Source of the DNA: Allomyces macrogynus ATCC 38327
Lineage: Eukaryota > Blastocladiomycota > Blastocladiomycetes > Blastocladiales > Blastocladiaceae
DNA length: 64,000 nucleotides
Direction: 5' to 3'
Assembly: GCA_000151295.1 (NCBI GenBank)
Contig: GG745328.1
Coordinates: 798,503 to 862,502 of the forward strand
Shown here: piece by piece, positions 1-64,000 of the stretch
Layout of the letters: every line of letters begins with the position of its first letter
Numbering within the stretch: the first letter of the stretch is position 1
Notes under the pieces: model-generated
What the model was told of the DNA's origin: nothing
Databases searched by the model: none
The model's input: the letters and a program-made list of their open reading frames with translations, nothing else
Program-made: the position numbers and the translations under genes

Positions 1-2
1 TT

Positions 3-527
3 GTTGAGGCCAGTGGCTTCTATGCGCTCCCAATCAAGGAGTACAAGGCTGCATGCGACCAGAAGGGACAGCAGTACAACAAGACTGCCACTGAGTCTAA
101 GAAGTAGTGGGCCAAGGCCAAGTCCAATGGGCTGTGCACCAAGAAGACAGAGGTGACAATGGCGGCCAAGAAGGCGGCCCATCTTGCAAGCAAGGAAAAT
201 GACAACACTGCAGTTGCGCCCAAGCTGAAGCGCATGCGTGGGGGCAGGAAGGAATCTGTGGTCAAGGAGCTGGCCATGTTGTCAAGAGTGTTGGGTTCAA
301 GCACAGCTGGGCCTTTGGGCATGGCTGCATCAGGTGCCCAGTTGGGTATGCGCCACATACCAACAAGCGCAATGGCATGGGTGGTGTGGTTTGAGGGAGT
401 TGTTCTGGTCTCAACCGTCCCTTGTCCCTGTGCAGTGTTGCAAGAGAGCAGAAGTTGTTTGTTTGTTTTCCCATTTCTTGCCAGGTATCACCCTTTTGAT
501 GTCGTCCTTTTGAAATCATCCTTTTGA
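3..527 (+). pseudogene. Decayed Lys/Ala-rich reading frame in CpG-poor DNA
   Basis: Frame 3 is open from the window edge except for one TAG at 105-107. It carries Lys-rich stretches such as WAKAKSNGLCTKKTE and MAAKKAAHLASKEND, then a featureless tail ending near 527. The base composition differs from the rest of the window: CpG is scarce and CA/TG words are common, as in the zone at 57.5-59.3 kb. The likeliest reading is the decayed end of a repeat or of a gene that starts outside the window. I recognise no family. A real gene with a spliced-out stop cannot be excluded. Confidence 0.3.
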
Positions 528-1318
528 TACCATATGTCATCAATCAAGTCTTGATTATTCATTTGTGTCACTGTGTTGATTGTCTTCCAATGAGCGTCTC
601 GTGATATGTATTTCATCCTTATGAAGCAGATGACATGGTGCATTTGAACATCTACTTCATGGCTTCGTGTGTGTATACGAGTGAGAGGGGTGCATGGAGA
701 AAGGCGCATTCTTGGGCTCCCAGCCTTGCAACCTGACACAAGGATAAGACTCAAACCGACGATCATGGCCACAAATGCTGCCCCAAGCTCATACTATCTT
801 GCTTCATTTTTGAGAGCATGGTGCTGCGCCATGGGTCTGGTAGATTTGTCGGTTCTAGTCTTGATCCAGTTTCTCCAGCTTTTCCATTCCAGCTGACAAC
901 TCTGTTCATTTGTCAATGGTTGATGCCAGCATGAGTTTTTTGCAGCTGATCTGCATGCTTGAGCGCAGGTCCTGCCTGTGTGGCCGTTGCATCCACGAGC
1001 CGCAGAAATTCGGTTTATGGACGCATGTATACATTGCTTTTAGGTCGGGCAATCCCGCATGCAAAATTCACAACGTGAACTTTGGTGCCACAACATCCAA
1101 AGTCAGCACACTGGCCATGTAATTTTGATCCCAAAAGCCTGTAAACGTCACCCAAGCTAGCGCCAAAATACACGCTTGCGTTATAAAGCAGGGCTACGAA
1201 GCACCTCACACTCCCGACATGGTGCGCTTTGGCACTACCAAAGCGTCACTTTGCAGGGCTGGGAGCAGTGGACGCCAGTAGGGGAAATCAAACTCATATA
1301 TACACTCCGACCACGGAA
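528..1318. other. Gene-free stretch
   Basis: Short unrelated reading frames only; no splice-consistent gene, RNA gene or clear repeat seen. Composition shifts from CpG-poor on the left to the normal CpG-rich background on the right. Confidence 0.4.
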
Positions 1319-1885
1319 TCAATGCCTTGGCCGCTTACTCCCGCGCGCGTGCTCGTCACCACTCGCGTCGCCATCGCTTGCGCCGTCCGTGTCGTGCGGT
1401 CGCTTGGCCGCAGGTCCCGTCGGCGCATTCGGCGCATTCGCAGGTGCGACTCCTGGTGGCCGTGGTGCCGGTGCGGGCACCTGCGCGGTACTGGATGCGG
1501 GCGTCTCAAGCACGAACGTGCCCTCGAGTTTCCGGGTCGCGTGCGATTTCGTGCGCGCGTGGTCAACTGTCTAAAAAGCCGAACCGGTCAAGGTGACGTA
1601 CGCGATCTGCAACAAATCATTGGGTGCACATACCATGGGCTTGTCGAACATCAGCTTGCCATTCGCGTCGCGCAACGCCGCGGCCGCGTCGCTGGCGTCG
1701 CGGAACACGATAAATGCTTGACCGCGCATTTTCGGCGTTTTCAAGGCGACGACGTCGGCGACGGCGCCATAGGACGAGAAGTAGTAGTAGAGTGCTTGAC
1801 GTAGCTCAGTTTTTTGGACCTTGGTGCACAGGTTCTTGACGTAGAGCGTCTGGGCCGTAGTGGCCGCGTCGGCGGGTGTTGCCAT
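1319..1885 (-). CDS. U1A/U2B''-type snRNP protein (single RRM)
   Basis: Spliceosomal snRNA-binding protein of the U1A/U2B''/SNF family. Exons on the minus strand are 1885-1634 and 1570-1319, giving 167 aa. The RRM spans about residues 12-90, with RNP2 TLYVKNL and RNP1 MRGQAFIVF. The phrases KTELRQALYYYFSSYG and ALKTPKMRGQAF are diagnostic. The intron (1571-1633, 63 nt, GTATGT..TTTAG) is a multiple of three. Removing it makes DKPM run into TVDHARTKSHATRKLEGTFV, which aligns without gaps to the U1A/U2B'' segment ending in KGTFV. The start is the Met of MATPADAAT, just before the RRM. The tail after the RRM is low-complexity Pro/Ala and Asp/Gly with no second RRM, so it resembles short U2B'' (yeast Msl1) more than U1A. 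Confidence 0.9.
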
Positions 1886-2527
1886 GGCTGCAGCTGGTTG
1901 GCGGGCCGCGAGCGGTCGTGCGAGCGATCTGGCGGGGTGGAGAGGCGAGCGTGCCCGCAGTGCGGCAATTTGCACCGGGTTTTGAGCGGGGTGGTTGGTC
2001 CAAAATCGAATCGCAGCTGCAAGGCGCGATTAGCTCAACGAGAAGCGAGAGCGGCGTGGAGGTTGTGCGGTGGATGACAGCGCGTGATGGACATGTCAGA
2101 TCCATTTTGCAAGACTCGCTGCTTGTGAGCGCCCCTTCCATCCTGTCGGCCGCAACGGCAGAGTTGGCCAGAAGCAAACCTCGCCACACCGTGGTCGACA
2201 ACGAACTCGCCATCATCAGCACAGTCGTCCCATCGAATCCGACGCTGCACCCGTCTCGACCCCAGCCTGCGACTTGCTGCACTCGGTCGTCGTCCCCGCT
2301 CCGAGCCGTTTCGGGCCCGCCGCGAGCGCCGACCTTGTGCGCATGTGCACGCTTCCACGTCCAGTCTTACAATCGCGCGCCCGAACTCTTCGACACGACT
2401 GTCCGCGACAACGTCAACCCAACCCGCCCGCTCTGAAACTTTGCACATCGATACCAGCGGGCACCTCGCGCTCACCGCTCATAGCCTGAGCCTCTTTCTG
2501 CTGCCGCTGCGTGCCGATCCCTCCACC

Positions 2528-3505
2528 ATGTCGTCGCCCGCGCTCCCGACCGGCAACCCGAGCGAGTTTGTTAACAACCCGCTCGGCACCGAAACCGCGC
2601 CGACCGTCGCCGCGGGCCAGGCGGCTACTCTGACGTGGAACCCGCTGTGGCCGTCCTTCAATGTCGTGCAATACGTGGACCTGTGGGTGTGCAACCAGAA
2701 CGCATTCCCGTCGTCGTGCTCGCCGATTGCTCAGGCCGTCCCCAACAACAAGGGCAATGTCGTCTGGAACGTGCCGAAGGACTTTGGTGCCAACGACAAG
2801 AACGCAAACTGGGCCATTGTCGTTGCCGCCAATGGCGATACCGTCTCCGACTTTATGCGCCGATCGACGCCCACGTTCCCGATCCGTGTCGACCCAGCGT
2901 CGGGCAGTAGTAAAGATGGGACCAAGCCGTCACCCGCACCGGCGTCGACGACCGTCACGTTGTCGCCGGCACCAACGTCGAGCGCGACCGCGGTCGCTAC
3001 CAAATCGGCCTCGGCCAACCCGTCTGGCACGACCTCGGGTATCGACTCGCCGACGACGGTCGTTGGCGGCCGCGCCGACACTGCCTCGGATAACAAGACG
3101 TCCGGGTTCCCGTGGTGGGCGGGTCTGCTGATCGCGCTCGCCATCCTCGGCATCGCCGCTGTCCTTTTTATCGCGCGCCGCCGCCGGTCTCGCACCGTCG
3201 ACAAGGACCTCACCACGACCGCACCCACGTCCCCTACTTCTGCCGCCCCTGCTCCACCATTGATTCCCATGTCGCAAGCGCCGCCGCCGCCACCCCCGCC
3301 CACCCCAGCGCCACCGATGACGCGCGGCGACGCCGTTTCGGGTCGACCCTTCGAACGCTGGCACTCGTCCTCGGCACCGATGCTTTCGGACGCGTCAGCC
3401 GCCGCGACGCAGCGTTCGCAGCCATTGCCGCGCACGCCCACGTACGCCTGCGGGCGAAGCGCGTCATGTCGACGGCAGTTGACCCGGCATCCACGGTCCG
3501 CGTGA
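2528..3505 (+). CDS. Single-pass surface protein with Kre9/Knh1-like ectodomain
   Basis: No intron is seen; about 325 aa from the Met of MSSPALPTG. The first ~130 residues form a beta-rich domain with a Kre9/Knh1 (fungal cell-wall, Ser/Thr-rich) flavour: VAAGQAATLTW, GNVVWNVPKDFG and RSTPTFPIRVDP. A Ser/Thr/Pro stalk follows. A clear transmembrane helix, WWAGLLIALAILGIAAVLFI, is followed by RRRRSR, then a Pro-rich cytoplasmic tail with PPPPPPP. No cleavable signal peptide follows this Met. A hydrophobic stretch lies upstream in the same open frame (from 2345), so an upstream start or exon is possible. The 3' end is uncertain: a GTACGC donor-like site occurs near 3440, and an acceptor-like tract ends at 3720 beyond the gap. 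The domain assignment is by pattern only. Confidence 0.55.
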   Translation: MSSPALPTGNPSEFVNNPLGTETAPTVAAGQAATLTWNPLWPSFNVVQYVDLWVCNQNAFPSSCSPIAQAVPNNKGNVVWNVPKDFGANDKNANWAIVVAANGDTVSDFMRRSTPTFPIRVDPASGSSKDGTKPSPAPASTTVTLSPAPTSSATAVATKSASANPSGTTSGIDSPTTVVGGRADTASDNKTSGFPWWAGLLIALAILGIAAVLFIARRRRSRTVDKDLTTTAPTSPTSAAPAPPLIPMSQAPPPPPPPTPAPPMTRGDAVSGRPFERWHSSSAPMLSDASAAATQRSQPLPRTPTYACGRSASCRRQLTRHPRSA

Positions 3506-3549
3506 TATTGCCGTGCCGATGCTGTGACGACGACGACGACTCGACCATG

Positions 3550-3720
3550 NNNNNNNNNNNNNNNNNNNNNNNNNNNNNNNNNNNNNNNNNNNNNNNNNNN
3601 NNNNNNNNNNNNNNNNNNNNNNNNNNNNNNNNNNNNNNNNNNNNNNNNNNNNNNNNNNNNNNNNNNNNNNNNNNNNNNNNNNNNNNNCCCCCCCCCCCCC
3701 CCCCCCCCCTTTTTTTGCAG
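3550..3720. other. Assembly gap (N run) plus 22-C homopolymer
   Basis: 138 Ns (3550-3687) are followed directly by 22 C (3688-3709), 7 T and GCAG. The gap was probably caused by the C/G homopolymer. The C-run, T-run and GCAG also look like a polypyrimidine tract and splice acceptor, so a last exon of the upstream membrane-protein gene may begin at about 3721. Confidence 0.9.
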
Positions 3721-4211
3721 TGCCGTTCAGAAAGCCCACTGAGTTTTGGTCTAGATAAAGAGACATTTTTGCTTCATCGTGCGCTCCTCAACTGAGCCCC
3801 AAATGAGTTATGCCCGTCCGTCCGGCCCGCGGCAGCACATCACGCCGTCCAGGACGGCATTGCCACTGTCGCTCGCGGTCGCGTCGATTCGAGAGGTGCA
3901 ACCTGACGTCGCATCACGACGTCATGTCTTGCAGCATAGCAGTAGTCGAGATGGAGGTGGAGCCCACGCGTTGCCTCGGCTTGTCATTTCTGACCGGTGA
4001 CGCGCCGCCTGTCGGCCAACCATCATCGTCGCGTTCATGAGCAAATCCCGTTCACTTCGGCATCGACCGGAACATATAAATGGTGTTCGACAGCGCGCAT
4101 GCCCCCTTTTTCTCCAAGTCGTGACGCGACCATTCGTCAAGCAGACACAGTTTGGCCCGACCTTCCTCAACTCTGGACCAGTCTTCGTCCTGGATCTCCA
4201 CCACCACCATC
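3721..4211. other. Intergenic, upstream region of a cysteine-rich copy
   Basis: No gene recognised. Contains the TATA-like element at 4075-4080 listed separately. Confidence 0.5.
4075..4080 (+). promoter_or_regulatory. TATA-box-like element
   Basis: TATAAA in ACATATAAATGG, about 135 bp upstream of the signal-peptide ATG at 4212. A similarly placed element precedes several other members of the family. Confidence 0.5.
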
Positions 4212-4740
4212 ATGCGCACCTCGATCCTGATCCATGTCGTTCTGACCATGCTCTCCACGCTCGCCATGTTCTCAACTATGAACTATTCCGCGCTCGCGTC
4301 TCCGGTTCCCGACAGCGCCGATATATTCGACGCCACCAACACGGGCCGCGTTGAGGGTCATGCTTTCGGTGGGCGTTGATGCTGCCCCGGGCACTGATAA
4401 ATATTGGTTCGCATTTGATTCGCTCGCTGAATTGATCCATCTGACTTGGCGCGCCCTCCCCATTGGTCAGCAATGGTGTCCATGCTGATGCATCGCGCAC
4501 ATGCATGGCAGAGGCGACCAGCGTCACTGCACGCAGTGCTATCTGTGGCAGCGTCAGCTCTGGAGGTGCAAGGGCAAACCGTGCGCGAAACAGGGCAATA
4601 AGCTCCGCTGCCACGAGTGCGTGCGGAAGGGTACGGGACGGCCGCCGCAGAGGTGTGACAGAGGTCGTGGTTTCTGGTCGCTATGCCGTGCTGCCGATGC
4701 TCAAGGTCGGCTAGGAATTGGTGGTGGAGGTGATGTTTGA
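4212..4740 (+). pseudogene. Secreted cysteine-rich family, copy A (frameshifted)
   Basis: Exon 1 from ATG 4212 encodes a signal peptide (MRTSILIHVVLTMLSTLAMF) and the family's ALASPVPD mature start, then hits a TGA at about 4377-4379. The expected spacer continues in another frame as VGVDAAPGTDKYW, so there is a one-base frameshift just before it. The family's Cys-Trp has become Tyr-Trp. A donor-like GTTCGC at 4407 and acceptors near 4511 frame an intron of about 105 nt. Joining at 4511 would turn the Trp codon into TGA. Exon 2 keeps the cysteine pattern: HCTQCYLWQRQLWRC, then C-x7-C-x2-C and a terminal C. This is probably a recent pseudogene; an assembly error is the alternative. Confidence 0.65.
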
Positions 4741-5345
4741 TGCCGTTTCGCCATGAAGGCGATGAGAAAATTAATATGATTGTCCTCAATATCTTGTTGC
4801 TTCCATTCCATCCCAAACGTGAGTATTTCCTCGTTTCAAAATCTGCAGCATGGCTTACAATTTTGTGAGCCGCCATAGCATAGGGTATGCATACTCGTGC
4901 ATCAGGAGCCTGTTAGCGCTCCTTCAAGCATGCTCTTGCCTCGTTCACCCCAAGCAGGTCGTGCATGGCGATTGCCACGGCTGTGCAGGAGTACGGCCGC
5001 GATGCATGAACACTCACACACCCTCCACATATTCGTGGGTCGCGCCCGTCAATTTGTCGTGCATGCACGACGCGACATTGCCATGCGGACCATGCCTCAG
5101 GGAATCTGTCGCCCTCAGAAGGAGCGGGCTCGCCATTTTGAATCGGTGGAGCTGCGCCGTGTTGATCAACCACCTTCAGCATGCCCCCCACCGTTTTGTC
5201 GACCTGGCCAGCTGGCCCATATAAATTTGGGGCCTGGACACGCAGGGAATCTTTCTCTCCAAGTCACGACCCAACTGTTGGGCACGTCGACACGCACCGC
5301 CTGCCCTCGACTTTGGACTGACCACTGTTCCGGATCTCCACGACG
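4741..5345. other. Intergenic between cysteine-rich copies A and B
   Basis: No gene seen apart from short random frames. The right part holds the TATA-like element of copy B. Confidence 0.5.
5220..5225 (+). promoter_or_regulatory. TATA-box-like element
   Basis: TATAAA in CCATATAAATTTGG, about 125 bp upstream of the ATG at 5346 of cysteine-rich copy B. Confidence 0.5.
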
Positions 5346-5740
5346 ATGGCGCGAACCATGACTCTAATCCATGCCCATCTCGCCGCACTCGCCGTGCTCG
5401 CCGTCATCTCGACCACCGCGGCGCGTGCTCGCTTTTCCGGTCCCTGATGACGTTGGCGTTGCCCGCAGCGTCAACTGTGATGATCAATGGCCAGAGCGTT
5501 GGTTCGGGTCGGTTCATTTGCACCTGACTCGCCCACGACTTGACGCTCTCAGCACGGCACGTCTGTGCAGATGCTCACCATGGTTCTGCTTTCCGTGTCG
5601 AAGGTATAACCGTTATGATCAACGTGTGTGCAGCACGTGTTACACGAAGGAGAACCGGCGCAGGTGCAAGTTGATCCCGTGCAAGAAGATCCGCGGTCAT
5701 TAGGGTCGTCTGTGTTGCGACGAGTGCGATTGCATGGACC
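5346..5740 (+). pseudogene. Secreted cysteine-rich family, copy B (frameshift and nonsense)
   Basis: ATG 5346 opens a hydrophobic signal sequence (MARTMTLIHAHLAALAVLAV). The frame stops at once, and the expected mature start continues in another frame as VLAFPVPDD, so there is a frameshift at the signal/mature junction. After a degraded spacer and intron, exon 2 begins at about 5609 as YNRYDQRVCSTCYTKENRRRC. It keeps C-x4-C, then meets an in-frame TAG at about 5701-5703, beyond which GRLCCDECDC continues the family pattern. The lesions are independent of those in copy A. Confidence 0.6.
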
Positions 5741-6836
5741 CGCACGGACCCGTGACAATCCAATCCGACCTTTGGCGATGCGTCAACATTGGTGAAGTGT
5801 TTAGCGGAAACGACAAGAGGTTTTCCGGCCTGGAATGGCGTGTAATTCATGCCAATGGAGAGCATACAACTTGCGAGGACAGGCTGTCGGAAATCATGCG
5901 ATTTGCAGTATTAAACCATGCAGTTGGAATGAGTCATGGCCAAAATTCCAATGAGCGCGGCCAAACCGTCGAGCAAATAAAATGTCTTGACATCCAAGAG
6001 ACTCGGGGCATGCAGCACAACGACGCAGTTCAATAGCCGATCTGCCCACGATCGCGTGGCAGCGTGTCACCGAGACCCTTGTCCCCAATGATTCGCAATT
6101 TGGGAGCGCCCGACCTCGTCCATCCAGCATGCTGTTGCGCGCATACGAGCTCCGCCGTCAACATCCACCCTGCACCACTGCACTTTCAGCTCGCGCATTG
6201 ATCCAGGTAGGGCCGCAATCCACTCGCTGTCCGTGAGACCCGAAGCGTCAATGGAAGCGGCACTGGCACCATCGTCAAGTCGCTCGTGATTTGGCAGCAT
6301 CAGGGTGACAACCGCGACAGCATGTCAGCATGAAGTGCTGAAAGCGAGAATCGCTGCAAATAAAGTCGGACTCGTCCCATACAGACGTGGTCGGTCGCAC
6401 CAAGTTCAGGAGCCACCAGCTGCTGCACGATGTGGTCAACACAGGCATCAGGCCACATGGAAAAACAGCGCCGAGGAAACGAGTTGGCGCTGGCAATGCG
6501 CGCTCAATCAACAGCAATAAAACGCCGCAAGTCGGCCAGTCCACAACGCCGACTTCAAAATGAGCAGTTTGCGACGATCGAGCAGTGCAGGGGTCACTAG
6601 GCTAGGCTGTCGTCTGGGACAGCGGGAGCGGTTGGGTGCACAGCATCATGAGCGGGTTGGCCCGCTCCCCAATAGCACCCCATGCTGATGCATCCCGTCT
6701 TGCACGAGCATCCCGGTCCATTGATGATGAGACCTCGACGCTCAAGATGTTTGATCCCACCTGTCTCCAAAGAAAAATACAATACTCAAGTTTTCCCTCA
6801 GTGTTAGTCCCGCCAGTCGCTCTGGGTCCTCTTCGT
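5741..6836. other. Gene-free stretch (1.1 kb)
   Basis: No conserved protein, splice-consistent gene, repeat or RNA gene recognised. The right end is the 3' flank of the IFT139 gene. Confidence 0.45.
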
Positions 6837-9800
6837 TCACGGTCGCAGCATGCCGCGCGCGCGGACCAGCACGTCGCGATGCATATGCACGAGCATCGGT
6901 GCTCCGCTCGCATCCGCGGCCGCCGTCGGCGGCGCCTTACCTCCCTCGGCCACGAGAAGCGGGACCGTAATGGCTGGGTCGTCCCCGACCTCGACTGCGC
7001 CGGCACCGACCAAATCGAGCACACGGCGCGCGACGCGAATTGCCTCGGTGGGCCGTCCCGCACGAACCGCGAGTACTGCCAAATGCGCACCGAGTGTTGC
7101 GCGCGATCTGCCCTCAGCGAGCCACGCACGACGCAGGTGCGCGAGCGCCATTGCCGGCTGAGTCTGCCGATCGGCAATCGCTGCGCGCAGCGCCCACGCA
7201 CACCACGCGCCGCGTCCGCCGTCGCCCGGGTAAAAATTGAGCGTTGATTTTACGAGCGCCTCGGCAGCGTCGAGTTTGGCAGCATCGAGGTAGATCTGCG
7301 CGAGGACGAGCCATGCGGTCTCGAGGTGCAGCGCGTCCTCGAGCACCCACTCGCGCGCGGCGAGTTTCTTGAGGTACGGCTTGGCCTTGCCGGGCTGCGA
7401 AATGAGCAATTGGCCAATGCCGCGAGCGAGTTGCACGGCAGGCAGGTCGTCGGGGAGGTTGCTGTTGGTGAGCATGTCGAGCCCGTGCTCAATGTCGGCG
7501 CGCTTGCGCGAACCAAAGTACGTGTAGGCTTCCCAGACTTTGCGTTCGGGCAACGTCGCAGGCAGCTCCTACACAAGGAAAGATTGGTGAGGTTTGAGCG
7601 CGTAACAGAGGAGACGGTGCCCAGAATGATGTCAACCTCCAGGACGCGAATGGCCGCCGTGACCACAGCCGGATCCACTTGCGATCCGAGCGCCGTCACG
7701 TCCGGAAACACCATGAGCTCCAGCACCTGGTTCGCGGATCTCGCGCGCCAGTACGCGTCGCCGCGGCACTTTTTGAACTCGCGGACTGCATCCTTGATGT
7801 TGTTGTTGTTCCTAAAGAGTTGTTGCGTTATTCATGAGGAAAAATCAAACATAGCGGCAAGAAAGCGAGGCCAACGTACTTGTGGTACAACCCGAGGCAA
7901 AAGTGATACCCTTCACTGCGCCTGGCACCTTCGCGCGAACCTGAGGGCACCGTCGACACCGTCGGCGCCTGCTTGACCTCCTTCTCCTTCTCCGGCAAAT
8001 CGAGCTCGATGCGCGCCTCATCAATCCTCCCAACCCGGTGCAGCAAATCAATCGTCTGCGCGAGCACCGCATACCGGTCGCGATCAGCACGTTTCCCACC
8101 ATCCGTCTTCTGCCGCATCTGCGCCAAAATCTGCTTCTGGAACCCGACCGCTTGATCAAACTGGCGCCGCTGGATCAGGACCTGCGCCATGAGCCGTGCA
8201 CCCTCGCCGTGATTTGCGTCCACCTTGAGCAGCTCCGCACACAATGCGTGCGCCTTGGCCAGCGCATCAGCCTTGCCGTCGCCCGTCGGCGCGACCGCTT
8301 GCACGTAATGCTGCGCGAGCGCCAAGAGCACGGTCGTGTTGGCCGGCTGCAACTCGCGCGCCTGCACGAGCAATGCCTCGATCTGCGCGCCCACATCGGC
8401 ACCCGGCGCAGCCCCACCCTCACGCACAATCTCGGCCATTTGCAGACATACGGCCGCCTGTACCGTCGGCTGTCGCGCGGCCGCCGTGCGCACACGACGC
8501 AAAATGTCCATGGCCTTAATCGCGCTCCCGCCCTGCCTGTACACCTGTGCAAGCACTTCCAGAAGCGGCAAGTCCGCCGCGGTCGCCTGCGCGGCACTCG
8601 GTGCATTCGCCTTGACCCGCTCTAGGTGCGCGACCGCCGTGGCTTCGGCCTTGTCGAGGTGCCCGAGCTTCAAGTGCAGCGCCGCGAGCGCCACGACTTG
8701 GTCGAGAATCGCGTCCGCCGCGCGCGTGCCCGCCGCGAGGGCGGCGTCGACACTGTCCTGCAGGTACTCGAGCGCGCGCGCGTACTCGTGGTTGCGTACG
8801 AGGACCGCTGCAACTTTGCGCGTGAGTTGTGCGGCCATGGCTTCGCGCGCGGGTGCCGCGGTGGCCGTGTCCGAGTCAGAATTCCCGCCGGGAAGATAGC
8901 ATAGTGCCGAGGTCAGGGCGTCGACGGCGCGGTCAACGTCGCCGCGTGCCAGGTACGCGTCGGCGAGGGCAAGCTGTGCGGGGAGGGAGCCGGGTTGCAG
9001 GTCGACGAGTGCTGCGCAGACGCGGATCGCGGCGCGGTGGTCGTGTCGGACGGCACGGTGCACGTGGGCCTGTGCGCGCGTCGAGATGACCGTGAGCGCC
9101 GGCTCGGTCGACGCCGCATCGCGGAACAGCGTCAGTGCGCGGTCGACGTGCGTGGCCGCGCGCTTTTCGCCAACGAGGAGCAAGTGCGCTTCGAGCAGCA
9201 TCAGCTCGCCCTGGAGCGTCGGGTAAAACGAAACATCGCGCCGCGCCTGGACCATGAGGCCGTCAAGTTCCTTGGCGTTGGTCGTCGTCAGCAGCGTCTC
9301 GATCCAGTACATGAACTGGTCTCGCGGTGCGGCCAGCTTCGGGCGCGTCCCATTGGCCACGGGGGCCAGTGCTTCGCGAGCGCCGTCGAGGTCGCCGCGA
9401 ATACGGAGCGCGCGGACGCGAAGCAAATGGAACTGGTCGCACTTGCGGACATCGAGGTTCACGGCAAGAGCAGCATCGAGGGCTGCAAGCGCATCGGCCG
9501 AACCCTTGGCCGAATCCCATCTTGGACGCGCCGTCTTGCCCGTCAGCGAGGTGACTCCCATGACCAGACTCGGCGGCAGTTCCGTCAGTAGCGCGGTTTC
9601 GCGCAGTCCCGCGATATCGGGCCACGCGCCCGGGTGCGCTGCGAGTTCGGCCATCAAAAACGCTGCGGGTGCGTGCTGCGGAAACCGGTCCATAACGCCG
9701 CGAATTGTCGTCTTGGCCGACTCGACCTGCCCGCCGAGAAACTGCGCCAACGCGAGCAACGTGCCCGTCTCGGGCGACCCGGGATACACTTGAGCAATAA

Positions 9801-11929
9801 ACTCGCCGAGCTCGAGCAGTGCGGCCGCCGGGACGTGACCACCCATGGCCACGACATCGTCCGGCCCACTAGCCGCACCCGCGCCATCATCGGCCTCGTC
9901 CGCCAACGGGCGGGAAGGGCACACGTCGACGAGATCCCGCGCGACTTGGAGGAGCAGCGGAACGTTCAGCGCCGCGAGGTACTGCAATCCGGCGCCCGCG
10001 GCTGCCGCCGCGGCATCAAACGCGCGCTGCACGCAGTCGCGCAAGTGCGCAAACCGCACAGCCGCGTCACGGTGCCGGCGCCACTGAATCGCGGCGGCCA
10101 AGTACGCGGCGAGCGGCGACCGTCCAGAGCTCGACGATACGGGCTGGACGACTTCGAGCAGCTCAAGGTCACGGACGAGGTTGGCTTCGCGGTCGCGCGC
10201 GCCTGCATTGCCCGCAGCCTCGTCGAGTTGAAGGACGGCAAGCTCGGCCTCGAGCGCGCCTTCGAGGGCAGGAACGTGGTGTGAACTGGCGGCGGTCGCG
10301 CGCTGAAACTGGTCGAGTGCGGCCTTGGGCTTGCCCTGCAGCAGCAGCACGCGCGCATACTCGCACAGGTACGCGACATTGGTCGGTGCAAGTGTCGTCA
10401 TGCGCTCGGCCAGGGTCGCAAGGTCGTCGAGGACAGTCGTACCGCGACCACCACGGACCACGGTTGTAGACGTGCCCGACATGGCCGCTGCGGCGGGGGT
10501 GCCAGGGAGCGGGATCCGTGTCAATAGATGCACGACGGACGCAATCAGTGCCGCATTCTCGCCCTCTTCTCGACGCAGCACGGCAAGCAACTGCGTGAGC
10601 CGCTGTGCACCGCGGTCCGCTTGGCCGTCGCGGAGCAAGTCGACGAGCGCCAGGACCGCCAGCGCGTCCACCGTCGGAATCGGGGACTGGACCGCCCCAC
10701 CGGTCCCCGACGGCGACGCACCAGCAAGCGTCAAGATGCGGTGGCACGCGTCGGTGACAGCATCCCACGCGCCCGTCGCGAGCGCACAATGCATGCCCTC
10801 GATCAATGCTGGCACGCACCGCGGCCGCGCGGCCACGAGCGCTGACGCGTGCGCGCGCGCCTGGTCTGGCTGTCGCCGGATTTCCTTGTTCGTAAGAATC
10901 CGGCCAATTAGGGCGCCCGGGTTTTTCGGGTCGACCGCGACCACTTCGTCAAACGGCGAGTCGTCGGGGCTGTCGGCCATGGTTGCGGTGCTGGCCGGTG
11001 GACTGCGGAGCCACTGCGCACCGCTCGCGCCGAACGCATCGGCTGACGAGTTTTGAGTCGCGACCGAGTCCTGGCTCGCGCCCGTGAATGCCTTTGACCC
11101 GCTGACCTGCATCCCGCGCGGAGACCCGCTCGAGCCGACATTCGACCACGAGTCGGACGGCGCGCTGTCGTCGTCGCCGTTGGGGTTGTCGATGAGCGGT
11201 GGAGAAGAACGGAAGAGCTGGAGCCAGCCTTCGGCAAGCGTGATGAGCGTGGCCGCCGAGGCGCCGCCGGGGAATCGTGAGCGCGCGGTGGAGAGCCACT
11301 TGTCGGTCTCGTCGGTTGCGGCGTCGACAATGCCAAGGAAGACGATGTGTATGAAGTAGGCGGTCTCGGTGAGCGAGGAAGACCCTTCGGCCAGTGCCAG
11401 CGTGGCCTCGAGGTCGGAAATGGCATCACGGTCTCGGAAAAGTGCAGCTTTGGGTAAGATTACGGGTGACAACACCCTCGAAATGACTGCGTGGATACAT
11501 ACTGAGAGGTGTGCACCGGGAATGAGCATGGATCAGGGCTGCTGGGCCCGCGGCAGACAGAGCAGGGTCGGAAACCAGCGGCGTCAGCTCACGAACGGCC
11601 TCGTTGAATTTGCCTGGAGAAAGGAGAAGACAAATTCATCAATGAGATTAACATTCTCCTGCTTGACACCTTCAAAAGCGTCGTACCCAGCAGGATGGAG
11701 GCGACGGCGCGCCAAAATCCGAGAACTGGGGCGTCAATGGGACGGGCGCGCCGGAGAGCCACCTCGCAGCGCAGCCTTGCCGTTTGCCAGTACTTGCGGT
11801 GGATCAGGTAGAGGACCTATCGATCATCCGTTGCAGATGGTGGAGGCGTTGAGCGGGACCGAGGCTTGGTGATTGGTTTGCGCGCGAGTCGCCAATGCAG
11901 CACCCACCGTGGCGGTTTCTTCGTGATCC
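6837..11929 (-). CDS. TTC21: Intraflagellar transport protein IFT139 (TTC21 family)
   Basis: A tetratricopeptide-rich subunit of the IFT-A complex, which drives retrograde transport in flagella. Six exons on the minus strand: 11929-11906, 11816-11687, 11613-11503, 11447-7880, 7811-7637 and 7568-6837. Introns are 89, 73, 55, 68 and 68 nt. The total is 4740 nt, 1579 aa, with consistent phases; animal TTC21B is about 1316 aa. Landmarks follow TTC21B from end to end: N-terminal MDHEETATVLYLIHRKYW, YHFCLGLYHK (compare FQYCKGLY), ETAWLVLAQIYLDAAKLDAA (compare EFEKSWLLLADIY), and the end DVLVRARGMLRP (compare DILDKARASLRP). TPR-like helices run throughout; an Asp/Ser-rich insert lies near residues 140-200. 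The gene is head to head with VMP1, 375 bp apart. It is strong evidence for a flagellated stage. Confidence 0.93.
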
Positions 11930-12304
11930 ATGTTGGTTCCCCTGGTCGTTGTCGTGTAGTGCAGCAAGTTGGGTATTCTGGTGCCTGCTTGATTTACCGT
12001 TTCCAGCACCGTCAATTCATTCGCGACGTTCAAGTTGATGGACGGCAGCAAGCGTCTGACGCGGTGATCAGCGGCCGCAACAGAAGTGGCATTTCTGCCA
12101 CGTGTGCATTTCCACCGCACACTCTGACCTCACCGCAATCGTGTTTGGGGCCCACTCACGAACAACAGCAAACAGAACGCAGGGGATTGGCGTGCTGCTG
12201 TTCGCGACAGCTGTCGCCCTCGCCAACAACCAAGACGACGCTCCTCTGCACGCAAATCTTCCAGCTCAACCCGTCGCGCGCATCTTGCTGCAAGCTGCTC
12301 CGTC
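11930..12304. promoter_or_regulatory. Divergent promoter region, IFT139 / VMP1
   Basis: 375 bp between two start codons pointing outward. It must hold both 5' UTRs and promoters. No TATA box or named site is evident. Confidence 0.6.
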
Positions 12305-13913
12305 ATGCCGCGCGTGCCCAAGTCCAGCTCGCCGGCGCGGTCGCGCTCGCGATCCTCGCGCCGCCCCGCTTCCACGACCCAAGAATCCGTCAGTGAGCGC
12401 ACAGGTATCGACACGCCCATTTCCGTGACCGACGAGCTCGACATCGACGGCATTTCCATTTATCGCAGCCCTATTTTGGTTCTGCGTTACTTTGTTGCCG
12501 CGCTCGCTCGCGGTGCCCGCTCTGCCGCTGACGCGGTCGTGGCGAGACGGAACCTCGTCGCCCTGGGCGCTGTCTTCTGTGCTGGACTGTTCGTCGTGGC
12601 GCAGATCGATGGGCCGCACCAGCCGGTACACTTGCGTGCTGAGAGTCTGTGTGTGCTGCACTGTTTGGAGCCAGTCTGATCTCGAACTCCTCGAACCCTT
12701 GATTCTTCGATTTATGAACGCTGTAGTGGGTCCACGCCAGCACGTTTGCGCTCCAGTGGTACGGCTACTGGATCCTGCTCGGCGTTCTCTCGTCGGTCGG
12801 CCTCGGCACGGGCCTGCACACTTTTTTGCTCTTCCTGGGCCCGCATATTGCCCAGGTCACGGCCGCGGCCTACGCTTGCGGCCATGTCGATTTTGACGCT
12901 CAGTCTTGGGAACCGTACGCAGTTCCTGGCCTCGTCTGCGCTCCCGCTCTCCATTCCTGCTTCTCTGACGCTGCCCGAACGCTCCAGGATCAACTGCACG
13001 CCTGTCCCCGCCGGAACTGTCCCCGCTATCACGCTTGCGATCGTAGCGCGCAAGGTCCAGTGGGAAGCGTTTTGCTGGGGCCTCGGCACGGCCATTGGCG
13101 AGCTCCCGCCGTACTTTGTTGCTCGTGCGGCCTACCTCTCTGGCCGCCGCTTGGCCGAGCTCGCCGACGTGGACGCGCTGCTCGACACGCCCACCAAGAC
13201 CCAGTCGTGGTCCGACTGGGCCAAGGTCCAGGTCGCCGCGAGTATGAAAAGGTTCGGGTTTTGGGCCATCTTGGCGTGCGCGTCGGTATGTTTTCTGTCA
13301 TCTTCACAGTACGCTCTCCGTTCGCCGTCATGCTCACCCGTTGAATGGCCAATAGATCCCCAACCCGTTGTTCGACCTGGCCGGCATCGTCTGCGGCTCT
13401 GTCGGCATCCCATTCCGCACTTTCTTTGGCGCGACCATGATCGGCAAGGCCGTTATCAAGACCTCCATCCAGTCGCTCTTTGTCGCGACCCTCTTTTCGG
13501 CCAACGGCCGCGACGCTATCCTTGGTCTCCTCGGCAAAATCGCGCCGGCGCTGCAAGCCCCCGCCGCGCGGTTCCTCGACGCGCAGGTGCGCCGGTACTT
13601 GCGGCAGCCTGGTGATACGGCCGGTGGTGAAATGCCATCGGAGCCGCAGGGCGCGGCCGCGTTTGTTGGCATGGCCTGGAACGGCGTGATTGCGCTCATG
13701 CTCGGGTTCTTTGCCGTGAGTATTGTGGAGAGTGTGGCCAAAGGCGAAATGGAGCGCGTGCTCACGGCCGGTGCGCCCGATGGAGACGTGGTCGGGGCCA
13801 AAGTGGCGGCGGCGCGTGCGGAAGGGAAGGTGGATGCCGTGCCGGCACAAGCAACCAAAGCGACGGGCCGGAGCACGCCGTCGGCGACCAAGCGGCGCCC
13901 ACGACGAGATTAG
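12305..13913 (+). CDS. VMP1: Vacuole membrane protein 1 (VMP1), autophagy/ER scramblase
   Basis: ER multi-pass VTT/DedA-type protein needed for autophagosome formation and lipid scrambling. Exons: 12305-12625, 12727-12914, 12988-13285 and 13356-13913; introns 101, 73 and 70 nt; 454 aa. Signature stretches are [59 protein letters not shown] and [16 protein letters not shown]. All are characteristic of VMP1. The last junction restores [14 protein letters not shown] exactly. The N-terminus is Ser/Arg-rich and the tail after the last helix is Lys/Arg/Ala-rich. Dikarya generally lack VMP1, so its presence fits an early-diverging fungus. Confidence 0.95.
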
Positions 13914-14769
13914 GTGGGGCGCGCGAGCGCAATTATACAATGTGGATTCCATTTTGGCGCTATTCCCATACCCTTTGATGGCAACCCTCATCGCCCAGAA
14001 TCGGAAAACATGAGCTCGTGCCTCACATTCCGATCTGGTTTGACCTGCCACATCGACGGTCCTGCGTCACAGCGGACAACCGTGATATGCTGCAGCAAGA
14101 CTGCACGACCAACAATTTCATTCCTGACCACAATCAATATACTGACGAGTCAAACGCGATCAATATCTGTCGGCATAACTCGGGTACATGGCACCACCCC
14201 CACAAATCCAGTCATCCACGTTCTCAAAAAACCGCGTTGTGCCCTGACCATGGCGCTGAAAGCAATGCTGGGCATAAAGGAAGTTTAGGCCGAGCTTGGA
14301 GTCGGACGGAGGTTGTTGGTTCTCTGCGTCGTCCATCCAAAGAATACATCGGCCCCTTTTTCTGTGCTTTGCCCGTTCTTGTTTCGAGGTTGTGTTGCGT
14401 TTGTGCCTTGCATTGCCATGGGACTGCCGCCGATCGCGGCACACCAACGCAATGTTGGCCGTCATGTCTTGGAGCCGCAACAGTATTTGATCTGTCTTAG
14501 CGAGTATCGACACCAGGGCCCCTCATCGACTCCGGCTCCATCCACGAGACCGTGAATCGGCAATTGGCTGGGCGTGGTGTGCGAGGTGCGTGGTCGGATA
14601 TATCGCGCATTCAACCGTATCTGCGTCTTCTCTTTGATTGTGACTCCAGCTGCCAAAAGTCTGTTTCGACCGTCACATTTGGACCGACAGTACTCAAGCG
14701 AAAACGTCAGCCCCCGACTGCGACTCCCTGCCAACCTCCCCGTTTATCTGACGACAACCGACAGCGACC
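13914..14769. other. Intergenic upstream of cysteine-rich copy C
   Basis: No gene recognised. A TATAT element lies near 14599-14603, about 170 bp before the ATG of copy C. Confidence 0.45.
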
Positions 14770-15178
14770 ATGGCGCCCTTCACGGCTCTTCTTGTCGCGA
14801 TCCTCGCCACATTTGCCATCCTCACGGCTTTTACACACGTCGCAACCGCGTCGCCCGTACCCGACGACCTAGACTAGTCCAACTTAGGCGACTCAATCGA
14901 GAATTTGGTGGGCGTCGACGCTGCCCCTGGAAAATCTGACAAGTGTTGGGGCGTCGATGGACACGAAATGCTCGCGCAACATCACCAGGCATCTCACGAG
15001 TTCATGGCGCCTCAATGATCGTTTTAGGTACACGCGGAACCAGCGCGCGCATTGCTCGGGCGACTGCGAATACGATCCGACCTACGATGCGACCTGGTGC
15101 AAGACAAAGTGCATGCAGAAATACGACAAGCTGTGGTACGAGATGTGCCGGGATAAGAAGCCCAAGAAGTGCATTTGA
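14770..15178 (+). pseudogene. Secreted cysteine-rich family, copy C (nonsense, donor lost)
   Basis: ATG 14770 encodes the signal MAPFTALLVAILATFAILTA and the conserved ASPVPDD, then an in-frame TAG (14875-14877). Beyond it the same frame continues through NLVGVDAAPGKSDKCW to the family's Cys-Trp. The donor expected right after TG is GGGCGT instead of GTGCGT, so splicing is probably lost. Exon 2, beginning at about 15029 after TTTTAG, is intact: HCSGDCEYDP..TWCKTKCMQKYDKLW..MCRDKKPKKC, ending at TGA 15178. A nonsense mutation plus a dead donor makes this a clear pseudogene. Confidence 0.65.
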
Positions 15179-15889
15179 CGCGCGTTGGCCAGGTGCATTT
15201 GTTGCTTTCTTCAAAGTGGCTTTGGAGTCAAAGATGTCAGCTCACATCATTCCTCTGGCGGGCTCTAGGAAGCGGCCCAGATTCGGCGCAACCGCATCGC
15301 CCTCACTGATGGGCTGTGCGCCGTGAAAACATCGGATGTGATTGCGAAAAGAGAGCCATCCCAAATAGAAAATGAGTTGAAAGCACCCACTGTTCAGCCA
15401 ACCTTTATCGCAATAAGACGGTGATATTGACCTGCTGAGGCAAACGAGCAAACATCAGCGTCGTGGGAAACACATTGAATCAATGCACAACTTGTTGCGT
15501 GACCAGCAGCAGCACTGCATCACCATGATCCCTCATGTCTTGAATAGCTCTTGCGACCAAAGCGTGCCGCGCCAAGGGTCGTGTCACATGTGGAGCCGGT
15601 CGCTGGAGGGCCTTGCGGCACCGTCCTGTGTTCGCTGCCTCCTGCTTCAGCGCCGCGTTGCCGTCCCACATCCTCGGCTGATGGCTGACTGCTGCAGCAC
15701 GCATCCGCACGCATCCCCTCCTATAAATTCAACGTCACTTCAAACACCATTTTTCTCTCCTCTTTATGCGATCTGTCGCGCGCGCTCGACCGTTCTGCGA
15801 GTGCCACTCCCGACCTCCTGCTTGGATCAACGCCCTCAGCAGCAACCACGAAACCATCTCTCGTCCTCGACCCACCTTTATTTACAACC
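15179..15889. other. Intergenic upstream of cysteine-rich copy D
   Basis: No gene recognised. Holds the TATA-like element at 15722. Confidence 0.45.
15722..15727 (+). promoter_or_regulatory. TATA-box-like element
   Basis: TATAAA in CCTATAAATTCAACG, about 165 bp upstream of the ATG at 15890 (intact copy D). Copy E has nearly the same TATAAATTC context. Confidence 0.55.
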
Positions 15890-16360
15890 ATGAGACGCTT
15901 CAAGACCCTGCTCCTCGCGCGCCTCGCCTCAATCGCCGTGCTTGCCATTCTTGCAAGCATCGCTCGCCGCGCAAGCACGTCACCGGTGCCTCTCAACCGA
16001 GATGCGGTCTATTTCTATCGCAACTACGGCGACGCAGGCTTGGCGCAAGGTGGCTCGGAGGATGACTCGCTCGGCAGCGCGATTGGACCCGGTGACTGCT
16101 GGTATGGTTCCTCCGTAATTGGATTTCATTGGGACGGTTGAGGTCGACGAGTGCCGATCCACGTGCGAAGACATTGACACGAGGCATTTTTGCTGTTCAG
16201 GTACTCGAGCGATGGGCAACGGCACTGTGGCAACTGTTATGTCAAGCGCGATCGGTCGCAATGGTGCCGGACGGGCCGCTGCACGCAGCGCCACACCGGC
16301 AAGCTGACGTGCTCGGAATGCCCAGCGGGCAGTCCGACCCGCCGGTGCAACAATATCTAG
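15890..16360 (+). CDS. Small secreted cysteine-rich protein, copy D (intact)
   Basis: Two exons, 15890-16101 and 16201-16360; the 99-nt intron is GTATGG..TTCAG. 123 aa. The N-terminus MRRFKTLLLARLASIAVLAI is a signal peptide; the mature part starts near TSPVPLN. An acidic/Gly spacer ends GPGDCW. The intron splits the Trp codon (TG|G, phase 2). Exon 2 then reads YSSDGQRHCGNCYVKRDRSQ followed by WCRTGRC, LTCSECPAG and a final RRC. This gives eight cysteines, probably four disulfides or a metal-binding fold; function unknown. Spacer and signal are most like copies G and I. I know no named family with this architecture. Confidence 0.75.
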
Positions 16361-16775
16361 TTGGGCGGTCGCTGGGTAGGCTGGATGCTTCGACCTTTTT
16401 GTCGACCGTTTTTGTTTTCCGGTTCGAAATCAATGTTGGCCCGATTGTTGGCCAAAGAGTGAGTGTATTATGCAAACATGTCGTTCCAGTTTGAAAAGAA
16501 TGGTGCAATGCCTTGGATACAGATCCTGCTCTGCCGAGTCTGCTTTCTCTTGCTTACTTTGGTGCCATCGTTGTCACTTCTCCACACCACCCCACGACGC
16601 GCGCATTCGTATAAATTCGAGGCTCCTTTGAAGCGCAGATTTCCTCTCTCTTTCCCTCTCAACGATCTGGCCGAATCTTTGTGCTCGTTCGTTGTGGATA
16701 CCTGTTTCCCGCGCGCAGCACTCGTTTCCCGCAGCGACAAATCAAGAACTCGCCCATCTTCATTTCCAACGTCCA
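16361..16775. other. Intergenic upstream of cysteine-rich copy E
   Basis: No gene recognised. Contains the TATA-like element at 16610. Confidence 0.45.
16610..16615 (+). promoter_or_regulatory. TATA-box-like element
   Basis: TATAAA in CGTATAAATTCGAGG, about 165 bp before ATG 16776. Nearly the same distance and flank as the element upstream of copy D. Confidence 0.55.
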
Positions 16776-17245
16776 ATGATTTTGCGCTTAACGACTCTCG
16801 TCCTCTTCTTGCTCGCTGCAGCGCTCGCCGTACTTGCGGGCAGGGCGCACACTGTCCTCGCATCACCTGTCGCTCCGAATCACGACGCAGCCAGCAGCGA
16901 CGGCGCTGTTGACGTGGATGGAAGTGACTCGATCGGCATCAGGCTCCCCGCGAAGGTTTGTGCTGGTATATGTGACTCACGCATGCGACCCAGGCGGCAT
17001 CTTATCTCCAACCCGTATCTCGGAACGCTCATAATTAATCTTCTTTGTTCATCAGGTCCTCGAGCATCGAGAGGCGGCACTGCACGAAATGCTACGCTTG
17101 GCTGGACAGACGGACATGGTGCCGGGTTGGTTGCTGCATGCAAGAGGGGCCGCAGCCGTATGATAAGCTTTACTGCACCGAGTGCCCGATCGGCGAGCCG
17201 CCGACGAGTCCGACATGCCGCAAGGTATTTCTCGATCGGCTGTAA
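16776..17245 (+). pseudogene. Secreted cysteine-rich family, copy E (probable single frameshift)
   Basis: ATG 16776 gives the signal MILRLTTLVLFLLAAALAVL and the mature start LASPVAPN. The donor homologous to the other copies is GTATAT at 16966, preceded by GGTTTGTGCTG (Gly-Leu-Cys-Trp). That Trp frame differs from the signal-peptide frame, so one base was gained or lost near 16920-16935. The intron ends ATCAG at 17055. Exon 2 is fully open to TAA 17245: SSSIERRHCTKCYAWLDRR, TWCRVGCC, LYCTECPIGEPP and a last TC. Everything else is intact, so it is either a very young pseudogene or an assembly error. Confidence 0.6.
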
Positions 17246-17904
17246 AGGCTTTTCTGCGTGCTTTTCGTGCAGCGTACCGTCGTACGTTGTTCAGCGTAGT
17301 GTTGTGATCCGGCGCAACTATTCTCTCTTGCCCGGTAATTCAATTTTGGCAGACGCTGCCGCTAGTCCTGTTTGATCTGCGGCAAGCACGCGCAGTTTTT
17401 TGCTGGAATGCAGTTTGCTGCGCAATATCTGATCAATGATGCCGTGCGCGTCGCATGCTGAAGTGTGCCGTTGTTTGTGATCTGGGGCTCACAATCTTTT
17501 GCCAGGCAATTGATTTCAGTGTTACACTCGCGCAGTTGGTCGTGCTGTTTCTGGCCCCTCAAGGACTGTCTTTGGACGTTAAATTGAGAGCGTTATGAAA
17601 CTTTCGAGGTAGACTTTGCATAACGAAGTTCCAATCTGAACGCATTGTGTTCCGCTGTCGATGGGCTCCAGGTTCGATTGCATTTATCGAACCCGAAGAT
17701 AGTCCAACAAACGAGAGTGACAGACGCTTTTGATATGCGTTGGTGTCGTTGATGGTGGGTTGTCTTCGTTTACGCTGTTATGTCGCGGCCATTAATATCT
17801 CTCGCGGCATTCCATCCCCGAACTGCAACAGGCAGCAAAACAAGCGCAAGCACGACGAGGCACTGTTACTTCACGATTGACATCGCATTCGACGAATCCC
17901 GACC
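17246..17904. other. Gene-free stretch
   Basis: No gene, RNA gene or repeat recognised. Confidence 0.4.
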
Positions 17905-18368
17905 ATGGAGCAGCTTCCATATGTCGACAAGACGCGGATAGCGGAGTTCCTAATTCTAGTCGGTCAACCTGCCGATTTGGTTGCACTGGCGCGGACTGAA
18001 CCGTCAATTTTTATGCCAGTTCTCGATGTGGTGATCCGACGCGCGCCCAATGCCGTCAGTCTTGATCCGGGGTCGCTGTATGGTGTGAACGACGATTTTA
18101 TCATTCTTTCCAAGAGCCCACTTGGGGCCATTGCCATGATGCGGATCGACGACCCACCGTGCGCGCTCCTGGTGCTAAGTGCGTCTTGCCCTGCTATCCC
18201 ACAGACCGCTTGTATTCTCTGGCCAAGGTGATGCGCGTGTCGCATTTGGCGCTCTTGTGGAAAACGGGCGTGAACGGGACTGCTGTTGTGGCGAGGGTCC
18301 TGGATCACAATTGGCGAGCCCTGGAACGCTTGACGCTCTCTAGAGATGGTGGAGTGTGGAGTTTGTAG
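17905..18368 (+). pseudogene. F-box-like N-terminal fragment with LRR-like end
   Basis: The frame from ATG 17905 reads MEQLPYVDKTRIAEFLILVG, then DLVALARTEPSIFMPVLDVV. It resembles the F-box-like start of the F-box/LRR gene at 26-28 kb (LPYDVIEKLCL..ALASPIFFAPAVHTAL). After about 95 residues the frame is lost at 18175-18230. A second open piece follows (LAKVMRVSHLALLWKTG..VVARVLDHNWRALERLTL) and ends at 18368. A 26-nt GTGCGT..CAG segment could join the two in frame, but that is shorter than any other intron here. It is most likely a truncated duplicate; a very short functional gene is possible. Confidence 0.4.
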
Positions 18369-18601
18369 TTCCAAGACGTGATCCGGTATTGCCGGTCTGA
18401 GTTGGCAGTTTGATATTGGCCAACGAGCGATTGTAAAAGTCCATTTGAGTGTCTATGTATCATGGTATTTTTCTCCCGCTTTCGCTTGCTTTGCGCGCGG
18501 CCCTGCCATGCCCAAGCACCCCAGTGTCCTTGCCGAAATGCATTCCATTCCATTGAGCGTTCAGTCCGGCCTCCTACCTCCAAACCAAGTCTTCTCCACC
18601 G

Positions 18602-19556
18602 TTACGCACTCGTGATTGCACGGATGAAGTCTATCGTATCGAGTGCAGCGGGTGGTAGCGAGCAGCGTCAGTCCATGGTCGACGACAAAGCGAGCAGCCT
18701 CTCAAATCACGACGATGACGTACCTTCGTACTTGACCTGCCCGTCCTTGGTCATGTCGACGTACTTGAGCAACTCGTCGACCTCGGCGTTGGTCATCTTC
18801 TCGCCGAGCGACGTCAGGACTAGAGGCCGGTCCGCGTGAGGCGTTAATTTGGGAGGAGCTTGCGGCAAACCCAGTCGAGACCCACCGACGCACCATAACG
18901 CAGCTCGCCTGACGAAATGAACCCGGCGCCCTCCTTGTCGAACACGGCAAACCCTTGGCAAAACTCCTCGATGGTGCCGGCGGCCTTGAACCCGTCGGGC
19001 CGCGACAGAATGTCCTTGAACAGGTCAAAGCTGATGGGCTTCTGGCCCTCTGTGGGTGTCGTGGCGAAGGGGAGCGTGAGATTCGGGATGGAGAATGCGC
19101 GCAAAGGTGAGGCGGGTGCGTACTGTCGGGCAAGGTCACGAGAATGTCGGCGACTTGGGCCTCGGTCGGGTTCTGACCGATCGAGCGAAGAACGTCGCCG
19201 AGAGCTATCAAACGAGTCGACTTGGCGTGAGCGGCCAAATCGGGCCGAGAAATCGGTGTCGCGCGGTTTGTACCTTCGGGCTCGATGAAGCCGTTGCCCT
19301 TGCGGTCAAAGAGAGAGAAGACCTCCTTGAATTCTACACGATCGGCGCCGCGGACGCAATTCGTTAGTTCCCTGCACGTCGCGCGGTTCGGTTTGCGCAC
19401 TGCTGGCACGCTCACGCACCGGCAATCTGGTCCTCGGAGAAGTTCTGAGAGAGGGTCGATCGGTGCGAAACAGTAGGGAAGCAGGTATTGGTGAGCTTCA
19501 GGAGCGTGGGCGGCACCAAAGACCGGCGCGGCCAGGAACGGATCGGCACACACCAT
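18602..19556 (-). CDS. Myosin essential light chain (Cdc4/Mlc1-like, EF-hand)
   Basis: Light chain that binds IQ motifs of myosin heavy chains; Cdc4/Mlc1 act in the cytokinetic ring. Seven exons on the minus strand: 19556-19554, 19444-19420, 19333-19274, 19204-19124, 19049-18894, 18819-18724 and 18630-18602. Introns are 109, 86, 69, 74, 74 and 93 nt; 149 aa, against 141 in fission yeast Cdc4. The spliced protein begins MNFSEDQIAEFKEVFSLFDR. It includes SIGQNPTEAQVADIL, SRPDGFKAAGTIEEFCQGF, VFDKEGAGFISSGELRYV and LTSLGEKMTNAEVDELLKYV, and ends DFIRAITSA. The RYVLTSLGEK hinge is typical of this family. Loop acidic residues are partly lost, as in other ELCs. Exon 1 is the ATG alone. Confidence 0.93.
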
Positions 19557-19935
19557 GGTGAAAGCGGTTGGAGGTGGGTGCGGCGTGTCGGGAATTAGAT
19601 CAAAGCAGAGATCGACCGCAGCGAGTTGCAGCGAGTTGGTGTTGGCGTTGCGGACAAGAGAAGAGTCGGATGCGGCAGTGACGGAGGGTCAAACAAGCCG
19701 AACAAAGCGAGCGAACGCGGGTAGCACAGACGCGAATGCTGGGAGACGCGATACAAAGTGTGGCAACTTATCACGCCCAGGCATGTGATGCTGTCAACAC
19801 TTCCTCACCGCAGTCTGAGCGAGGCACCCCAAGTCCAGCGCCAACGATTCCACCGTGGATCTCGTCGTGCAGGACAAGTCGCTGCCAGCAACGACAATCA
19901 GCTTGGCTGCCAGCTCTACCGACCCAACTGCGATC
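19557..19935. promoter_or_regulatory. Divergent promoter region, myosin ELC / NOP9
   Basis: 379 bp between two outward-facing start codons. No TATA box or recognised site seen. Confidence 0.55.
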
Positions 19936-22707
19936 ATGGACGGACGACCCCAACGAGGAAGCGGACGAGGCCGCGGCGGCCGTGGACGTGGCCAATCTCG
20001 CGGTGGTGGCGGCTTTTCCGGAAGGTCCGACCGCGACTGGAATGGACCGCCGCGACGTAACGATCGCAACGACCGCGATTGGAATGGCCCGTCCCATCGG
20101 GACTGGAATGGCCCACCACAACTTAACGACCGTCACGACCGCTCCCATCACGACCGCTCCCACGATGACCGCTCCCACCATGACCGCCGCTCCCGCGACG
20201 AGAAACCGGCCCAGGCACCGATGGACGAGGACCAGCCGCCGACGGCTGAGGTGCTGTTCGGTGTCGTCGACCAAGAAACGCGCCAGTACTTCAAGTCGAT
20301 CGAGGGCCGCATCGACATGAACGAATGGGAGTCAGAGGAGGGTGGGTGCTTCCGTTCACATTCATTGCAGCAGGCGTACAGCGATTCTGACGGCGTCCTT
20401 TTCCATTTTGCCGCTTCAGATCTGCAAATTTTCCTGTCGAACGTCTACGAGGAGGTGCAGGACAAGGAGCTCGTGCTCGCCACCGACGCCGAGACCTCGG
20501 TCGTGCTCGAGAAGCTGCTGCGCATCTCGTCGGACGTGCACCTGCGCATCTTCATGGACAAGATGTCCGGCAAGTACGTTTTAGTGGGCATCACGTTGAC
20601 GCGATGCCGACGGCCCTGACCCGATCTTTCTCGCCATTGCAGCTTTGTCCATCTGTTCAAGCACTTTTGCGCGTCGCACGTCTGCCAGACCCTTCTCGTT
20701 CTCGCTGCGGATGTCCTGGAGCGTGAGGTTTGTTGGTTGCTCCCGCATCTTGACCTCTATCGATCCATTTTGCTCACTATCCCTTGTTTTCCTTGACCTC
20801 AGGCCAAGGGCACCGCCCCCGACAACGCGCCCGGCGACCTGCCGAGCATGACCGACCTAATCACGACCATGTGCGAGCAACTGCGCACGTTCCTCGCCCT
20901 CCTCTCGCGCGACCGCCACTCGACCTTCATTATCCGCGTCCTCCTCTCGGTCCTGTCGGGCACGCCGCTGACGACCGCCGCGGTGCGGTCCAAAAAATCG
21001 AAGGCATGGAACCAGCGGCACAACGCCGCGGAGGTGGTCCCTGCGGTCAACTCGAAACCGCGCACGGTCCCAGCCGCGCTCGTGCCCGTGCGTACCGCCG
21101 TCCTCGACGAACTGACGGCGGCCTTGGCTCCGCATGCGCGCACGTTTGCGTTCGACCCCGTCGTGAATCCGGTCCTGCAGCTGTTGCTCGGCGCAGTCGC
21201 CGACAAGGACGCGCTCGTGAAAACCTTGCTCATGCAAGACTCGGCGAACGCGTCCGAGGAGCAGCAGGACGAGTACGTCAAGAACCTGATGGAAACGCCC
21301 GTCGGGTCGCGACTGTTTGAGAAGATCCTCGCCATTTGCTCGGCGACGGCGTTCCACCAGATCTACACGCGCCATTTCCGCGGCAAGCTTGCGGCGCAGT
21401 GCCGGCATCCGGCGGCCAATTTTGTCGTGCAGGCGCTGATCGCCAATGTCAAGTCCGAGTCGCAAATGGAACTGCTGCTCGATGAGCTTGCGCCGGCGTT
21501 TGACCAGCTACTGTTCCGTGGACGGCCGCTGATCATTGTGCAGTTCCTCGAACTCGCGCACAAGTATAAGAATTACCGCACCGTGCTCAAGCCGCTCTAC
21601 GTGGCCATTGGCATCAAGCGGCCGCGCGACTTGCTCCCGACGCTGCTCTACCTGAACCGCAACTACCCCGGGTGCAACGACGCCGACCCGCCCACTCCTG
21701 CTGCAGCCGACGGTGCCGCCGGCGATGAGTCGGCACCCAACGCGGCTCCCGCAAAACGGCAGCGTCAGCGCCACCGCGGCGGTTCGCGGCACGACGACGC
21801 CTCGGCCGACGCGCGCGCCGTGACCGTGTCCCCCGCAGGCAACCAGATCATCACGACGATTCTGCGCATGCCGGCCGCGCACAACAAGGAACTCGTCGAC
21901 AGTTTCCTTGCGCGCGAGATGACCTGGTACCACCCGTACCTGATCGACCCGGTCGTGTCGTTTACTATGCAGGCGTTTTTGACGGCACCGACCGTCAATG
22001 TCCCGCCCAAGCGCAAGCTGCTGTTTTCGCTGCTCAACCATACGTCGGACATGGATTTGGCCACGCTCGCGGGCGATAAGTTTGGATCGCACATTGTCGA
22101 CGCCCTCTGGGCCATGGCCGATTTGGACGCCAAGGACCGGATTGCTGCGGATTTGCTGGCGCACGAGAAGAAGGTGACGGGGTCGCGGCACGGCACGTTT
22201 GTCTGGCGTAATTGCGGGCTCGAGCAGTATAAGAAGAAGCGCGATGAGTGGATGCAGCGGCAGCAGGGGATCGATAAGAAGAAGGCGCTCTTCCAGGATT
22301 TGCTCGATGACGAGACGACCGAGGCGCTCGCGACGCTCGGGATGGCGCCGCCGACCAAGGACGCCGACGAGGAAGGGGTGGATGAGGAGATCGAGGACGT
22401 GCTCGTGTCCAAGAAGAAGAAGCGGGCGCCGCTCGCCCAAGTCGAGGACGAGATTGACCAGGTGTTCAAGAGCAAGGCGACCAAGGGGCTCACGCACGAC
22501 GAGCAGGTCGAGTACGTGCAGGAGGAGACGGTCAAGGTCGTGCAGGACAAGAATATGGCTGAGGTGCTTGATGCGATCAAGGCGACCAAGAAGCGCAAGA
22601 AGAGCAAAAAGGCGGCCGCTGAAAAGGAGGCCGACAGCGATGACGAGGGCGAGTCGTTGGCCAAGCGCCGCAAGAAGAAGCGCGCCAAGCGCCAGTTCAC
22701 GTCTTAG
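19936..22707 (+). CDS. NOP9: Nucleolar pumilio-repeat protein NOP9
   Basis: RNA-binding Puf-like nucleolar protein needed for 18S rRNA maturation. Exons: 19936-20341, 20420-20573, 20643-20727 and 20803-22707; introns 78, 69 and 75 nt; 849 aa. The N-terminus is Arg/Gly/Asp-rich (GRGRGGRGRGQSRGGGGF, then DRDWNGP and HDRS repeats). The family core follows: VDQETRQYFKSIEGRIDMNE, LFLSNVYEEV-type helix IFLSNVYEEVQDKELVLATD, CASHVCQTLLVLAADVLE, and later FGSHIVDALWAMADLDAKDR and GTFVWRNCGL. The tail is Lys-rich (KKRKKSKKAAAEK, RRKKKRAKRQF), as expected for a nucleolar protein. The start was taken just before the Gly/Arg region; an upstream in-frame Met at 19855 is less likely. Confidence 0.87.
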
Positions 22708-22932
22708 TTTGTCCGTTTTTCATGGGGGTGTTTTGCGAGTGTGACTCGGTTCATAAAAAGGTTTGGTTTCTTATGCGACTCTAGCTAATCCAACTAGTGA
22801 ATACAAAAATGAAGGACCTCGGCGGTTCGGCATGGCCCATTTATTGCAAACGCACAGTGCCCGAACAGACTCTGAGGGCCGGCAATGGTGAGCGAGCGGG
22901 GACAGGAGAGGGCAGCGAGTTTCGGGCGACGC

Positions 22933-23789
22933 TTAGAAGGTCGAGCCCTCCGGGGGCTGCGGCAGCTTCCGGCCCGACGTGGCCATCTCGCTAGAAACGG
23001 CCATCGAGTGTGAGAAACCAGATCGGGGAGAAATGGTCGAAAGAGGAGGCGATGCGGTTGCGTACCGGCGAATCTCCGACAGGACCGTCTCCATGGTGTA
23101 GTTGCGGCTCCAGCGGGCAAGGCAGTCGAGCTTGCTGGGCTCCACCTGGATCCATCCATACCAAGTCAGTTGCGGGCTCCACAACGACGACACGAGCGCA
23201 GCGGAGAACGTACGCGGCCTGTCGACGCGTGAACGCACGGCAGGTTGACCTTGGAAATGAACTTGACAATCGGCGCGCTGTCCGGGTAGTTTTGGTCGCA
23301 GTGCAGCGTCAACGAGTAGATGCGGTTCTCGTGCACAGACTAGAGTATGAAACAGCGAGCAGGTCAGGTCGGATCGGCCACGACACGGCGGTGTGACTAG
23401 CCTCGGTCGTCGCGTGGTGAGCAAGCACTCGGCAACGCGGTCGAACGTACGTGGGGAGGGCCCAGGATCGTGCCGTTCCAGTCGCTCATGAAAATGTCGT
23501 CCGGGTTGGCGAGACCGTACGAAATGGTGCCATCGCCGATACCTGGCGGGTCGAGAGAAACCGCGGTCAGCACAAGCACGAGCGAGAGCGCCTGGCAGCA
23601 GAGCACGGTGCGTACCCTTCTCGCCCTTCTCAAGCTCCTCGAGCAGTCGGAAGTTGCGGGGGACTAGACGCGAACGCGAGCAAAGGACCCGGTCAGGTCA
23701 AGTTTCCGGGCTTGGGGACGATTCATGGTGGCGCGCCAAGAAGGGCGCGCGTGTGTTGGACATGCGTGCTCTTGCTCACCCTTGGCCAT
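22933..23789 (-). CDS. MMS2: Ubiquitin-conjugating enzyme variant Mms2/UEV1
   Basis: Catalytically inactive E2 variant that pairs with Ubc13 to build K63-linked ubiquitin chains in post-replication repair and signalling. Six exons on the minus strand: 23789-23780, 23663-23616, 23542-23451, 23339-23214, 23145-23066 and 22990-22933. Introns are 116, 73, 111, 68 and 75 nt; 137 aa. The spliced product starts [20 protein letters not shown] and continues [50 protein letters not shown] and [20 protein letters not shown], ending [11 protein letters not shown]. The UEV hallmarks ENRIYSL and PQPPEG are present, and the active-site Cys of E2 enzymes is absent at the expected position. The first exon codes only ATG GCC AAG G. 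Confidence 0.97.
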
Positions 23790-24061
23790 GGTGTCGTGTT
23801 GCAGCAGGAGGCGGTCGCGTTGCTTCGAGTTGCAGCGCGTTGGGAGGTTGGAGTCTTTGTCAAAGACGGGCCTGCAGGATGGCGGCGACTTCGTCTTCGA
23901 CTTCGTCGCGGCCGACAGCGTCAGGTGATCCAAGAGGATCGCGATGGACGGTGGCCGACTTGCTCGCGACCGAAGTCACCGTAACCGCCCCGTTGCCGCT
24001 AAACTGCAAGACTAACGCTCGCCGTATCGCGCACTCGTCGCAACTGGACCGCGCTGCAACC
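23790..24061. promoter_or_regulatory. Divergent promoter region, Mms2 / TRAPPC2
   Basis: 272 bp between outward-facing start codons; no recognised motif. Confidence 0.5.
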
Positions 24062-24842
24062 ATGAGCTATTATTTCGCCATTGTCGGCACAAGGGACAGC
24101 CCCATCTACGAGGCAGCGATCGGCAACCCGCTCAAGGTCAGCATCATGATCCACGACTTGAATCGCCAGCCAACTTGGTCAATTTCGGTGCCCTGCTGCC
24201 AGGTATCACGCTGATACGCGCTTGGCCTCCGCCCCCACGCAAACAGGATGATGGAAAACATCTCCATCAGTTTGTGCTGCACGCCGCGCTCGACTTTGTG
24301 GACGACATCATGTGGACGACGCCAAACATGTGCGAAATTTTTGCCACGCGCAGCCTTTGTCGAATTACAGCCGGGACCATAGCTCTAACGAGCGCGTCGG
24401 TCGGCTCAGGTACCTGCGCGTCGTCGACAAGTTCAACGACTGGTTTGTCAGTGCATTTGTGTCCGCTGGAAGTACGTTGATGCATTCGGAACACCCAAGC
24501 GCTTGCTATTCACCCACTTTACGCTGTTCACGGCGCTAATCTCATGCTCTGCGCGCTGTTCAACCAAGATGTCCGCTTCATGCTGCTGCACGATTCCAAG
24601 AACGAGGACGGGATCCGCAATTTCTTCACCGACGTGCACGAGCTCTACATCAAAGTCCGCATCTGCTCTACCATGCTTCTTATCCTGCCTCGCCGCACCG
24701 CAACGTTTTGCTGACCGGAATGCCGTGGTTTGGTTTGACGACCGTTTAGTCGCTCATGAACCCATTCTACGAAGTGAACGACCCGATTGACAACCCTGCG
24801 TTTGATTTGAAAGTCCGCACGATCGCACGGAGGTTTTTGTAA
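24062..24842 (+). CDS. TRAPPC2: TRAPP complex subunit 2 (sedlin/Trs20)
   Basis: Small longin-fold subunit of the TRAPP tethering complexes in ER-Golgi traffic. Exons: 24062-24136, 24247-24329, 24410-24471, 24569-24654 and 24750-24842; introns 110, 80, 97 and 95 nt; 132 aa, against 140 in human. Spliced landmarks are [100 protein letters not shown] and [18 protein letters not shown]. All junctions reproduce the family alignment. The homologous human segments are HLNQFIAHAALDLVDE and DGIKNFFTDVYDLYIK. Identification is secure. Confidence 0.97.
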
Positions 24843-25288
24843 CAAGAATGATTTTGTTTGAGCTTGCTTGGACAGCGACTCGTGCTTTGTTTTTGTCTGA
24901 ATGGATCATCACCCGACCGTTCCTGGAAAAATCAAGGTCATCCACTCTGAATGCATGGATAGAAGGAGGGCCGAGAGGAATGCGAGGCGTGGGCGAGGGA
25001 TTTGCCACAGCATCCACCGCAAATTGGATTGGAGTAGCTGTCAGAGGAAGAGATTACTGGAAAATCGTTTTGGGGCTGTGCATATGAGCGTCACAATGGT
25101 CGTGGTGAGGTAGGTCGTCTCGATTATGCAACTTCAGAGTATTCAAATTCGAAGCGAGGTCGGGTCAGAAATCTGAGGGGCGAAATGGGATGGAACGCGA
25201 AGCTCAAGCATGCACTCGTCACACATGGACAAAAAGCCAAGCATCACAACACATCCGCCGAATCAAGCATCAAGCGAGCATAGCCCAC
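24843..25288. other. Convergent intergenic stretch
   Basis: Between the 3' ends of TRAPPC2 and a cysteine-rich gene; no gene or structured element recognised. Confidence 0.45.
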
Positions 25289-25750
25289 TCAGACCAGATT
25301 ACACCAACCGTGCTGGAGCTGCAGACACTCATCACAGTACTTGCGGTCGCCGCGTTTCTTGCACGAGTTGCCGGGACGTTTGCAAAACTTGAGGCGACCA
25401 GTTTTCATGTAACACGGCGTGCAGTGGCGGGCATTGTCGCGCGAGTACCTGTACCCCCATTCGTGGTCGATTCCGCCCTTGTCAGCGGTGACGCACATGG
25501 GCCAGGGCCCAAGCCAGATCGCCAAGAGACGGGTGTGTCCGCACCAACACTCTGGTGGATCGGCCGCTGCAGTACCGACACCCTCTGCATCTTGATCTGC
25601 GCATACCATGCCGGACTTTTCGGCGGCAGCGTCGTGGCCAGAGGAGACGGGAGCGGCGAGGACGGGATGCGCCATGGGCGCAGAGGCGACGACCATGACG
25701 AGCATCGCAATCACGGCAAACGCGGCGATTCGGGTCGAGGCGTGCGTCAT
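25289..25750 (-). CDS. Small secreted cysteine-rich protein, copy F (intact)
   Basis: Two exons on the minus strand, 25750-25545 and 25448-25289; the 96-nt intron is GTGCGG..TACAG; 121 aa. The signal peptide is MTHASTRIAAFAVIAMLVMV and the mature start LAAPVSSGHD. The spacer ends DPPECW, with the phase-2 intron inside Trp. Exon 2 reads YSRDNARHCTPCYMKTGRLK, FCKRPGNSC, KYCDECLQLQHGWC. The intron is a multiple of three with no stop, so the unspliced frame also stays open. Intron retention would insert a 32-residue loop and still give a full-length protein. A TATATA element lies about 110 bp upstream. Confidence 0.75.
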   Translation of the reverse strand: MTHASTRIAAFAVIAMLVMVVASAPMAHPVLAAPVSSGHDAAAEKSGMVCADQDAEGVGTAAADPPECWCGHTRLLAIWLGPWPMCVTADKGGIDHEWGYRYSRDNARHCTPCYMKTGRLKFCKRPGNSCKKRGDRKYCDECLQLQHGWCNLV

Positions 25751-25856
25751 TGCGGTTGAGATCAGATGGCGCCGAGCGAAGCCGGTTCACATACGGTGAG
25801 GCTGAGCGAGGCTCGCGTTGCAGAGAGAACGAGCGCCGGTGCAGCACAAACCCCAA

Positions 25857-25862
25857 TATATA
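25857..25862 (-). promoter_or_regulatory. TATA-box-like element
   Basis: Minus-strand CTATATATTGGGG, about 110 bp upstream of the ATG of copy F (25750). Confidence 0.5.
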
Positions 25863-26140
25863 GATGTGTGTCGACGACGGTGTGGCCAAGTCGCGCCCAC
25901 GGCGTGCAAGTGGAACGCGGCGATGCTCTGGCAACGCGGCGATGCGGCGCGGTTTCGCTGGTGTCACGCGGCCATTGAACGGTGTTTGTGCGGGCCACAG
26001 GACCCTCAGACATGAACAGACTTGGATTGGATCCAAATTCGTAGAAGCAAAACAAATGGTTAGTGAAGGGAAGGCAACTCTCGCCGACAAAACGCAGGCA
26101 TGTCAACCACAGCGTTCTGTTCCAGCAAATATCGCACGCA

Positions 26141-27883
26141 TCAACGCCGCACAATCAAACGTGGCCGACCGGTCGGCGATACCCCGGCGCGTTCACATGC
26201 CTCATCGAGCAGTTCCACGGTGCGCTTGTGTATGGCTGGACACTTTCGTGCGTCCAACAGACGTAGCGCAGACGGAAGGGCGCGAGCCCAAGTTTCTGCA
26301 GCGCACTCATCACGCCCAAAATCGAGATTGCCGGAAAGGTGGAGAGCACGGATCGTGCGCGGGAGAGACGTCACGAGCGAGTCGACGTGGCAATTTTCAA
26401 GACGAAGCGACACGAGCTGTGGTGGCCAGCACGACTCCAAGGCCTCGAGGTCAGACTTGTTGATCTCGTTCCATGACAGATCCAAGTGCGTTACCGTCAA
26501 TGGGAACGTCCACGCAGTATCGAGGCCATTCGCAGCGACGTCACGCACACATCCGTAGAGGCCGAGTGAGACGAGCGTTTGGGGCAAACGATGTGGGTCA
26601 AGCGACGTGAGAGGGAGGCAAGACGCGCGATGGTGCGAATCCTTGGTGGACAAGAGAAGCTGTCGAATCAACGAATTCGAAAGCCGTCGCACGAGCAAAT
26701 CGACGCTGACTTTAGTCCATGTCGGGAGAGTCAAACGCAATGCCACATTTGGGATCGGAATGAGTTCAAGCACGGCCAGTACGACCGACATGGGGCCCCT
26801 CCCCCATTTGGGGGCCGTGATAGTGAGCGAGTCAACTTGGAGAGCGTGTACTGCGGCCAGAATGGGAGCATGCGATGAAACACTGAAAGTAACCGGACGG
26901 ACCAATCCCAGGCTCAGCGACTGCATGGCTGCGCGATTATCCGCCATAATGCTACTGTGCGCCGATGCAAGAGATTCAAGGACGGCCGCCAAGTCTTCGA
27001 ATGGCAAGTACGTATGCTCAAAGACGACCAAGTGCTTGAGTCGAGCCAGCGCTTGAGTTAGCGCTGCGCCGCACGTTTCGTGAAGAGTCTCCTTGCTGCC
27101 ATGGAAAGCCTTGCTGATCTTGAGCACTGAGAGAGTCTCAGCGCGAGGCAAGTGCTCGTAGAACAGTGCAACGTCCATTCCCGTCCCGTTCAAACTGTCC
27201 CACACGATCGAGGCGTGGCGCAGATGTTCGGGCAACCAAACTGACAGGGCGTCGACAATGCTGGTCGGTGGAGCGTTGTGCGCAACAAATCGGACAATCT
27301 GGGCCGTTGAGCACATTGGTAACCATTTGTTGGCGGCCACCCACGCGCGAACGACCAAATGACGACAAGTGGATGGAATGGGGAGTGGCCGGTACATGTC
27401 CAAGTCGTCGGCCCAAACGAGAGTATCGATGTCAAAATGGATGAGCTGTTCCTGCGGAATGGGGAGCGAAGACCACCGTTCCATTTCCACGGGCATGAGG
27501 GCGTTCCGCTGAGGAGGTCGGGCGAGTCGGACTCGCCGCTTGTCGCGTGCAGGGAGCACCAGGCGCCAATTGGGCTCCATTGCCGTCAATGAGTGCGGAA
27601 ACGTCAAGACATAATCACCTACACGGACACGATCACGATTGGGCGCGCCCTGCAACATCCACACGCCAGACCGCTGGCCTTCGGCAAAGACAAGGTGGAA
27701 CCGCACATCGTCCGCGCCATGGCGCAAAGCAGTGTGAACCGCCGGCGCGAAAAATATAGGCGAGGCAAGGGCGAAATGCAACAGCGTTAAACGGCCTCTC
27801 GCATCGACATCGTGCATGGCCAGACAGAGCTTTTCGATCACGTCGTATGGCAGCCGCTCGACCAGGGCGCGCTCTTGTTCCAT
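26141..27883 (-). CDS. F-box-like / leucine-rich-repeat protein
   Basis: Intronless, 580 aa from the Met of MEQERALVERLPYDVIEKLC; the frame extends further upstream without family features. The N-terminal 45 residues look like an F-box (LPYDVIEKLCLAMHD, then LLHFALASPIFFAPAVH). If so, it would serve as a substrate adaptor of an SCF ubiquitin ligase. The C-terminal third holds irregular leucine-rich repeats: LVSLGLYGCVRDVAANGLD, VTHLDLSWNEINKSDLEAL, LVSLRLENCHVDSLVTSL and IRALHLSGNLDFG. The middle is poorly conserved but has leucine-rich spacing. A truncated relative lies at 17.9 kb and another LRR fragment at 57.2 kb. The target is unknown. Confidence 0.7.
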   Translation of the reverse strand: MEQERALVERLPYDVIEKLCLAMHDVDARGRLTLLHFALASPIFFAPAVHTALRHGADDVRFHLVFAEGQRSGVWMLQGAPNRDRVRVGDYVLTFPHSLTAMEPNWRLVLPARDKRRVRLARPPQRNALMPVEMERWSSLPIPQEQLIHFDIDTLVWADDLDMYRPLPIPSTCRHLVVRAWVAANKWLPMCSTAQIVRFVAHNAPPTSIVDALSVWLPEHLRHASIVWDSLNGTGMDVALFYEHLPRAETLSVLKISKAFHGSKETLHETCGAALTQALARLKHLVVFEHTYLPFEDLAAVLESLASAHSSIMADNRAAMQSLSLGLVRPVTFSVSSHAPILAAVHALQVDSLTITAPKWGRGPMSVVLAVLELIPIPNVALRLTLPTWTKVSVDLLVRRLSNSLIRQLLLSTKDSHHRASCLPLTSLDPHRLPQTLVSLGLYGCVRDVAANGLDTAWTFPLTVTHLDLSWNEINKSDLEALESCWPPQLVSLRLENCHVDSLVTSLPRTIRALHLSGNLDFGRDECAAETWARALPSALRLLDARKCPAIHKRTVELLDEACERAGVSPTGRPRLIVRR

Positions 27884-28337
27884 TTTCAAATGAGCTCGAG
27901 AAGGAGTTGGAGATGTGGCAGACGCGGCGCAAGTTGCAAGGTTGCAGGGGTCGGGCGGGATGCGGTCAGACCTCCCAATCAATGAAATGAGTCTGCCAAC
28001 GAACGGCAGCAATTGAAGAGCGTTCTTGAGCAATATATGCAGCAAGTTAGCTTGTTTCTGTGAAAGTGGGTGATGATGAAAAGCAGCGTCGATGCGGACT
28101 CCACGGTCGCTGGCTCGCGGATGTCTCTTTTCCTTGGTCGCAAGCAAACTTGAGAACTTACGCTGCAGGCATCACCGCATCTGACGAACGAAATCATTGC
28201 TGGTGACGCTCGCTGCTGCCCGAACGAAATCGGCCAATAGATTGATTGGATGGAGACACGACGCGATATTTTCCGCAAGGCCGCTGGCCCGACCATTCGA
28301 GCTCCAGAAAACTCTCTGACAGGCCCACTGGACATAG
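27884..28337. other. Intergenic
   Basis: 5' flank of the F-box/LRR gene and of a possible small gene on the opposite strand. No other element seen. Confidence 0.4.
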
Positions 28338-28344
28338 TATAAAA
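28338..28344 (+). promoter_or_regulatory. TATA-box-like element
   Basis: TATAAAA in CATAGTATAAAAGGACATGG, 60-66 bp before the ATG at 28404. The best TATA match in the window by sequence. Confidence 0.5.
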
Positions 28345-28403
28345 GGACATGGTGTAGTATGTATGGAGCGCAGATTGATGGAGGCTTCCAGCGACTCCAC
28401 AAA

Positions 28404-28704
28404 ATGACAGACAACGCCTCCATCATTTTCCATGTTGAGGTTCATTTCGAGAACTTCGCGGACTTTTCGGCCAACACCTGTTCCCCGTTCACTATCGTCT
28501 CGGATTGCAGCCTGTTTCACCAACCGTGAGTGACGTCCTTGCCGCTCTACAACCAACATGAGTACATACACCACTGAAAAAAATCGATTTCGTTGACCTG
28601 AAACCGATTCCAGGACCAGTCCCGCTGCAACTGATTCTCCGATTGATTTGAGATTTGATTACACGAACTGGTTACTGGCCAGTTGTAAAATGGACCCCAA
28701 ATGA
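28404..28704 (+). CDS. Possible tiny two-exon gene of unknown function
   Basis: ATG 28404 lies 60 bp after a strong TATA box. It opens a 122-nt exon (MTDNASIIFHVEVHFENFAD, then FSANTCSPFTIVSDCSLFHQ). It ends at a canonical GTGAGT donor (28526). An 88-nt intron ends ATTCCAG at 28613. Exon 2 (28614-28704) reads TSPAATDSPIDLRFDYTNWL and ends MDPK, for a total of 70 aa. Splicing is needed because the unspliced frame stops inside the donor. I recognise no family. The downstream DNA is AT-richer and repetitive in short words, so this could be chance. Evidence is promoter position, splice signals and frame only. Confidence 0.33.
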
Positions 28705-29285
28705 TTTTGGCGGATCGGTTCGAGAATCAGTCTTCCATCAGACCCGAAATTGATTCATTGACTGTCGTGGATCTGATTTTGGAATCAGTACTGGAACTGG
28801 CATGACAGCTGAACCCTTGCTGGTTGCCCAACCGATTTTCGCATCAGCAGCCAAACGGATCCAGAAACCAAACGACTTTATGAAAATACTTTTAAAGCTG
28901 AAAGGATTAATTATTTCAAGAGCGACAGCGCAGAAACCGTTCTTGATCACTTTCCTCAAGCTTGTGGTATGCCTGCTCGCCAAACGCCTCTCCCAAAGAA
29001 CTGTCCGCCGACCCGTCCACCGTTTCATCAAAAACAAATGCCGACCGGATCTCGTCAAAAATTCCTGCAAATTGGGCCGAATCAGCTGTGACACCCGCTG
29101 CCAAAGAAACACACACCAGCCACCACTCCTCTCTCGCCATTTCTCACGCGACTGCTCTCACCTTGTCCCCAAACTTGGACGCGCACCGAAGGCCGGTGAT
29201 TTTCTCAAACTTTCTCTGCACCGGGACACAATCGGCCAGCTACGAAATGAGCGCTGGCGGCAAATCTGGACCCGAAATTGCGACA

Positions 29286-29775
29286 CTAGCGGAAAAACAG
29301 CGCCCGGAATTCGGTGAGCGGGTCGTCACGGATCTCAGGATCCGTGATCTTCATTTTGTTCTTGAACCGCGACAAGTAGACGTCCTGCTCCTCGGCGACG
29401 TTGATCATAGAACTGAGTCGCTTGTTCTGCCGCATGCGGTTCAGCGCGTGCGTCGCAGCACCGTTCACGGCGGCGGCCGCGTCCGGGTGGTCGTCAAGGC
29501 CGTCAAACAGGTGCTTGGTCGTCAGAGCACGAGTAAGAAAACGCTACACTGGCGCTTGTGCCGCAGTTACCCCATTCCCTCACCCAGTCGCCCACCACTA
29601 CGCTCGAACCGCTTCTCCAGCACCTCCTGCGCTTCTATCCGCCTTTCCAAAAGGATCCGGCATCATATCGTCATTTCGACCGTAGTCCCAGCAGCCTGTG
29701 CCTATTGTCCTCAAACATGTTCTGTATCCGCAGCCTCAGCTCATCATCACCTCGAGCGCTCCGACTGGTGCAAAT
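29286..29775 (-). CDS. Unresolved small gene, C-terminal exon only
   Basis: The 29.3-29.5 kb part has a convincing coding character: KHLFDGLDDHPDAAAAVNG, RMRQNKRLSSMINVAEEQD and FKNKMKITDPEIRDDPLTEF, ending ALFFR and TAG at 29286. It is charged and probably helical. Further coding-like pieces lie upstream on the same strand near 29.70-29.76 kb (DDELRLRIQNMFEDNRHRLL) and about 29.62 kb (QEVLEKRFERSG). I could not connect them with consistent splice phases. I do not recognise the family. A decayed gene is possible, because a stomatin fragment lies immediately upstream. Confidence 0.35.
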
Positions 29776-30005
29776 AGAAGTGATTTCTTGACCCTGGAAT
29801 ACGGGCAGCACGTTTTTCCCACAAAAACAGAGCTGGCGAGCGTCACTTTTGCGATATGGAATTGATAGCGTCCATGTGGTAGGCCCAGACGGACTGGCCA
29901 ATATTTTGACTGGCCATATTGAAGGGGGGCGAAAAGTGTACACAAAACGACTCCACCAGGGCGTCGAAATCTTGCTCTCTCCAACAGGTCGTGTCCCCAA
30001 CATCG

Positions 30006-30090
30006 AGGGTCGTCGAGCCGTTCGGCAAGTATTCTCATGTACTCAAGCCCGGACTCGCCCTTCTCATTCCAGGCATCGAAACCGTGTTTG
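30006..30090 (+). pseudogene. Stomatin-like (SLP2) exon fragment
   Basis: About 28 codons, RVVEPFGKYSHVLKPGLALL then IPGIETVF, match the start of exon 2 of the intact SLP2 gene 1.2 kb downstream (RVIERFGKFSRALEPGLALL, IPGIEKIA). Similarity begins near the position of that gene's intron acceptor and stops after about 85 bp. It looks like a partial DNA-level duplication, not a retrocopy. No complete gene is present here. Confidence 0.7.
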
Positions 30091-30199
30091 CGTGTGGCTT
30101 TCCATCTTGGCGAGATGACACCAGCGCAATATTGAACCACGACCCAGCAGCGACGGCATTTCACAAAGAGTTGCAAATCGAAGTCTGAGGCGGATTGAC

Positions 30200-30948
30200 C
30201 AGGACGTGTTTTGGCCGGATTTTAGTTGAAAGTACAGATTGTGATCACTTTGCTCAGGAAACTGATTCTTGTCGAAATTGGCCAGCCAACCAAAGCTGTG
30301 ATTTGGTTAAGCAACACAGAGCGACGTGCAATTTTGGGTCTCGCTAATGTATGCTGACAATACCATTGCGTTTGGTGAAAGAGAAGAGATAAAATACCAC
30401 ACAACGCCAAATCGAGCACCCTCATTTCATCATCGTTCCTCACAGTCACCATTTGTTCATATGTCGCTCCCAACCTGGAAAGGCTCATCTCACGACACAT
30501 CGCTAATGATGAAATAGCGTTGGAGCGACAATAATTTATTCGGATTTTCGGTTCCCTATCGGTGTCAACTGCCTGCCAGCGCCACCCCTGTCTGCGACCG
30601 AATTAGTTTCCAGACTGCCTTCATCCAAGTTGGAACTGTTCGCATCTCTTCTTCTCGGATCCGTCTGTTTGTTGATGGGACACGGAGGGTCAGGTGCGCA
30701 TGGTGTGAGCGAGCAAGACTTTTGACACGGACAAGCCGTGTGTTCGGCCTAGGTCGCCGGTCGCGCCGGGCGGCGTGCCTGACCGCCGGCGTGATCAGAG
30801 CCGCATCAACAAATAAATAGACCTGCACCCAGCGGCCGTACCTTCTCCTTAACCACCTCGCTCGCTCGACCCAGACAACCTCGCTCCGGACGGCCCTGTC
30901 TGTTCCTCTTCCACCCAACAATCTCCAGCGCATTAACAATCCACGAAG
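30200..30948. other. Intergenic upstream of SLP2
   Basis: No gene recognised in 750 bp. An AATAAATAG stretch near 30812-30820 could act as a weak TATA element for SLP2. Confidence 0.4.
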
Positions 30949-32090
30949 ATGCTGCGTCGCACCGCCCTCGCCATTTCCACAGTTCCAGCGAGCCGCACCC
31001 GAATTGCATCCATCGCGGCCCCACACGCCCTCCGCAACCGCGACTTCTCCTCGTCAACGTGCGCGCTCCGCCAGTCGGACTCACTGCCCTGGAACACGGG
31101 CATCAAGTTTGTCCCTCAGCAGCAAGGCTGGTGCGCATCGTTTTTTTCCTGGCATCGCAGCGCTGGTAGATGAGCTCCAGCGCAATCGAGACTGACCATC
31201 GCTCAACTCTCCCGACGCCCAGGGTCATTGAGCGGTTCGGCAAGTTCTCGCGCGCGCTCGAGCCCGGTCTCGCCCTGCTCATTCCGGGCATCGAAAAGAT
31301 TGCCTACGTGCACACGCTCAAGGAAGTCGCCGTGGAAATTACGCCGCAGTCGGCCATCACTCGGGACAATGTTGCGCTCGAGCTTGACGGCGTGCTCTAC
31401 TACCGGATTGTCGACCCCGTCAAAGCGAGTTATGGCGTTGAGAAGCCGCATTTTGCCATCGCACAGCTCGCGCAAACGACGATGCGGTCCGAGATTGGCC
31501 AGCTGACGCTCGACCGCACGCTGGCCGAGCGCGCGTCGCTCAATATCAACATTGTCGAGGCCATTGGTGCCGCGTCGTCGGCGTGGGGTATCGAGTGCCT
31601 GCGGTACGAGGTGCGCAACATTCACCTGCCGTCGTCGGTCATCTCGGCAATGCACTCGCAAGTCTCGGCCGAACGGTCCAAGCGCGCGGCGATTCTCGAG
31701 TCGGAGGGTCAGCGGCAGGCGGCCATCAACGTGGCCGAGGGCCAGAAGAAGTCGCAGATTCTCGCGTCCGAGGCCGACATGCAAACGACCATCAACAAGG
31801 CCGAGGGTGACGCGCAGGCGGTGCGGCTGCACGCGAGTGCGACGGCGGCTGGGATCAGCCAAATTGCATCGGCGATTGCTGCGGGCGCTGGGAATGGCCA
31901 GTCGGGGAACGAGGCCGCTTCGTTGCAGATTGCCGAAAAGTGGGTCGAGGCATGGGGTGGGATCGCCAAAAACGCCGGGTCGGTGGTCGTGGTCCCGTCG
32001 AGCATGGGTGACGCTGCCTCCATGGTCACGCAAGGGCTCTCCATGTTCCAGAGCTTGACAAAGAATGGCGCCGCCAACGCGTCCAAGTAG
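30949..32090 (+). CDS. STOML2: Mitochondrial stomatin-like protein 2 (SPFH/prohibitin family)
   Basis: Inner-membrane scaffold that binds cardiolipin and organises respiratory and protease complexes. Exons 30949-31130 and 31223-32090; intron 92 nt; 349 aa. The N-terminus (MLRRTALAISTVPASRTRIA) is an Arg/Ala-rich mitochondrial presequence. The spliced join gives VPQQQGWVIERFGKFSRALE, as in VPQQEAWVVERMGRF of animal STOML2. The SPFH domain follows: LDGVLYYRIVDPVKASYGVE, AQLAQTTMRSEIGQLTLDRT, ECLRYEVRNIHLPSSV. Then comes the helical Ala/Glu region (RAAILESEGQRQAAINVAEG) and the end GDAASMVTQGLSMFQSLTKN. A partial copy of exon 2 lies upstream at 30.0 kb. Confidence 0.95.
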
Positions 32091-32584
32091 GCCTGGTTGG
32101 CTCACTCGACTTGACACAGAAAAAGAGTGCCTGGGCCAGAACGCGCAACATGAAGTTGACCATGATTGTGTGCAGTAGAGGTGTTGCGTCGGTTGTTGTC
32201 ATGAAATTCGATTCCCATTCCCTTTTCGAATGCTCGTGGCCGGCCATGGCACACTGAAAATTGTAATGTCCGGTCCTGGCGGAGAGTGCAGCAAGAGGCC
32301 TTCCTTGCTGATTTCCGGGAGTATTCTCTTCTCGAGAGTCGATTAGCACCAAACGACGTCGTCGAACGAAAGCTGTCGTGTTGATGTGTTGCTGCCGTCC
32401 TTCAAACTGTGATCAAAAAGTGACGCGGTCACGTGCACAGCTCGCCCCACATCGCTTCTCGCATCCCAGTCGTGAGCGACGTTGACGCCGTCGACCATCC
32501 GTGATCCCACACCCAAATCTGTCTCTGCTGGACCACCAACCGACCGCAAGTTTCCGCAACCAACTCAACAGCTCAAGTAACATC
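32091..32584. other. Intergenic
   Basis: SLP2 3' flank and ZMYND10 promoter; no element recognised. Confidence 0.45.
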
Positions 32585-34435
32585 ATGGCCACCAGAGCCG
32601 CCGAAGATATCCAGCAACTGGCGCCAAATATCATCGAGGATCTGGCGTCTGCTCTCGAACAAGTGCCCATCGACACTTACGGCGACGAACAGTACTTGAA
32701 ACCGCTCACCACGACGATATCCAAGAGAACCCGGCGCTGACCCCGTGGTGACGAATAGATGGGTTGACCAGCACGTTGAGCTCGAGCGGCTCAGCATGCA
32801 GGCCACGCTCAACGTACGCATGGGTGTGGCCGAAACTGTGTCGGATGCGCTCCTCTCGTTCGACAAGGTCGGTATCTGGATGTTCATACTCGTGGATCGA
32901 CAGTGTACGCAAGAGAGTTCCGAGCTCACACTCGTCCAAGATCCGCAGGTCCCAACCTTGATCCACCAACTGCTCGTGGCGCGCACCTGGAAGAGGAACG
33001 TTTACCCGCTCGTGCGCAAGGCCATTGCCAAGAATGCGTCGATTCTCGCGCACGCGATGGTGCGCGGCGCCATTTATTGAGCCAGCCTACAAGTGGTGAC
33101 GGATTGCTGACTTACTTGGTCATTTGCCGCAGATTCAGCACGAGGCCACGCTCCTGAACCTGCTTCAAACCGTTCTCTACAAGAAGGAGTCGATCGACAA
33201 GGCTGGCGACGCGCTGGTCGACTTGATTGACATGCTCGTCACGCACCTGGACTACCTCAACTCGGGCGCGCTCGACGCTGTCAAGAACGCAGCACCGCAA
33301 AAGATCCAGTCCCCGACCGACTTGCTCTCCGTTCCCGAACACGAGGTTCGTCTAATTTGACCCGGATCAAGCTCGTCGCCTCGCTCCCCGCTCACCAACG
33401 CTCGCATGACTAGACGCTGGCTGAGCAAAGCGCCAAACTCGAGTACGAGACGGCCTGGACCGCACTTGCAGCGCTCTGCCACTTGACGCACCACCTGGCG
33501 CAGTTCCCGCTCGCAGTCCTCGCGCGGCTCATCAATACGCGCGATATCCTCCCCTCGCTCGTCTATCTGCTCGAGGGCAAGCCGTGGGAACGCAGGCTCG
33601 CGGGTCGGGCCGGTGTTGAGCGGTTCGAGGACGGCCGGTGGGTCGCACGCACGGGTGAGGACGTGCTCTTGGTCGCGAAGCCCGAGGCGCACGCGTGGAT
33701 GGCCGTGGCCAATTTGGTGCTCGACCCGGAAGTGCAGCGGCGGTACGAGATGACCGAGCACCGGCGCGCGACGTTGATCAAGGTGCGCTTCACAGTCTAT
33801 GTGCTTGTTTGCGGAACCTCTGGCCAGCACTCACCTTCCCCCAACCCTTCCTCCAGTTGACGGCGCACTTCGAGCGCAACACAACTCTCCTCACACAACT
33901 CCCGTTCCTCGAACCCGTCTACCGGTACCTCCTGCACGTGCAAATGGCCGAGGTCCCCGCGGGCGTTGCTGCGACACTTGGCGTACTTGTCGAAGCGATG
34001 CCGCATTTTGCACCGGTTACGCGAGATTGGCCGGCACTTGCGACACGGCAGCTTGCGCTCTGGACCCCGAAAGCGAACCGCAAGTTGGCCGACAAGCTCG
34101 CGCGCGCCTACGACTGGACCTGGCTGGAGGAACTCGCGCCGGAACCGCCTAAGTGTGCAACGTGCGGCCAGAGCGCCGAGCACCGGTGTGCCAAGTGTCG
34201 GTCCGAGTGGTACTGCGGCCGCGCGTGCCAGGTCAAGGCGTGGAAGGCGCACAAGCCGGTGTGCGCGCTGCTCGAGGCGAGCGCGGGCCTGGAGAAGGGT
34301 GGAGCGGGTGGAGCGAGTGGAGCGAAATTGAGCAAGTATCTAAAGGTCGCCGAAGTCGACCAGAAGCAGCCGGCTGTGCGGGCGAGGGGGAGCATGATGA
34401 CGGACGGTGCTCGAATTGTCGAGCTGGTCGACTGA
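32585..34435 (+). CDS. ZMYND10: ZMYND10, axonemal dynein assembly factor (MYND zinc finger)
   Basis: Cytoplasmic factor for pre-assembly of ciliary dynein arms. Six exons: 32585-32691, 32759-32867, 32949-33059, 33133-33345, 33414-33782 and 33857-34435. Introns are 67, 81, 73, 68 and 74 nt; 495 aa, against 440 in human. Spliced landmarks are QWVDQHVELERLSMQATLNV, VPTLIHQLLVARTWKRNVYP, AMIQHEATLLNLLQTVLYKK and HETLAEQSAKLEYETAWTAL. The C-terminal MYND finger (about 402-438) reads CATCGQSAEHRCAKCRSEWY, then CGRACQVKAWKAHKPVC, with all zinc ligands present. The order follows animal ZMYND10 throughout. The second intron (32868-32948) is a multiple of three without a stop, so retention would insert 27 residues. 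Confidence 0.93.
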
Positions 34436-34746
34436 AGTGAGAGGTCGAGCCGGATCAAGTTTTGAGAGGAGACCGGGAACTGGCCGAGGAAGGTGGTACT
34501 CGTTGGATGGCAATGTGCATCTTCACAACTACGTTCAATCATTCATTTGGCCTGTCTTGTGCCGGCTGCCGAGCCTCCTCACCAAACAACACAGCCGCAT
34601 ACCAGCACACTCCAAGGCCTTCAATCCATCAAACAGCACGGCACACTCAAGCGCCCGCTCGCCCACCCGCTCACCCACCCACCCGCCCGTCGAGCCGCTG
34701 GTCGTCCTCCCGACCCTCACACAACACGCCCAGCTGGTCAACCAGC
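34436..34746. other. Short convergent intergenic
   Basis: Contains CA/CCC-rich runs (repeated CACCC and CCCG near 34665-34690) and no gene. Confidence 0.4.
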
Positions 34747-35966
34747 TCACATCGGGTGAGGATATCCCGGAGGCATCGCGTACGCGATCGTTGCGCCCTG
34801 CGGCATAACGTGCATGGGCGCGCCCGCGGCCGGCGCGCCGGGGTACGCGACGTATTGAACAGTCGGTGCGCTCGGGAAATACTGGACCGGCGCTGGCGCG
34901 GGCGTGATGTACTGCAACGGCTGATGCGGCGCGAAACCCGGCGCCGCGTGGTACCCCGGCGGTGCCGCACCGCCCATGATCACCGTGGTTGCGCCCCCCG
35001 GGAAGACGCCGCCGGGCGTGGGAGCGGCGACAACGGGTGCCGTTGCGACAGCAGGCGCAGAAACGACAGCCGGTGCGGGTGCGGGGGCCGGGCTGGCGGT
35101 GGATGCTGTCGCGTCGACTTGCTGCCCGGCAGCGGCTCCGCGCTTGCCCTTTTTGTTCCACTGCTTCTTGGTCGTTGGTGGCGGCGCCGACCCGTCGGTG
35201 CCCGCCGACTGTGTGCGGCGTCGTGCATTGGGTGCAGCGTCGCCGTCGTCGTCGTTCTGGTGGTTGGCTGCGCCTTTGCCCTTGCCCTTGGGCCTGGGCT
35301 TGCCGTTCTTTTTGTTCTGCTGGCTCGGTCTACGAAGAATGCCAAGGTCAAGGTCAAACTTCGGAAGCGCAGGACAAACCTCGGCATGACCACGGCGTAC
35401 AGCCTGTCGTTGACGATCGTGAACTGGATCGGCTGCGGCGGCGCGGGTGGTGCGGGCGGCTGGTCAAAGCCCTTGCGGTAGGCGGCCGACCCCGGGCGTT
35501 CGCGCCATGACTCGCGGTGATCGTTGTAATCGTCCGAGTAGTAGTCGTCGCCGTTGCGACCAAAATTCCTGCCGCCGCCACCACCACCGCGGTGCGACCG
35601 TTCGGGCGGGTAGTCGCGATCGCGGTCGCGCTTTGGGTACGGCGCCGCGCGGTCGCGGTTCGCCTTGTTGTTGGTCGCGGCGGGCGGTGCGTGTGCGCGC
35701 TTCGCGTGCGCCGTGTTGGCATTGGGCGCCTTGGCCTGTTGTTGCGTCTTGGCAGGTGCCGTCTTGGCCGCCTTCTTTATTGCGGCAGCTGCAGCAGCAG
35801 CGGCCGCGGAGCGCTCGGTCGCAATGATGTCGTCTGTTGGCCACACATCACATCAGTGACCGTGGGCGTGGACGAGTGCAAGCCAGCAACGACGCAGAGG
35901 GTACAGACCGAGCGAGAGGCCCAGGCGGGCCTCGGCCTGCGCGGGCGAGTAGTAGGTGTTGGACAT
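34747..35966 (-). CDS. UAP56-binding-motif protein, putative mRNA export adaptor
   Basis: Three exons on the minus strand, 35966-35909, 35833-35380 and 35329-34747; introns 75 and 50 nt; 364 aa. The spliced N-terminus is MSNTYYSPAQAEARLGLSLD, then DIIATERSAAAAAAAAAIKK. LSLDDII matches the UAP56-binding motif of ALYREF, CHTOP and FYTTD1/UIF. The first intron splits it between the two Asp codons. A basic/Gly-rich region follows (DRDRDYPPERSHRGGGGGGR), then PIQFTIVNDRLYAVVMPRPS, which faintly recalls the C-terminal end of UIF. A Lys-rich stretch (KKNGKPRPKGKGKG) and a long Pro/Ala/Gly/Tyr-rich tail end the protein. There is no RRM, unlike Yra1/ALYREF. Function is inferred from the motif alone. 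Confidence 0.65.
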
Positions 35967-36753
35967 GATTGATGGCTGGCGGTTCGGACGGCGTCGACCA
36001 AACGGATGGACCGGGTCTGGCTGGATCTGGAGAGCGACAACAAGGGCGGGCGAAACGGGCGGCTGCCTTGGTCGAATTGCAGCGAGTTACAGACGGATTT
36101 CTTTGGTGCAGCAGCAGTTGGTTGGTGGTGGAGGCGACATCATCGCTTTGACCACTCGAAACTTCGAAAGTGCTCGACGCGATGCAGCATGGTTCACACA
36201 GCCACGTCAAATGCGGCTCAGAACCAACTCCTCGCTTTGATGCTCCTTCGTTCTTTTGGATGGCTGTTGCTCTTTGGTGCTTCGCAATTTCCCTTGACCA
36301 GACGCTCAACAAAACCAGCGCGGCCACGATTACTCCATTAAGAGCGCCACCCATCTGCAAAATGCGGCGATCTCGGCGACGATGATGACGACGCGCGGCA
36401 ATTGTCGATGACAATCCACGCCATTTATGATGTTTTCAAGTTCCGTCATGTCTGAGAAGGGCGGACCGACGGCGGCAGGTGCACTTGTCGCGCCCAACAC
36501 ACTTTGGAGCTGAGCCGATGCCCATATGCTCAACGCTACAGCATGACCGCGCTGCCCATCCACCACGCCGGCCTTTCATGTCCGCTCAATTAAAACGGCA
36601 GGCAGTCTCAATTTTCACTTTCTGCCCGGCGCCCGCTTCTCGCTTAGATTCTCAGTCCACGTTGGATCCGTCGCCGGCGTGCCCTCCCTACCCTCGTCTT
36701 CCACGGACCAGCACGGCGCAACCACGAACCCAGACCTTCTTCCTCGCTTCGAC
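35967..36753. other. Intergenic
   Basis: Contains minus-strand hydrophobic frames (NGVIVAALVLLSVW near 36.3 kb) that I could not build into a gene. It is otherwise the 5' flank of the UBM gene and of cysteine-rich copy G. Confidence 0.35.
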
Positions 36754-36990
36754 CATGGGATGTTGCAAGACCGATCTCGTTATCACGTTCCTCGCCCTGA
36801 TCGCCCTGCCTGCCATTCTCGCAAGCGTTTCACACCGTGCAAGCGCGTCGCCGGGCAAGACGCGGTCAATGCTCATCGGAGCGGCGACAACGGCTCGGCG
36901 CATCATGGTGCAGAAATTGAATCGTCCGATATGAGCGCCTTCAGCGATGCCGCTGCCGCCGCCTCTGATGCTTGCTATCACCTTCTGTCC
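36754..36990 (+). pseudogene. Secreted cysteine-rich family, copy G (exon 1 only, frameshifted)
   Basis: ATG 36754 gives the signal MGCCKTDLVITFLALIALPA and ASVSHRASASP. The expected spacer then continues in the +1 frame: GQDAVNAHRSGDNGSAHHGA, EIESSD. This is close to copy I (GQDAVEVHRSADNGLAYGGA, EIGSFD). The spacer ends SDACYH where copy I has PDMCW and its intron donor, so the Trp codon and donor are lost. I find no exon 2 before the opposite-strand copy H. It is a clear relic of a duplication shared with copy I. Confidence 0.65.
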
Positions 36991-37262
36991 CACTTTGGTC
37001 CAGACTTTTCCCAAACGCTTGATGCTTTTCCCACTTTGAACCTGAAAAGGAGTATTTGTCGCCCTTCAAGCAAGGGCAATCACAGAACAGCGACTGCCGC
37101 TGGCAATCTCTCTGAGTAGCCAACGCTGCATGATCACAATTAATAAATGGATTTCATGCTCTCGTGCTCCATTTTGGCCACGCTGGCCACCACCTCTCAA
37201 CAAGAGCAATACTCGTGCCCGGCCAGGTTCTGCAGAGCACGCAACATCTAGCGACCGCCAAA

Positions 37263-37729
37263 CTAGACCTTGTGGCCGCATCGCCATGGCTTTATCTCAG
37301 GAGCACGGCACTCGGTGCAGTACCGCTTGCCTTCCCACACCTTGCACCGTTTCCTGCACCACACCGATGTGTCCTTTTTCGGGTAGCAGTTTGTGCAGTG
37401 ACGCTGCTTGTCGATCGTGAACCTACGATATGTAGCGCCAGGCCAGCCCGTCGTCATCGTCTGCACGCATGACAACCAGTGCAGCGCGGTCAATTGGATC
37501 TGGCGCAGCAGGAGTCGACGCACCAGCACCCTGGATAATCGGTCGAGTCGAAATCTTCCGACCCATCCATCGTGTCTTCAGCTCCAATCATGATGCCGGC
37601 AGCGCCACGACTGTCAGGCACGGGAGACGCAAGCGCGGTAGTGCACGCCATGATGCTTGCGAGCGCGCCGAGATTGACGAGAGCGGTGAGAACGAGGAGA
37701 ACGAATACGAAGGTGGAAGCGCGCGACAT
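37263..37729 (-). CDS. Small secreted cysteine-rich protein, copy H (intact)
   Basis: Two exons on the minus strand, 37729-37524 and 37422-37263; the 101-nt intron is GTGCGT..TCGTAG; 121 aa. The signal is MSRASTFVFVLLVLTALVNL and the mature start TALASPVPDS. An acidic spacer (EDTMDGSEDFDSTDYPGCW) ends in Cys-Trp, with the phase-2 intron in Trp. Exon 2 reads FTIDKQRHCTNCYPKKDTSV, WCRKRCKVWEGKRYCTEC, ending PWRCGHKV. All eight family cysteines are present. I see no TATA element at the usual distance. Confidence 0.75.
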
Positions 37730-38271
37730 AGGTGATCACGGCAGGCTGGTCCAGGCGGGAGATGCGTGATGGGGGCGCCGTCCGGTCCTTGCAGAAGATG
37801 AGCACAAATGTGTTTCGGAAAAGGGAGTCGGGAGAAGGAGCCGACGCGGCACGCCACCAACGCACACCGAAGTGTGAGTCGGCGCGAGGGATGCCTGCCA
37901 GTGGGTTGTGATGATGTTGGCTGGTTGACACGGATGCGCGAGCGTGCGGTCATGCTCTTCGTGAATCTCGGTTCTGTTTATGGATGCGCGCAGCGTTAAG
38001 ACGATTCCGTGCTTGTGACGACCACTCGTGGAGAGAGATTTGGATGTGTAGGCCAAGAATGCAGTCTCGGCGGACCGAAAGAAGCAACCAAGCGGCGCAG
38101 AGATAACCGACACAATTCATCGAATGATGCACTCAATTATTTCCAATCATTGGCCAACTCAAGAGAGCCAACGCCCATATAGGATCGGAAGGCATGAGCG
38201 ACACCAGATCATGAAGACAAGCGAACCACACAATGTGCAGTACCCGGCCCGACGACACGCGCAACAAACGC
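37730..38271. other. Intergenic between copies H and I
   Basis: No gene recognised; 5' flank of copy H and 3' flank of copy I. Confidence 0.4.
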
Positions 38272-38766
38272 CTAATGGCGCTGGCGCTGGTAGGACGGCA
38301 TGCCCGGGGGGCACTCGCACCGGGCGTGCGGCTTGCGCAGCGGGCATTCAGCACAGTATACACGGTCACGGCGCAGCACGCACTGCTCAGTCCAGCACCA
38401 CTGAGCCCGGTCCAGCAGCTTGGCGGAGCACTCGCCGCAGTGCTGCATGTTGTCGCGCGACCACCTGCACGGCAATGGCCTTGCTGGTCAAGGTCGTGTG
38501 ACACGAATCCCGGATGCCGACGCTCACACTCGTCGCGAAATAAATGGGGAAACGCACCAGCACATGTCGGGCGAGTGAGCATCAAACGATCCAATTTCTG
38601 CACCACCATACGCCAAGCCGTTGTCAGCGCTCCGATGAACCTCGACTGCGTCTTGGCCATTGGGCACCGACGACGCGATCGCACGGCGCACGATGCTTGC
38701 GAGAACGGTCAGTGCGGTGACCAGGACGAGGAACGTGATGGCGAGGACAGTCTTCCAGCGTCCCAT
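38272..38766 (-). CDS. Small secreted cysteine-rich protein, copy I (intact)
   Basis: Two exons on the minus strand, 38766-38558 and 38464-38272; the 93-nt intron is GTGCGT..TGCAG; 133 aa. Signal MGRWKTVLAITFLVLVTALT, then IASSVPNGQDAVEVH. The spacer EIGSFDAHSPDMCW ends in Cys-Trp, with the phase-2 intron in Trp. Exon 2 reads WSRDNMQHCGECSAKLLDRA, QWCWTEQC, YCAECPLRKPHARCEC and a longer tail (PPGMPSYQRQRH). It has one Cys more than the other intact copies. Copy G at 36.8 kb is its decayed sister. Confidence 0.75.
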
Positions 38767-38918
38767 GTTCGAAACAGAAGTTTGGATTCGTTGTTGCTCG
38801 CGCCGTTCTGGTCCAAGCGCGAGGTCGTCAACGTTGTTAACGAAGGTACCCTGGCGATGATGCTCAGACGTGAGCTGATAATTGACGAGAGAGAGAAGGA
38901 CGCCGGGCAGCGCTTGAA

Positions 38919-38925
38919 TATTTAT
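38919..38925 (-). promoter_or_regulatory. TATA-like element
   Basis: Minus-strand ATAAATA in CAATAAATATTC, about 155 bp upstream of the ATG of copy I. Confidence 0.4.
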
Positions 38926-39280
38926 TGATAGGAGCATCCGCTGTCCGTGGCATGCAAGCGCGCGCGACAGCACGGCAGGTGGGCAGCGCGGTCGTGCAGG
39001 GAAAGGCAAGGGCAGCTCATCGCGCCGGCTCGGCTCCAACGCTTGCTCCCGTCGCCGTCGCGTCGGTCACGTCGGTCCTCCTCAGGCTTGACAGGGCGGT
39101 TTTGGACAGCATCAAAAAATGGCGTGGAAAGAAACCAAGAAACCAAGAACCCAAGAACCCAAGAACCGTTGTACTCTTTGCATTTTACAGAAAGAGAGAC
39201 GTCGTTGCGCCCAGCGGCTTCAAAACGTATCTGCGTGAGCACCAACCAACCAAAAAACAAAGACTCTGGGCGCACTGCCC
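38926..39280. other. Intergenic with short A/C-rich repeats
   Basis: Imperfect AAGAACCC / AAGAAACC units occur at about 39128-39170. No gene seen. Confidence 0.4.
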
Positions 39281-39330
39281 ACGACCCTCACGACCCTCAC
39301 GACCCTCACGACCCTCACGACCCTCACGAC
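39281..39330. repeat. 9-bp tandem repeat (ACGACCCTC)n
   Basis: Five perfect head-to-tail ACGACCCTC units (39281-39325) plus a partial one, 34 bp past the stop of the NmrA-like gene, i.e. probably in its 3' UTR. Confidence 0.9.
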
Positions 39331-39363
39331 ACTTGCTCAACAAACCACACGACGACATGCTGC

Positions 39364-40416
39364 TTACTGCTGCTGGTGCTCGCGGCGCGCCTCCTTGAGC
39401 GCGCACGCCTGCACGTGCGAGCGGTGCGGGCGGAACGAGTCGCGGTTGGCCTGGAAGAAGGCCTTGATGTCGGTGGGGTTGCGGCCGAGGATCGTGTGCA
39501 GGTCCTTGGTCACCGTCTCGAGCTTGTTGGCCTTGAGCAAGCACAGGTACCCCAAGAAAATGGCCTGCTCGGTCTGGTCGATTTTTTCGTTCTTGCCGAG
39601 AATCTCGCGCATCTGGTCGAGCGACACCTCCTGGAACTGGATCTGCGCGTCGATCGTCGCATTTAAGATCTCGACGAGCGCCGGACCGGCGTGCGCGTGC
39701 GTGCCCGTCAGCGAGACCGTCTGCTTGTGGTACTTGTCGAACAGGTTGGGCTCGGCGAGCAGCTTGGCCGTCGCGCGGCCAATGTCCTTGACGTCGACGG
39801 GCGCGACCTTGCCCGACTTGGTGGTCAGCGGGAAGAGACCGCGGTTCTGCATGACCGACGAGAGCGCAAAGAACTCTTGCATCAAAAAGCCGAGCCGCAG
39901 CGTCACCCACTTGCCGAGCTTCTCACACTGATGCACGGCCTGCTCAATCTCGTGGAACTGGCGGAAAATGGCCTCCTCGTTGCCACCTTGGCCGCCCGCC
40001 GGGGTCGTGCCGCCACCGCCAATGTACGCGGCGCCCATGGCCGACCACAGCACGAGTTGCTTGCACGCCTGCTCCTGCTCGGCGGCCTTGAGCACGTTGA
40101 TCGAGTACTTGGCCATGTGCTGCACGTCGTGCACGGGTACGAGCACAATGCTGTGCACGCCCGCGAGATGCTGAATCCAGTTGCCCTGCGCGGACGTCGG
40201 GTCGTACTCGATGATCTCGGCGCCCATCGTCTCGAGCTGCTGGACCAGGTCCGAGCCCTGGCGGCGGTCCTTGCGCACGCCGACGAACACCTTGTTGAAA
40301 TGGCCCTGCTTGATGAGCGAGTAGGCCGCGTAGAACCCGACCCACGCGTCGCCCTCGGTCACAAACACCTTGCCGCGCGTCGTCGTCGTCGAGGTGGTCG
40401 AGGTCTGGCTGGACAT
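39364..40416 (-). CDS. NmrA-like NAD(P)-binding Rossmann protein
   Basis: Intronless, 350 aa. Atypical short-chain dehydrogenase/NmrA fold: strand VFVTEGDAWVG at residues 17-27, helix, then KVFVGVRKDR, the GAEIIEYDPT motif typical of NmrA proteins (about 65-74), GVHSIVLVPV, LVLWSAMGA, WVTLRLGFLMQEF and VAPVDVKDIGRATAKLL. The nucleotide-binding loop lacks the canonical GxxGxxG: only Gly 22 and Gly 27 remain, and Glu-Gly-Asp-Ala-Trp replaces the usual GGTG. Cofactor binding may be altered, as in redox-sensor NmrA/HSCARG relatives. The Ser/Thr-rich start (MSSQTSTTSTTTTRG) directly precedes the first strand. Substrate unknown. Confidence 0.8.
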   Translation of the reverse strand: MSSQTSTTSTTTTRGKVFVTEGDAWVGFYAAYSLIKQGHFNKVFVGVRKDRRQGSDLVQQLETMGAEIIEYDPTSAQGNWIQHLAGVHSIVLVPVHDVQHMAKYSINVLKAAEQEQACKQLVLWSAMGAAYIGGGGTTPAGGQGGNEEAIFRQFHEIEQAVHQCEKLGKWVTLRLGFLMQEFFALSSVMQNRGLFPLTTKSGKVAPVDVKDIGRATAKLLAEPNLFDKYHKQTVSLTGTHAHAGPALVEILNATIDAQIQFQEVSLDQMREILGKNEKIDQTEQAIFLGYLCLLKANKLETVTKDLHTILGRNPTDIKAFFQANRDSFRPHRSHVQACALKEARREHQQQ

Positions 40417-41290
40417 GTTGACGGGAGAGGGAGACTTGGTTGGAGAATGGGGATCGGGGTCGCGGGCACGGTCGTGGGAGATGGCGGGTGCACTGGAAAA
40501 GGAGATGTCCTGGCGAGTCGGGGAGCGGCGGGCGCGCCGCGCTCTTTATACGGCGCCAGGACGACGGTGCGGGGCCGCGCGCGCGTGGGCGGTCGAGTGC
40601 CGCCGCCGACAGCAACGGCAGCGAACCGGCTGTCACGCAAGTTCGGCCGCGTTCGACTCGGGTCCACTTGGCCGTCGATGCCATGGCGCGACATCGCGCG
40701 ACGCGATGAGATGCGATCTAGGGCCGGGGCTGGGGCCGCGCGCGTGCGTCGGGTGTCTCAGTCGGGCTGAAGCGCGGCGCTGTGGGCGCCGGGTCCGGCG
40801 CGAAACTGGAGCCAACGGCCGCTCGGTCGCGAAGCGATCGCGTCGTTTGTCGCGCGTTCTGCTCGGCGCTTGGATCTTCCGCTTGGTCGGCGCATGCGCT
40901 GGGGTCGACACGGCTGCGCGCGGTTGGCGACAAGTGGAGCCATCGTGCCGCTAGCGACGCGGCGCCGGCGGCGGTGTTGGCCGGTCGGGTTCGACAACGA
41001 TGTCTCGGGCGTGAGCCGGCGCGCCGTTGGACGCGTCCAGCAGAGCCAAGTCACATCCACGCTTGTCCCCGTCTAAGTCACGCCATGTGGTCCTTCGAAG
41101 GTGCGGGACGCTCCAGGCCGTCTTGCGGCGCTCCCACCATGGCTCGTCGTCGCGGGCCTGCACTCACGGCGACGTCGCTGCCGGGGGCAGCCTACGACGG
41201 GCCGTCCTTGCTGCAAAAGATCTTTCCAGCTCATTCAACCTGCCACATTGAGTCGCTTTCGCCACGCAAGACGCTCCTCGACCCGCCGCC
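40417..41290. promoter_or_regulatory. Divergent CpG-rich intergenic
   Basis: 874 bp between outward-facing genes, very rich in CG words; no protein or motif recognised. A TTTATACGGCG stretch at about 40541-40551 may be a TATA element for the NmrA-like gene (about 125 bp upstream). Confidence 0.45.
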
Positions 41291-42816
41291 ATGAACCCGC
41301 CCGCAGCGCCCGACGCGCCGGCGTCCTCAACAGCACTTTTTTTTTTGGCCCCAGCTCGCGCCGATCCACCAACCACGGTTCCTTCGTCGCAGCCCTTCGG
41401 ACACAAGATCCTCATGTCCGCCCACGACGACGCGGCGCCGCATGATGGCGACGTGCTTGCTCCCGCTAGCACAATCCCGGCCGATACACTTCTAGAGGCA
41501 CAGCAAGGGGCACCTCCACCGGCACGGGAAAGACCTCGCCCCCCGCTCATCACGATCCCACACGACCCTCTGCTCCCTACAACCACATCTCGCCCACGTC
41601 CACCGCGCAGATCCGCCAGCGGGCCACGACCATCGCCTTCACTCCCTGCACCGTCCCCGACAGCGAGCAGCGCGGTCGCGCCACCGCCCAAGAGCACCAG
41701 CATGGACTCTCCCTCCGCGTCCGCGGCACCTCCTCCACCCAACCGCCGCCGCGCCATGCCAACCACACGCACCAACCCGGCTGACGCCCTCCCTCCCTCC
41801 TCCCCGCTCGCAACTTCATGGTCCATCCCGCCCTCCACCTCTCCCAGTGCACCACCACCACCACGTCGATCTGCATCCCGATGGCTCCGCACCGCGGCCC
41901 TTCCGATCCTCCCCGCGACCGCCCTCCTCGGCAACTCCCACAGCGCCATGTCGACCCCGACATCGAGCCTCGACGTGCTCGTCGCACACGGGCTCCCGAC
42001 GGCGCCAGCGCCGCTCCCGGATCCGACTGCCGTCTACATGGAGGTACCGCCGGGATCGCGCCGGTTCATGTGGGTCCCGCGCGACGAGGCGTTGGCGTTA
42101 ATTGCGGGACGCGCTCCGCCGACGCGTCGTGATGGAGGTGGGGGTGGAGGTGGTGGCGCGTGGGAGGCGGGGATGTTGCACCGAGTCGCGCGCGTGGCAA
42201 AGAGGGTGAGTACGGTGGTGTCGACGGTGCTTGTTGGTACGTTTGCGGGCTTCTCCACCCAACAGAAGCGGGTGACCGCAAGACCAATGGTATTTTGGCG
42301 GTCGCTAGGAATGAACCTTGGCCTGTGCCCGCTCCTCCTGACGACCCCGGCACCGCGACTTTTGCCCGTCTACACGGCGATTGGCCGCTCACTGACGCTC
42401 GCCATCGACACACTCCTCACGCTCACGGCCACCGTACGCGGGTGCGTCGCGTGGGTACCGCACTCTGCCACGACCATCTATCCCACCATCTCGCCCGCTT
42501 CCACCGCCCCACCCGTGCCGCCAAAGCTGCGCAAGAACGCACGCTCTCCCGCCTCCCTCCTCGCCTTACCCTGTGGCTCGTCGCCGTCGCCGCACACACA
42601 CTGGTCCTCCCTCTCGACGAGGAGCTGGCGCGCGCGCTCAGCGTTTCGCCCTGGGACGGCGGGATGGTGCGCACGTGGCTCGCAACGGGTGGGGAGGTGC
42701 CGGACGCGATGCGGTGGATGGTGGACTTGTGGCGAGTCGGGCATTGGGTCCGGTTGGCGGCGGTCGTGGCCGCGTGGGGGGCTGAGACGGTCGCGGCAGC
42801 GAAGAGACCAGGTTGA
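41291..42816 (+). CDS. Orphan Pro/Ser-rich protein with hydrophobic C-terminal helix
   Basis: Exons 41291-42209 and 42266-42816; the 56-nt intron is GTACGG..CAACAG; 489 aa. The first 210 residues are low-complexity Pro/Ser/Ala/Thr. A short ordered segment follows: PTAVYMEVPPGSRRFMWVPR, DEALALIAG. After a Gly run and the intron the C-terminus is helical: LTLWLVAVAAHTLVLPLDEE, LARALSVSPW, AMRWMVDLWRVGHWVRLAAV. The last part could be amphipathic or membrane-associated. I recognise no family. The start is uncertain: ten T followed by GGCCCCAG (41337-41354) looks like a splice acceptor. A Met at 41414 (MSAHDDAAPHDGD) may be the true start after a 5' UTR intron. Confidence 0.5.
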
Positions 42817-43062
42817 TAGAACTGGGAGGGAGGACTCCTTTGGCAAGACTTGTACAATCAAGATCACGATGGTGTTATCTTCGCAGAAGGTCAGCGACGA
42901 CAGCACGGCCAAGGAGCCACAGGAATCGATTATTTCGTGTTCATCTCTAAATACAAGCGACAGGCCATGGGCAAACTAAAAAACCAAGACCCTCGAAAAT
43001 CCACCCAACCCAATAGAACGAAAAACTTGGAACCAAATACGAACGAGGAGCGCAGCCGTCGG

Positions 43063-44139
43063 TCACTCGTCGTGCGCGCCGCCAAACCGGTCGACGAGCA
43101 CCGTCTTGGCTTTTTCGTAGGCGCCCAGGAAAATGAACCCGCCCACACTGATCCAGAGCGTTCGTGGACCGATACCGCGGAACAGTGCTTTGGGACCTTC
43201 GTTGCGCAGAATGTCGCGGAACGTGGCGATGACGCCAACGTAGGGTGTTGCTGATCCCTAGGTGACAACGAACCGTCAGCCGTGAACCTCTTGGCGAGTG
43301 GTGGAGAGGGAAATAGCGTACTGCACGAGCCGCGAGCATGACGCGCGTCTTGATTACGTCGAGCGGCGTCGTCACGGCCGCCGCGATCCCACCGGAAACG
43401 GACCCACACAGCGCGGCATCGAGCGGGTCCGGTGTCGCCTGTCGCCGGCGGTAAGCCGCGTACCGCTTAAAGTACTCGTAGAGCGGGAACTGCACGCAAG
43501 TGAAGGGGATCTGGTATCGCAACGCAGGGTCAGCGGTTGCTCGCTCGATCAGCATTTGCGCGTGGTGGAGAGGAATGCGTACTTCGCGCAACACGGTCGA
43601 CAGGTACCCACGGTAGAACCCGAGCACGCCCTCATGCCGAATAATCGCCCTGACCGCATCGGCCGTCGACGCGTACTGGTTGGCCTGCAGCCGTTGCTTG
43701 ACGACTTCGGTCGGAACACGCACAACGCACGCACTCTATTTCTCGAATCATCGTCAATCATGACACGCTCTCCCGACCCCACCTGCTCATCCAAACATAC
43801 CACTTCACCCAACGACGCCGCCAACATGTGCACGGCCGGATCCTGTGCGCCGTGAGGCCGCCACGTCTGAGCAACCGCCTTGACGTACTCGTAGGTCACA
43901 AAGAACGCGGCAGCGCCCGGTGCGGATCCAACGACCGCGGGCAAGAGGCCAGAGAAGATGCCGCGGAACCCGCCCGAGGCGTTGAACCCGGCGGGACTTT
44001 GCAAGCGCGTCTTGATCGTGTCGAGCGGGAAGAGCACCGTGTCGACGGCAGTGCCCGCCATGCCGCCGGCAATCAGACACTGTTGCAGGGTCGCGGTACG
44101 CCGCTTGTTTTGCTGCTGCAGCGAGGTTGGGAGTTCCAT
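43063..44139 (-). CDS. SLC25A26: Mitochondrial S-adenosylmethionine carrier (SLC25A26/PET8)
   Basis: Inner-membrane carrier exchanging cytosolic SAM for mitochondrial SAH. Four exons on the minus strand, 44139-43801, 43735-43583, 43510-43322 and 43257-43063; introns 65, 72 and 64 nt, all phase 0; 291 aa. Three carrier repeats have the signatures [22 protein letters not shown] and [14 protein letters not shown]-carrier features are [60 protein letters not shown] and [18 protein letters not shown]. The joins reproduce [11 protein letters not shown] and [14 protein letters not shown] of the family. A Met three codons upstream (44148) is an alternative start. Confidence 0.93.
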
Positions 44140-45080
44140 GGTGCTCAATGTTTGCAGCGTGGTGACGGCTTGGAAAACTGGTGGAGAGTCGTCTTACAGG
44201 CGCGACTTCGACTCTCGACGAGAATTGGTACTTGGTTCTTGCGCGTGAATGGTGGTCACGGATTCGGATCGATAACCGATTGGTGGTGGTGTTGATGCCG
44301 TGTCAAGACTTGCAGCTGGCCGGTTTGCGCTCGATACTCGGCGAGCGGGTCCAAGATGCACGCAGTCGCCGTGGAACAGCGGGTTGCAATCAAATCCAGG
44401 GCGTTGAACAAATTGTCGAGCGGATGGCAACGGTTGTTGATCAGACCGACGCCAGCAGCAACTAACAACGCGCAACTGCTCTGATATCTCTGGCAGCGCG
44501 TCCCGTGGGATTCTGTCATTCCCGCTCCCGCTTGGCAGGGAGGTGCCTCCGCCCAGTTCCCACGGAGCACGTTTCCCGCGTTGTCCACGTCGTCAGCAAC
44601 TGGCCACGACATGCAGCAGCGCGAGCACGGCGCCAGGGCCAACGCGGAGAAGCAGCACGCATGCAAGGCCCCGGACCCGGCGGTGCGGGTCGGTCGGTCC
44701 GTGCGGGTCGGCCGCTGTTGTGCGACGTGGTGACGGCGCGATGGCGCCATGATGCCGCATTGCTTGTGCTCTCCCACCACCACCGTCGCGCGGTCGACCA
44801 ACCGACGAGGACGGGCGCGGTGGGCGGCGACGGCGCGAGGGCGACGCGCGGCGGCGGTTGCGTGGTGTTGCGCCGCGAGCGTGGGCGCACGTTGCGCTTT
44901 TGATTTGATCAACGCCCGTTGCGTTGCGCTGCGTTGTGCGCGTTGGCTCCACTTTCTTCGGCCAGCTGCCGACGCGCCTCGTCCGACTCGCTCCAGTCCA
45001 GCCTCTCCACCGCCGACGACTTCTCCTCGCGCACGCTCCCCGCTCCACTCAGCGCTTCCTCGTCCCGCACGCAAGCGGCC
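44140..45080. promoter_or_regulatory. Divergent intergenic, SAM carrier / J-protein
   Basis: 940 bp, very GC-rich on the right; long overlapping frames on both strands show no family features. Taken as promoter/UTR. Confidence 0.4.
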
Positions 45081-46696
45081 ATGGACCCAGCGCCGCCCAA
45101 CTCCTCTGCCCGTCCCGCCTCGACGACCGTGCCTCTGGCCGCCCGCCGCTCGGCCAAGGCCTTTGCCGGCGCGCCGCCCGTGATCACGACCGACCTGCCC
45201 TACCGCGCCGCCCGCCGAGTCGACCCGCCGCTGCCGACCCCGCCCATGTCCTCATCCACCTCGCCGCGGTCCTCGCCGACGGGCACGCCCGGGTCCTCGC
45301 CGCCCGCCAGCCGTCCGTCGAGCCCGCAGTGGACCAGCGCATCGACGACGGCCCCACGGTCGCCACCACGTTCGCCACGACTGCCACCGGGCGCCGCGAT
45401 GCGTCCGCGGTCGGCCTACTTCACGAGTTCGTCGTCGTCTTCATCGGCGCCGTCTTCTCCGACGGCCTCGCGCGCGGCGACCCCGCCCGGGTCCCGACCG
45501 CCGTCGCCTCCCTTGTCCCCGCCACACGCACCACCACGTCGCGCCTCCTCGTCCTCATCGACGACAACCGGTACCGCGCCCGCGGACCCCGACCAGGTCA
45601 TTGATGCGATTTTGCGCGCGCCCTCGTACTACGCGGCGCTCGGCGTACCACGGACTGCGACAACCGCCGAGATTCGGCGCGCCTACTTGGACGTACGTGG
45701 ATACCGCTCGTTCACGTTGACATTGCCACAGAATGCGCGGCGAAGGGTGGGACAAGGCGCGGAGAGCTATCACCTCCACGTTCCCTATCACCAAACGGGA
45801 CCCAGGTCCGCCTGCGCGCCCGCGTGCTCTCTCGTTCATTCGCCCATGCGTGCAATTTCCGACGCTCACATTACGTTGCACGTTTTGTTTCCGTCCATTA
45901 GAAGTCGCGCTACTGCCACCCAGACAAGCACGCCGACCGCCCGCGCGCGACCGAGGCGTTCCAGAAACTCATTTCGGCCTACTCGACGCTCAAGCAAACC
46001 AGCACGCGTGCCGCCTACGACATTGCCGGAGAACGTGCTGCTGCCGCCGCCGCATCCGCAAACGGTGGCAGTGGCAGCGGAGGCGACGCGTCACTCGACC
46101 AAGTCCTCGTGCAGCTCTGGTTCGAGTTTCTCGACGGCCATTTCGACAACCTCCTGCTCCTCGCCGATATGGTTGCGCGCGCGCCGTACCCGGCGCCCGT
46201 CGCGACCGCCGCGGCAGCGTTCCCGCCATTCTCGCGCGACCGCGTCGAGGCGCTGCTGGTGCAGGTGCGCGACGTGCTCTTGACGACGCAGCATTGTCTC
46301 GATGCGGCGAGGCCCGCGCTCGACGAGGCCGTGCAGATGCACGCGAAATTGGCGGCCTTGTCGTACTTGGATGTCTTGGGACGGTCGCGGCAGTCGCTCA
46401 GGTTACTCAGGACGCTGTTGAAGGTGCCGATTACCGTCCACACGGCGGCCGGTGGGGCGGTCTTGCCGCTCTGGGCGGTCGCGATCCTGCAGGCACTCGT
46501 AGCCGCGGTGGACCGCGTCGAGGCCGGTGCGGCGGCCGCGGGGAACGTGATTCCGGCGAGTAAGGCGGCGGCGGTGAATGCGGTCCGGTCGGTGTTTTTC
46601 AACACGGCGGGACGCGCCGGGTGGTGGTGGTGGGGTGGTAGACACGCAGTCGCGCTGGTCGCGGCGGCCGCGGCAGAGGCGACCGACGGCGCATGA
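45081..46696 (+). CDS. J-domain (DnaJ/Hsp40) co-chaperone with Ser/Pro-rich N-terminus
   Basis: Exons 45081-45692 and 45902-46696; the 209-nt intron is the longest inferred here (GTACGT..CATTAG); 468 aa. A Ser/Pro-rich disordered region fills residues 1-170. The J-domain at about 178-245 reads YYAALGVPRTATTAEIRRAY, LDKSRYCHPDKHADRPRATE, AFQKLISAYSTLKQTSTRAA, then YD. The HPD catalytic tripeptide is intact; the splice site falls just before its helix-II/loop. The C-terminal 220 residues are Ala/Leu-rich and helical (LDQVLVQLWFEFLDGHFDNL; VLPLWAVAILQALVAAVDRV), possibly membrane-associated. No Gly/Phe or zinc region, so class III. Client and location unknown. Confidence 0.83.
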
Positions 46697-47224
46697 GCGT
46701 ATGCGGGAAGGTCGACTCTGGGTGTGAGGGTGCTCCGACGACGAGTCCTGTTGTTTTTGTTGATCCCTCCCTCCTCATGACCATGGCTTGGGTTTTCTTG
46801 TCTTGATTTCTTGCTACATACCACCAACAAGGGCTCATTTTTGTGGATTCTTTTGCGCTGTGCGTGCGCGCGACAAGCAGGGGTGACAGTGAGCGGGAGG
46901 CGACATAATGGTGTAAGCGTTGTCTCCCAGCTCGCTGCGGCCTTGTCTCGCGCGATCGGCCAGCGCGCAAGCACGCTTCATGTCCTCGTGTGCGTTCACG
47001 CTTTCGCGCTCATTTCGCGGTCACCTGGTTTGCATCTTCTCATCCACTTCTCCCAGTCATCTCACGCTCTCGCTCTGAATATTAACCCGGACCGCCATCG
47101 GTGCTGCGGTTCCGGTCTCGGTCCCATCCTCCCGTATATATTCCGCGGCGGTCCCCCGCCGAACCGCTCATCCTCTCCAACCGTCGAACGTTTGCACCCT
47201 CCGGCCGTGCCGCTGCTCTCGAAA
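46697..47224. promoter_or_regulatory. Upstream region of F-box/LRR gene with TATA element
   Basis: No gene recognised. TATATA at 47135-47140 (CCCGTATATATTCCGCGG) lies 85 bp upstream of ATG 47225. Confidence 0.45.
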
Positions 47225-48732
47225 ATGCTCCCGCAACTGCTCACCGCTACAATCTCGCTGCAGTCAACTTCGACGCTCGACCCAACCCCACCACACCTCG
47301 ACCGTCGCCTGTCCTGCCCGCGGTCCGAGCCCGGCACGCCACCGCCGACCCTGCCCGCAACCCCCGTGCACAGCGGCCCGCTCACGCTCGACGCTTTACC
47401 GCTCGAAATCCTCGGCCATGTCATGGAGCACCTGACGGCGGGCCAGCGCGGCCGTGTGCGCGGCGTCTGCCAGCGGCTCGATGCCGCGGTTACGCACGGC
47501 GGGATTGCCGTCTGGCGGCGCACCGAGTTCGTGTTTCGCGACGACTGGAAGTATGCGCTGCCGCGCGCCGTGAATGTGGTCCGCAAACATGCCGCGGATA
47601 TCCGGTTGTTGACGTTGACGATGGTACGCGACGATGTGGTCGAGGCGATTGTGCCGCTGGTCGCGCCGTTTGTTGCGAGTACGTTTATTTCTGTTAAGTG
47701 ATGGCGCGCGTGATGGCGCGGTTACTCACCGCTCATGTTTGCGGTCCGCAGGTCTCCGGCTGCACGGCTGGCGCACGCTCTCGGACCATGCCTTCCACCC
47801 GGTGCACGAATGGGCCGAGAAGTCGCTCTTCCTCAACCCCACCGTCCCCGCCATCAAGCCGTACTTTCCGCGTCTTCGCTCGTTCGAACTCGTCGACGCT
47901 CAGGGTTGGTACTCGGCCATCGGGTCCCGTACCGTCGCCTCTGTGTCCTCGGCCTCGCCGCGCCTCGAACGGCTCGTCGTCTGGTGCAACTCCCTGATCG
48001 ACCCGTACGCGACGCGCGCCGCCGCGCGCGCCTGCCCGAACCTGCACACGCTTGCGCTCTCGTCGTTCCAGCTGCACCATGACGCGGATTTGGCCGTGCT
48101 TGTCCACGCTTGGCCGAAATTGAAGTACTTGCAGCTGTCGCATGCGGCGCGGGTCTCGGACGCGGCGTGGGTCGCTGCCGCGCACCATGGGCCACTCGGG
48201 CCGCCGAGGGAGTTGGAGGTGATTGCGGTGCATGGGATGCCGGCACCGTCGGAGGAGAATGAGGGAGCAGAAGGGACGGCGCATTTGGGCGCGACGAAAG
48301 TTGGGTTGCGCGCAATGGCCGCGGTGTGCCCGAAGTTGACGACGGTGAAAGTGTTTGATTGTCCCGGCGTCGCGGCGCTGGGAGTTCTTGATCCAGTGCG
48401 TGTTTTCTCTTGCTTGCTTTCGATGCGTTGGTGCGCACCGACTGACGTTGGCCCCGCACGCCTGATAGTTCGGCTTTGAATCCGTCTCGTCGACGCCCGC
48501 CATCCAGTACGAGCCGTGCTTCCACGTGAACATCGCATTCGGGTACATGCGGTCGCGCACGACCTCGTCGACGGTCGCGGCCGCCATGAGCCCATACACG
48601 ATGCAGTCCGGTGGCGCTGAACAGGGCGCGCTCACGGTCGCGACGGATGTGGCCAACTTGGCCGCGGCGGCCGGGATCTTGTCGTCGTCGACGGCGAGTC
48701 TGTCCCCGACGACGCTCGTGATTCCAGTGTAG
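47225..48732 (+). CDS. F-box / leucine-rich-repeat protein
   Basis: Three exons, 47225-47678, 47752-48395 and 48469-48732; both introns 73 nt; 453 aa. An F-box at about 55-100 reads LDALPLEILGHVMEHLTAGQ, RGRVRGVCQRLDAAV, a good match to the Skp1-binding consensus (LPxEIL..L..R..VC..). Irregular LRRs follow: PRLRSFELVDAQGWYSAIG, PRLERLVVWCNSLIDPYATR, PNLHTLALSSFQLHHDADL, PKLKYLQLSHAARVSDAAWV and PKLTTVKVFDCPGVAALGVL. Probable SCF adaptor; target unknown. It is not obviously the same subfamily as the gene at 26-28 kb. Confidence 0.78.
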
Positions 48733-49688
48733 CGCGTTTACTCCGCGTCGCCTCGGTTTCGATTCTCTCGCTCGCACGATCATTGTACTCTTTGCACAAA
48801 TTCCCCGCATCGCCCTCCACGGCCCTGTCTTCACGTTTGTTTCTGCCGGACGCGTCGCATCGCGATGCGGCAAGGCGCGTTGATGATGCCCTGTCCCCCC
48901 CCCCCCCCCTCCCTCCATTCATCCATTCTTGTTCATTTGTCTCCTTCCATGCCTGCCTCGTTTGTTGTTCTTCCTCATCCATCCATTCATTCCTGTGACC
49001 TTGCACCAATGCTCCTGCGCGTCGAAATGAAATACATTATTGGCAAACCGCGATATATTTCATTTTTCCCTTTTTTTGGCATGGCCATCCCATCTGTCAC
49101 GCGAACGTCGCGGCGGATGCAACGCGACCTCTTTGTGCACGTCGCATCCCGCCACGCTGGTCCAATCTCGATACGCGAGAAGCTGAAGGGCACCAGCGCG
49201 TCACGCGCACCTTCGCCACGCACGACACGCGCGCTCCGCGCGCGTGTCCGCCGCTGCAAAGCCGGCAGACCGGCGGACGCACGACACGACGCGATGCGAC
49301 GCGACGCGAGCAAACGAGGGGGGAGCGGCACACACACCATTACCAACACACTAGAGCAATCGAAGCGCAAAAAAAAAAAAAAGAGGAACACAAAAACGAG
49401 AACGAGGACGAACAAGGGGAGCGGCGGGCGGCAAGGGCGCGAACAAACGCAAGCACGGTACGGTATCAATGAACGTCGAGGGAAAAGGGAGTGGGTGGGG
49501 TAATTCATGCAAGAACATTCTGGGGTTCGAGGCAAGCGCGCAACAGTCGCAGCGGCGGCGGCGGCGACGGCGTCGCGCCGTTGCCCCAACCTCGCCGAGC
49601 CTTCCTGGGGCCGAAATGTCCGCGTCATCCCAAGCGGAAGGGACCGGATCGGATGCGACGCGACGCGACGCGCGCGACGACGACGACT
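48733..49688. other. Gene-free stretch with homopolymers
   Basis: Contains a 15-C run (48895-48909), CATCCATTC-like units (48910-48990), CG-rich GACGCGATGCG words (49288-49310) and a 14-A run (49369-49382). No gene recognised; the convergent 3' UTRs probably extend into it. Confidence 0.5.
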
Positions 49689-50306
49689 CTACGACACTTG
49701 CGCGAGCACCGTGCGCGCGAGCGCGTCCGGGTGCGGCCCCGCCGTCCCCGCCGTTGTCGCTGCCCCAGTACCCCCAGCTGACGCGTGCCGCGACCGCGCC
49801 TCTGCTGCATCACTCGCCGCTGTGGGCACCGACGGCGGTGACGTCCGCATCCTCCCCCTGCGCGCGACCGCCACGACCCACGCGTGCGCCATGACGACCG
49901 TGGCCGTCGACCACTTGAGCGCCTTAAGCCGCGCCGACTCGTGGTAGGGTTTCGGTGCCGCGACCGCCGCGTGTAGTTGCGCGACGGCGATGGTGACCAG
50001 GTACGGCGCGGTGATGGCCGCGGCCGCACACGCGGTCGTGAGCGCCGCGGCGGAGACGGTCAGGATGAGCAGGGAGGCCGCGGAGAATTCGAGCGCGAGA
50101 AAGAGGGCGTGCAGGAGGGCGCAGGAGAGGGTATGGGTGCGGGAGCGAGGTGGAGGGACGGCGTCGGGTGCGCTGGTACGGTCGTCGCTGGCGGGGTTGG
50201 AGGGTGCGTTATTGCGTGCAAGAGAGCGCGTGTCGAGCTCCGTCGTGAGCGCGGAAGACGAGGAAAGCGCGTCGAGCGTCGTCATGGCGGCAGCAGCGGT
50301 CGTCAT
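49689..50306 (-). CDS. Small orphan membrane protein
   Basis: Intronless, 205 aa from the Met of MTTAAAAMTTLDALSSSSAL; the frame continues upstream without coding character. Ala-rich hydrophobic segments at about 65-115 (LLHALFLALEFSAASLLILT; ACAAAAITAPYLVTIAVAQL) suggest two membrane helices, perhaps a hairpin. A weaker one, VVMAHAWVVAVA, follows. Then comes a basic turn RRGRMR and a Ser/Ala/Gly-rich tail. I recognise no family. The gene sits in very GC-rich DNA where long chance frames are common, so confidence is moderate. Confidence 0.42.
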   Translation of the reverse strand: MTTAAAAMTTLDALSSSSALTTELDTRSLARNNAPSNPASDDRTSAPDAVPPPRSRTHTLSCALLHALFLALEFSAASLLILTVSAAALTTACAAAAITAPYLVTIAVAQLHAAVAAPKPYHESARLKALKWSTATVVMAHAWVVAVARRGRMRTSPPSVPTAASDAAEARSRHASAGGTGAATTAGTAGPHPDALARTVLAQVS

Positions 50307-51289
50307 GTCGTGCGTCGTGGTTTGCGCAAACGAGAGCTTGAGCGAGAAGTGGGTCGAGTAATCGTGGGTCGCAGCAGCAGCGGAAATGGCAGCGGCGGCG
50401 AAGGGTCGGTGAGCATGCGACAACGGACAGAGAGAGTGCTCGGCGGGATCGAACTGGCAAGCGCGTGTGGGGTCCTTGGCCGATCGTGACAGCGGCGCGG
50501 GCCGTGGCGCGTATTTATGTCGAGCGCTTGCGCGGGCGGGCGCGTCCGCTATGGATCCACTTGCTGGTTGCTTGCTTGCGAACGTGCGTGGGCCGATAGG
50601 AATGCTGGGGCAAATCGCGCTTGTTGGGTGCCGGTGCAGGGCGGGTGATGGCGGGTAATCGCTGGTGAAGCGCGACACAAGGGCCGCGCGCGAGTGGGGA
50701 TAGGAACGCCAGTCGGATCACACAAGGAGAGAGGAGCGAGCGCATCGGGTTGGCTGTGGTTGGAGCTCCATTTTTTCTTTTCGTGTGACGGTTGGACGGA
50801 AGGGCAAGTCGGCCGGTGCGCCGTTGGCCGCAACCGCTGCCGCTGCTTGTGCACGGGTGTGCGTGTGCGTCAAGTCGCGCACACACCGCGTTGTCGAGTC
50901 GAATCATGTCGTTTTCCTGCACGTTCCCGTGTCGACGCTTCGCCTGCAACGTGCGCGAGCCGCTATCGTCGACGCGTGTCCCCTGTTGCGCGTCCCCGTC
51001 ACGCGTCGTTTGTCGTCGTTTTGCGCGCGTTCTGGCGTGAGAAGTGTGCCATGTCGCACCATGCCTGTGCTCGTGCGTCGTTGCCCACAATATTATTTCA
51101 AAATTCGAATGCATTCTGCTGGCCCGTCAGGGCCCGCATGAGCCGTCGGCGAGGAGGAGGGAAACAGCACTCCGCCGTTGGAACAAAGCGGAGCGTGGGA
51201 GACTTGCTCACACGTGACCGCGTCGCAATCGTACGGCCTCCTCTCCTCACGCAAAATCTCGCTCTGCTCTTGACAATCCATCCGCTCCA
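50307..51289. other. Gene-free stretch (1 kb)
   Basis: 5' flank of the small membrane protein gene (a TATTTATG stretch near 50512) and 3' flank of intersectin. Overlapping frames show no family features. Confidence 0.4.
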
Positions 51290-54200
51290 TCATGACCGCC
51301 GCGTGCGCCCCGACGAACTGCGTCCGCGGGACCCCGTCCCGGCGGCACTCACAGCCACCAACCCCGTCGACTGGCTCGTCGAGCTGCGGTACTGCACGCG
51401 CACGCGCACCGCAGGCACGATCCCACCCGACGCCGGCCCATTCTGCAGCGGCAAGTCCTGCACCGTCTCCTGGTTGCCGAAATACTCGAGAATGTGCAGC
51501 GGCATCTCGGCGGTCCCGAGGTAATCCTCTTGCGAAAACTTGTCATACGCATTGAAGACCACGAGCCGCAACGTGTCATCGAGCGACTGCACCGAAAACA
51601 TGAGCGGTTCGTTCCACGCCGGATGCGCCGTTGCGTTCTTGACGGTCCGGGTGCGTTGCGCCGGTTGGCCGGGGACCGTGACCTCGCAGAGCAGGTTAAG
51701 TCGGGCAGCGGCGAGCGCATCAGCGACGACGTTCAAGTGCAGACCCTCGACGACGACGACGCGCAGGGTGCCCAAGATCGGGCGCGCAGCGAGTGCAGCG
51801 GCCGAGGCCCCACCGGCGGTCACCGCCTGCTGCACGGCGGCAATCGCCGCGTCGATCTTGTTGGCCCAGTTGTTGCGCGTCGACTGGCTCGCACACCGCA
51901 ACGTGATCACCGGGTTCGCCCCCGCTGCATCGTGCATGTTGTGCAGGATCAGCGAAAAAATGGCCGGGCGCGAATGGTCGCGCTCGACACGCACTTCGCT
52001 GAGCAGAATCGGCGGGCGGTAGAGCGCGTAGGGCAGGCCACGTTCCGACCGCCGTTCTTCGGTGAGCAGGATCAGGTCGTTGAACAGGTACGCGTAGAGT
52101 CGGCGCCCGGACTTGGCCTTGGCCAGCTCGCCCTCAAGGACAAAGTGCCGCTTGCCCACGGTCCGCGTCGGGCTGGCCAGGTCGAGCACCTACATTCCCT
52201 TCCCCACCCGTCAGCACCGTCGCCACTCGCTTTGTCCCGAAGAAACACAACATACCGTATCGCCATATCGCAAATCGACCTTGCCCACAATCTCTGCAAA
52301 CACCGTCCGATCCTCGTCGTCTCGTGCGGCCTCGTTGGCCGCGTGCAAGTTGGCCTCGGCCGCAGCGAGCGCCGCCATCAGGTCCTTGTGGTCCGAGTGA
52401 GCTTCGGGCGTGTAATGCAACACCTGCTTGATGAGCAGCGGGTACCGCGTCATGCGCTGCATCGGCTTGAGCAGGTACGACCCGAGATCCAAGCTGCGGC
52501 ACCGCGGATCGGCCTGCGCGGTCTGCACAAACTCGGCCATGGCCGGCCGCGTCTGCAGGAGTTCCGAGAGCCGCTCGATGCTGCGCTTTTGGCCGGCGCA
52601 GAAGGACATGTAGCACTTCATGCCTTGGATCTACTCGGGCGGAATTCGAGAGATCAGTCTGGCACTCCGAGATAATGCGACACCAGGACGACACGCACAT
52701 GATCCAGGATCAAACCACCCGGCGCCTCAATCAACCCATCATCCTTCTCCTGCCGCAGCTCCAAGTCACTTAAGAACGCGACGTTCGTGACGAGTAATTC
52801 CTCCCAGTTGCCAAACAGCGTCTTGACCGTGGCCTCGTGCCCACCCGGCACGTCTGCGAGCGCCACGCGGCCCCGCGCGCCCATCAGCGGCTGAATAAAC
52901 AGGTCGGCTACCGTCTGCAAGTCGCGCACGTAGGCTTGCTCGGTCACAATCAGCTCGAAAATCGCTTCTTGCCGCTTTTTTTCTTCGACGCCGAGCGACG
53001 CCAGGAGCGACGGCTGCATCGTGCTTGACCACGTCGTCGTGTGCGACGCGACCGACTGCGTGCTGCGTTTGTGCCGCAACGACGGGACCGCAAGCCAGTC
53101 GGCGTGCGACGTGTCGTGCGCGGCGGGGTGCGTAGCGGCAGAAACGGTCGGGGAGTTGGACGAGTCGGGCCATGCGCTCTGGGTGGCGAACATCGGCGGA
53201 CTCCGCATCAACCCAGCGTCCGATTCAGGCGCGGCAAACGGATCCGGTGGGACTGACGTGGCCACGCTTGCGGGCCGGTTCGCGATGCCTACACAAGAAC
53301 GGGAGGTATCAGTTACTGCCTTCACAACCACAGCCTGTAAGCACCAGCAGCATTACGTACGCTCCAAGTACGTCGCCGGCACGAGCCCGCTCCTCCCGCT
53401 GTCATCCATGACCATCCACCACTCGGCATCCGCCGTATCGTCCACGACCGTGAGCAACGCGCCCTCAGCGACCGACATTTCATCCCCGTGCTGCGCGTCG
53501 TAATCGTACAGCACCCGCGCGCGCTGCCCGTCCCCGTCGGCGCTCTCCTTGACGACATACGTCGCAGGAACCCACCCGTCCTCGCCGCGGGCATTCCGAG
53601 CATGCACCCACTCGCCCTCTTCATCGATCACGGTCAACCGCTCGCCCGCGCGACAAGTCAAGTCGCCCGCCGAAACGGCCGCGTAGTCGTACAGGACACG
53701 CACAGCCGGCGGCGCGGTCGTGGTCGCAGCGGGTTTCTCATCAACGAACGCGTTCACGACGGTCGGCGACTCGGGCGTGAGCAGGTCGGCAAACGGGTCC
53801 GCGACGGGGGTCGAAGTCCTGATGGGTGCCGGTTTCGGGGGATCGACGAGGTCGAGTGCGTGGAAGCCGGGCACCGGCGCCGAGGACGCCGGTGTGGGTG
53901 TGGTCGCGTCGTCATCGCCGAACGGATTCGGCGCGGCGACTGGCGGCACATAGCCGCCGGTGGCATGGTCGTCGACGGCACGGCCGCGCCCGATCGTTGC
54001 GAATGGGTTGAAGTCGTCGGCGGGGCCGGCGGGACTCGGCGGTTGCACCTGGATCGGGACGGCGGGGTGCACGGCCACGACTTGGATTGGTGCGGCAGGA
54101 GGTACGGGCGAGACGGTCGCTCGGCGCACCGGGAGCTGTGGCGGTGGCGGCGACTTGGATTTCGGTCGTGCAGAAAGCTGCGGGGGCGGCGGTAGAGAGA

Positions 54201-56370
54201 CTGGCGTCGCGGCAGGTCGTGCGGGAACCGACGGGTTGCCGAACGGATTGACGTCGCCGGGAACCGCGACGGGTGCCGGTGCGGGGGCCACGGTTGGGCT
54301 TGGCACCGCCCATCGCTTGGGTGGCGACGCTGGCGTCGGCGTCGGCTTTGGCTGAGCCACAGGTGGACCAAACAGTTTGCTTGCCAAGTCCTTGACGTTG
54401 CCAGTTCGTGCCTGGGGCAGGTCCGACGGCGCTGGCTCTGCGGCAGGCGAGCGCTTGGCCACGGGCGACTCGGGGGGTGGGGTGGGCTTGACGGCAGGTG
54501 ACCATTTCGAGACTGGTGTCGACTTTTGGACAGGCGACGGCGCAGCAAACGGCGACGACGCGAACGCCGACGGGACCTGGACCTGCTTGGCGGGACCCGC
54601 GTATGCCGACGGGACCTGCACGGGCCGCGCCGACGCTGGCTTCTCGGCCGCTGGCGACGGTTCTTGCCGCGTGCGCTCGAGCTGCTGGACGACGCGGTCG
54701 GCCCCAGCGGGCTGCACCCTGCTCGGCGCGCCCTCGCGGAACTCGGCTGGCAGGTCGACGGGCACGAGCAGCGGCTCCATTTCCCTCAACTTGGCCTCAA
54801 ACTCAGCAACAAATGGCTCGGCCGCGCGCGGATCCGTCATGCCTTCGAGCTTGATGCGCAATTCAGCGAGCACGAGCTTGAGCCGCTCGCGCTCGGCCTC
54901 GATCCGCCGCACTGCGTCCTGCTGTGCCGGCGTGAGCGTCGTAGCTGCACTCGCAGACGCGCCAGATGACGACCCCACTCCAAGCGCGGCCATCCGTTGC
55001 GCGAGCATTTCCGCCGCCTTTTGCTTGCGTCGGTCGGCTTCGGACATGGTCACAGTCGCGGCCTTGGGCGCCGCGAGCAACGCCGTCAAGTCGACCGACT
55101 CGGTCGCGACGGGCAGCGGCGGGTACTTGTGCCGCTTCTGGTCGCGAATTCGGAACACCGACAACTGCACACTGTTCAGCTGTTCCTGAACTGCCATGAT
55201 TTGCGAAATCAGGTCGGTATTGGCCTTGGACGATGCGGCTTTGGGCGCAGCGGCCATACTCCGGCGCCGGTCGGCGTACTGCGCCCGCAAACTGCGTAGG
55301 ACCGCTTGCAGGTCGGTGATTTCACGGTGCAGACGGCGCACGGCGACCGGGTCGTCGCCTGAGACGCCGGCGGCTGCGGCTTCGGCACGTTTCTGGTCGC
55401 GTTTGAGCCGCAGGAGTTCCCGCGATTGCGCGATACGTCGTTGCAGGTCGGCGACACGGTGGGCCGACGTAGTTGATGCCGCCCGCGACCGCGGGGACGA
55501 CGCGCCTGTGGTGGATACCGAGACGGCACCAGGACGACGCCGGTGCTTGGACACGTAGCCAGCGGCGTCAGGATCGTCGGTGCTCACAGACCCACGCGGC
55601 GAGGACGATGCGAGAATCGCTGACCGCGGTGCCGGCGTCGCCGAAATGGCCGCAGCGAGTTCGGCGGGGAGCGTGTCTGGTACAGGCCGCCCAGAACGAG
55701 CCACAGCAATCAACTTCATGGCAACCGTAAACTCGTCCTGCGTGAGCGCGCCAGACCCACGCACATCGACGAGCGCCCAAATCTTGCCGAGAACCGGCCC
55801 AGGCAGTCCCGACCGCTGCATCACGTCGCGGCACTGGTCCCCACCAACAAACCCCATTGCGAGCGGGTCGAGCGCAGTATAAGCCGCTGCAAATTGCGCG
55901 CGGTCGTCTTGCGTGAGCGTCCAAGGGGACACGGGCGCCGGGACGGGTACCACCGACATAGACCCGATCGAGGACGGCGTCGCGACACCCAGTTGGATAT
56001 TCAACGACGCAATCTCGTTGCGAACATGCGGCGGGAGCGTGGCAGGGACCGCGCCAGGGTGCTCGCGCGCGCGCTTGACGAGCGCCATGGCCAGACAGAA
56101 TTCCGGGAACGTGAGAGAGCCGGCGCGCGAGGTATCGGCGAGCGTCCAGACGTGCGCAAGTACGTCGTTGGGCACGTCCGACTGGACCAGGATCGCGCGT
56201 GCTTGGTCGGCTCCGATTCGACGGCCGTCGAGCCCGCGGGCCGCCGTGCGGAACAGGTGCGTGTAGGTTGGCCAGTCGGCAGGGGCCACGTAGGACGGCA
56301 GTGCTGGTAGCGGGCCGGAAGTCGGGCCCATGGAAACTGTCGACGTCGAGGGCACGCCAGCGTAGTTCAT
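51290..56370 (-). CDS. ITSN: Intersectin, long form (EH-EH-coiled coil-SH3-SH3-DH-PH-C2)
   Basis: Endocytic scaffold and Rho-family GEF linking clathrin coats to actin. Four exons on the minus strand: 56370-53361, 53288-52699, 52630-52256 and 52189-51290. Introns are 72, 68 and 66 nt; 1624 aa, against about 1720 in human ITSN1-L. EH1 is at about 33-115 (GADQARAILVQSDVPNDVLA) and EH2 at about 145-240 (CRDVMQRSGLPGPVLGKIWA). A coiled coil spans about 295-540. A Pro-rich linker leads to two adjacent SH3 domains (about 885-935, VRVLYDYAAVSAGD; 947-1003, RARVLYDYDAQHGDE). DH is at about 1110-1320 (IFELIVTEQAYVRDLQTVAD; LLKPMQRMTRYPLLIKQVL). PH is at about 1326-1450 and C2 at about 1470-1590 (LDDTLRLVVFNAYDKFSQED). 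Animal forms have five SH3 domains. The exons join in frame at every junction. Confidence 0.95.
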
Positions 56371-57217
56371 TGTCCCTGGTGGAGCTTGCGAGTTGTGGAC
56401 GCGGTCGTGAAAAGGTCGCGCGCGCGTCGGATCGTAGGGCTCTACGTTGTGCAGGGGGTTGATGGCGGCGTTGCTCGTGGAGAAGGCACGTCGTCGTTGT
56501 CGACGTGGCCTGTCGTGGCGATGGCGACGGTGGGCTACGGCAAACGGCCGGAAAAGGTTGGCGACTGTTTTGCATCTGACTTGGCACACGCGCCACTTGT
56601 CCCGCGTGCCAGTCACTCCACCGTGCAGAGAGTCTTCTGGTCCACGCTCGCACGACATCCTTCCCAGTGACTTTGCAGCCGCATCGAACATCGGCCCTCG
56701 ACATGAAGCAAGCCATCAAGGTGATCCTGGGCAACATCTCATTGCGATGGCGAGGGACATGAGCCTCGGGCCTCGACGGAGCACATGGTGACCTAATTCA
56801 CAGTGCAATATCCACGGCCAAAGATCTCAGACAACGGTTCGCCTTTCCGCATACACCAACATGGACACCATCAATAAAAACCTGTCGCCCACCCTCGCGC
56901 GCGCATTTTACTGCCCAGCTCTCTGTCCTTCCTATATCCGCCGAGCGTCACGCTTTCCAGCATGCTCTTGTAGAGATCAAGCACCTGCTTCGCCCAGTTT
57001 GTGTGTCGACGCCATACTTTAAGGTGAGCGCACGCGGCGTGCACTTCGGCAAGGCCATTCTTATGGCTTTAGTGCCCACCGCATCCACAGTGAGTCAACA
57101 CAGAATCAAACTGCACAGGCGTGGCACATGACAACACAGCACCTCAGCCCAGGCGCTTCCATCAAAGCAGCCAAACACGGACAGATCTTCCTCTGTGCAT
57201 TGACCATTGGACAGAAG
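56371..57217. other. Intergenic, left edge of CpG-depleted zone
   Basis: Intersectin 5' flank, then sequence that gradually loses CpG. No gene recognised. Confidence 0.4.
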
Positions 57218-57493
57218 TCAATGAGGATGGTCTCCAACAAGCAAATTACGGGGGCACAAGAATGACAAAGTCAGGTGCGTGATCATGGGGCAAAGCATCT
57301 GATTGAGCACAGAGAGCACCCTTCCACACTGATCTTGATTGGGATTGAAGAGCTCGAGTTTCTTCAAGTGCGGCAGGAACGCCACTCCAAGGCGCGTCAC
57401 GACTGCAGGTGTGATCCGGATGACAGGCCTGTTGCTCCATGAGAGTGCCAGCAAATGGATCAAGAGTGGGAGCTGGGCAATGAATGACATCAC
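57218..57493 (-). pseudogene. Leucine-rich-repeat fragment
   Basis: A 91-residue open frame with LRR character: QLPLLIHLLALSWSNRPVIR, TRLGVAFLPHLKKLELFNPN, VLSVLNQMLCPMITHLTLSF. No F-box, splice partner or continuation is found on either side. It lies at the edge of CpG-poor DNA, so it is most likely a remnant of an F-box/LRR gene. Confidence 0.4.
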
Positions 57494-59300
57494 TACATTT
57501 CAGACGCAAATAGAGACCTTAAGCAAAGTCCCGAGATGAGGTTTCTGTGTGGCCCATAGCAAGGCCAACCCGAGGTTTATGCAACATGAAATTATGGGTC
57601 CACTTTGGTGTTGCTGACACTGCCACACCCGCACTTTGCCAAGGCACTCCTCCACAGGCCATCCACCTCAGCTCGACTGCTGGCATCGTCACCATGGTTG
57701 CTGGCAAGATTGTAGCATTTCCAGAGCAAGCACAACATGTGCACAACATGGGCTCTCCATGCCAGGGCTGCCAGAGGGCTTTGCAGAGGCCACTGTGATT
57801 GAGTGCACAGCAGTCTGTGTATGACACACTTGAGCTCATGCCACCAGCTACCACACTGGTCTGTCTGCGCGCTTCACTGATTGACACATGCACAATGGCA
57901 GTGGCGGCCAGGCCAACGACAGCACATGATGGCAAGGCTGGTGGTGCAGTGTGGGGGATGGCAATGGAGTCCCAGGTAGGCGGGGTGAGCAATGTAGCAG
58001 AGGTGAGCAGCCCAGCAAGAGATACAGGTTATTGCAGGCGCCCAGAGTGGCAAAAGCCAATGGTCGCTCCACAGCCTGCAGACAAACAGGAGCAGCCTCC
58101 ACTACTGAAGGACAGATGCCAGAATGACAACATGTCGTCCAAAATGCCCACCATTTAGCTCTCCTGAAGAAGGCCTCAACACGGATCATCTTGCACGTTT
58201 CCATGCACAGGATTGCGTGAGAAACAGTTGTACAAATGTGCCAGCCTGGCCAAAGGAAAGAAATGGGGCCCAAGGTTTGTACCTGTCACAGTGGAGCAGG
58301 CCATTCTTGCAGACAGAAACTGGGCGGATTGTACATGTTGCATCCTCAAAAACCAGGTTGATTTGTACAGTCTTGATGGCGGCAGCTCTGAGCAACAGGC
58401 AACAAGAGATTGTCAGTGGGCGGTTCGTTACCTTGGTGGGCAAGCAGGCAAAGATCACACTGTGGTGGGCCCACTGAGCTTTTGAACCTCCTTGATGCTC
58501 ACACTGTTGCTCAGCAACCAAACTGAAATGACAAAGGAAAACCAACGAAACAAGGAGCAGGGCCTCCAGACTCCCTGAAAAGCAGTGGCAAAACTGAGGC
58601 TGTGAACAGGGCTTGGTGCTGTGCAGCTGTTGTGTGGTGGGTGGCATGCACATAGTCAGCCCTTTGACCATTGTGGTGGTCTGCAAGATTGGTGGGTGAG
58701 CAGGAATGACTGCTGGGTGCATCAGCGTGGCGGGTTTGGGTGTTTTCAGTGGTTGACAAGTCATGCATGATGGTTGTGTCAAGGGCAACCATAACACGCA
58801 TCACTTCAAGTCATCAGGAGCGTCCTGTATGCCGGGTTCAGATGGGGAATGACAATGACAATCGTGAGAATCCACTGAAGTGGCATGGGCGTTTGGTTCG
58901 CAGTGGCACACAGTGGGCACCATGCTGGTTGTGGTCAATATGTGTTGGGTCGACCCCAGTGTTCATTTTGGATTTCCTTCAATGGAAGGTCAATGGAGAG
59001 TGTTGGGGGAGTATGGCGATCGTAGTTTTGGTTGTCGTTTGCATTGTTGGGGCAAGGGTGCTGTGCACAGGCATTGTCAGTTGCAGCAAAGGCGGCCACG
59101 AGGTCGTGTTCAGCCGCAGTTGGCGGTGGGGGATGGTCGAGGGGTCCGAATATGAAAAGATTCTGGTATAGGCCAAGGCAGGGGAGTGACAGCAATTTGC
59201 AATGGTCGGGGTTGGCGCAAGTGGAGCCAGGTTTGAACTGCCGGCCGCTTCTTTTGGCGTGTGAGTCAGGGTGATCAGCTGGCTCCTGAACGACCTTGGT
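57494..59300. other. CpG-depleted, CA/TG-rich zone without recognisable genes
   Basis: 1.8 kb in which CG dinucleotides are rare and CA, TG, GCA and TGC words abound, in sharp contrast to the CpG-rich flanks. Medium frames exist on both strands (minus 57519-57992 and 58186-58797; plus 58213-58485, with LYKCASLAKGKKWGPRFVPV), but none matches a family I know. The pattern fits decayed repeat DNA altered by methylation-driven deamination. Confidence 0.5.
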
Positions 59301-59726
59301 TGCACACTTGCTGGATCAAGTACTCGGCATTTGACGACTCAAGGGAGGGTCTCAAGGGGCGACACGAGCGGCATGGTTCGAGATTGGAGGTTCGGCGCCT
59401 CGTCGTCGTCAGTGGCAAGCTCGTGAGCCTGCGATCGGAGCAGCGCAGCGTCCAAGCCCAGCAACAAAGAAGGCAACAAGTTTCTGGAAGTGAGAGCGAC
59501 CAGCAGGTGCAGCTGAGCGTTGTCGAGGAGCTGCAGTTGTTGCCCGAGCTTGGAGCACCCCAGACAGTCAGTAATGCAACGTTGTCGAAAGGGCAAAGGA
59601 GGACAAATGTGATGGATGCTTGTGGCAACGTTGCCACCCATGACATGAAGCAACAACAGGCAACAATGAACGACATCAAGCATCAAAAAGTACGGCCAGT
59701 TCCTGCAATCCAACGTCAGCAAGACA

Positions 59727-61367
59727 ATGGACACGTTGCAACACGACCAGCAGCAACAACCGGCTGCCAATCCACCACCGGGCTTCCCCGGCCATGTCCC
59801 GCCCGTCCCGCCACTCGCGCATGCGACGCAGCTCGCTCGCTTCCGTGCGCGCCGATGGATCGCATGTGGTCAAGTCAAGATCGCTGTCAATGCACTGGCG
59901 CATGACGTGAAGCTCCTGCGCGATCGCTACGTGCGCGACGCAACCGATTTGAGCTATGCCTGCTTTCTCAAGACTTGGCGCGCGACCCACTTTTCGCTCG
60001 TCCACCTCGCGGCCCCACCGCCGCGTGCTGGGAGGGACGATTTTCTGCACGCGATTGCCGCGCTGATACTAGACGAACCTACTCCTTCTGGGGACAGCGT
60101 GGAGTACTTGGATATTCCGGGCCGTCCGCGTCTTGCTCTCCCCGCGCGTGGGCATGCGCTCGCGACCTGTTTTATCGTCTACGCGCTGTTCACGCTCTGG
60201 AAAACGACGCCACCGTGGGCACATTTTTCGCCGTACCCGATTGCCGTGGCACGGCTCGCAACTGTCTTGCATGCTGCGCGCGTCCTGCACGACATGGCCG
60301 CGCACCTCAAGGTCCTGGTGCGATGGGCCGGAGACATGCCCGTGCCGTGGAAGTCGACGGCCCAGTTTAACTTGCCCGGGTGCGACGCGGCCTACTTGCT
60401 CCACCAGCTCACCAAACATCATTGCCTGGCTCCCTCGGCGTGGGAGGGCGGGTCCGGTTTGTCGTGGCACACGACGGTGCCCACGCACCCGCTCGAGAAC
60501 CGGTGGTGTGTTGGCGTCGCGGGCGACGGGTGGACACGGCTCTTGCAACCCGTCGTTGCCGACCCGGCGGCGTTGCGTGCCGCTGCTGCGGCTGCTCCGA
60601 TTGATGCGACCAAGTACGGGCGGGCTCTCGTGTCGGCTGCGTGGTCGTTGCGTGGCGCGCATGTCGTGGATCAAGGGCTGCTTGCTCGCGCAAAGGACCG
60701 TGGCGATCAGTATGCGGCGATTCGGGACGCGGTACCAGAGTTGCCGCAGCGTGCGTTGGGTACCGATGCCGTGATCCAGCTACTGGCCGAGTTTGAGCAG
60801 CAGCGCACGGCGGCATTGTCGAGGAAGCTCAACGTTCGCAGGAAGCCTCGGCAGTCACAACGGAGCGAGACGGGCGAAGGCCGCGGCGGTGGGGCACAGC
60901 AAGGACAAGACGCGGATGTGTCGACCGAGGACCGTGAAGCCTCGATCCGCGCGCGAGGACCTGGGATCATGCTCGAACCCGCCGTCCCCGGCGAATCCGT
61001 ACTGGCTGACTTGGCCGCAGACGATGTGCTCTCGTTTGAGAACTTGCTCGCACACTTCAACCCAGAAGGTGCGGGGTGGCCCGAGTTCCCGGTGCTCGAC
61101 TCGGCCGATGACGCTCCACAGTTTGCGCTTGACCCTCTGCCAACGTCAAGCTGGTCCCGCGGTGCAACGCCGATGCCGCAGAGTGGCTCCTTGTCGCCCA
61201 TGCTCCCATTCGCGCGTGCGTCGTCACAACCGGAGGCGGTTGCGGATCTTTTTGCGATGCTGGACGAGCTTGTTGCCGACGGGCTCGGATCGAAAGCTGC
61301 GCTCTCTGAAGCACCGGAGACGGTGTGGGCCAATGCGTATTTGATGGACGAGAATGAACTGGGTTGA
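59727..61367 (+). CDS. SNAPC1-like (SNAP43) snRNA-promoter complex subunit
   Basis: Intronless, 546 aa. Residues about 40-215 resemble the SNAP43/SNAPC1 domain: a regulatory helix, DLSYACFLKTWRATHFSLVH (compare DFASFCRIWREMQFSHIFHG), DDFLHAIAALILDEPTPSG and HALATCFIVYALFTLWKTTP (compare VGALYLLYALYNTQL), then AVARLATVLHAARVLHDMAA. This would make it a subunit of the complex that recruits Pol II/III to snRNA genes. The region after about 215 is divergent. The C-terminal 180 residues are basic/Gln-rich, then acidic and hydrophobic (ADDVLSFENLLAHFNPEGAG; VADLFAMLDELVADGLGS), resembling an activation-type tail. Assignment is by pattern of the N-terminal part only. Confidence 0.62.
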   Translation: MDTLQHDQQQQPAANPPPGFPGHVPPVPPLAHATQLARFRARRWIACGQVKIAVNALAHDVKLLRDRYVRDATDLSYACFLKTWRATHFSLVHLAAPPPRAGRDDFLHAIAALILDEPTPSGDSVEYLDIPGRPRLALPARGHALATCFIVYALFTLWKTTPPWAHFSPYPIAVARLATVLHAARVLHDMAAHLKVLVRWAGDMPVPWKSTAQFNLPGCDAAYLLHQLTKHHCLAPSAWEGGSGLSWHTTVPTHPLENRWCVGVAGDGWTRLLQPVVADPAALRAAAAAAPIDATKYGRALVSAAWSLRGAHVVDQGLLARAKDRGDQYAAIRDAVPELPQRALGTDAVIQLLAEFEQQRTAALSRKLNVRRKPRQSQRSETGEGRGGGAQQGQDADVSTEDREASIRARGPGIMLEPAVPGESVLADLAADDVLSFENLLAHFNPEGAGWPEFPVLDSADDAPQFALDPLPTSSWSRGATPMPQSGSLSPMLPFARASSQPEAVADLFAMLDELVADGLGSKAALSEAPETVWANAYLMDENELG

Positions 61368-61555
61368 ATTAAATCGCCCGTTCATTTGCAATCACTTGCT
61401 GCAGCGAGAGACGTCATGATTTGATGCTTCCAATCCTTTGAGTGATCGCCACATGCGAGACACGACGCTGTGGCCAAAATAGCTATGTTCAACGCGATGC
61501 CATGATTACAAGTCCTCAAGTCCCTTTAAATTGCAATTCAGTCGCTCACAATCTA

Positions 61556-64000
61556 TCAAGCCGGTGGGTGCACGCGACTCCGTGCCGCCATGAACGCGGC
61601 CACATCCTCCATGACCTGCTCCTGGCGCCGCGATCCCGGCCGGCTCGCGCGCGACTCAGACCGCAGCAGGGTCGACACGGGCGATGCGCCCGCCGGCGGA
61701 GGCGGTGTCGACCACGCCGGCGCCGGGTACGCGGGTGGAGGTGGCGGAGAAGATGACATGTAAAGTGACGGCGCACTGCTGGCTCCGATTAAACCGCTGG
61801 CTCGCGACGCCGAGCGTGAAGACGCGCGGCCAAGAAGACTGGACGTGGACATGTTGCTGTGGCCGAGCGCCGAGTCTCCTCCGTCACGCGAACCAGCGGG
61901 GAGCGTTGATCGCGATGGTGCGGTCAGTTTGGTCGTTGAGTGCGGCGCGGGTCGGGATGGGTGGAGGTTCGGTGCGCTGCGTGTTGCCTGCTGCTGCAAC
62001 CACGCCTCGAAGTCCGTGTTGAGTCGGAGCTTGGCGTTGTCGAGAAGGTGCTGCAAGTGCTCGATCTCCATCTTGAGCTCCTTGAGTTGCTGGAACTTGG
62101 CACGGTACCTACAATATAGCGAGCTTCAGTAAACGAACCACGCACGGCCGCAATCTCCTCAAGGTGAGCTTACACTTGCGTCTGATCCGTAATCGTTTGG
62201 CGGAGCTTGGCCTCTTCAGCCTCGATCGCAGCCGGCGAGGCCATGACCGGGTTGGCGAGGGCGTACGCTTCGTACTCGGCACGCCGCTGTGACATGAGCT
62301 CCTTACATTGTTCTGTTTGTCGAGAGCAGGTCATCGTTAGCCACGTCGTGAAAATACATTGAAAAATATGATCAGGAACGTACTGATTTCGTTGCGCAAC
62401 TGGCTCGCCTGCTGCCCAAGCTCCTTAGCCTCGGCGTACCGCTGTTTGAGCGTCGACTTCTGCTCCTCGATCACGACCATGGGCGCGTACGTCTGCTTGA
62501 ACGCCTCGAGCAGGACCGCGCGGTCCTCTGGCCCGATCGCGCGCGGCGGTGCCGGTGGAGTTTCGGCGAGCGACGCCATCGAGGGCAGTGTCGAGGAGGA
62601 CGGCAGCGACATGGTACTGCCCAAGGTCATCTCGGCCCGGGTCGTATCAGCGGCACGCGACCCATTCGCGCCGCCAGCACCACCCGCACCGCCTCCACCA
62701 CCGGCTCGTTCGTACGCGACGAGCTTGGCCTTGTACTGGTTGACCATGGGCACGAGCACGCTAATTTCCGTGTCCCGCTGCGCCAAGAGCTGCTTCAGCC
62801 GCATAACTTCCGACGCGGCCACCGGATCAGACGCTGGCGCTGGTGCTGACGCCGGAGCGGTGGACGGTGACGCGGCTGGTACTGGTGTGCGCGTCACGGC
62901 GCGCGGTGCGGATGGCGGAGCAACGATCTCTCGCGTTCGGTCGCGGAGCAGCCGAAAGCACGCCGTGACCTTGCGGTAATCGGTGAAAATCATGGCGCCG
63001 TCGTCGCCCGCGAGGAAGGCCTCAATGAGCTGGCGGCACCGGTCAATCTCATACTCGGGCAGCTCGTCGGTCGGGTCGCCGCCGGCGTCACCGCGCAGGA
63101 GCGCCAGCTCAGCCTTCAGTTGCGCGACCTGCGCGCGCAGCTTGGCAATGATCAGTTGCGGGTCGACCTCTTCGTTAACTGACACGCGGTTGCTGATGAG
63201 CGCGACACGTTGCGCGAATCGGCAGGTCGAGATGGATTCCTGGAGGAGTGGGCGAAGGGTGGTTAGAGAGAGGAGGTGAGCGGCGCGTGGGTCCAGCAGA
63301 CGGCGCCGTACCTCGAGAAGATGCTCCTCGGTCGCGAGCGTCGCAATCATGCACGTCTTGCAGTTCCCGCCGAGCGAGTCGCGCAAAATACTCGTCATCA
63401 TGCTGTTGCGGTACGGAATGTGCATGCGCTTGCCGAGCGACTTTTCGTGCAGCGCTACTATCACCTGCTCGAGGTAGTGCAGCGACAAGTTGATGTGCTT
63501 GGCCTCGCGCAAGAGCGTGCCGTCGATCCCCGTCTTCGCGACACGTTCCGACCCGGCCAAATCGACGAGGTGCAATTTACTGCGGCGCAGCACCTCGCTG
63601 CCTTCCTCGCGCGACGTGACGGTCAGGATGAACAGGCAGTGCGACCGACTCGATGCCGGGTTACTCGGCGTCTCAGCAATCATCTTGTTCGTGTCGCCCA
63701 CAAACAGCCAGTTGAGCGCTTCCTCCTCGGTGAGCGCCGGGTGCGCCGACAGGTTCTGCAAGTAGATGTTTTGGTCCTCGCGCTCGCGGAGGATGACTTT
63801 TCTGTGGAACAAAAACAGGTGGCGGTTAGACTTGGCACATTAGTGCGAGAATTGCGCTCGAACGAAGGCCGTACGGCAAATCCTCGAGCTGCTTGGCATC
63901 GCGGTTGTCGTCGAGCAAGTCAAAACCGCTCTCATTGTAGATTTCGAGATAGGACACGCTGACCTGGTACTTGCGGTTCGGGCGCTGTTGGACACCATCA
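61556..64000 (-). CDS. KIF6: Kinesin-9 family protein KIF6 (5' end outside window)
   Basis: Microtubule motor of motile cilia. Visible minus-strand exons: 64000-63875 (partial), 63801-63312, 63239-62384, 62312-62174 and 62108-61556. Introns are 72, 72, 71 and 65 nt; about 720 aa visible. Motor-domain elements: VSYLEIYNESGFDLLDDNRD, EEEALNWLFVGDTNKMIAET, switch I NPASSRSH, switch II LVDLAGSERVAKTG, INLSLHYLEQVIVALHEKSL, IPYRNSMMTSILRDSLGGNC and ESISTCRFAQRVALISN. The P-loop lies outside. The stalk and tail also follow KIF6: LKQRYAEAKELGQQASQLRN, YRAKFQQLKELKMEIEHLQH, LLDNAKLRLNTDFEAWLQQQ and VMEDVAAFMAARSRV. The fourth junction needs the canonical GTAAGC donor at 62173. Tail-to-tail with the SNAPC1-like gene (188 bp). 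Confidence 0.96.

Follow-up and report, generated by a model that had tools for sequence, protein, structure and literature searches.

A family of short two-exon genes, predicted to encode small secreted cysteine-rich proteins, was found at no fewer than 41 loci on three contigs of the Allomyces macrogynus ATCC 38327 genome. The family is mostly unannotated in Allomyces and, while new in itself, belongs to a familiar kind. Allomyces is a fungus of freshwater and soil, and lineage-specific small secreted cysteine-rich proteins are a known general kind in fungi. The family includes nine copies in the stretch of 64,000 nucleotides analyzed here, hereafter called the window (contig GG745328.1, positions 798,503 to 862,502, forward strand). 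A sequence-only reading of the window had described nine loci in 35 kb; all nine are present, but they are only part of the larger family. Three linker types were distinguished among the members, acidic, Gly-Lys and Pro-Thr, and the window copies belong to the acidic type, with short acidic spacers and no Gly-Lys repeats.

Gene models in the window and across the genome

A profile built from 14 intact first exons was used with hmmsearch, and the family first exon was found at all nine of the starts proposed earlier, with E values from 1.1e-24 to 0.0028, as the claim of a common first exon had it. The ATG was exactly at the proposed position in eight of the nine loci; that of copy G is at 36755 rather than 36754. 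Four copies are intact two-exon genes, and these four were themselves among the 14 exons that made the profile. Copy D lies on the plus strand, with exon 1 (predicted signal peptide, acidic spacer and Cys-Trp) at 15890..16101 (E 1.1e-24) and exon 2 (the cysteine domain with the stop codon) at 16201..16360 (exon-2 profile E 8.3e-21). The other three lie on the minus strand, each with the stop codon in exon 2: copy F (exon 1, 25545..25750, E 2.2e-17; exon 2, 25289..25448, E 1e-16), copy H (exon 1, 37524..37729, E 1.3e-19; exon 2, 37263..37422, E 6e-21) and copy I (exon 1, 38558..38766, E 3.3e-23; exon 2, 38272..38464, E 2.4e-20). A counterpart of copy H is located on contig C57 at 776948, with an exon-2 match that is 80% identical.

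The remaining five copies, all on the plus strand, are decayed: exon 1 contains stops or changes frame, Cys-Trp or the donor has been lost, or exon 2 is missing. In copy A the frame of exon 1 (4212..4374, E 4.3e-7) is broken before a Tyr-Trp, and an exon 2 remnant follows at 4504..4740 (E 7.3e-7). Copy B, the weakest first exon (5346..5444, E 0.0028), has Arg-Trp at the Cys-Trp position and a weakly matching exon 2 remnant including a stop codon (5605..5700, E 0.15), and is collinear with a C57 copy at 747263. Copy C contains a stop in exon 1 (14770..14874, E 2.3e-8) and a Cys-Trp without a GT donor, and its exon 2 remnant is likewise weak (15029..15178, E 1.7). In copy E the frame of the ATG differs from that of Cys-Trp (exon 1, 16776..16961, end approximate, E 2.6e-8); exon 2 (17057..17245, E 1.7e-14) has a DNA match on C57 at 716014. 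Copy G consists of exon 1 alone (36755..36931, end approximate, E 3.7e-6), with Cys-Tyr in place of Cys-Trp and no second exon detected with the exon-2 profile, and is collinear with C57:772216-772775. A second exon was thus clear (E <= 7.3e-7) in copies A, D, E, F, H and I. The Tyr-Trp and Cys-Tyr described earlier for two decayed copies are those of A and G.

In all four intact copies the predicted intron interrupts the Trp codon of Cys-Trp, with the donor directly after TG (GTATGG in D, GTGCGG in F, GTGCGT in H and I) and an acceptor AG followed by G. The family gene AMAG_17638, which lies elsewhere in the genome, carries the same splice in its annotation. Intron lengths were compared in five pairs of genes, and the difference was not a multiple of three in three of them (101/115, 83/93 and 138/166), while two pairs were frame-compatible (138/138 and 87/99). 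The reading frame is open across the intron in copy F, where the 96-base intron is in frame and stop-free, and in C57_775189, C57_723901, C75_772920 and C57_747263; in these five copies the intron might conceivably be kept as coding sequence. A strict exon-2 cysteine pattern, derived from these same sequences, gave six matches in the window, but no match in the reversed window or in any of 100 first-order Markov sequences, and a looser pattern gave seven against a Markov mean of 0.16 (maximum 1); the null is a first-order Markov resample and not an exact shuffle. The short DNA pattern for HCxxCY was not enriched genome-wide (58 matches versus 66 in reversed controls), and 26 of the 58 matches coincide with loci of the family on C57, C75 and C72. 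TATA-like boxes were observed within 250 bases upstream in just five of 14 models, so no shared promoter is claimed.

Two annotated relatives were retrieved with the profile, both hypothetical proteins: AMAG_17638 from A. macrogynus (E 1.1e-33), the C-terminal part of which is the complete model at C75:777255, and GGF31_000624 from A. arbusculus (E 3.7e-30). Both are members of the family but of the Gly-Lys type, whereas the window copies are acidic. From a database of 5.8 billion predicted proteins, searches of limited scope retrieved a single annotated A. macrogynus protein. A profile without Gly-Lys members missed even the two known Allomyces members in the predicted-protein database, and a search by region yielded no candidate, so the family may also occur outside Allomyces; for the Pro-Thr type, no relative was found in a prokaryote scan. 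No paper on this family was among those listed in a literature search. Earlier papers, among them PMC5913265 and PMC8476143, deal with Allomyces transcriptomes, development and polyploidy.

The cysteine domain and its comparison with known systems

The family models are 104-160 amino acids long with eight or more cysteines, and thus resemble the general kind, which is small, with at least four cysteines and no other domain. The maximum hydropathy of N-terminal 15-mers was 2.19-3.24 in 17 models, compared with a highest value of 0.76 in the mature chain, which lacks a hydrophobic segment. Ala precedes the presumed cut, approximately between AxA and SPV, in 13 of 14 models. From these features the proteins are inferred to be secreted. 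The layout proposed earlier, with two exons, a hydrophobic N-terminus, an (A)SPV mature start, a spacer, Cys-Trp at the exon end and eight cysteines, is supported by these gene models. Loops common to all 14 intact models are C-x9-C-x2-C-x9/10-C-x3-6-C-x8/9-C-x2-C-x7-10-C, and the eight cysteines can be read as four consecutive C-x7-10-C units. Apart from the cysteines, three positions, occupied by Trp, His and Glu, are invariant across the 14 models. Unit 1 has W at its start and H at its end in all of them, unit 2 has Y at its start in 12 and W at its end in 13, and unit 3 has Y at its end in 13. In Gly-Lys members the linker contains GKGGKGG and the third unit is rich in Tyr (e.g. CYYEGGYYYC), and the Pro-Thr type is one gene with 12 cysteines, present in both homeologous regions.

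When units were shuffled independently, a control that counts related proteins as independent, the observed similarity score was reached in 0, 1 and 3 of 500 shuffles for units 1, 2 and 3. With loop columns permuted jointly it was reached in 172, 31 and 54 of 2000, and unit 4 did not stand out in this control. The comparison is only suggestive of units that are repeats of one another. Both cysteines of unit 4 are absent from C75:898529, which favors the hairpin reading, and in the altered copies C75:765916 and C57:978965 one was lost and the other retained; this half-loss counts against pairing of cysteines within units. Two AlphaFold2 models were obtained and place strands at the unit ends with low confidence, both being poor (pLDDT 56, pTM 0.27 and 0.29), and Foldseek returned 10 matches to the first model, none with E < 2.

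No match above threshold was found for the cysteine domain in Pfam, NCBIfam or PDB, in agreement with the earlier view that the family was undescribed. The low-complexity Pfam family GRP, which has a cut-off of 30 bits, was matched by two members with a best E of 1.7e-6, a value reported without its bit score. STIG1-like proteins are secreted and rich in cysteine, and two of 14 members matched PF04885 (E 0.039 and 0.058; 14.9 and 14.3 bits versus a cut-off of 24.1). The cysteines align with about profile positions 25-84, at noise level, and two of 10 cysteine-preserving shuffles matched as well (E 0.11 and 0.16), so membership was rejected. A STIG1 search of the genome found one place, on C74, below the cut-off, and the family was not seen in the parts of C74 inspected. 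Hydrophobins share small size, secretion and eight cysteines with the family, but have two CC doublets, and no adjacent cysteine pair was present in any of 14 domains. Twin CX9C (CHCH) proteins are alike in C-x9-C spacing, but are mitochondrial proteins with two C-x9-C helices, a longer joining loop and no secretory signal; here the units are 2-6 residues apart, the N-terminus is hydrophobic, and no CHCH family was among the Pfam matches listed for 14 members. The cysteine spacing excludes both hydrophobins and twin CX9C proteins. With fungal small secreted cysteine-rich proteins in general the family shares a signal-peptide-like start, a length below about 170 residues, many cysteines, clustering and little annotation. 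It differs from them in its regular C-x7-10-C units, an intron within Cys-Trp, three linker types, and purifying rather than diversifying selection.

Selection and candidate functions

The intact copies are, as judged from substitution rates, under purifying selection. Pooled over three of five pairs, dN/dS of the cysteine domain was 0.33 (95% 0.21-0.54), compared with 0.05 in the Pro-Thr type and 0.095 for the neighboring gene NOP9. In bootstraps of the four usable pairs, the upper bound of the mature region lay at 0.56-0.81 and that of the cysteine domain at 0.62-1.02; in the fifth (C57_775189 with H) dS was saturated and uninformative. Whole-protein values ranged from 0.21 to 1.03 among the 16 closest of 91 pairs; pooled values were well below 1, and no positive selection was found. 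Residues between the cysteines consequently do not vary freely in intact copies, contrary to the sequence-only reading, which had likened them to those of rapidly evolving effectors. Gene turnover was observed between the two homeologous regions.

Our leading interpretation, which is held tentatively, is a tandem family of secreted proteins in which a linker carries a disulfide-hairpin domain that binds a surface polymer, with antimicrobial action as the main rival. A signal-peptide-like start would be cut at about the junction of AxA and SPV, leaving an acidic, Gly-Lys repeat or Pro-Thr rich linker, and across the Trp-splitting intron would follow a compact domain of four consecutive C-x7-10-C units, read as four putative disulfide-pinned beta-hairpins. 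Borne by the linker, mostly cationic and with aromatics beside several cysteines, this domain might bind a bacterial surface, plant debris, or the wall or cyst coat of the fungus itself. Charges of the acidic type are -7 to 0 for spacers and +4 to +9 for domains, and eight of nine models combine an acidic spacer with a cationic domain (the ninth spacer has charge 0), as in a pro-defensin. The rival reading, possible but rather doubtful, makes these cationic cysteine-stabilized antimicrobial proteins: the spacer would neutralize a domain that is inhibitory to the bacteria and fungal competitors met in water and soil, and gene turnover would track changing targets. Such a role would suit the opposite charges, the small size, the many copies, many of them dead, and several sub-regions with dN near or slightly above dS. 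It is harder to reconcile with the selection values above and with the invariant Trp, His and Glu. No dibasic site (KR, RR, KK or RK) was found in any of the nine acidic-type spacers, so that the linker probably remains attached; this too counts against the antimicrobial reading. The Gly-Lys type lacks the acidic spacer/cationic domain layout, and its cysteine domains are near neutral (-2 to +3) in four of five members, so cationic character is not general, which weighs against both readings.

The GKGGKGG linkers and Tyr-rich third unit, together with the Pro-Thr linker of the third type, would fit matrix proteins with a structural or adhesive role in the walls of zoospore cysts, sporangia or gametes, where Tyr and Lys residues of Gly-Lys members would form cross-links. 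This is unlikely given that window members have short acidic spacers without such repeats and that no link of the genes to a life stage emerged. Ligands for recognition or mating, or peptide signals of another sort among gametes or zoospores, would also be numerous, diverged, small and apparently secreted, but such a role is very unlikely. The treble-clef-like metal site raised in the sequence-only reading would suit the CxxC pairs and an invariant His adjoining Cys, and single members matched a double zinc ribbon (E 0.16) and a dksA/traR C4 finger (E 0.086). These matches are subthreshold and at noise level, cysteine-preserving shuffles give similar or better E values against other families, and the intact models have a signal-peptide-like start, so membership was rejected and a secreted or vesicular zinc ribbon or treble clef is highly improbable. 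The four-unit layout suggests disulfide hairpins, with putative pairing, rather than a metal site. A bolder proposal, distinctly unlikely as a whole, is a novel extracellular fold in which disulfide hairpins with aromatics next to the cysteines, C-[WY]-x6-7-[HYW]-C, follow one another in a chain, near-fixed in the 12-cysteine Pro-Thr gene of both homeologous regions and copied again and again into fast-decaying acidic-type arrays, which would give Allomyces-specific surface-binding or antimicrobial proteins.

Blastocladiomycota are a deep, little-studied fungal branch. At least 41 loci versus one annotated A. macrogynus protein suggests that short spliced secreted genes are poorly annotated. 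The two homeologous regions provide a natural experiment, in which related arrays can be compared with one gene fixed and others being born and dying.

Gene structure and size of the family

The nine family loci in the window were read in three frames of their own strand with GT..AG joins tested, and one recurring gene structure was found. Copies D (start 15890), F (25750), H (37729) and I (38766) encode proteins whose N-terminus is hydrophobic and whose mature part starts near SPV; a short acidic spacer leads to Cys-Trp, whose Trp codon, as read from the sequence, is split by the intron; the donors after TG are GTATGG in D, GTGCGG in F and GTGCGT in H and I, and the acceptor AG is followed by G. 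Copies A (4212), B (5346), C (14770), E (16776) and G (36755) are decayed. A profile built from 14 intact first exons gave a hit at every one of the nine loci, with B the weakest at E 0.0028, and the exon-2 profile gave a clear match in six. The strict cysteine pattern, itself derived from these family sequences, has six occurrences in the window versus zero in 100 Markov sequences. Copy F (25292-25750) has an intron that keeps the reading frame and holds no stop codon, as do C57_775189, C57_723901, C75_772920 and C57_747263, so these five copies could also yield an unspliced protein carrying an insert. Just upstream of the first copy, a 138-N assembly gap (3550-3687) is followed by a run of C.

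Across the genome (54 Mb, 75 contigs), at least 41 family loci were tallied: nine in the window, which is C75:798503-862502, 11 on the rest of that contig (764998 to 1059812), 20 on contig C57 (673853 to 978965) and one on C72. The genome was searched with single exons and with patterns, and the retrieved stretches were then read with profiles or models; the manual tally counts remnants and some weakly matching loci (such as C57:677426, with E 0.052 for exon 1 and 0.0098 for exon 2). It is a lower bound, since reading beyond the window took in about 180 kb of C57 and 20 kb of C75, plus short segments at other places. Eighteen loci look intact (four in the window, five elsewhere on C75, eight on C57, one on C72), and C75:774744 is a further possible intact copy if a GC donor is used. 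The C75 copies at 1008429 (L019, 1008001-1008429) and 1059812 (L020, 1059812-1060240), about 51 kb apart on opposite strands, encode identical proteins; for L019, 4,377 bases are N.

Of 7,985 candidate proteins scored with a profile made from the 14 spliced models that are intact, two proved to be annotated members: AMAG_17638 from A. macrogynus ATCC 38327 and GGF31_000624 from A. arbusculus. AMAG_17638 has as its C-terminal end, letter for letter, the whole of the model at C75:777255, and thus the annotators applied the same splice. No literature naming AMAG_17638 or treating Allomyces small secreted proteins was found, and, among the papers listed on Allomyces cysteine-rich proteins, Blastocladiomycota secreted cysteine-rich proteins or Allomyces antimicrobial peptides, none seems to deal with this family. 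The cysteine domain had no match over threshold in Pfam, NCBIfam or PDB. Two members matched GRP, a low-complexity family (best E 1.7e-6), and STIG1 was matched below threshold at E 0.039 and 0.058; with only the domain cysteines held in place, 2 of 10 shuffles also matched STIG1 (E 0.11 and 0.16), and one cysteine-preserving shuffle hit another family at E 0.0026.

Collinear regions and selection

Window positions 1280-63991 are collinear with C57:744039-798951, and the two regions are taken as homeologous because PMC5913265 uses A. macrogynus to exemplify whole-genome duplication. Identity of the collinear blocks is mostly 76-85%, falling to 66-73% at some family copies. Unlike the ordinary genes in these blocks (TT21, NOP9, Band 7, EH/SH3), family members differ between the regions. 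The counterpart of copy H (C57:776948) is intact, that of F (C57:763754) is decayed and that of B (C57:747263) keeps an open frame, its cysteine pattern being altered; for A, the collinearity comparison gave no match in the corresponding C57 gap, and D and E match C57:715629-716297, beyond the collinear block. A six-gene run, Pro-Thr(-), Gly-Lys(-), acidic(+), Pro-Thr(+), Gly-Lys(+), Pro-Thr(+) by linker type and strand, is conserved in order and strand between C57:722055-730074 and C75:771697-778975, and its last gene is the only Pro-Thr gene intact-looking in both regions among those analysed, the C75:775643 fragment excluded.

On C57, two inverted copies of a 1,140-base segment, 100% identical (C57:771451-772590 and C57:777359-778498), lie on either side of the cluster corresponding to copies G, H and I; they may stem from an inversion of recent date, from gene conversion or from the assembly. 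The TT21-like (TPR/ARM) gene fragment at window 8135-8969 occurs twice (C57:696705-697537 and C57:749625-750457), 98% identical and about 52 kb apart.

Nei-Gojobori dN/dS, pooled over three C57/C75 pairs with 95% bootstrap intervals, was 0.38 (0.27-0.53) for the mature protein and 0.33 (0.21-0.54) for the cysteine domain; NOP9 gave 0.095. Among the closest 16 of 91 pairs, values ranged from 0.21 to 1.03, with dN equal to or slightly exceeding dS in a few sub-regions. L030, a Pro-Thr-linker 12-cysteine relative intact in both regions (C57:729578-730074 and C75:778468-778975), was the most conserved member among those compared, at 0.05 (0.00-0.13) in the cysteine domain; its signal and linker together gave 0.48 (0.20-1.20). 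These values indicate that intact copies are constrained; the estimated constraint on acidic and Gly-Lys types is looser than on NOP9. The dN/dS comparisons gave no sign of adaptive divergence.

The cysteine domain and its possible function

Eight conserved cysteines form four successive C-x7-10-C units in all 14 models, separated by 2, 3-6 and 2 residues; additional cysteines are present in C57_772581 and copy I. Of the residues next to the cysteines, unit 1 has W first and H last in all 14 models, unit 2 has Y first in 12 and W last in 13, and unit 3 has Y last in 13. By eye, all four units of the Pro-Thr type open C-[WY] and close [HY]-C. Both unit-4 cysteines are lost in C75:898529, and just one in C75:765916 and C57:978965. 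Against independent shuffles, the observed similarity was reached in 0, 1 and 3 of 500 for pairs among units 1-3 and in 147, 145 and 57 of 500 for pairs with unit 4. Under joint permutation of columns, which respects the relatedness of the proteins, it was reached in 172 (units 1-2), 31 (1-3) and 54 (2-3) of 2000. The units may be true internal repeats. AlphaFold2 placed short strands at the unit ends (pLDDT 56, pTM 0.27-0.29), a hint only.

In the acidic type, spacer charge runs from -7 to 0 and domain charge from +4 to +9. This split resembles that of pro-defensins in eight of nine acidic-type models and would suit an antimicrobial action, but all nine lack a dibasic site between spacer and domain, so the spacer probably remains attached as a linker; antimicrobial action is rated a doubtful but near second, and a role as wall or cyst matrix protein, rated somewhat lower still, is not far behind. 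The favoured reading, itself tentative, is of a secreted protein that would bind a surface or polymer, because aromatic residues adjoin several cysteines, no membrane segment is present and a single domain is borne on three kinds of linker.
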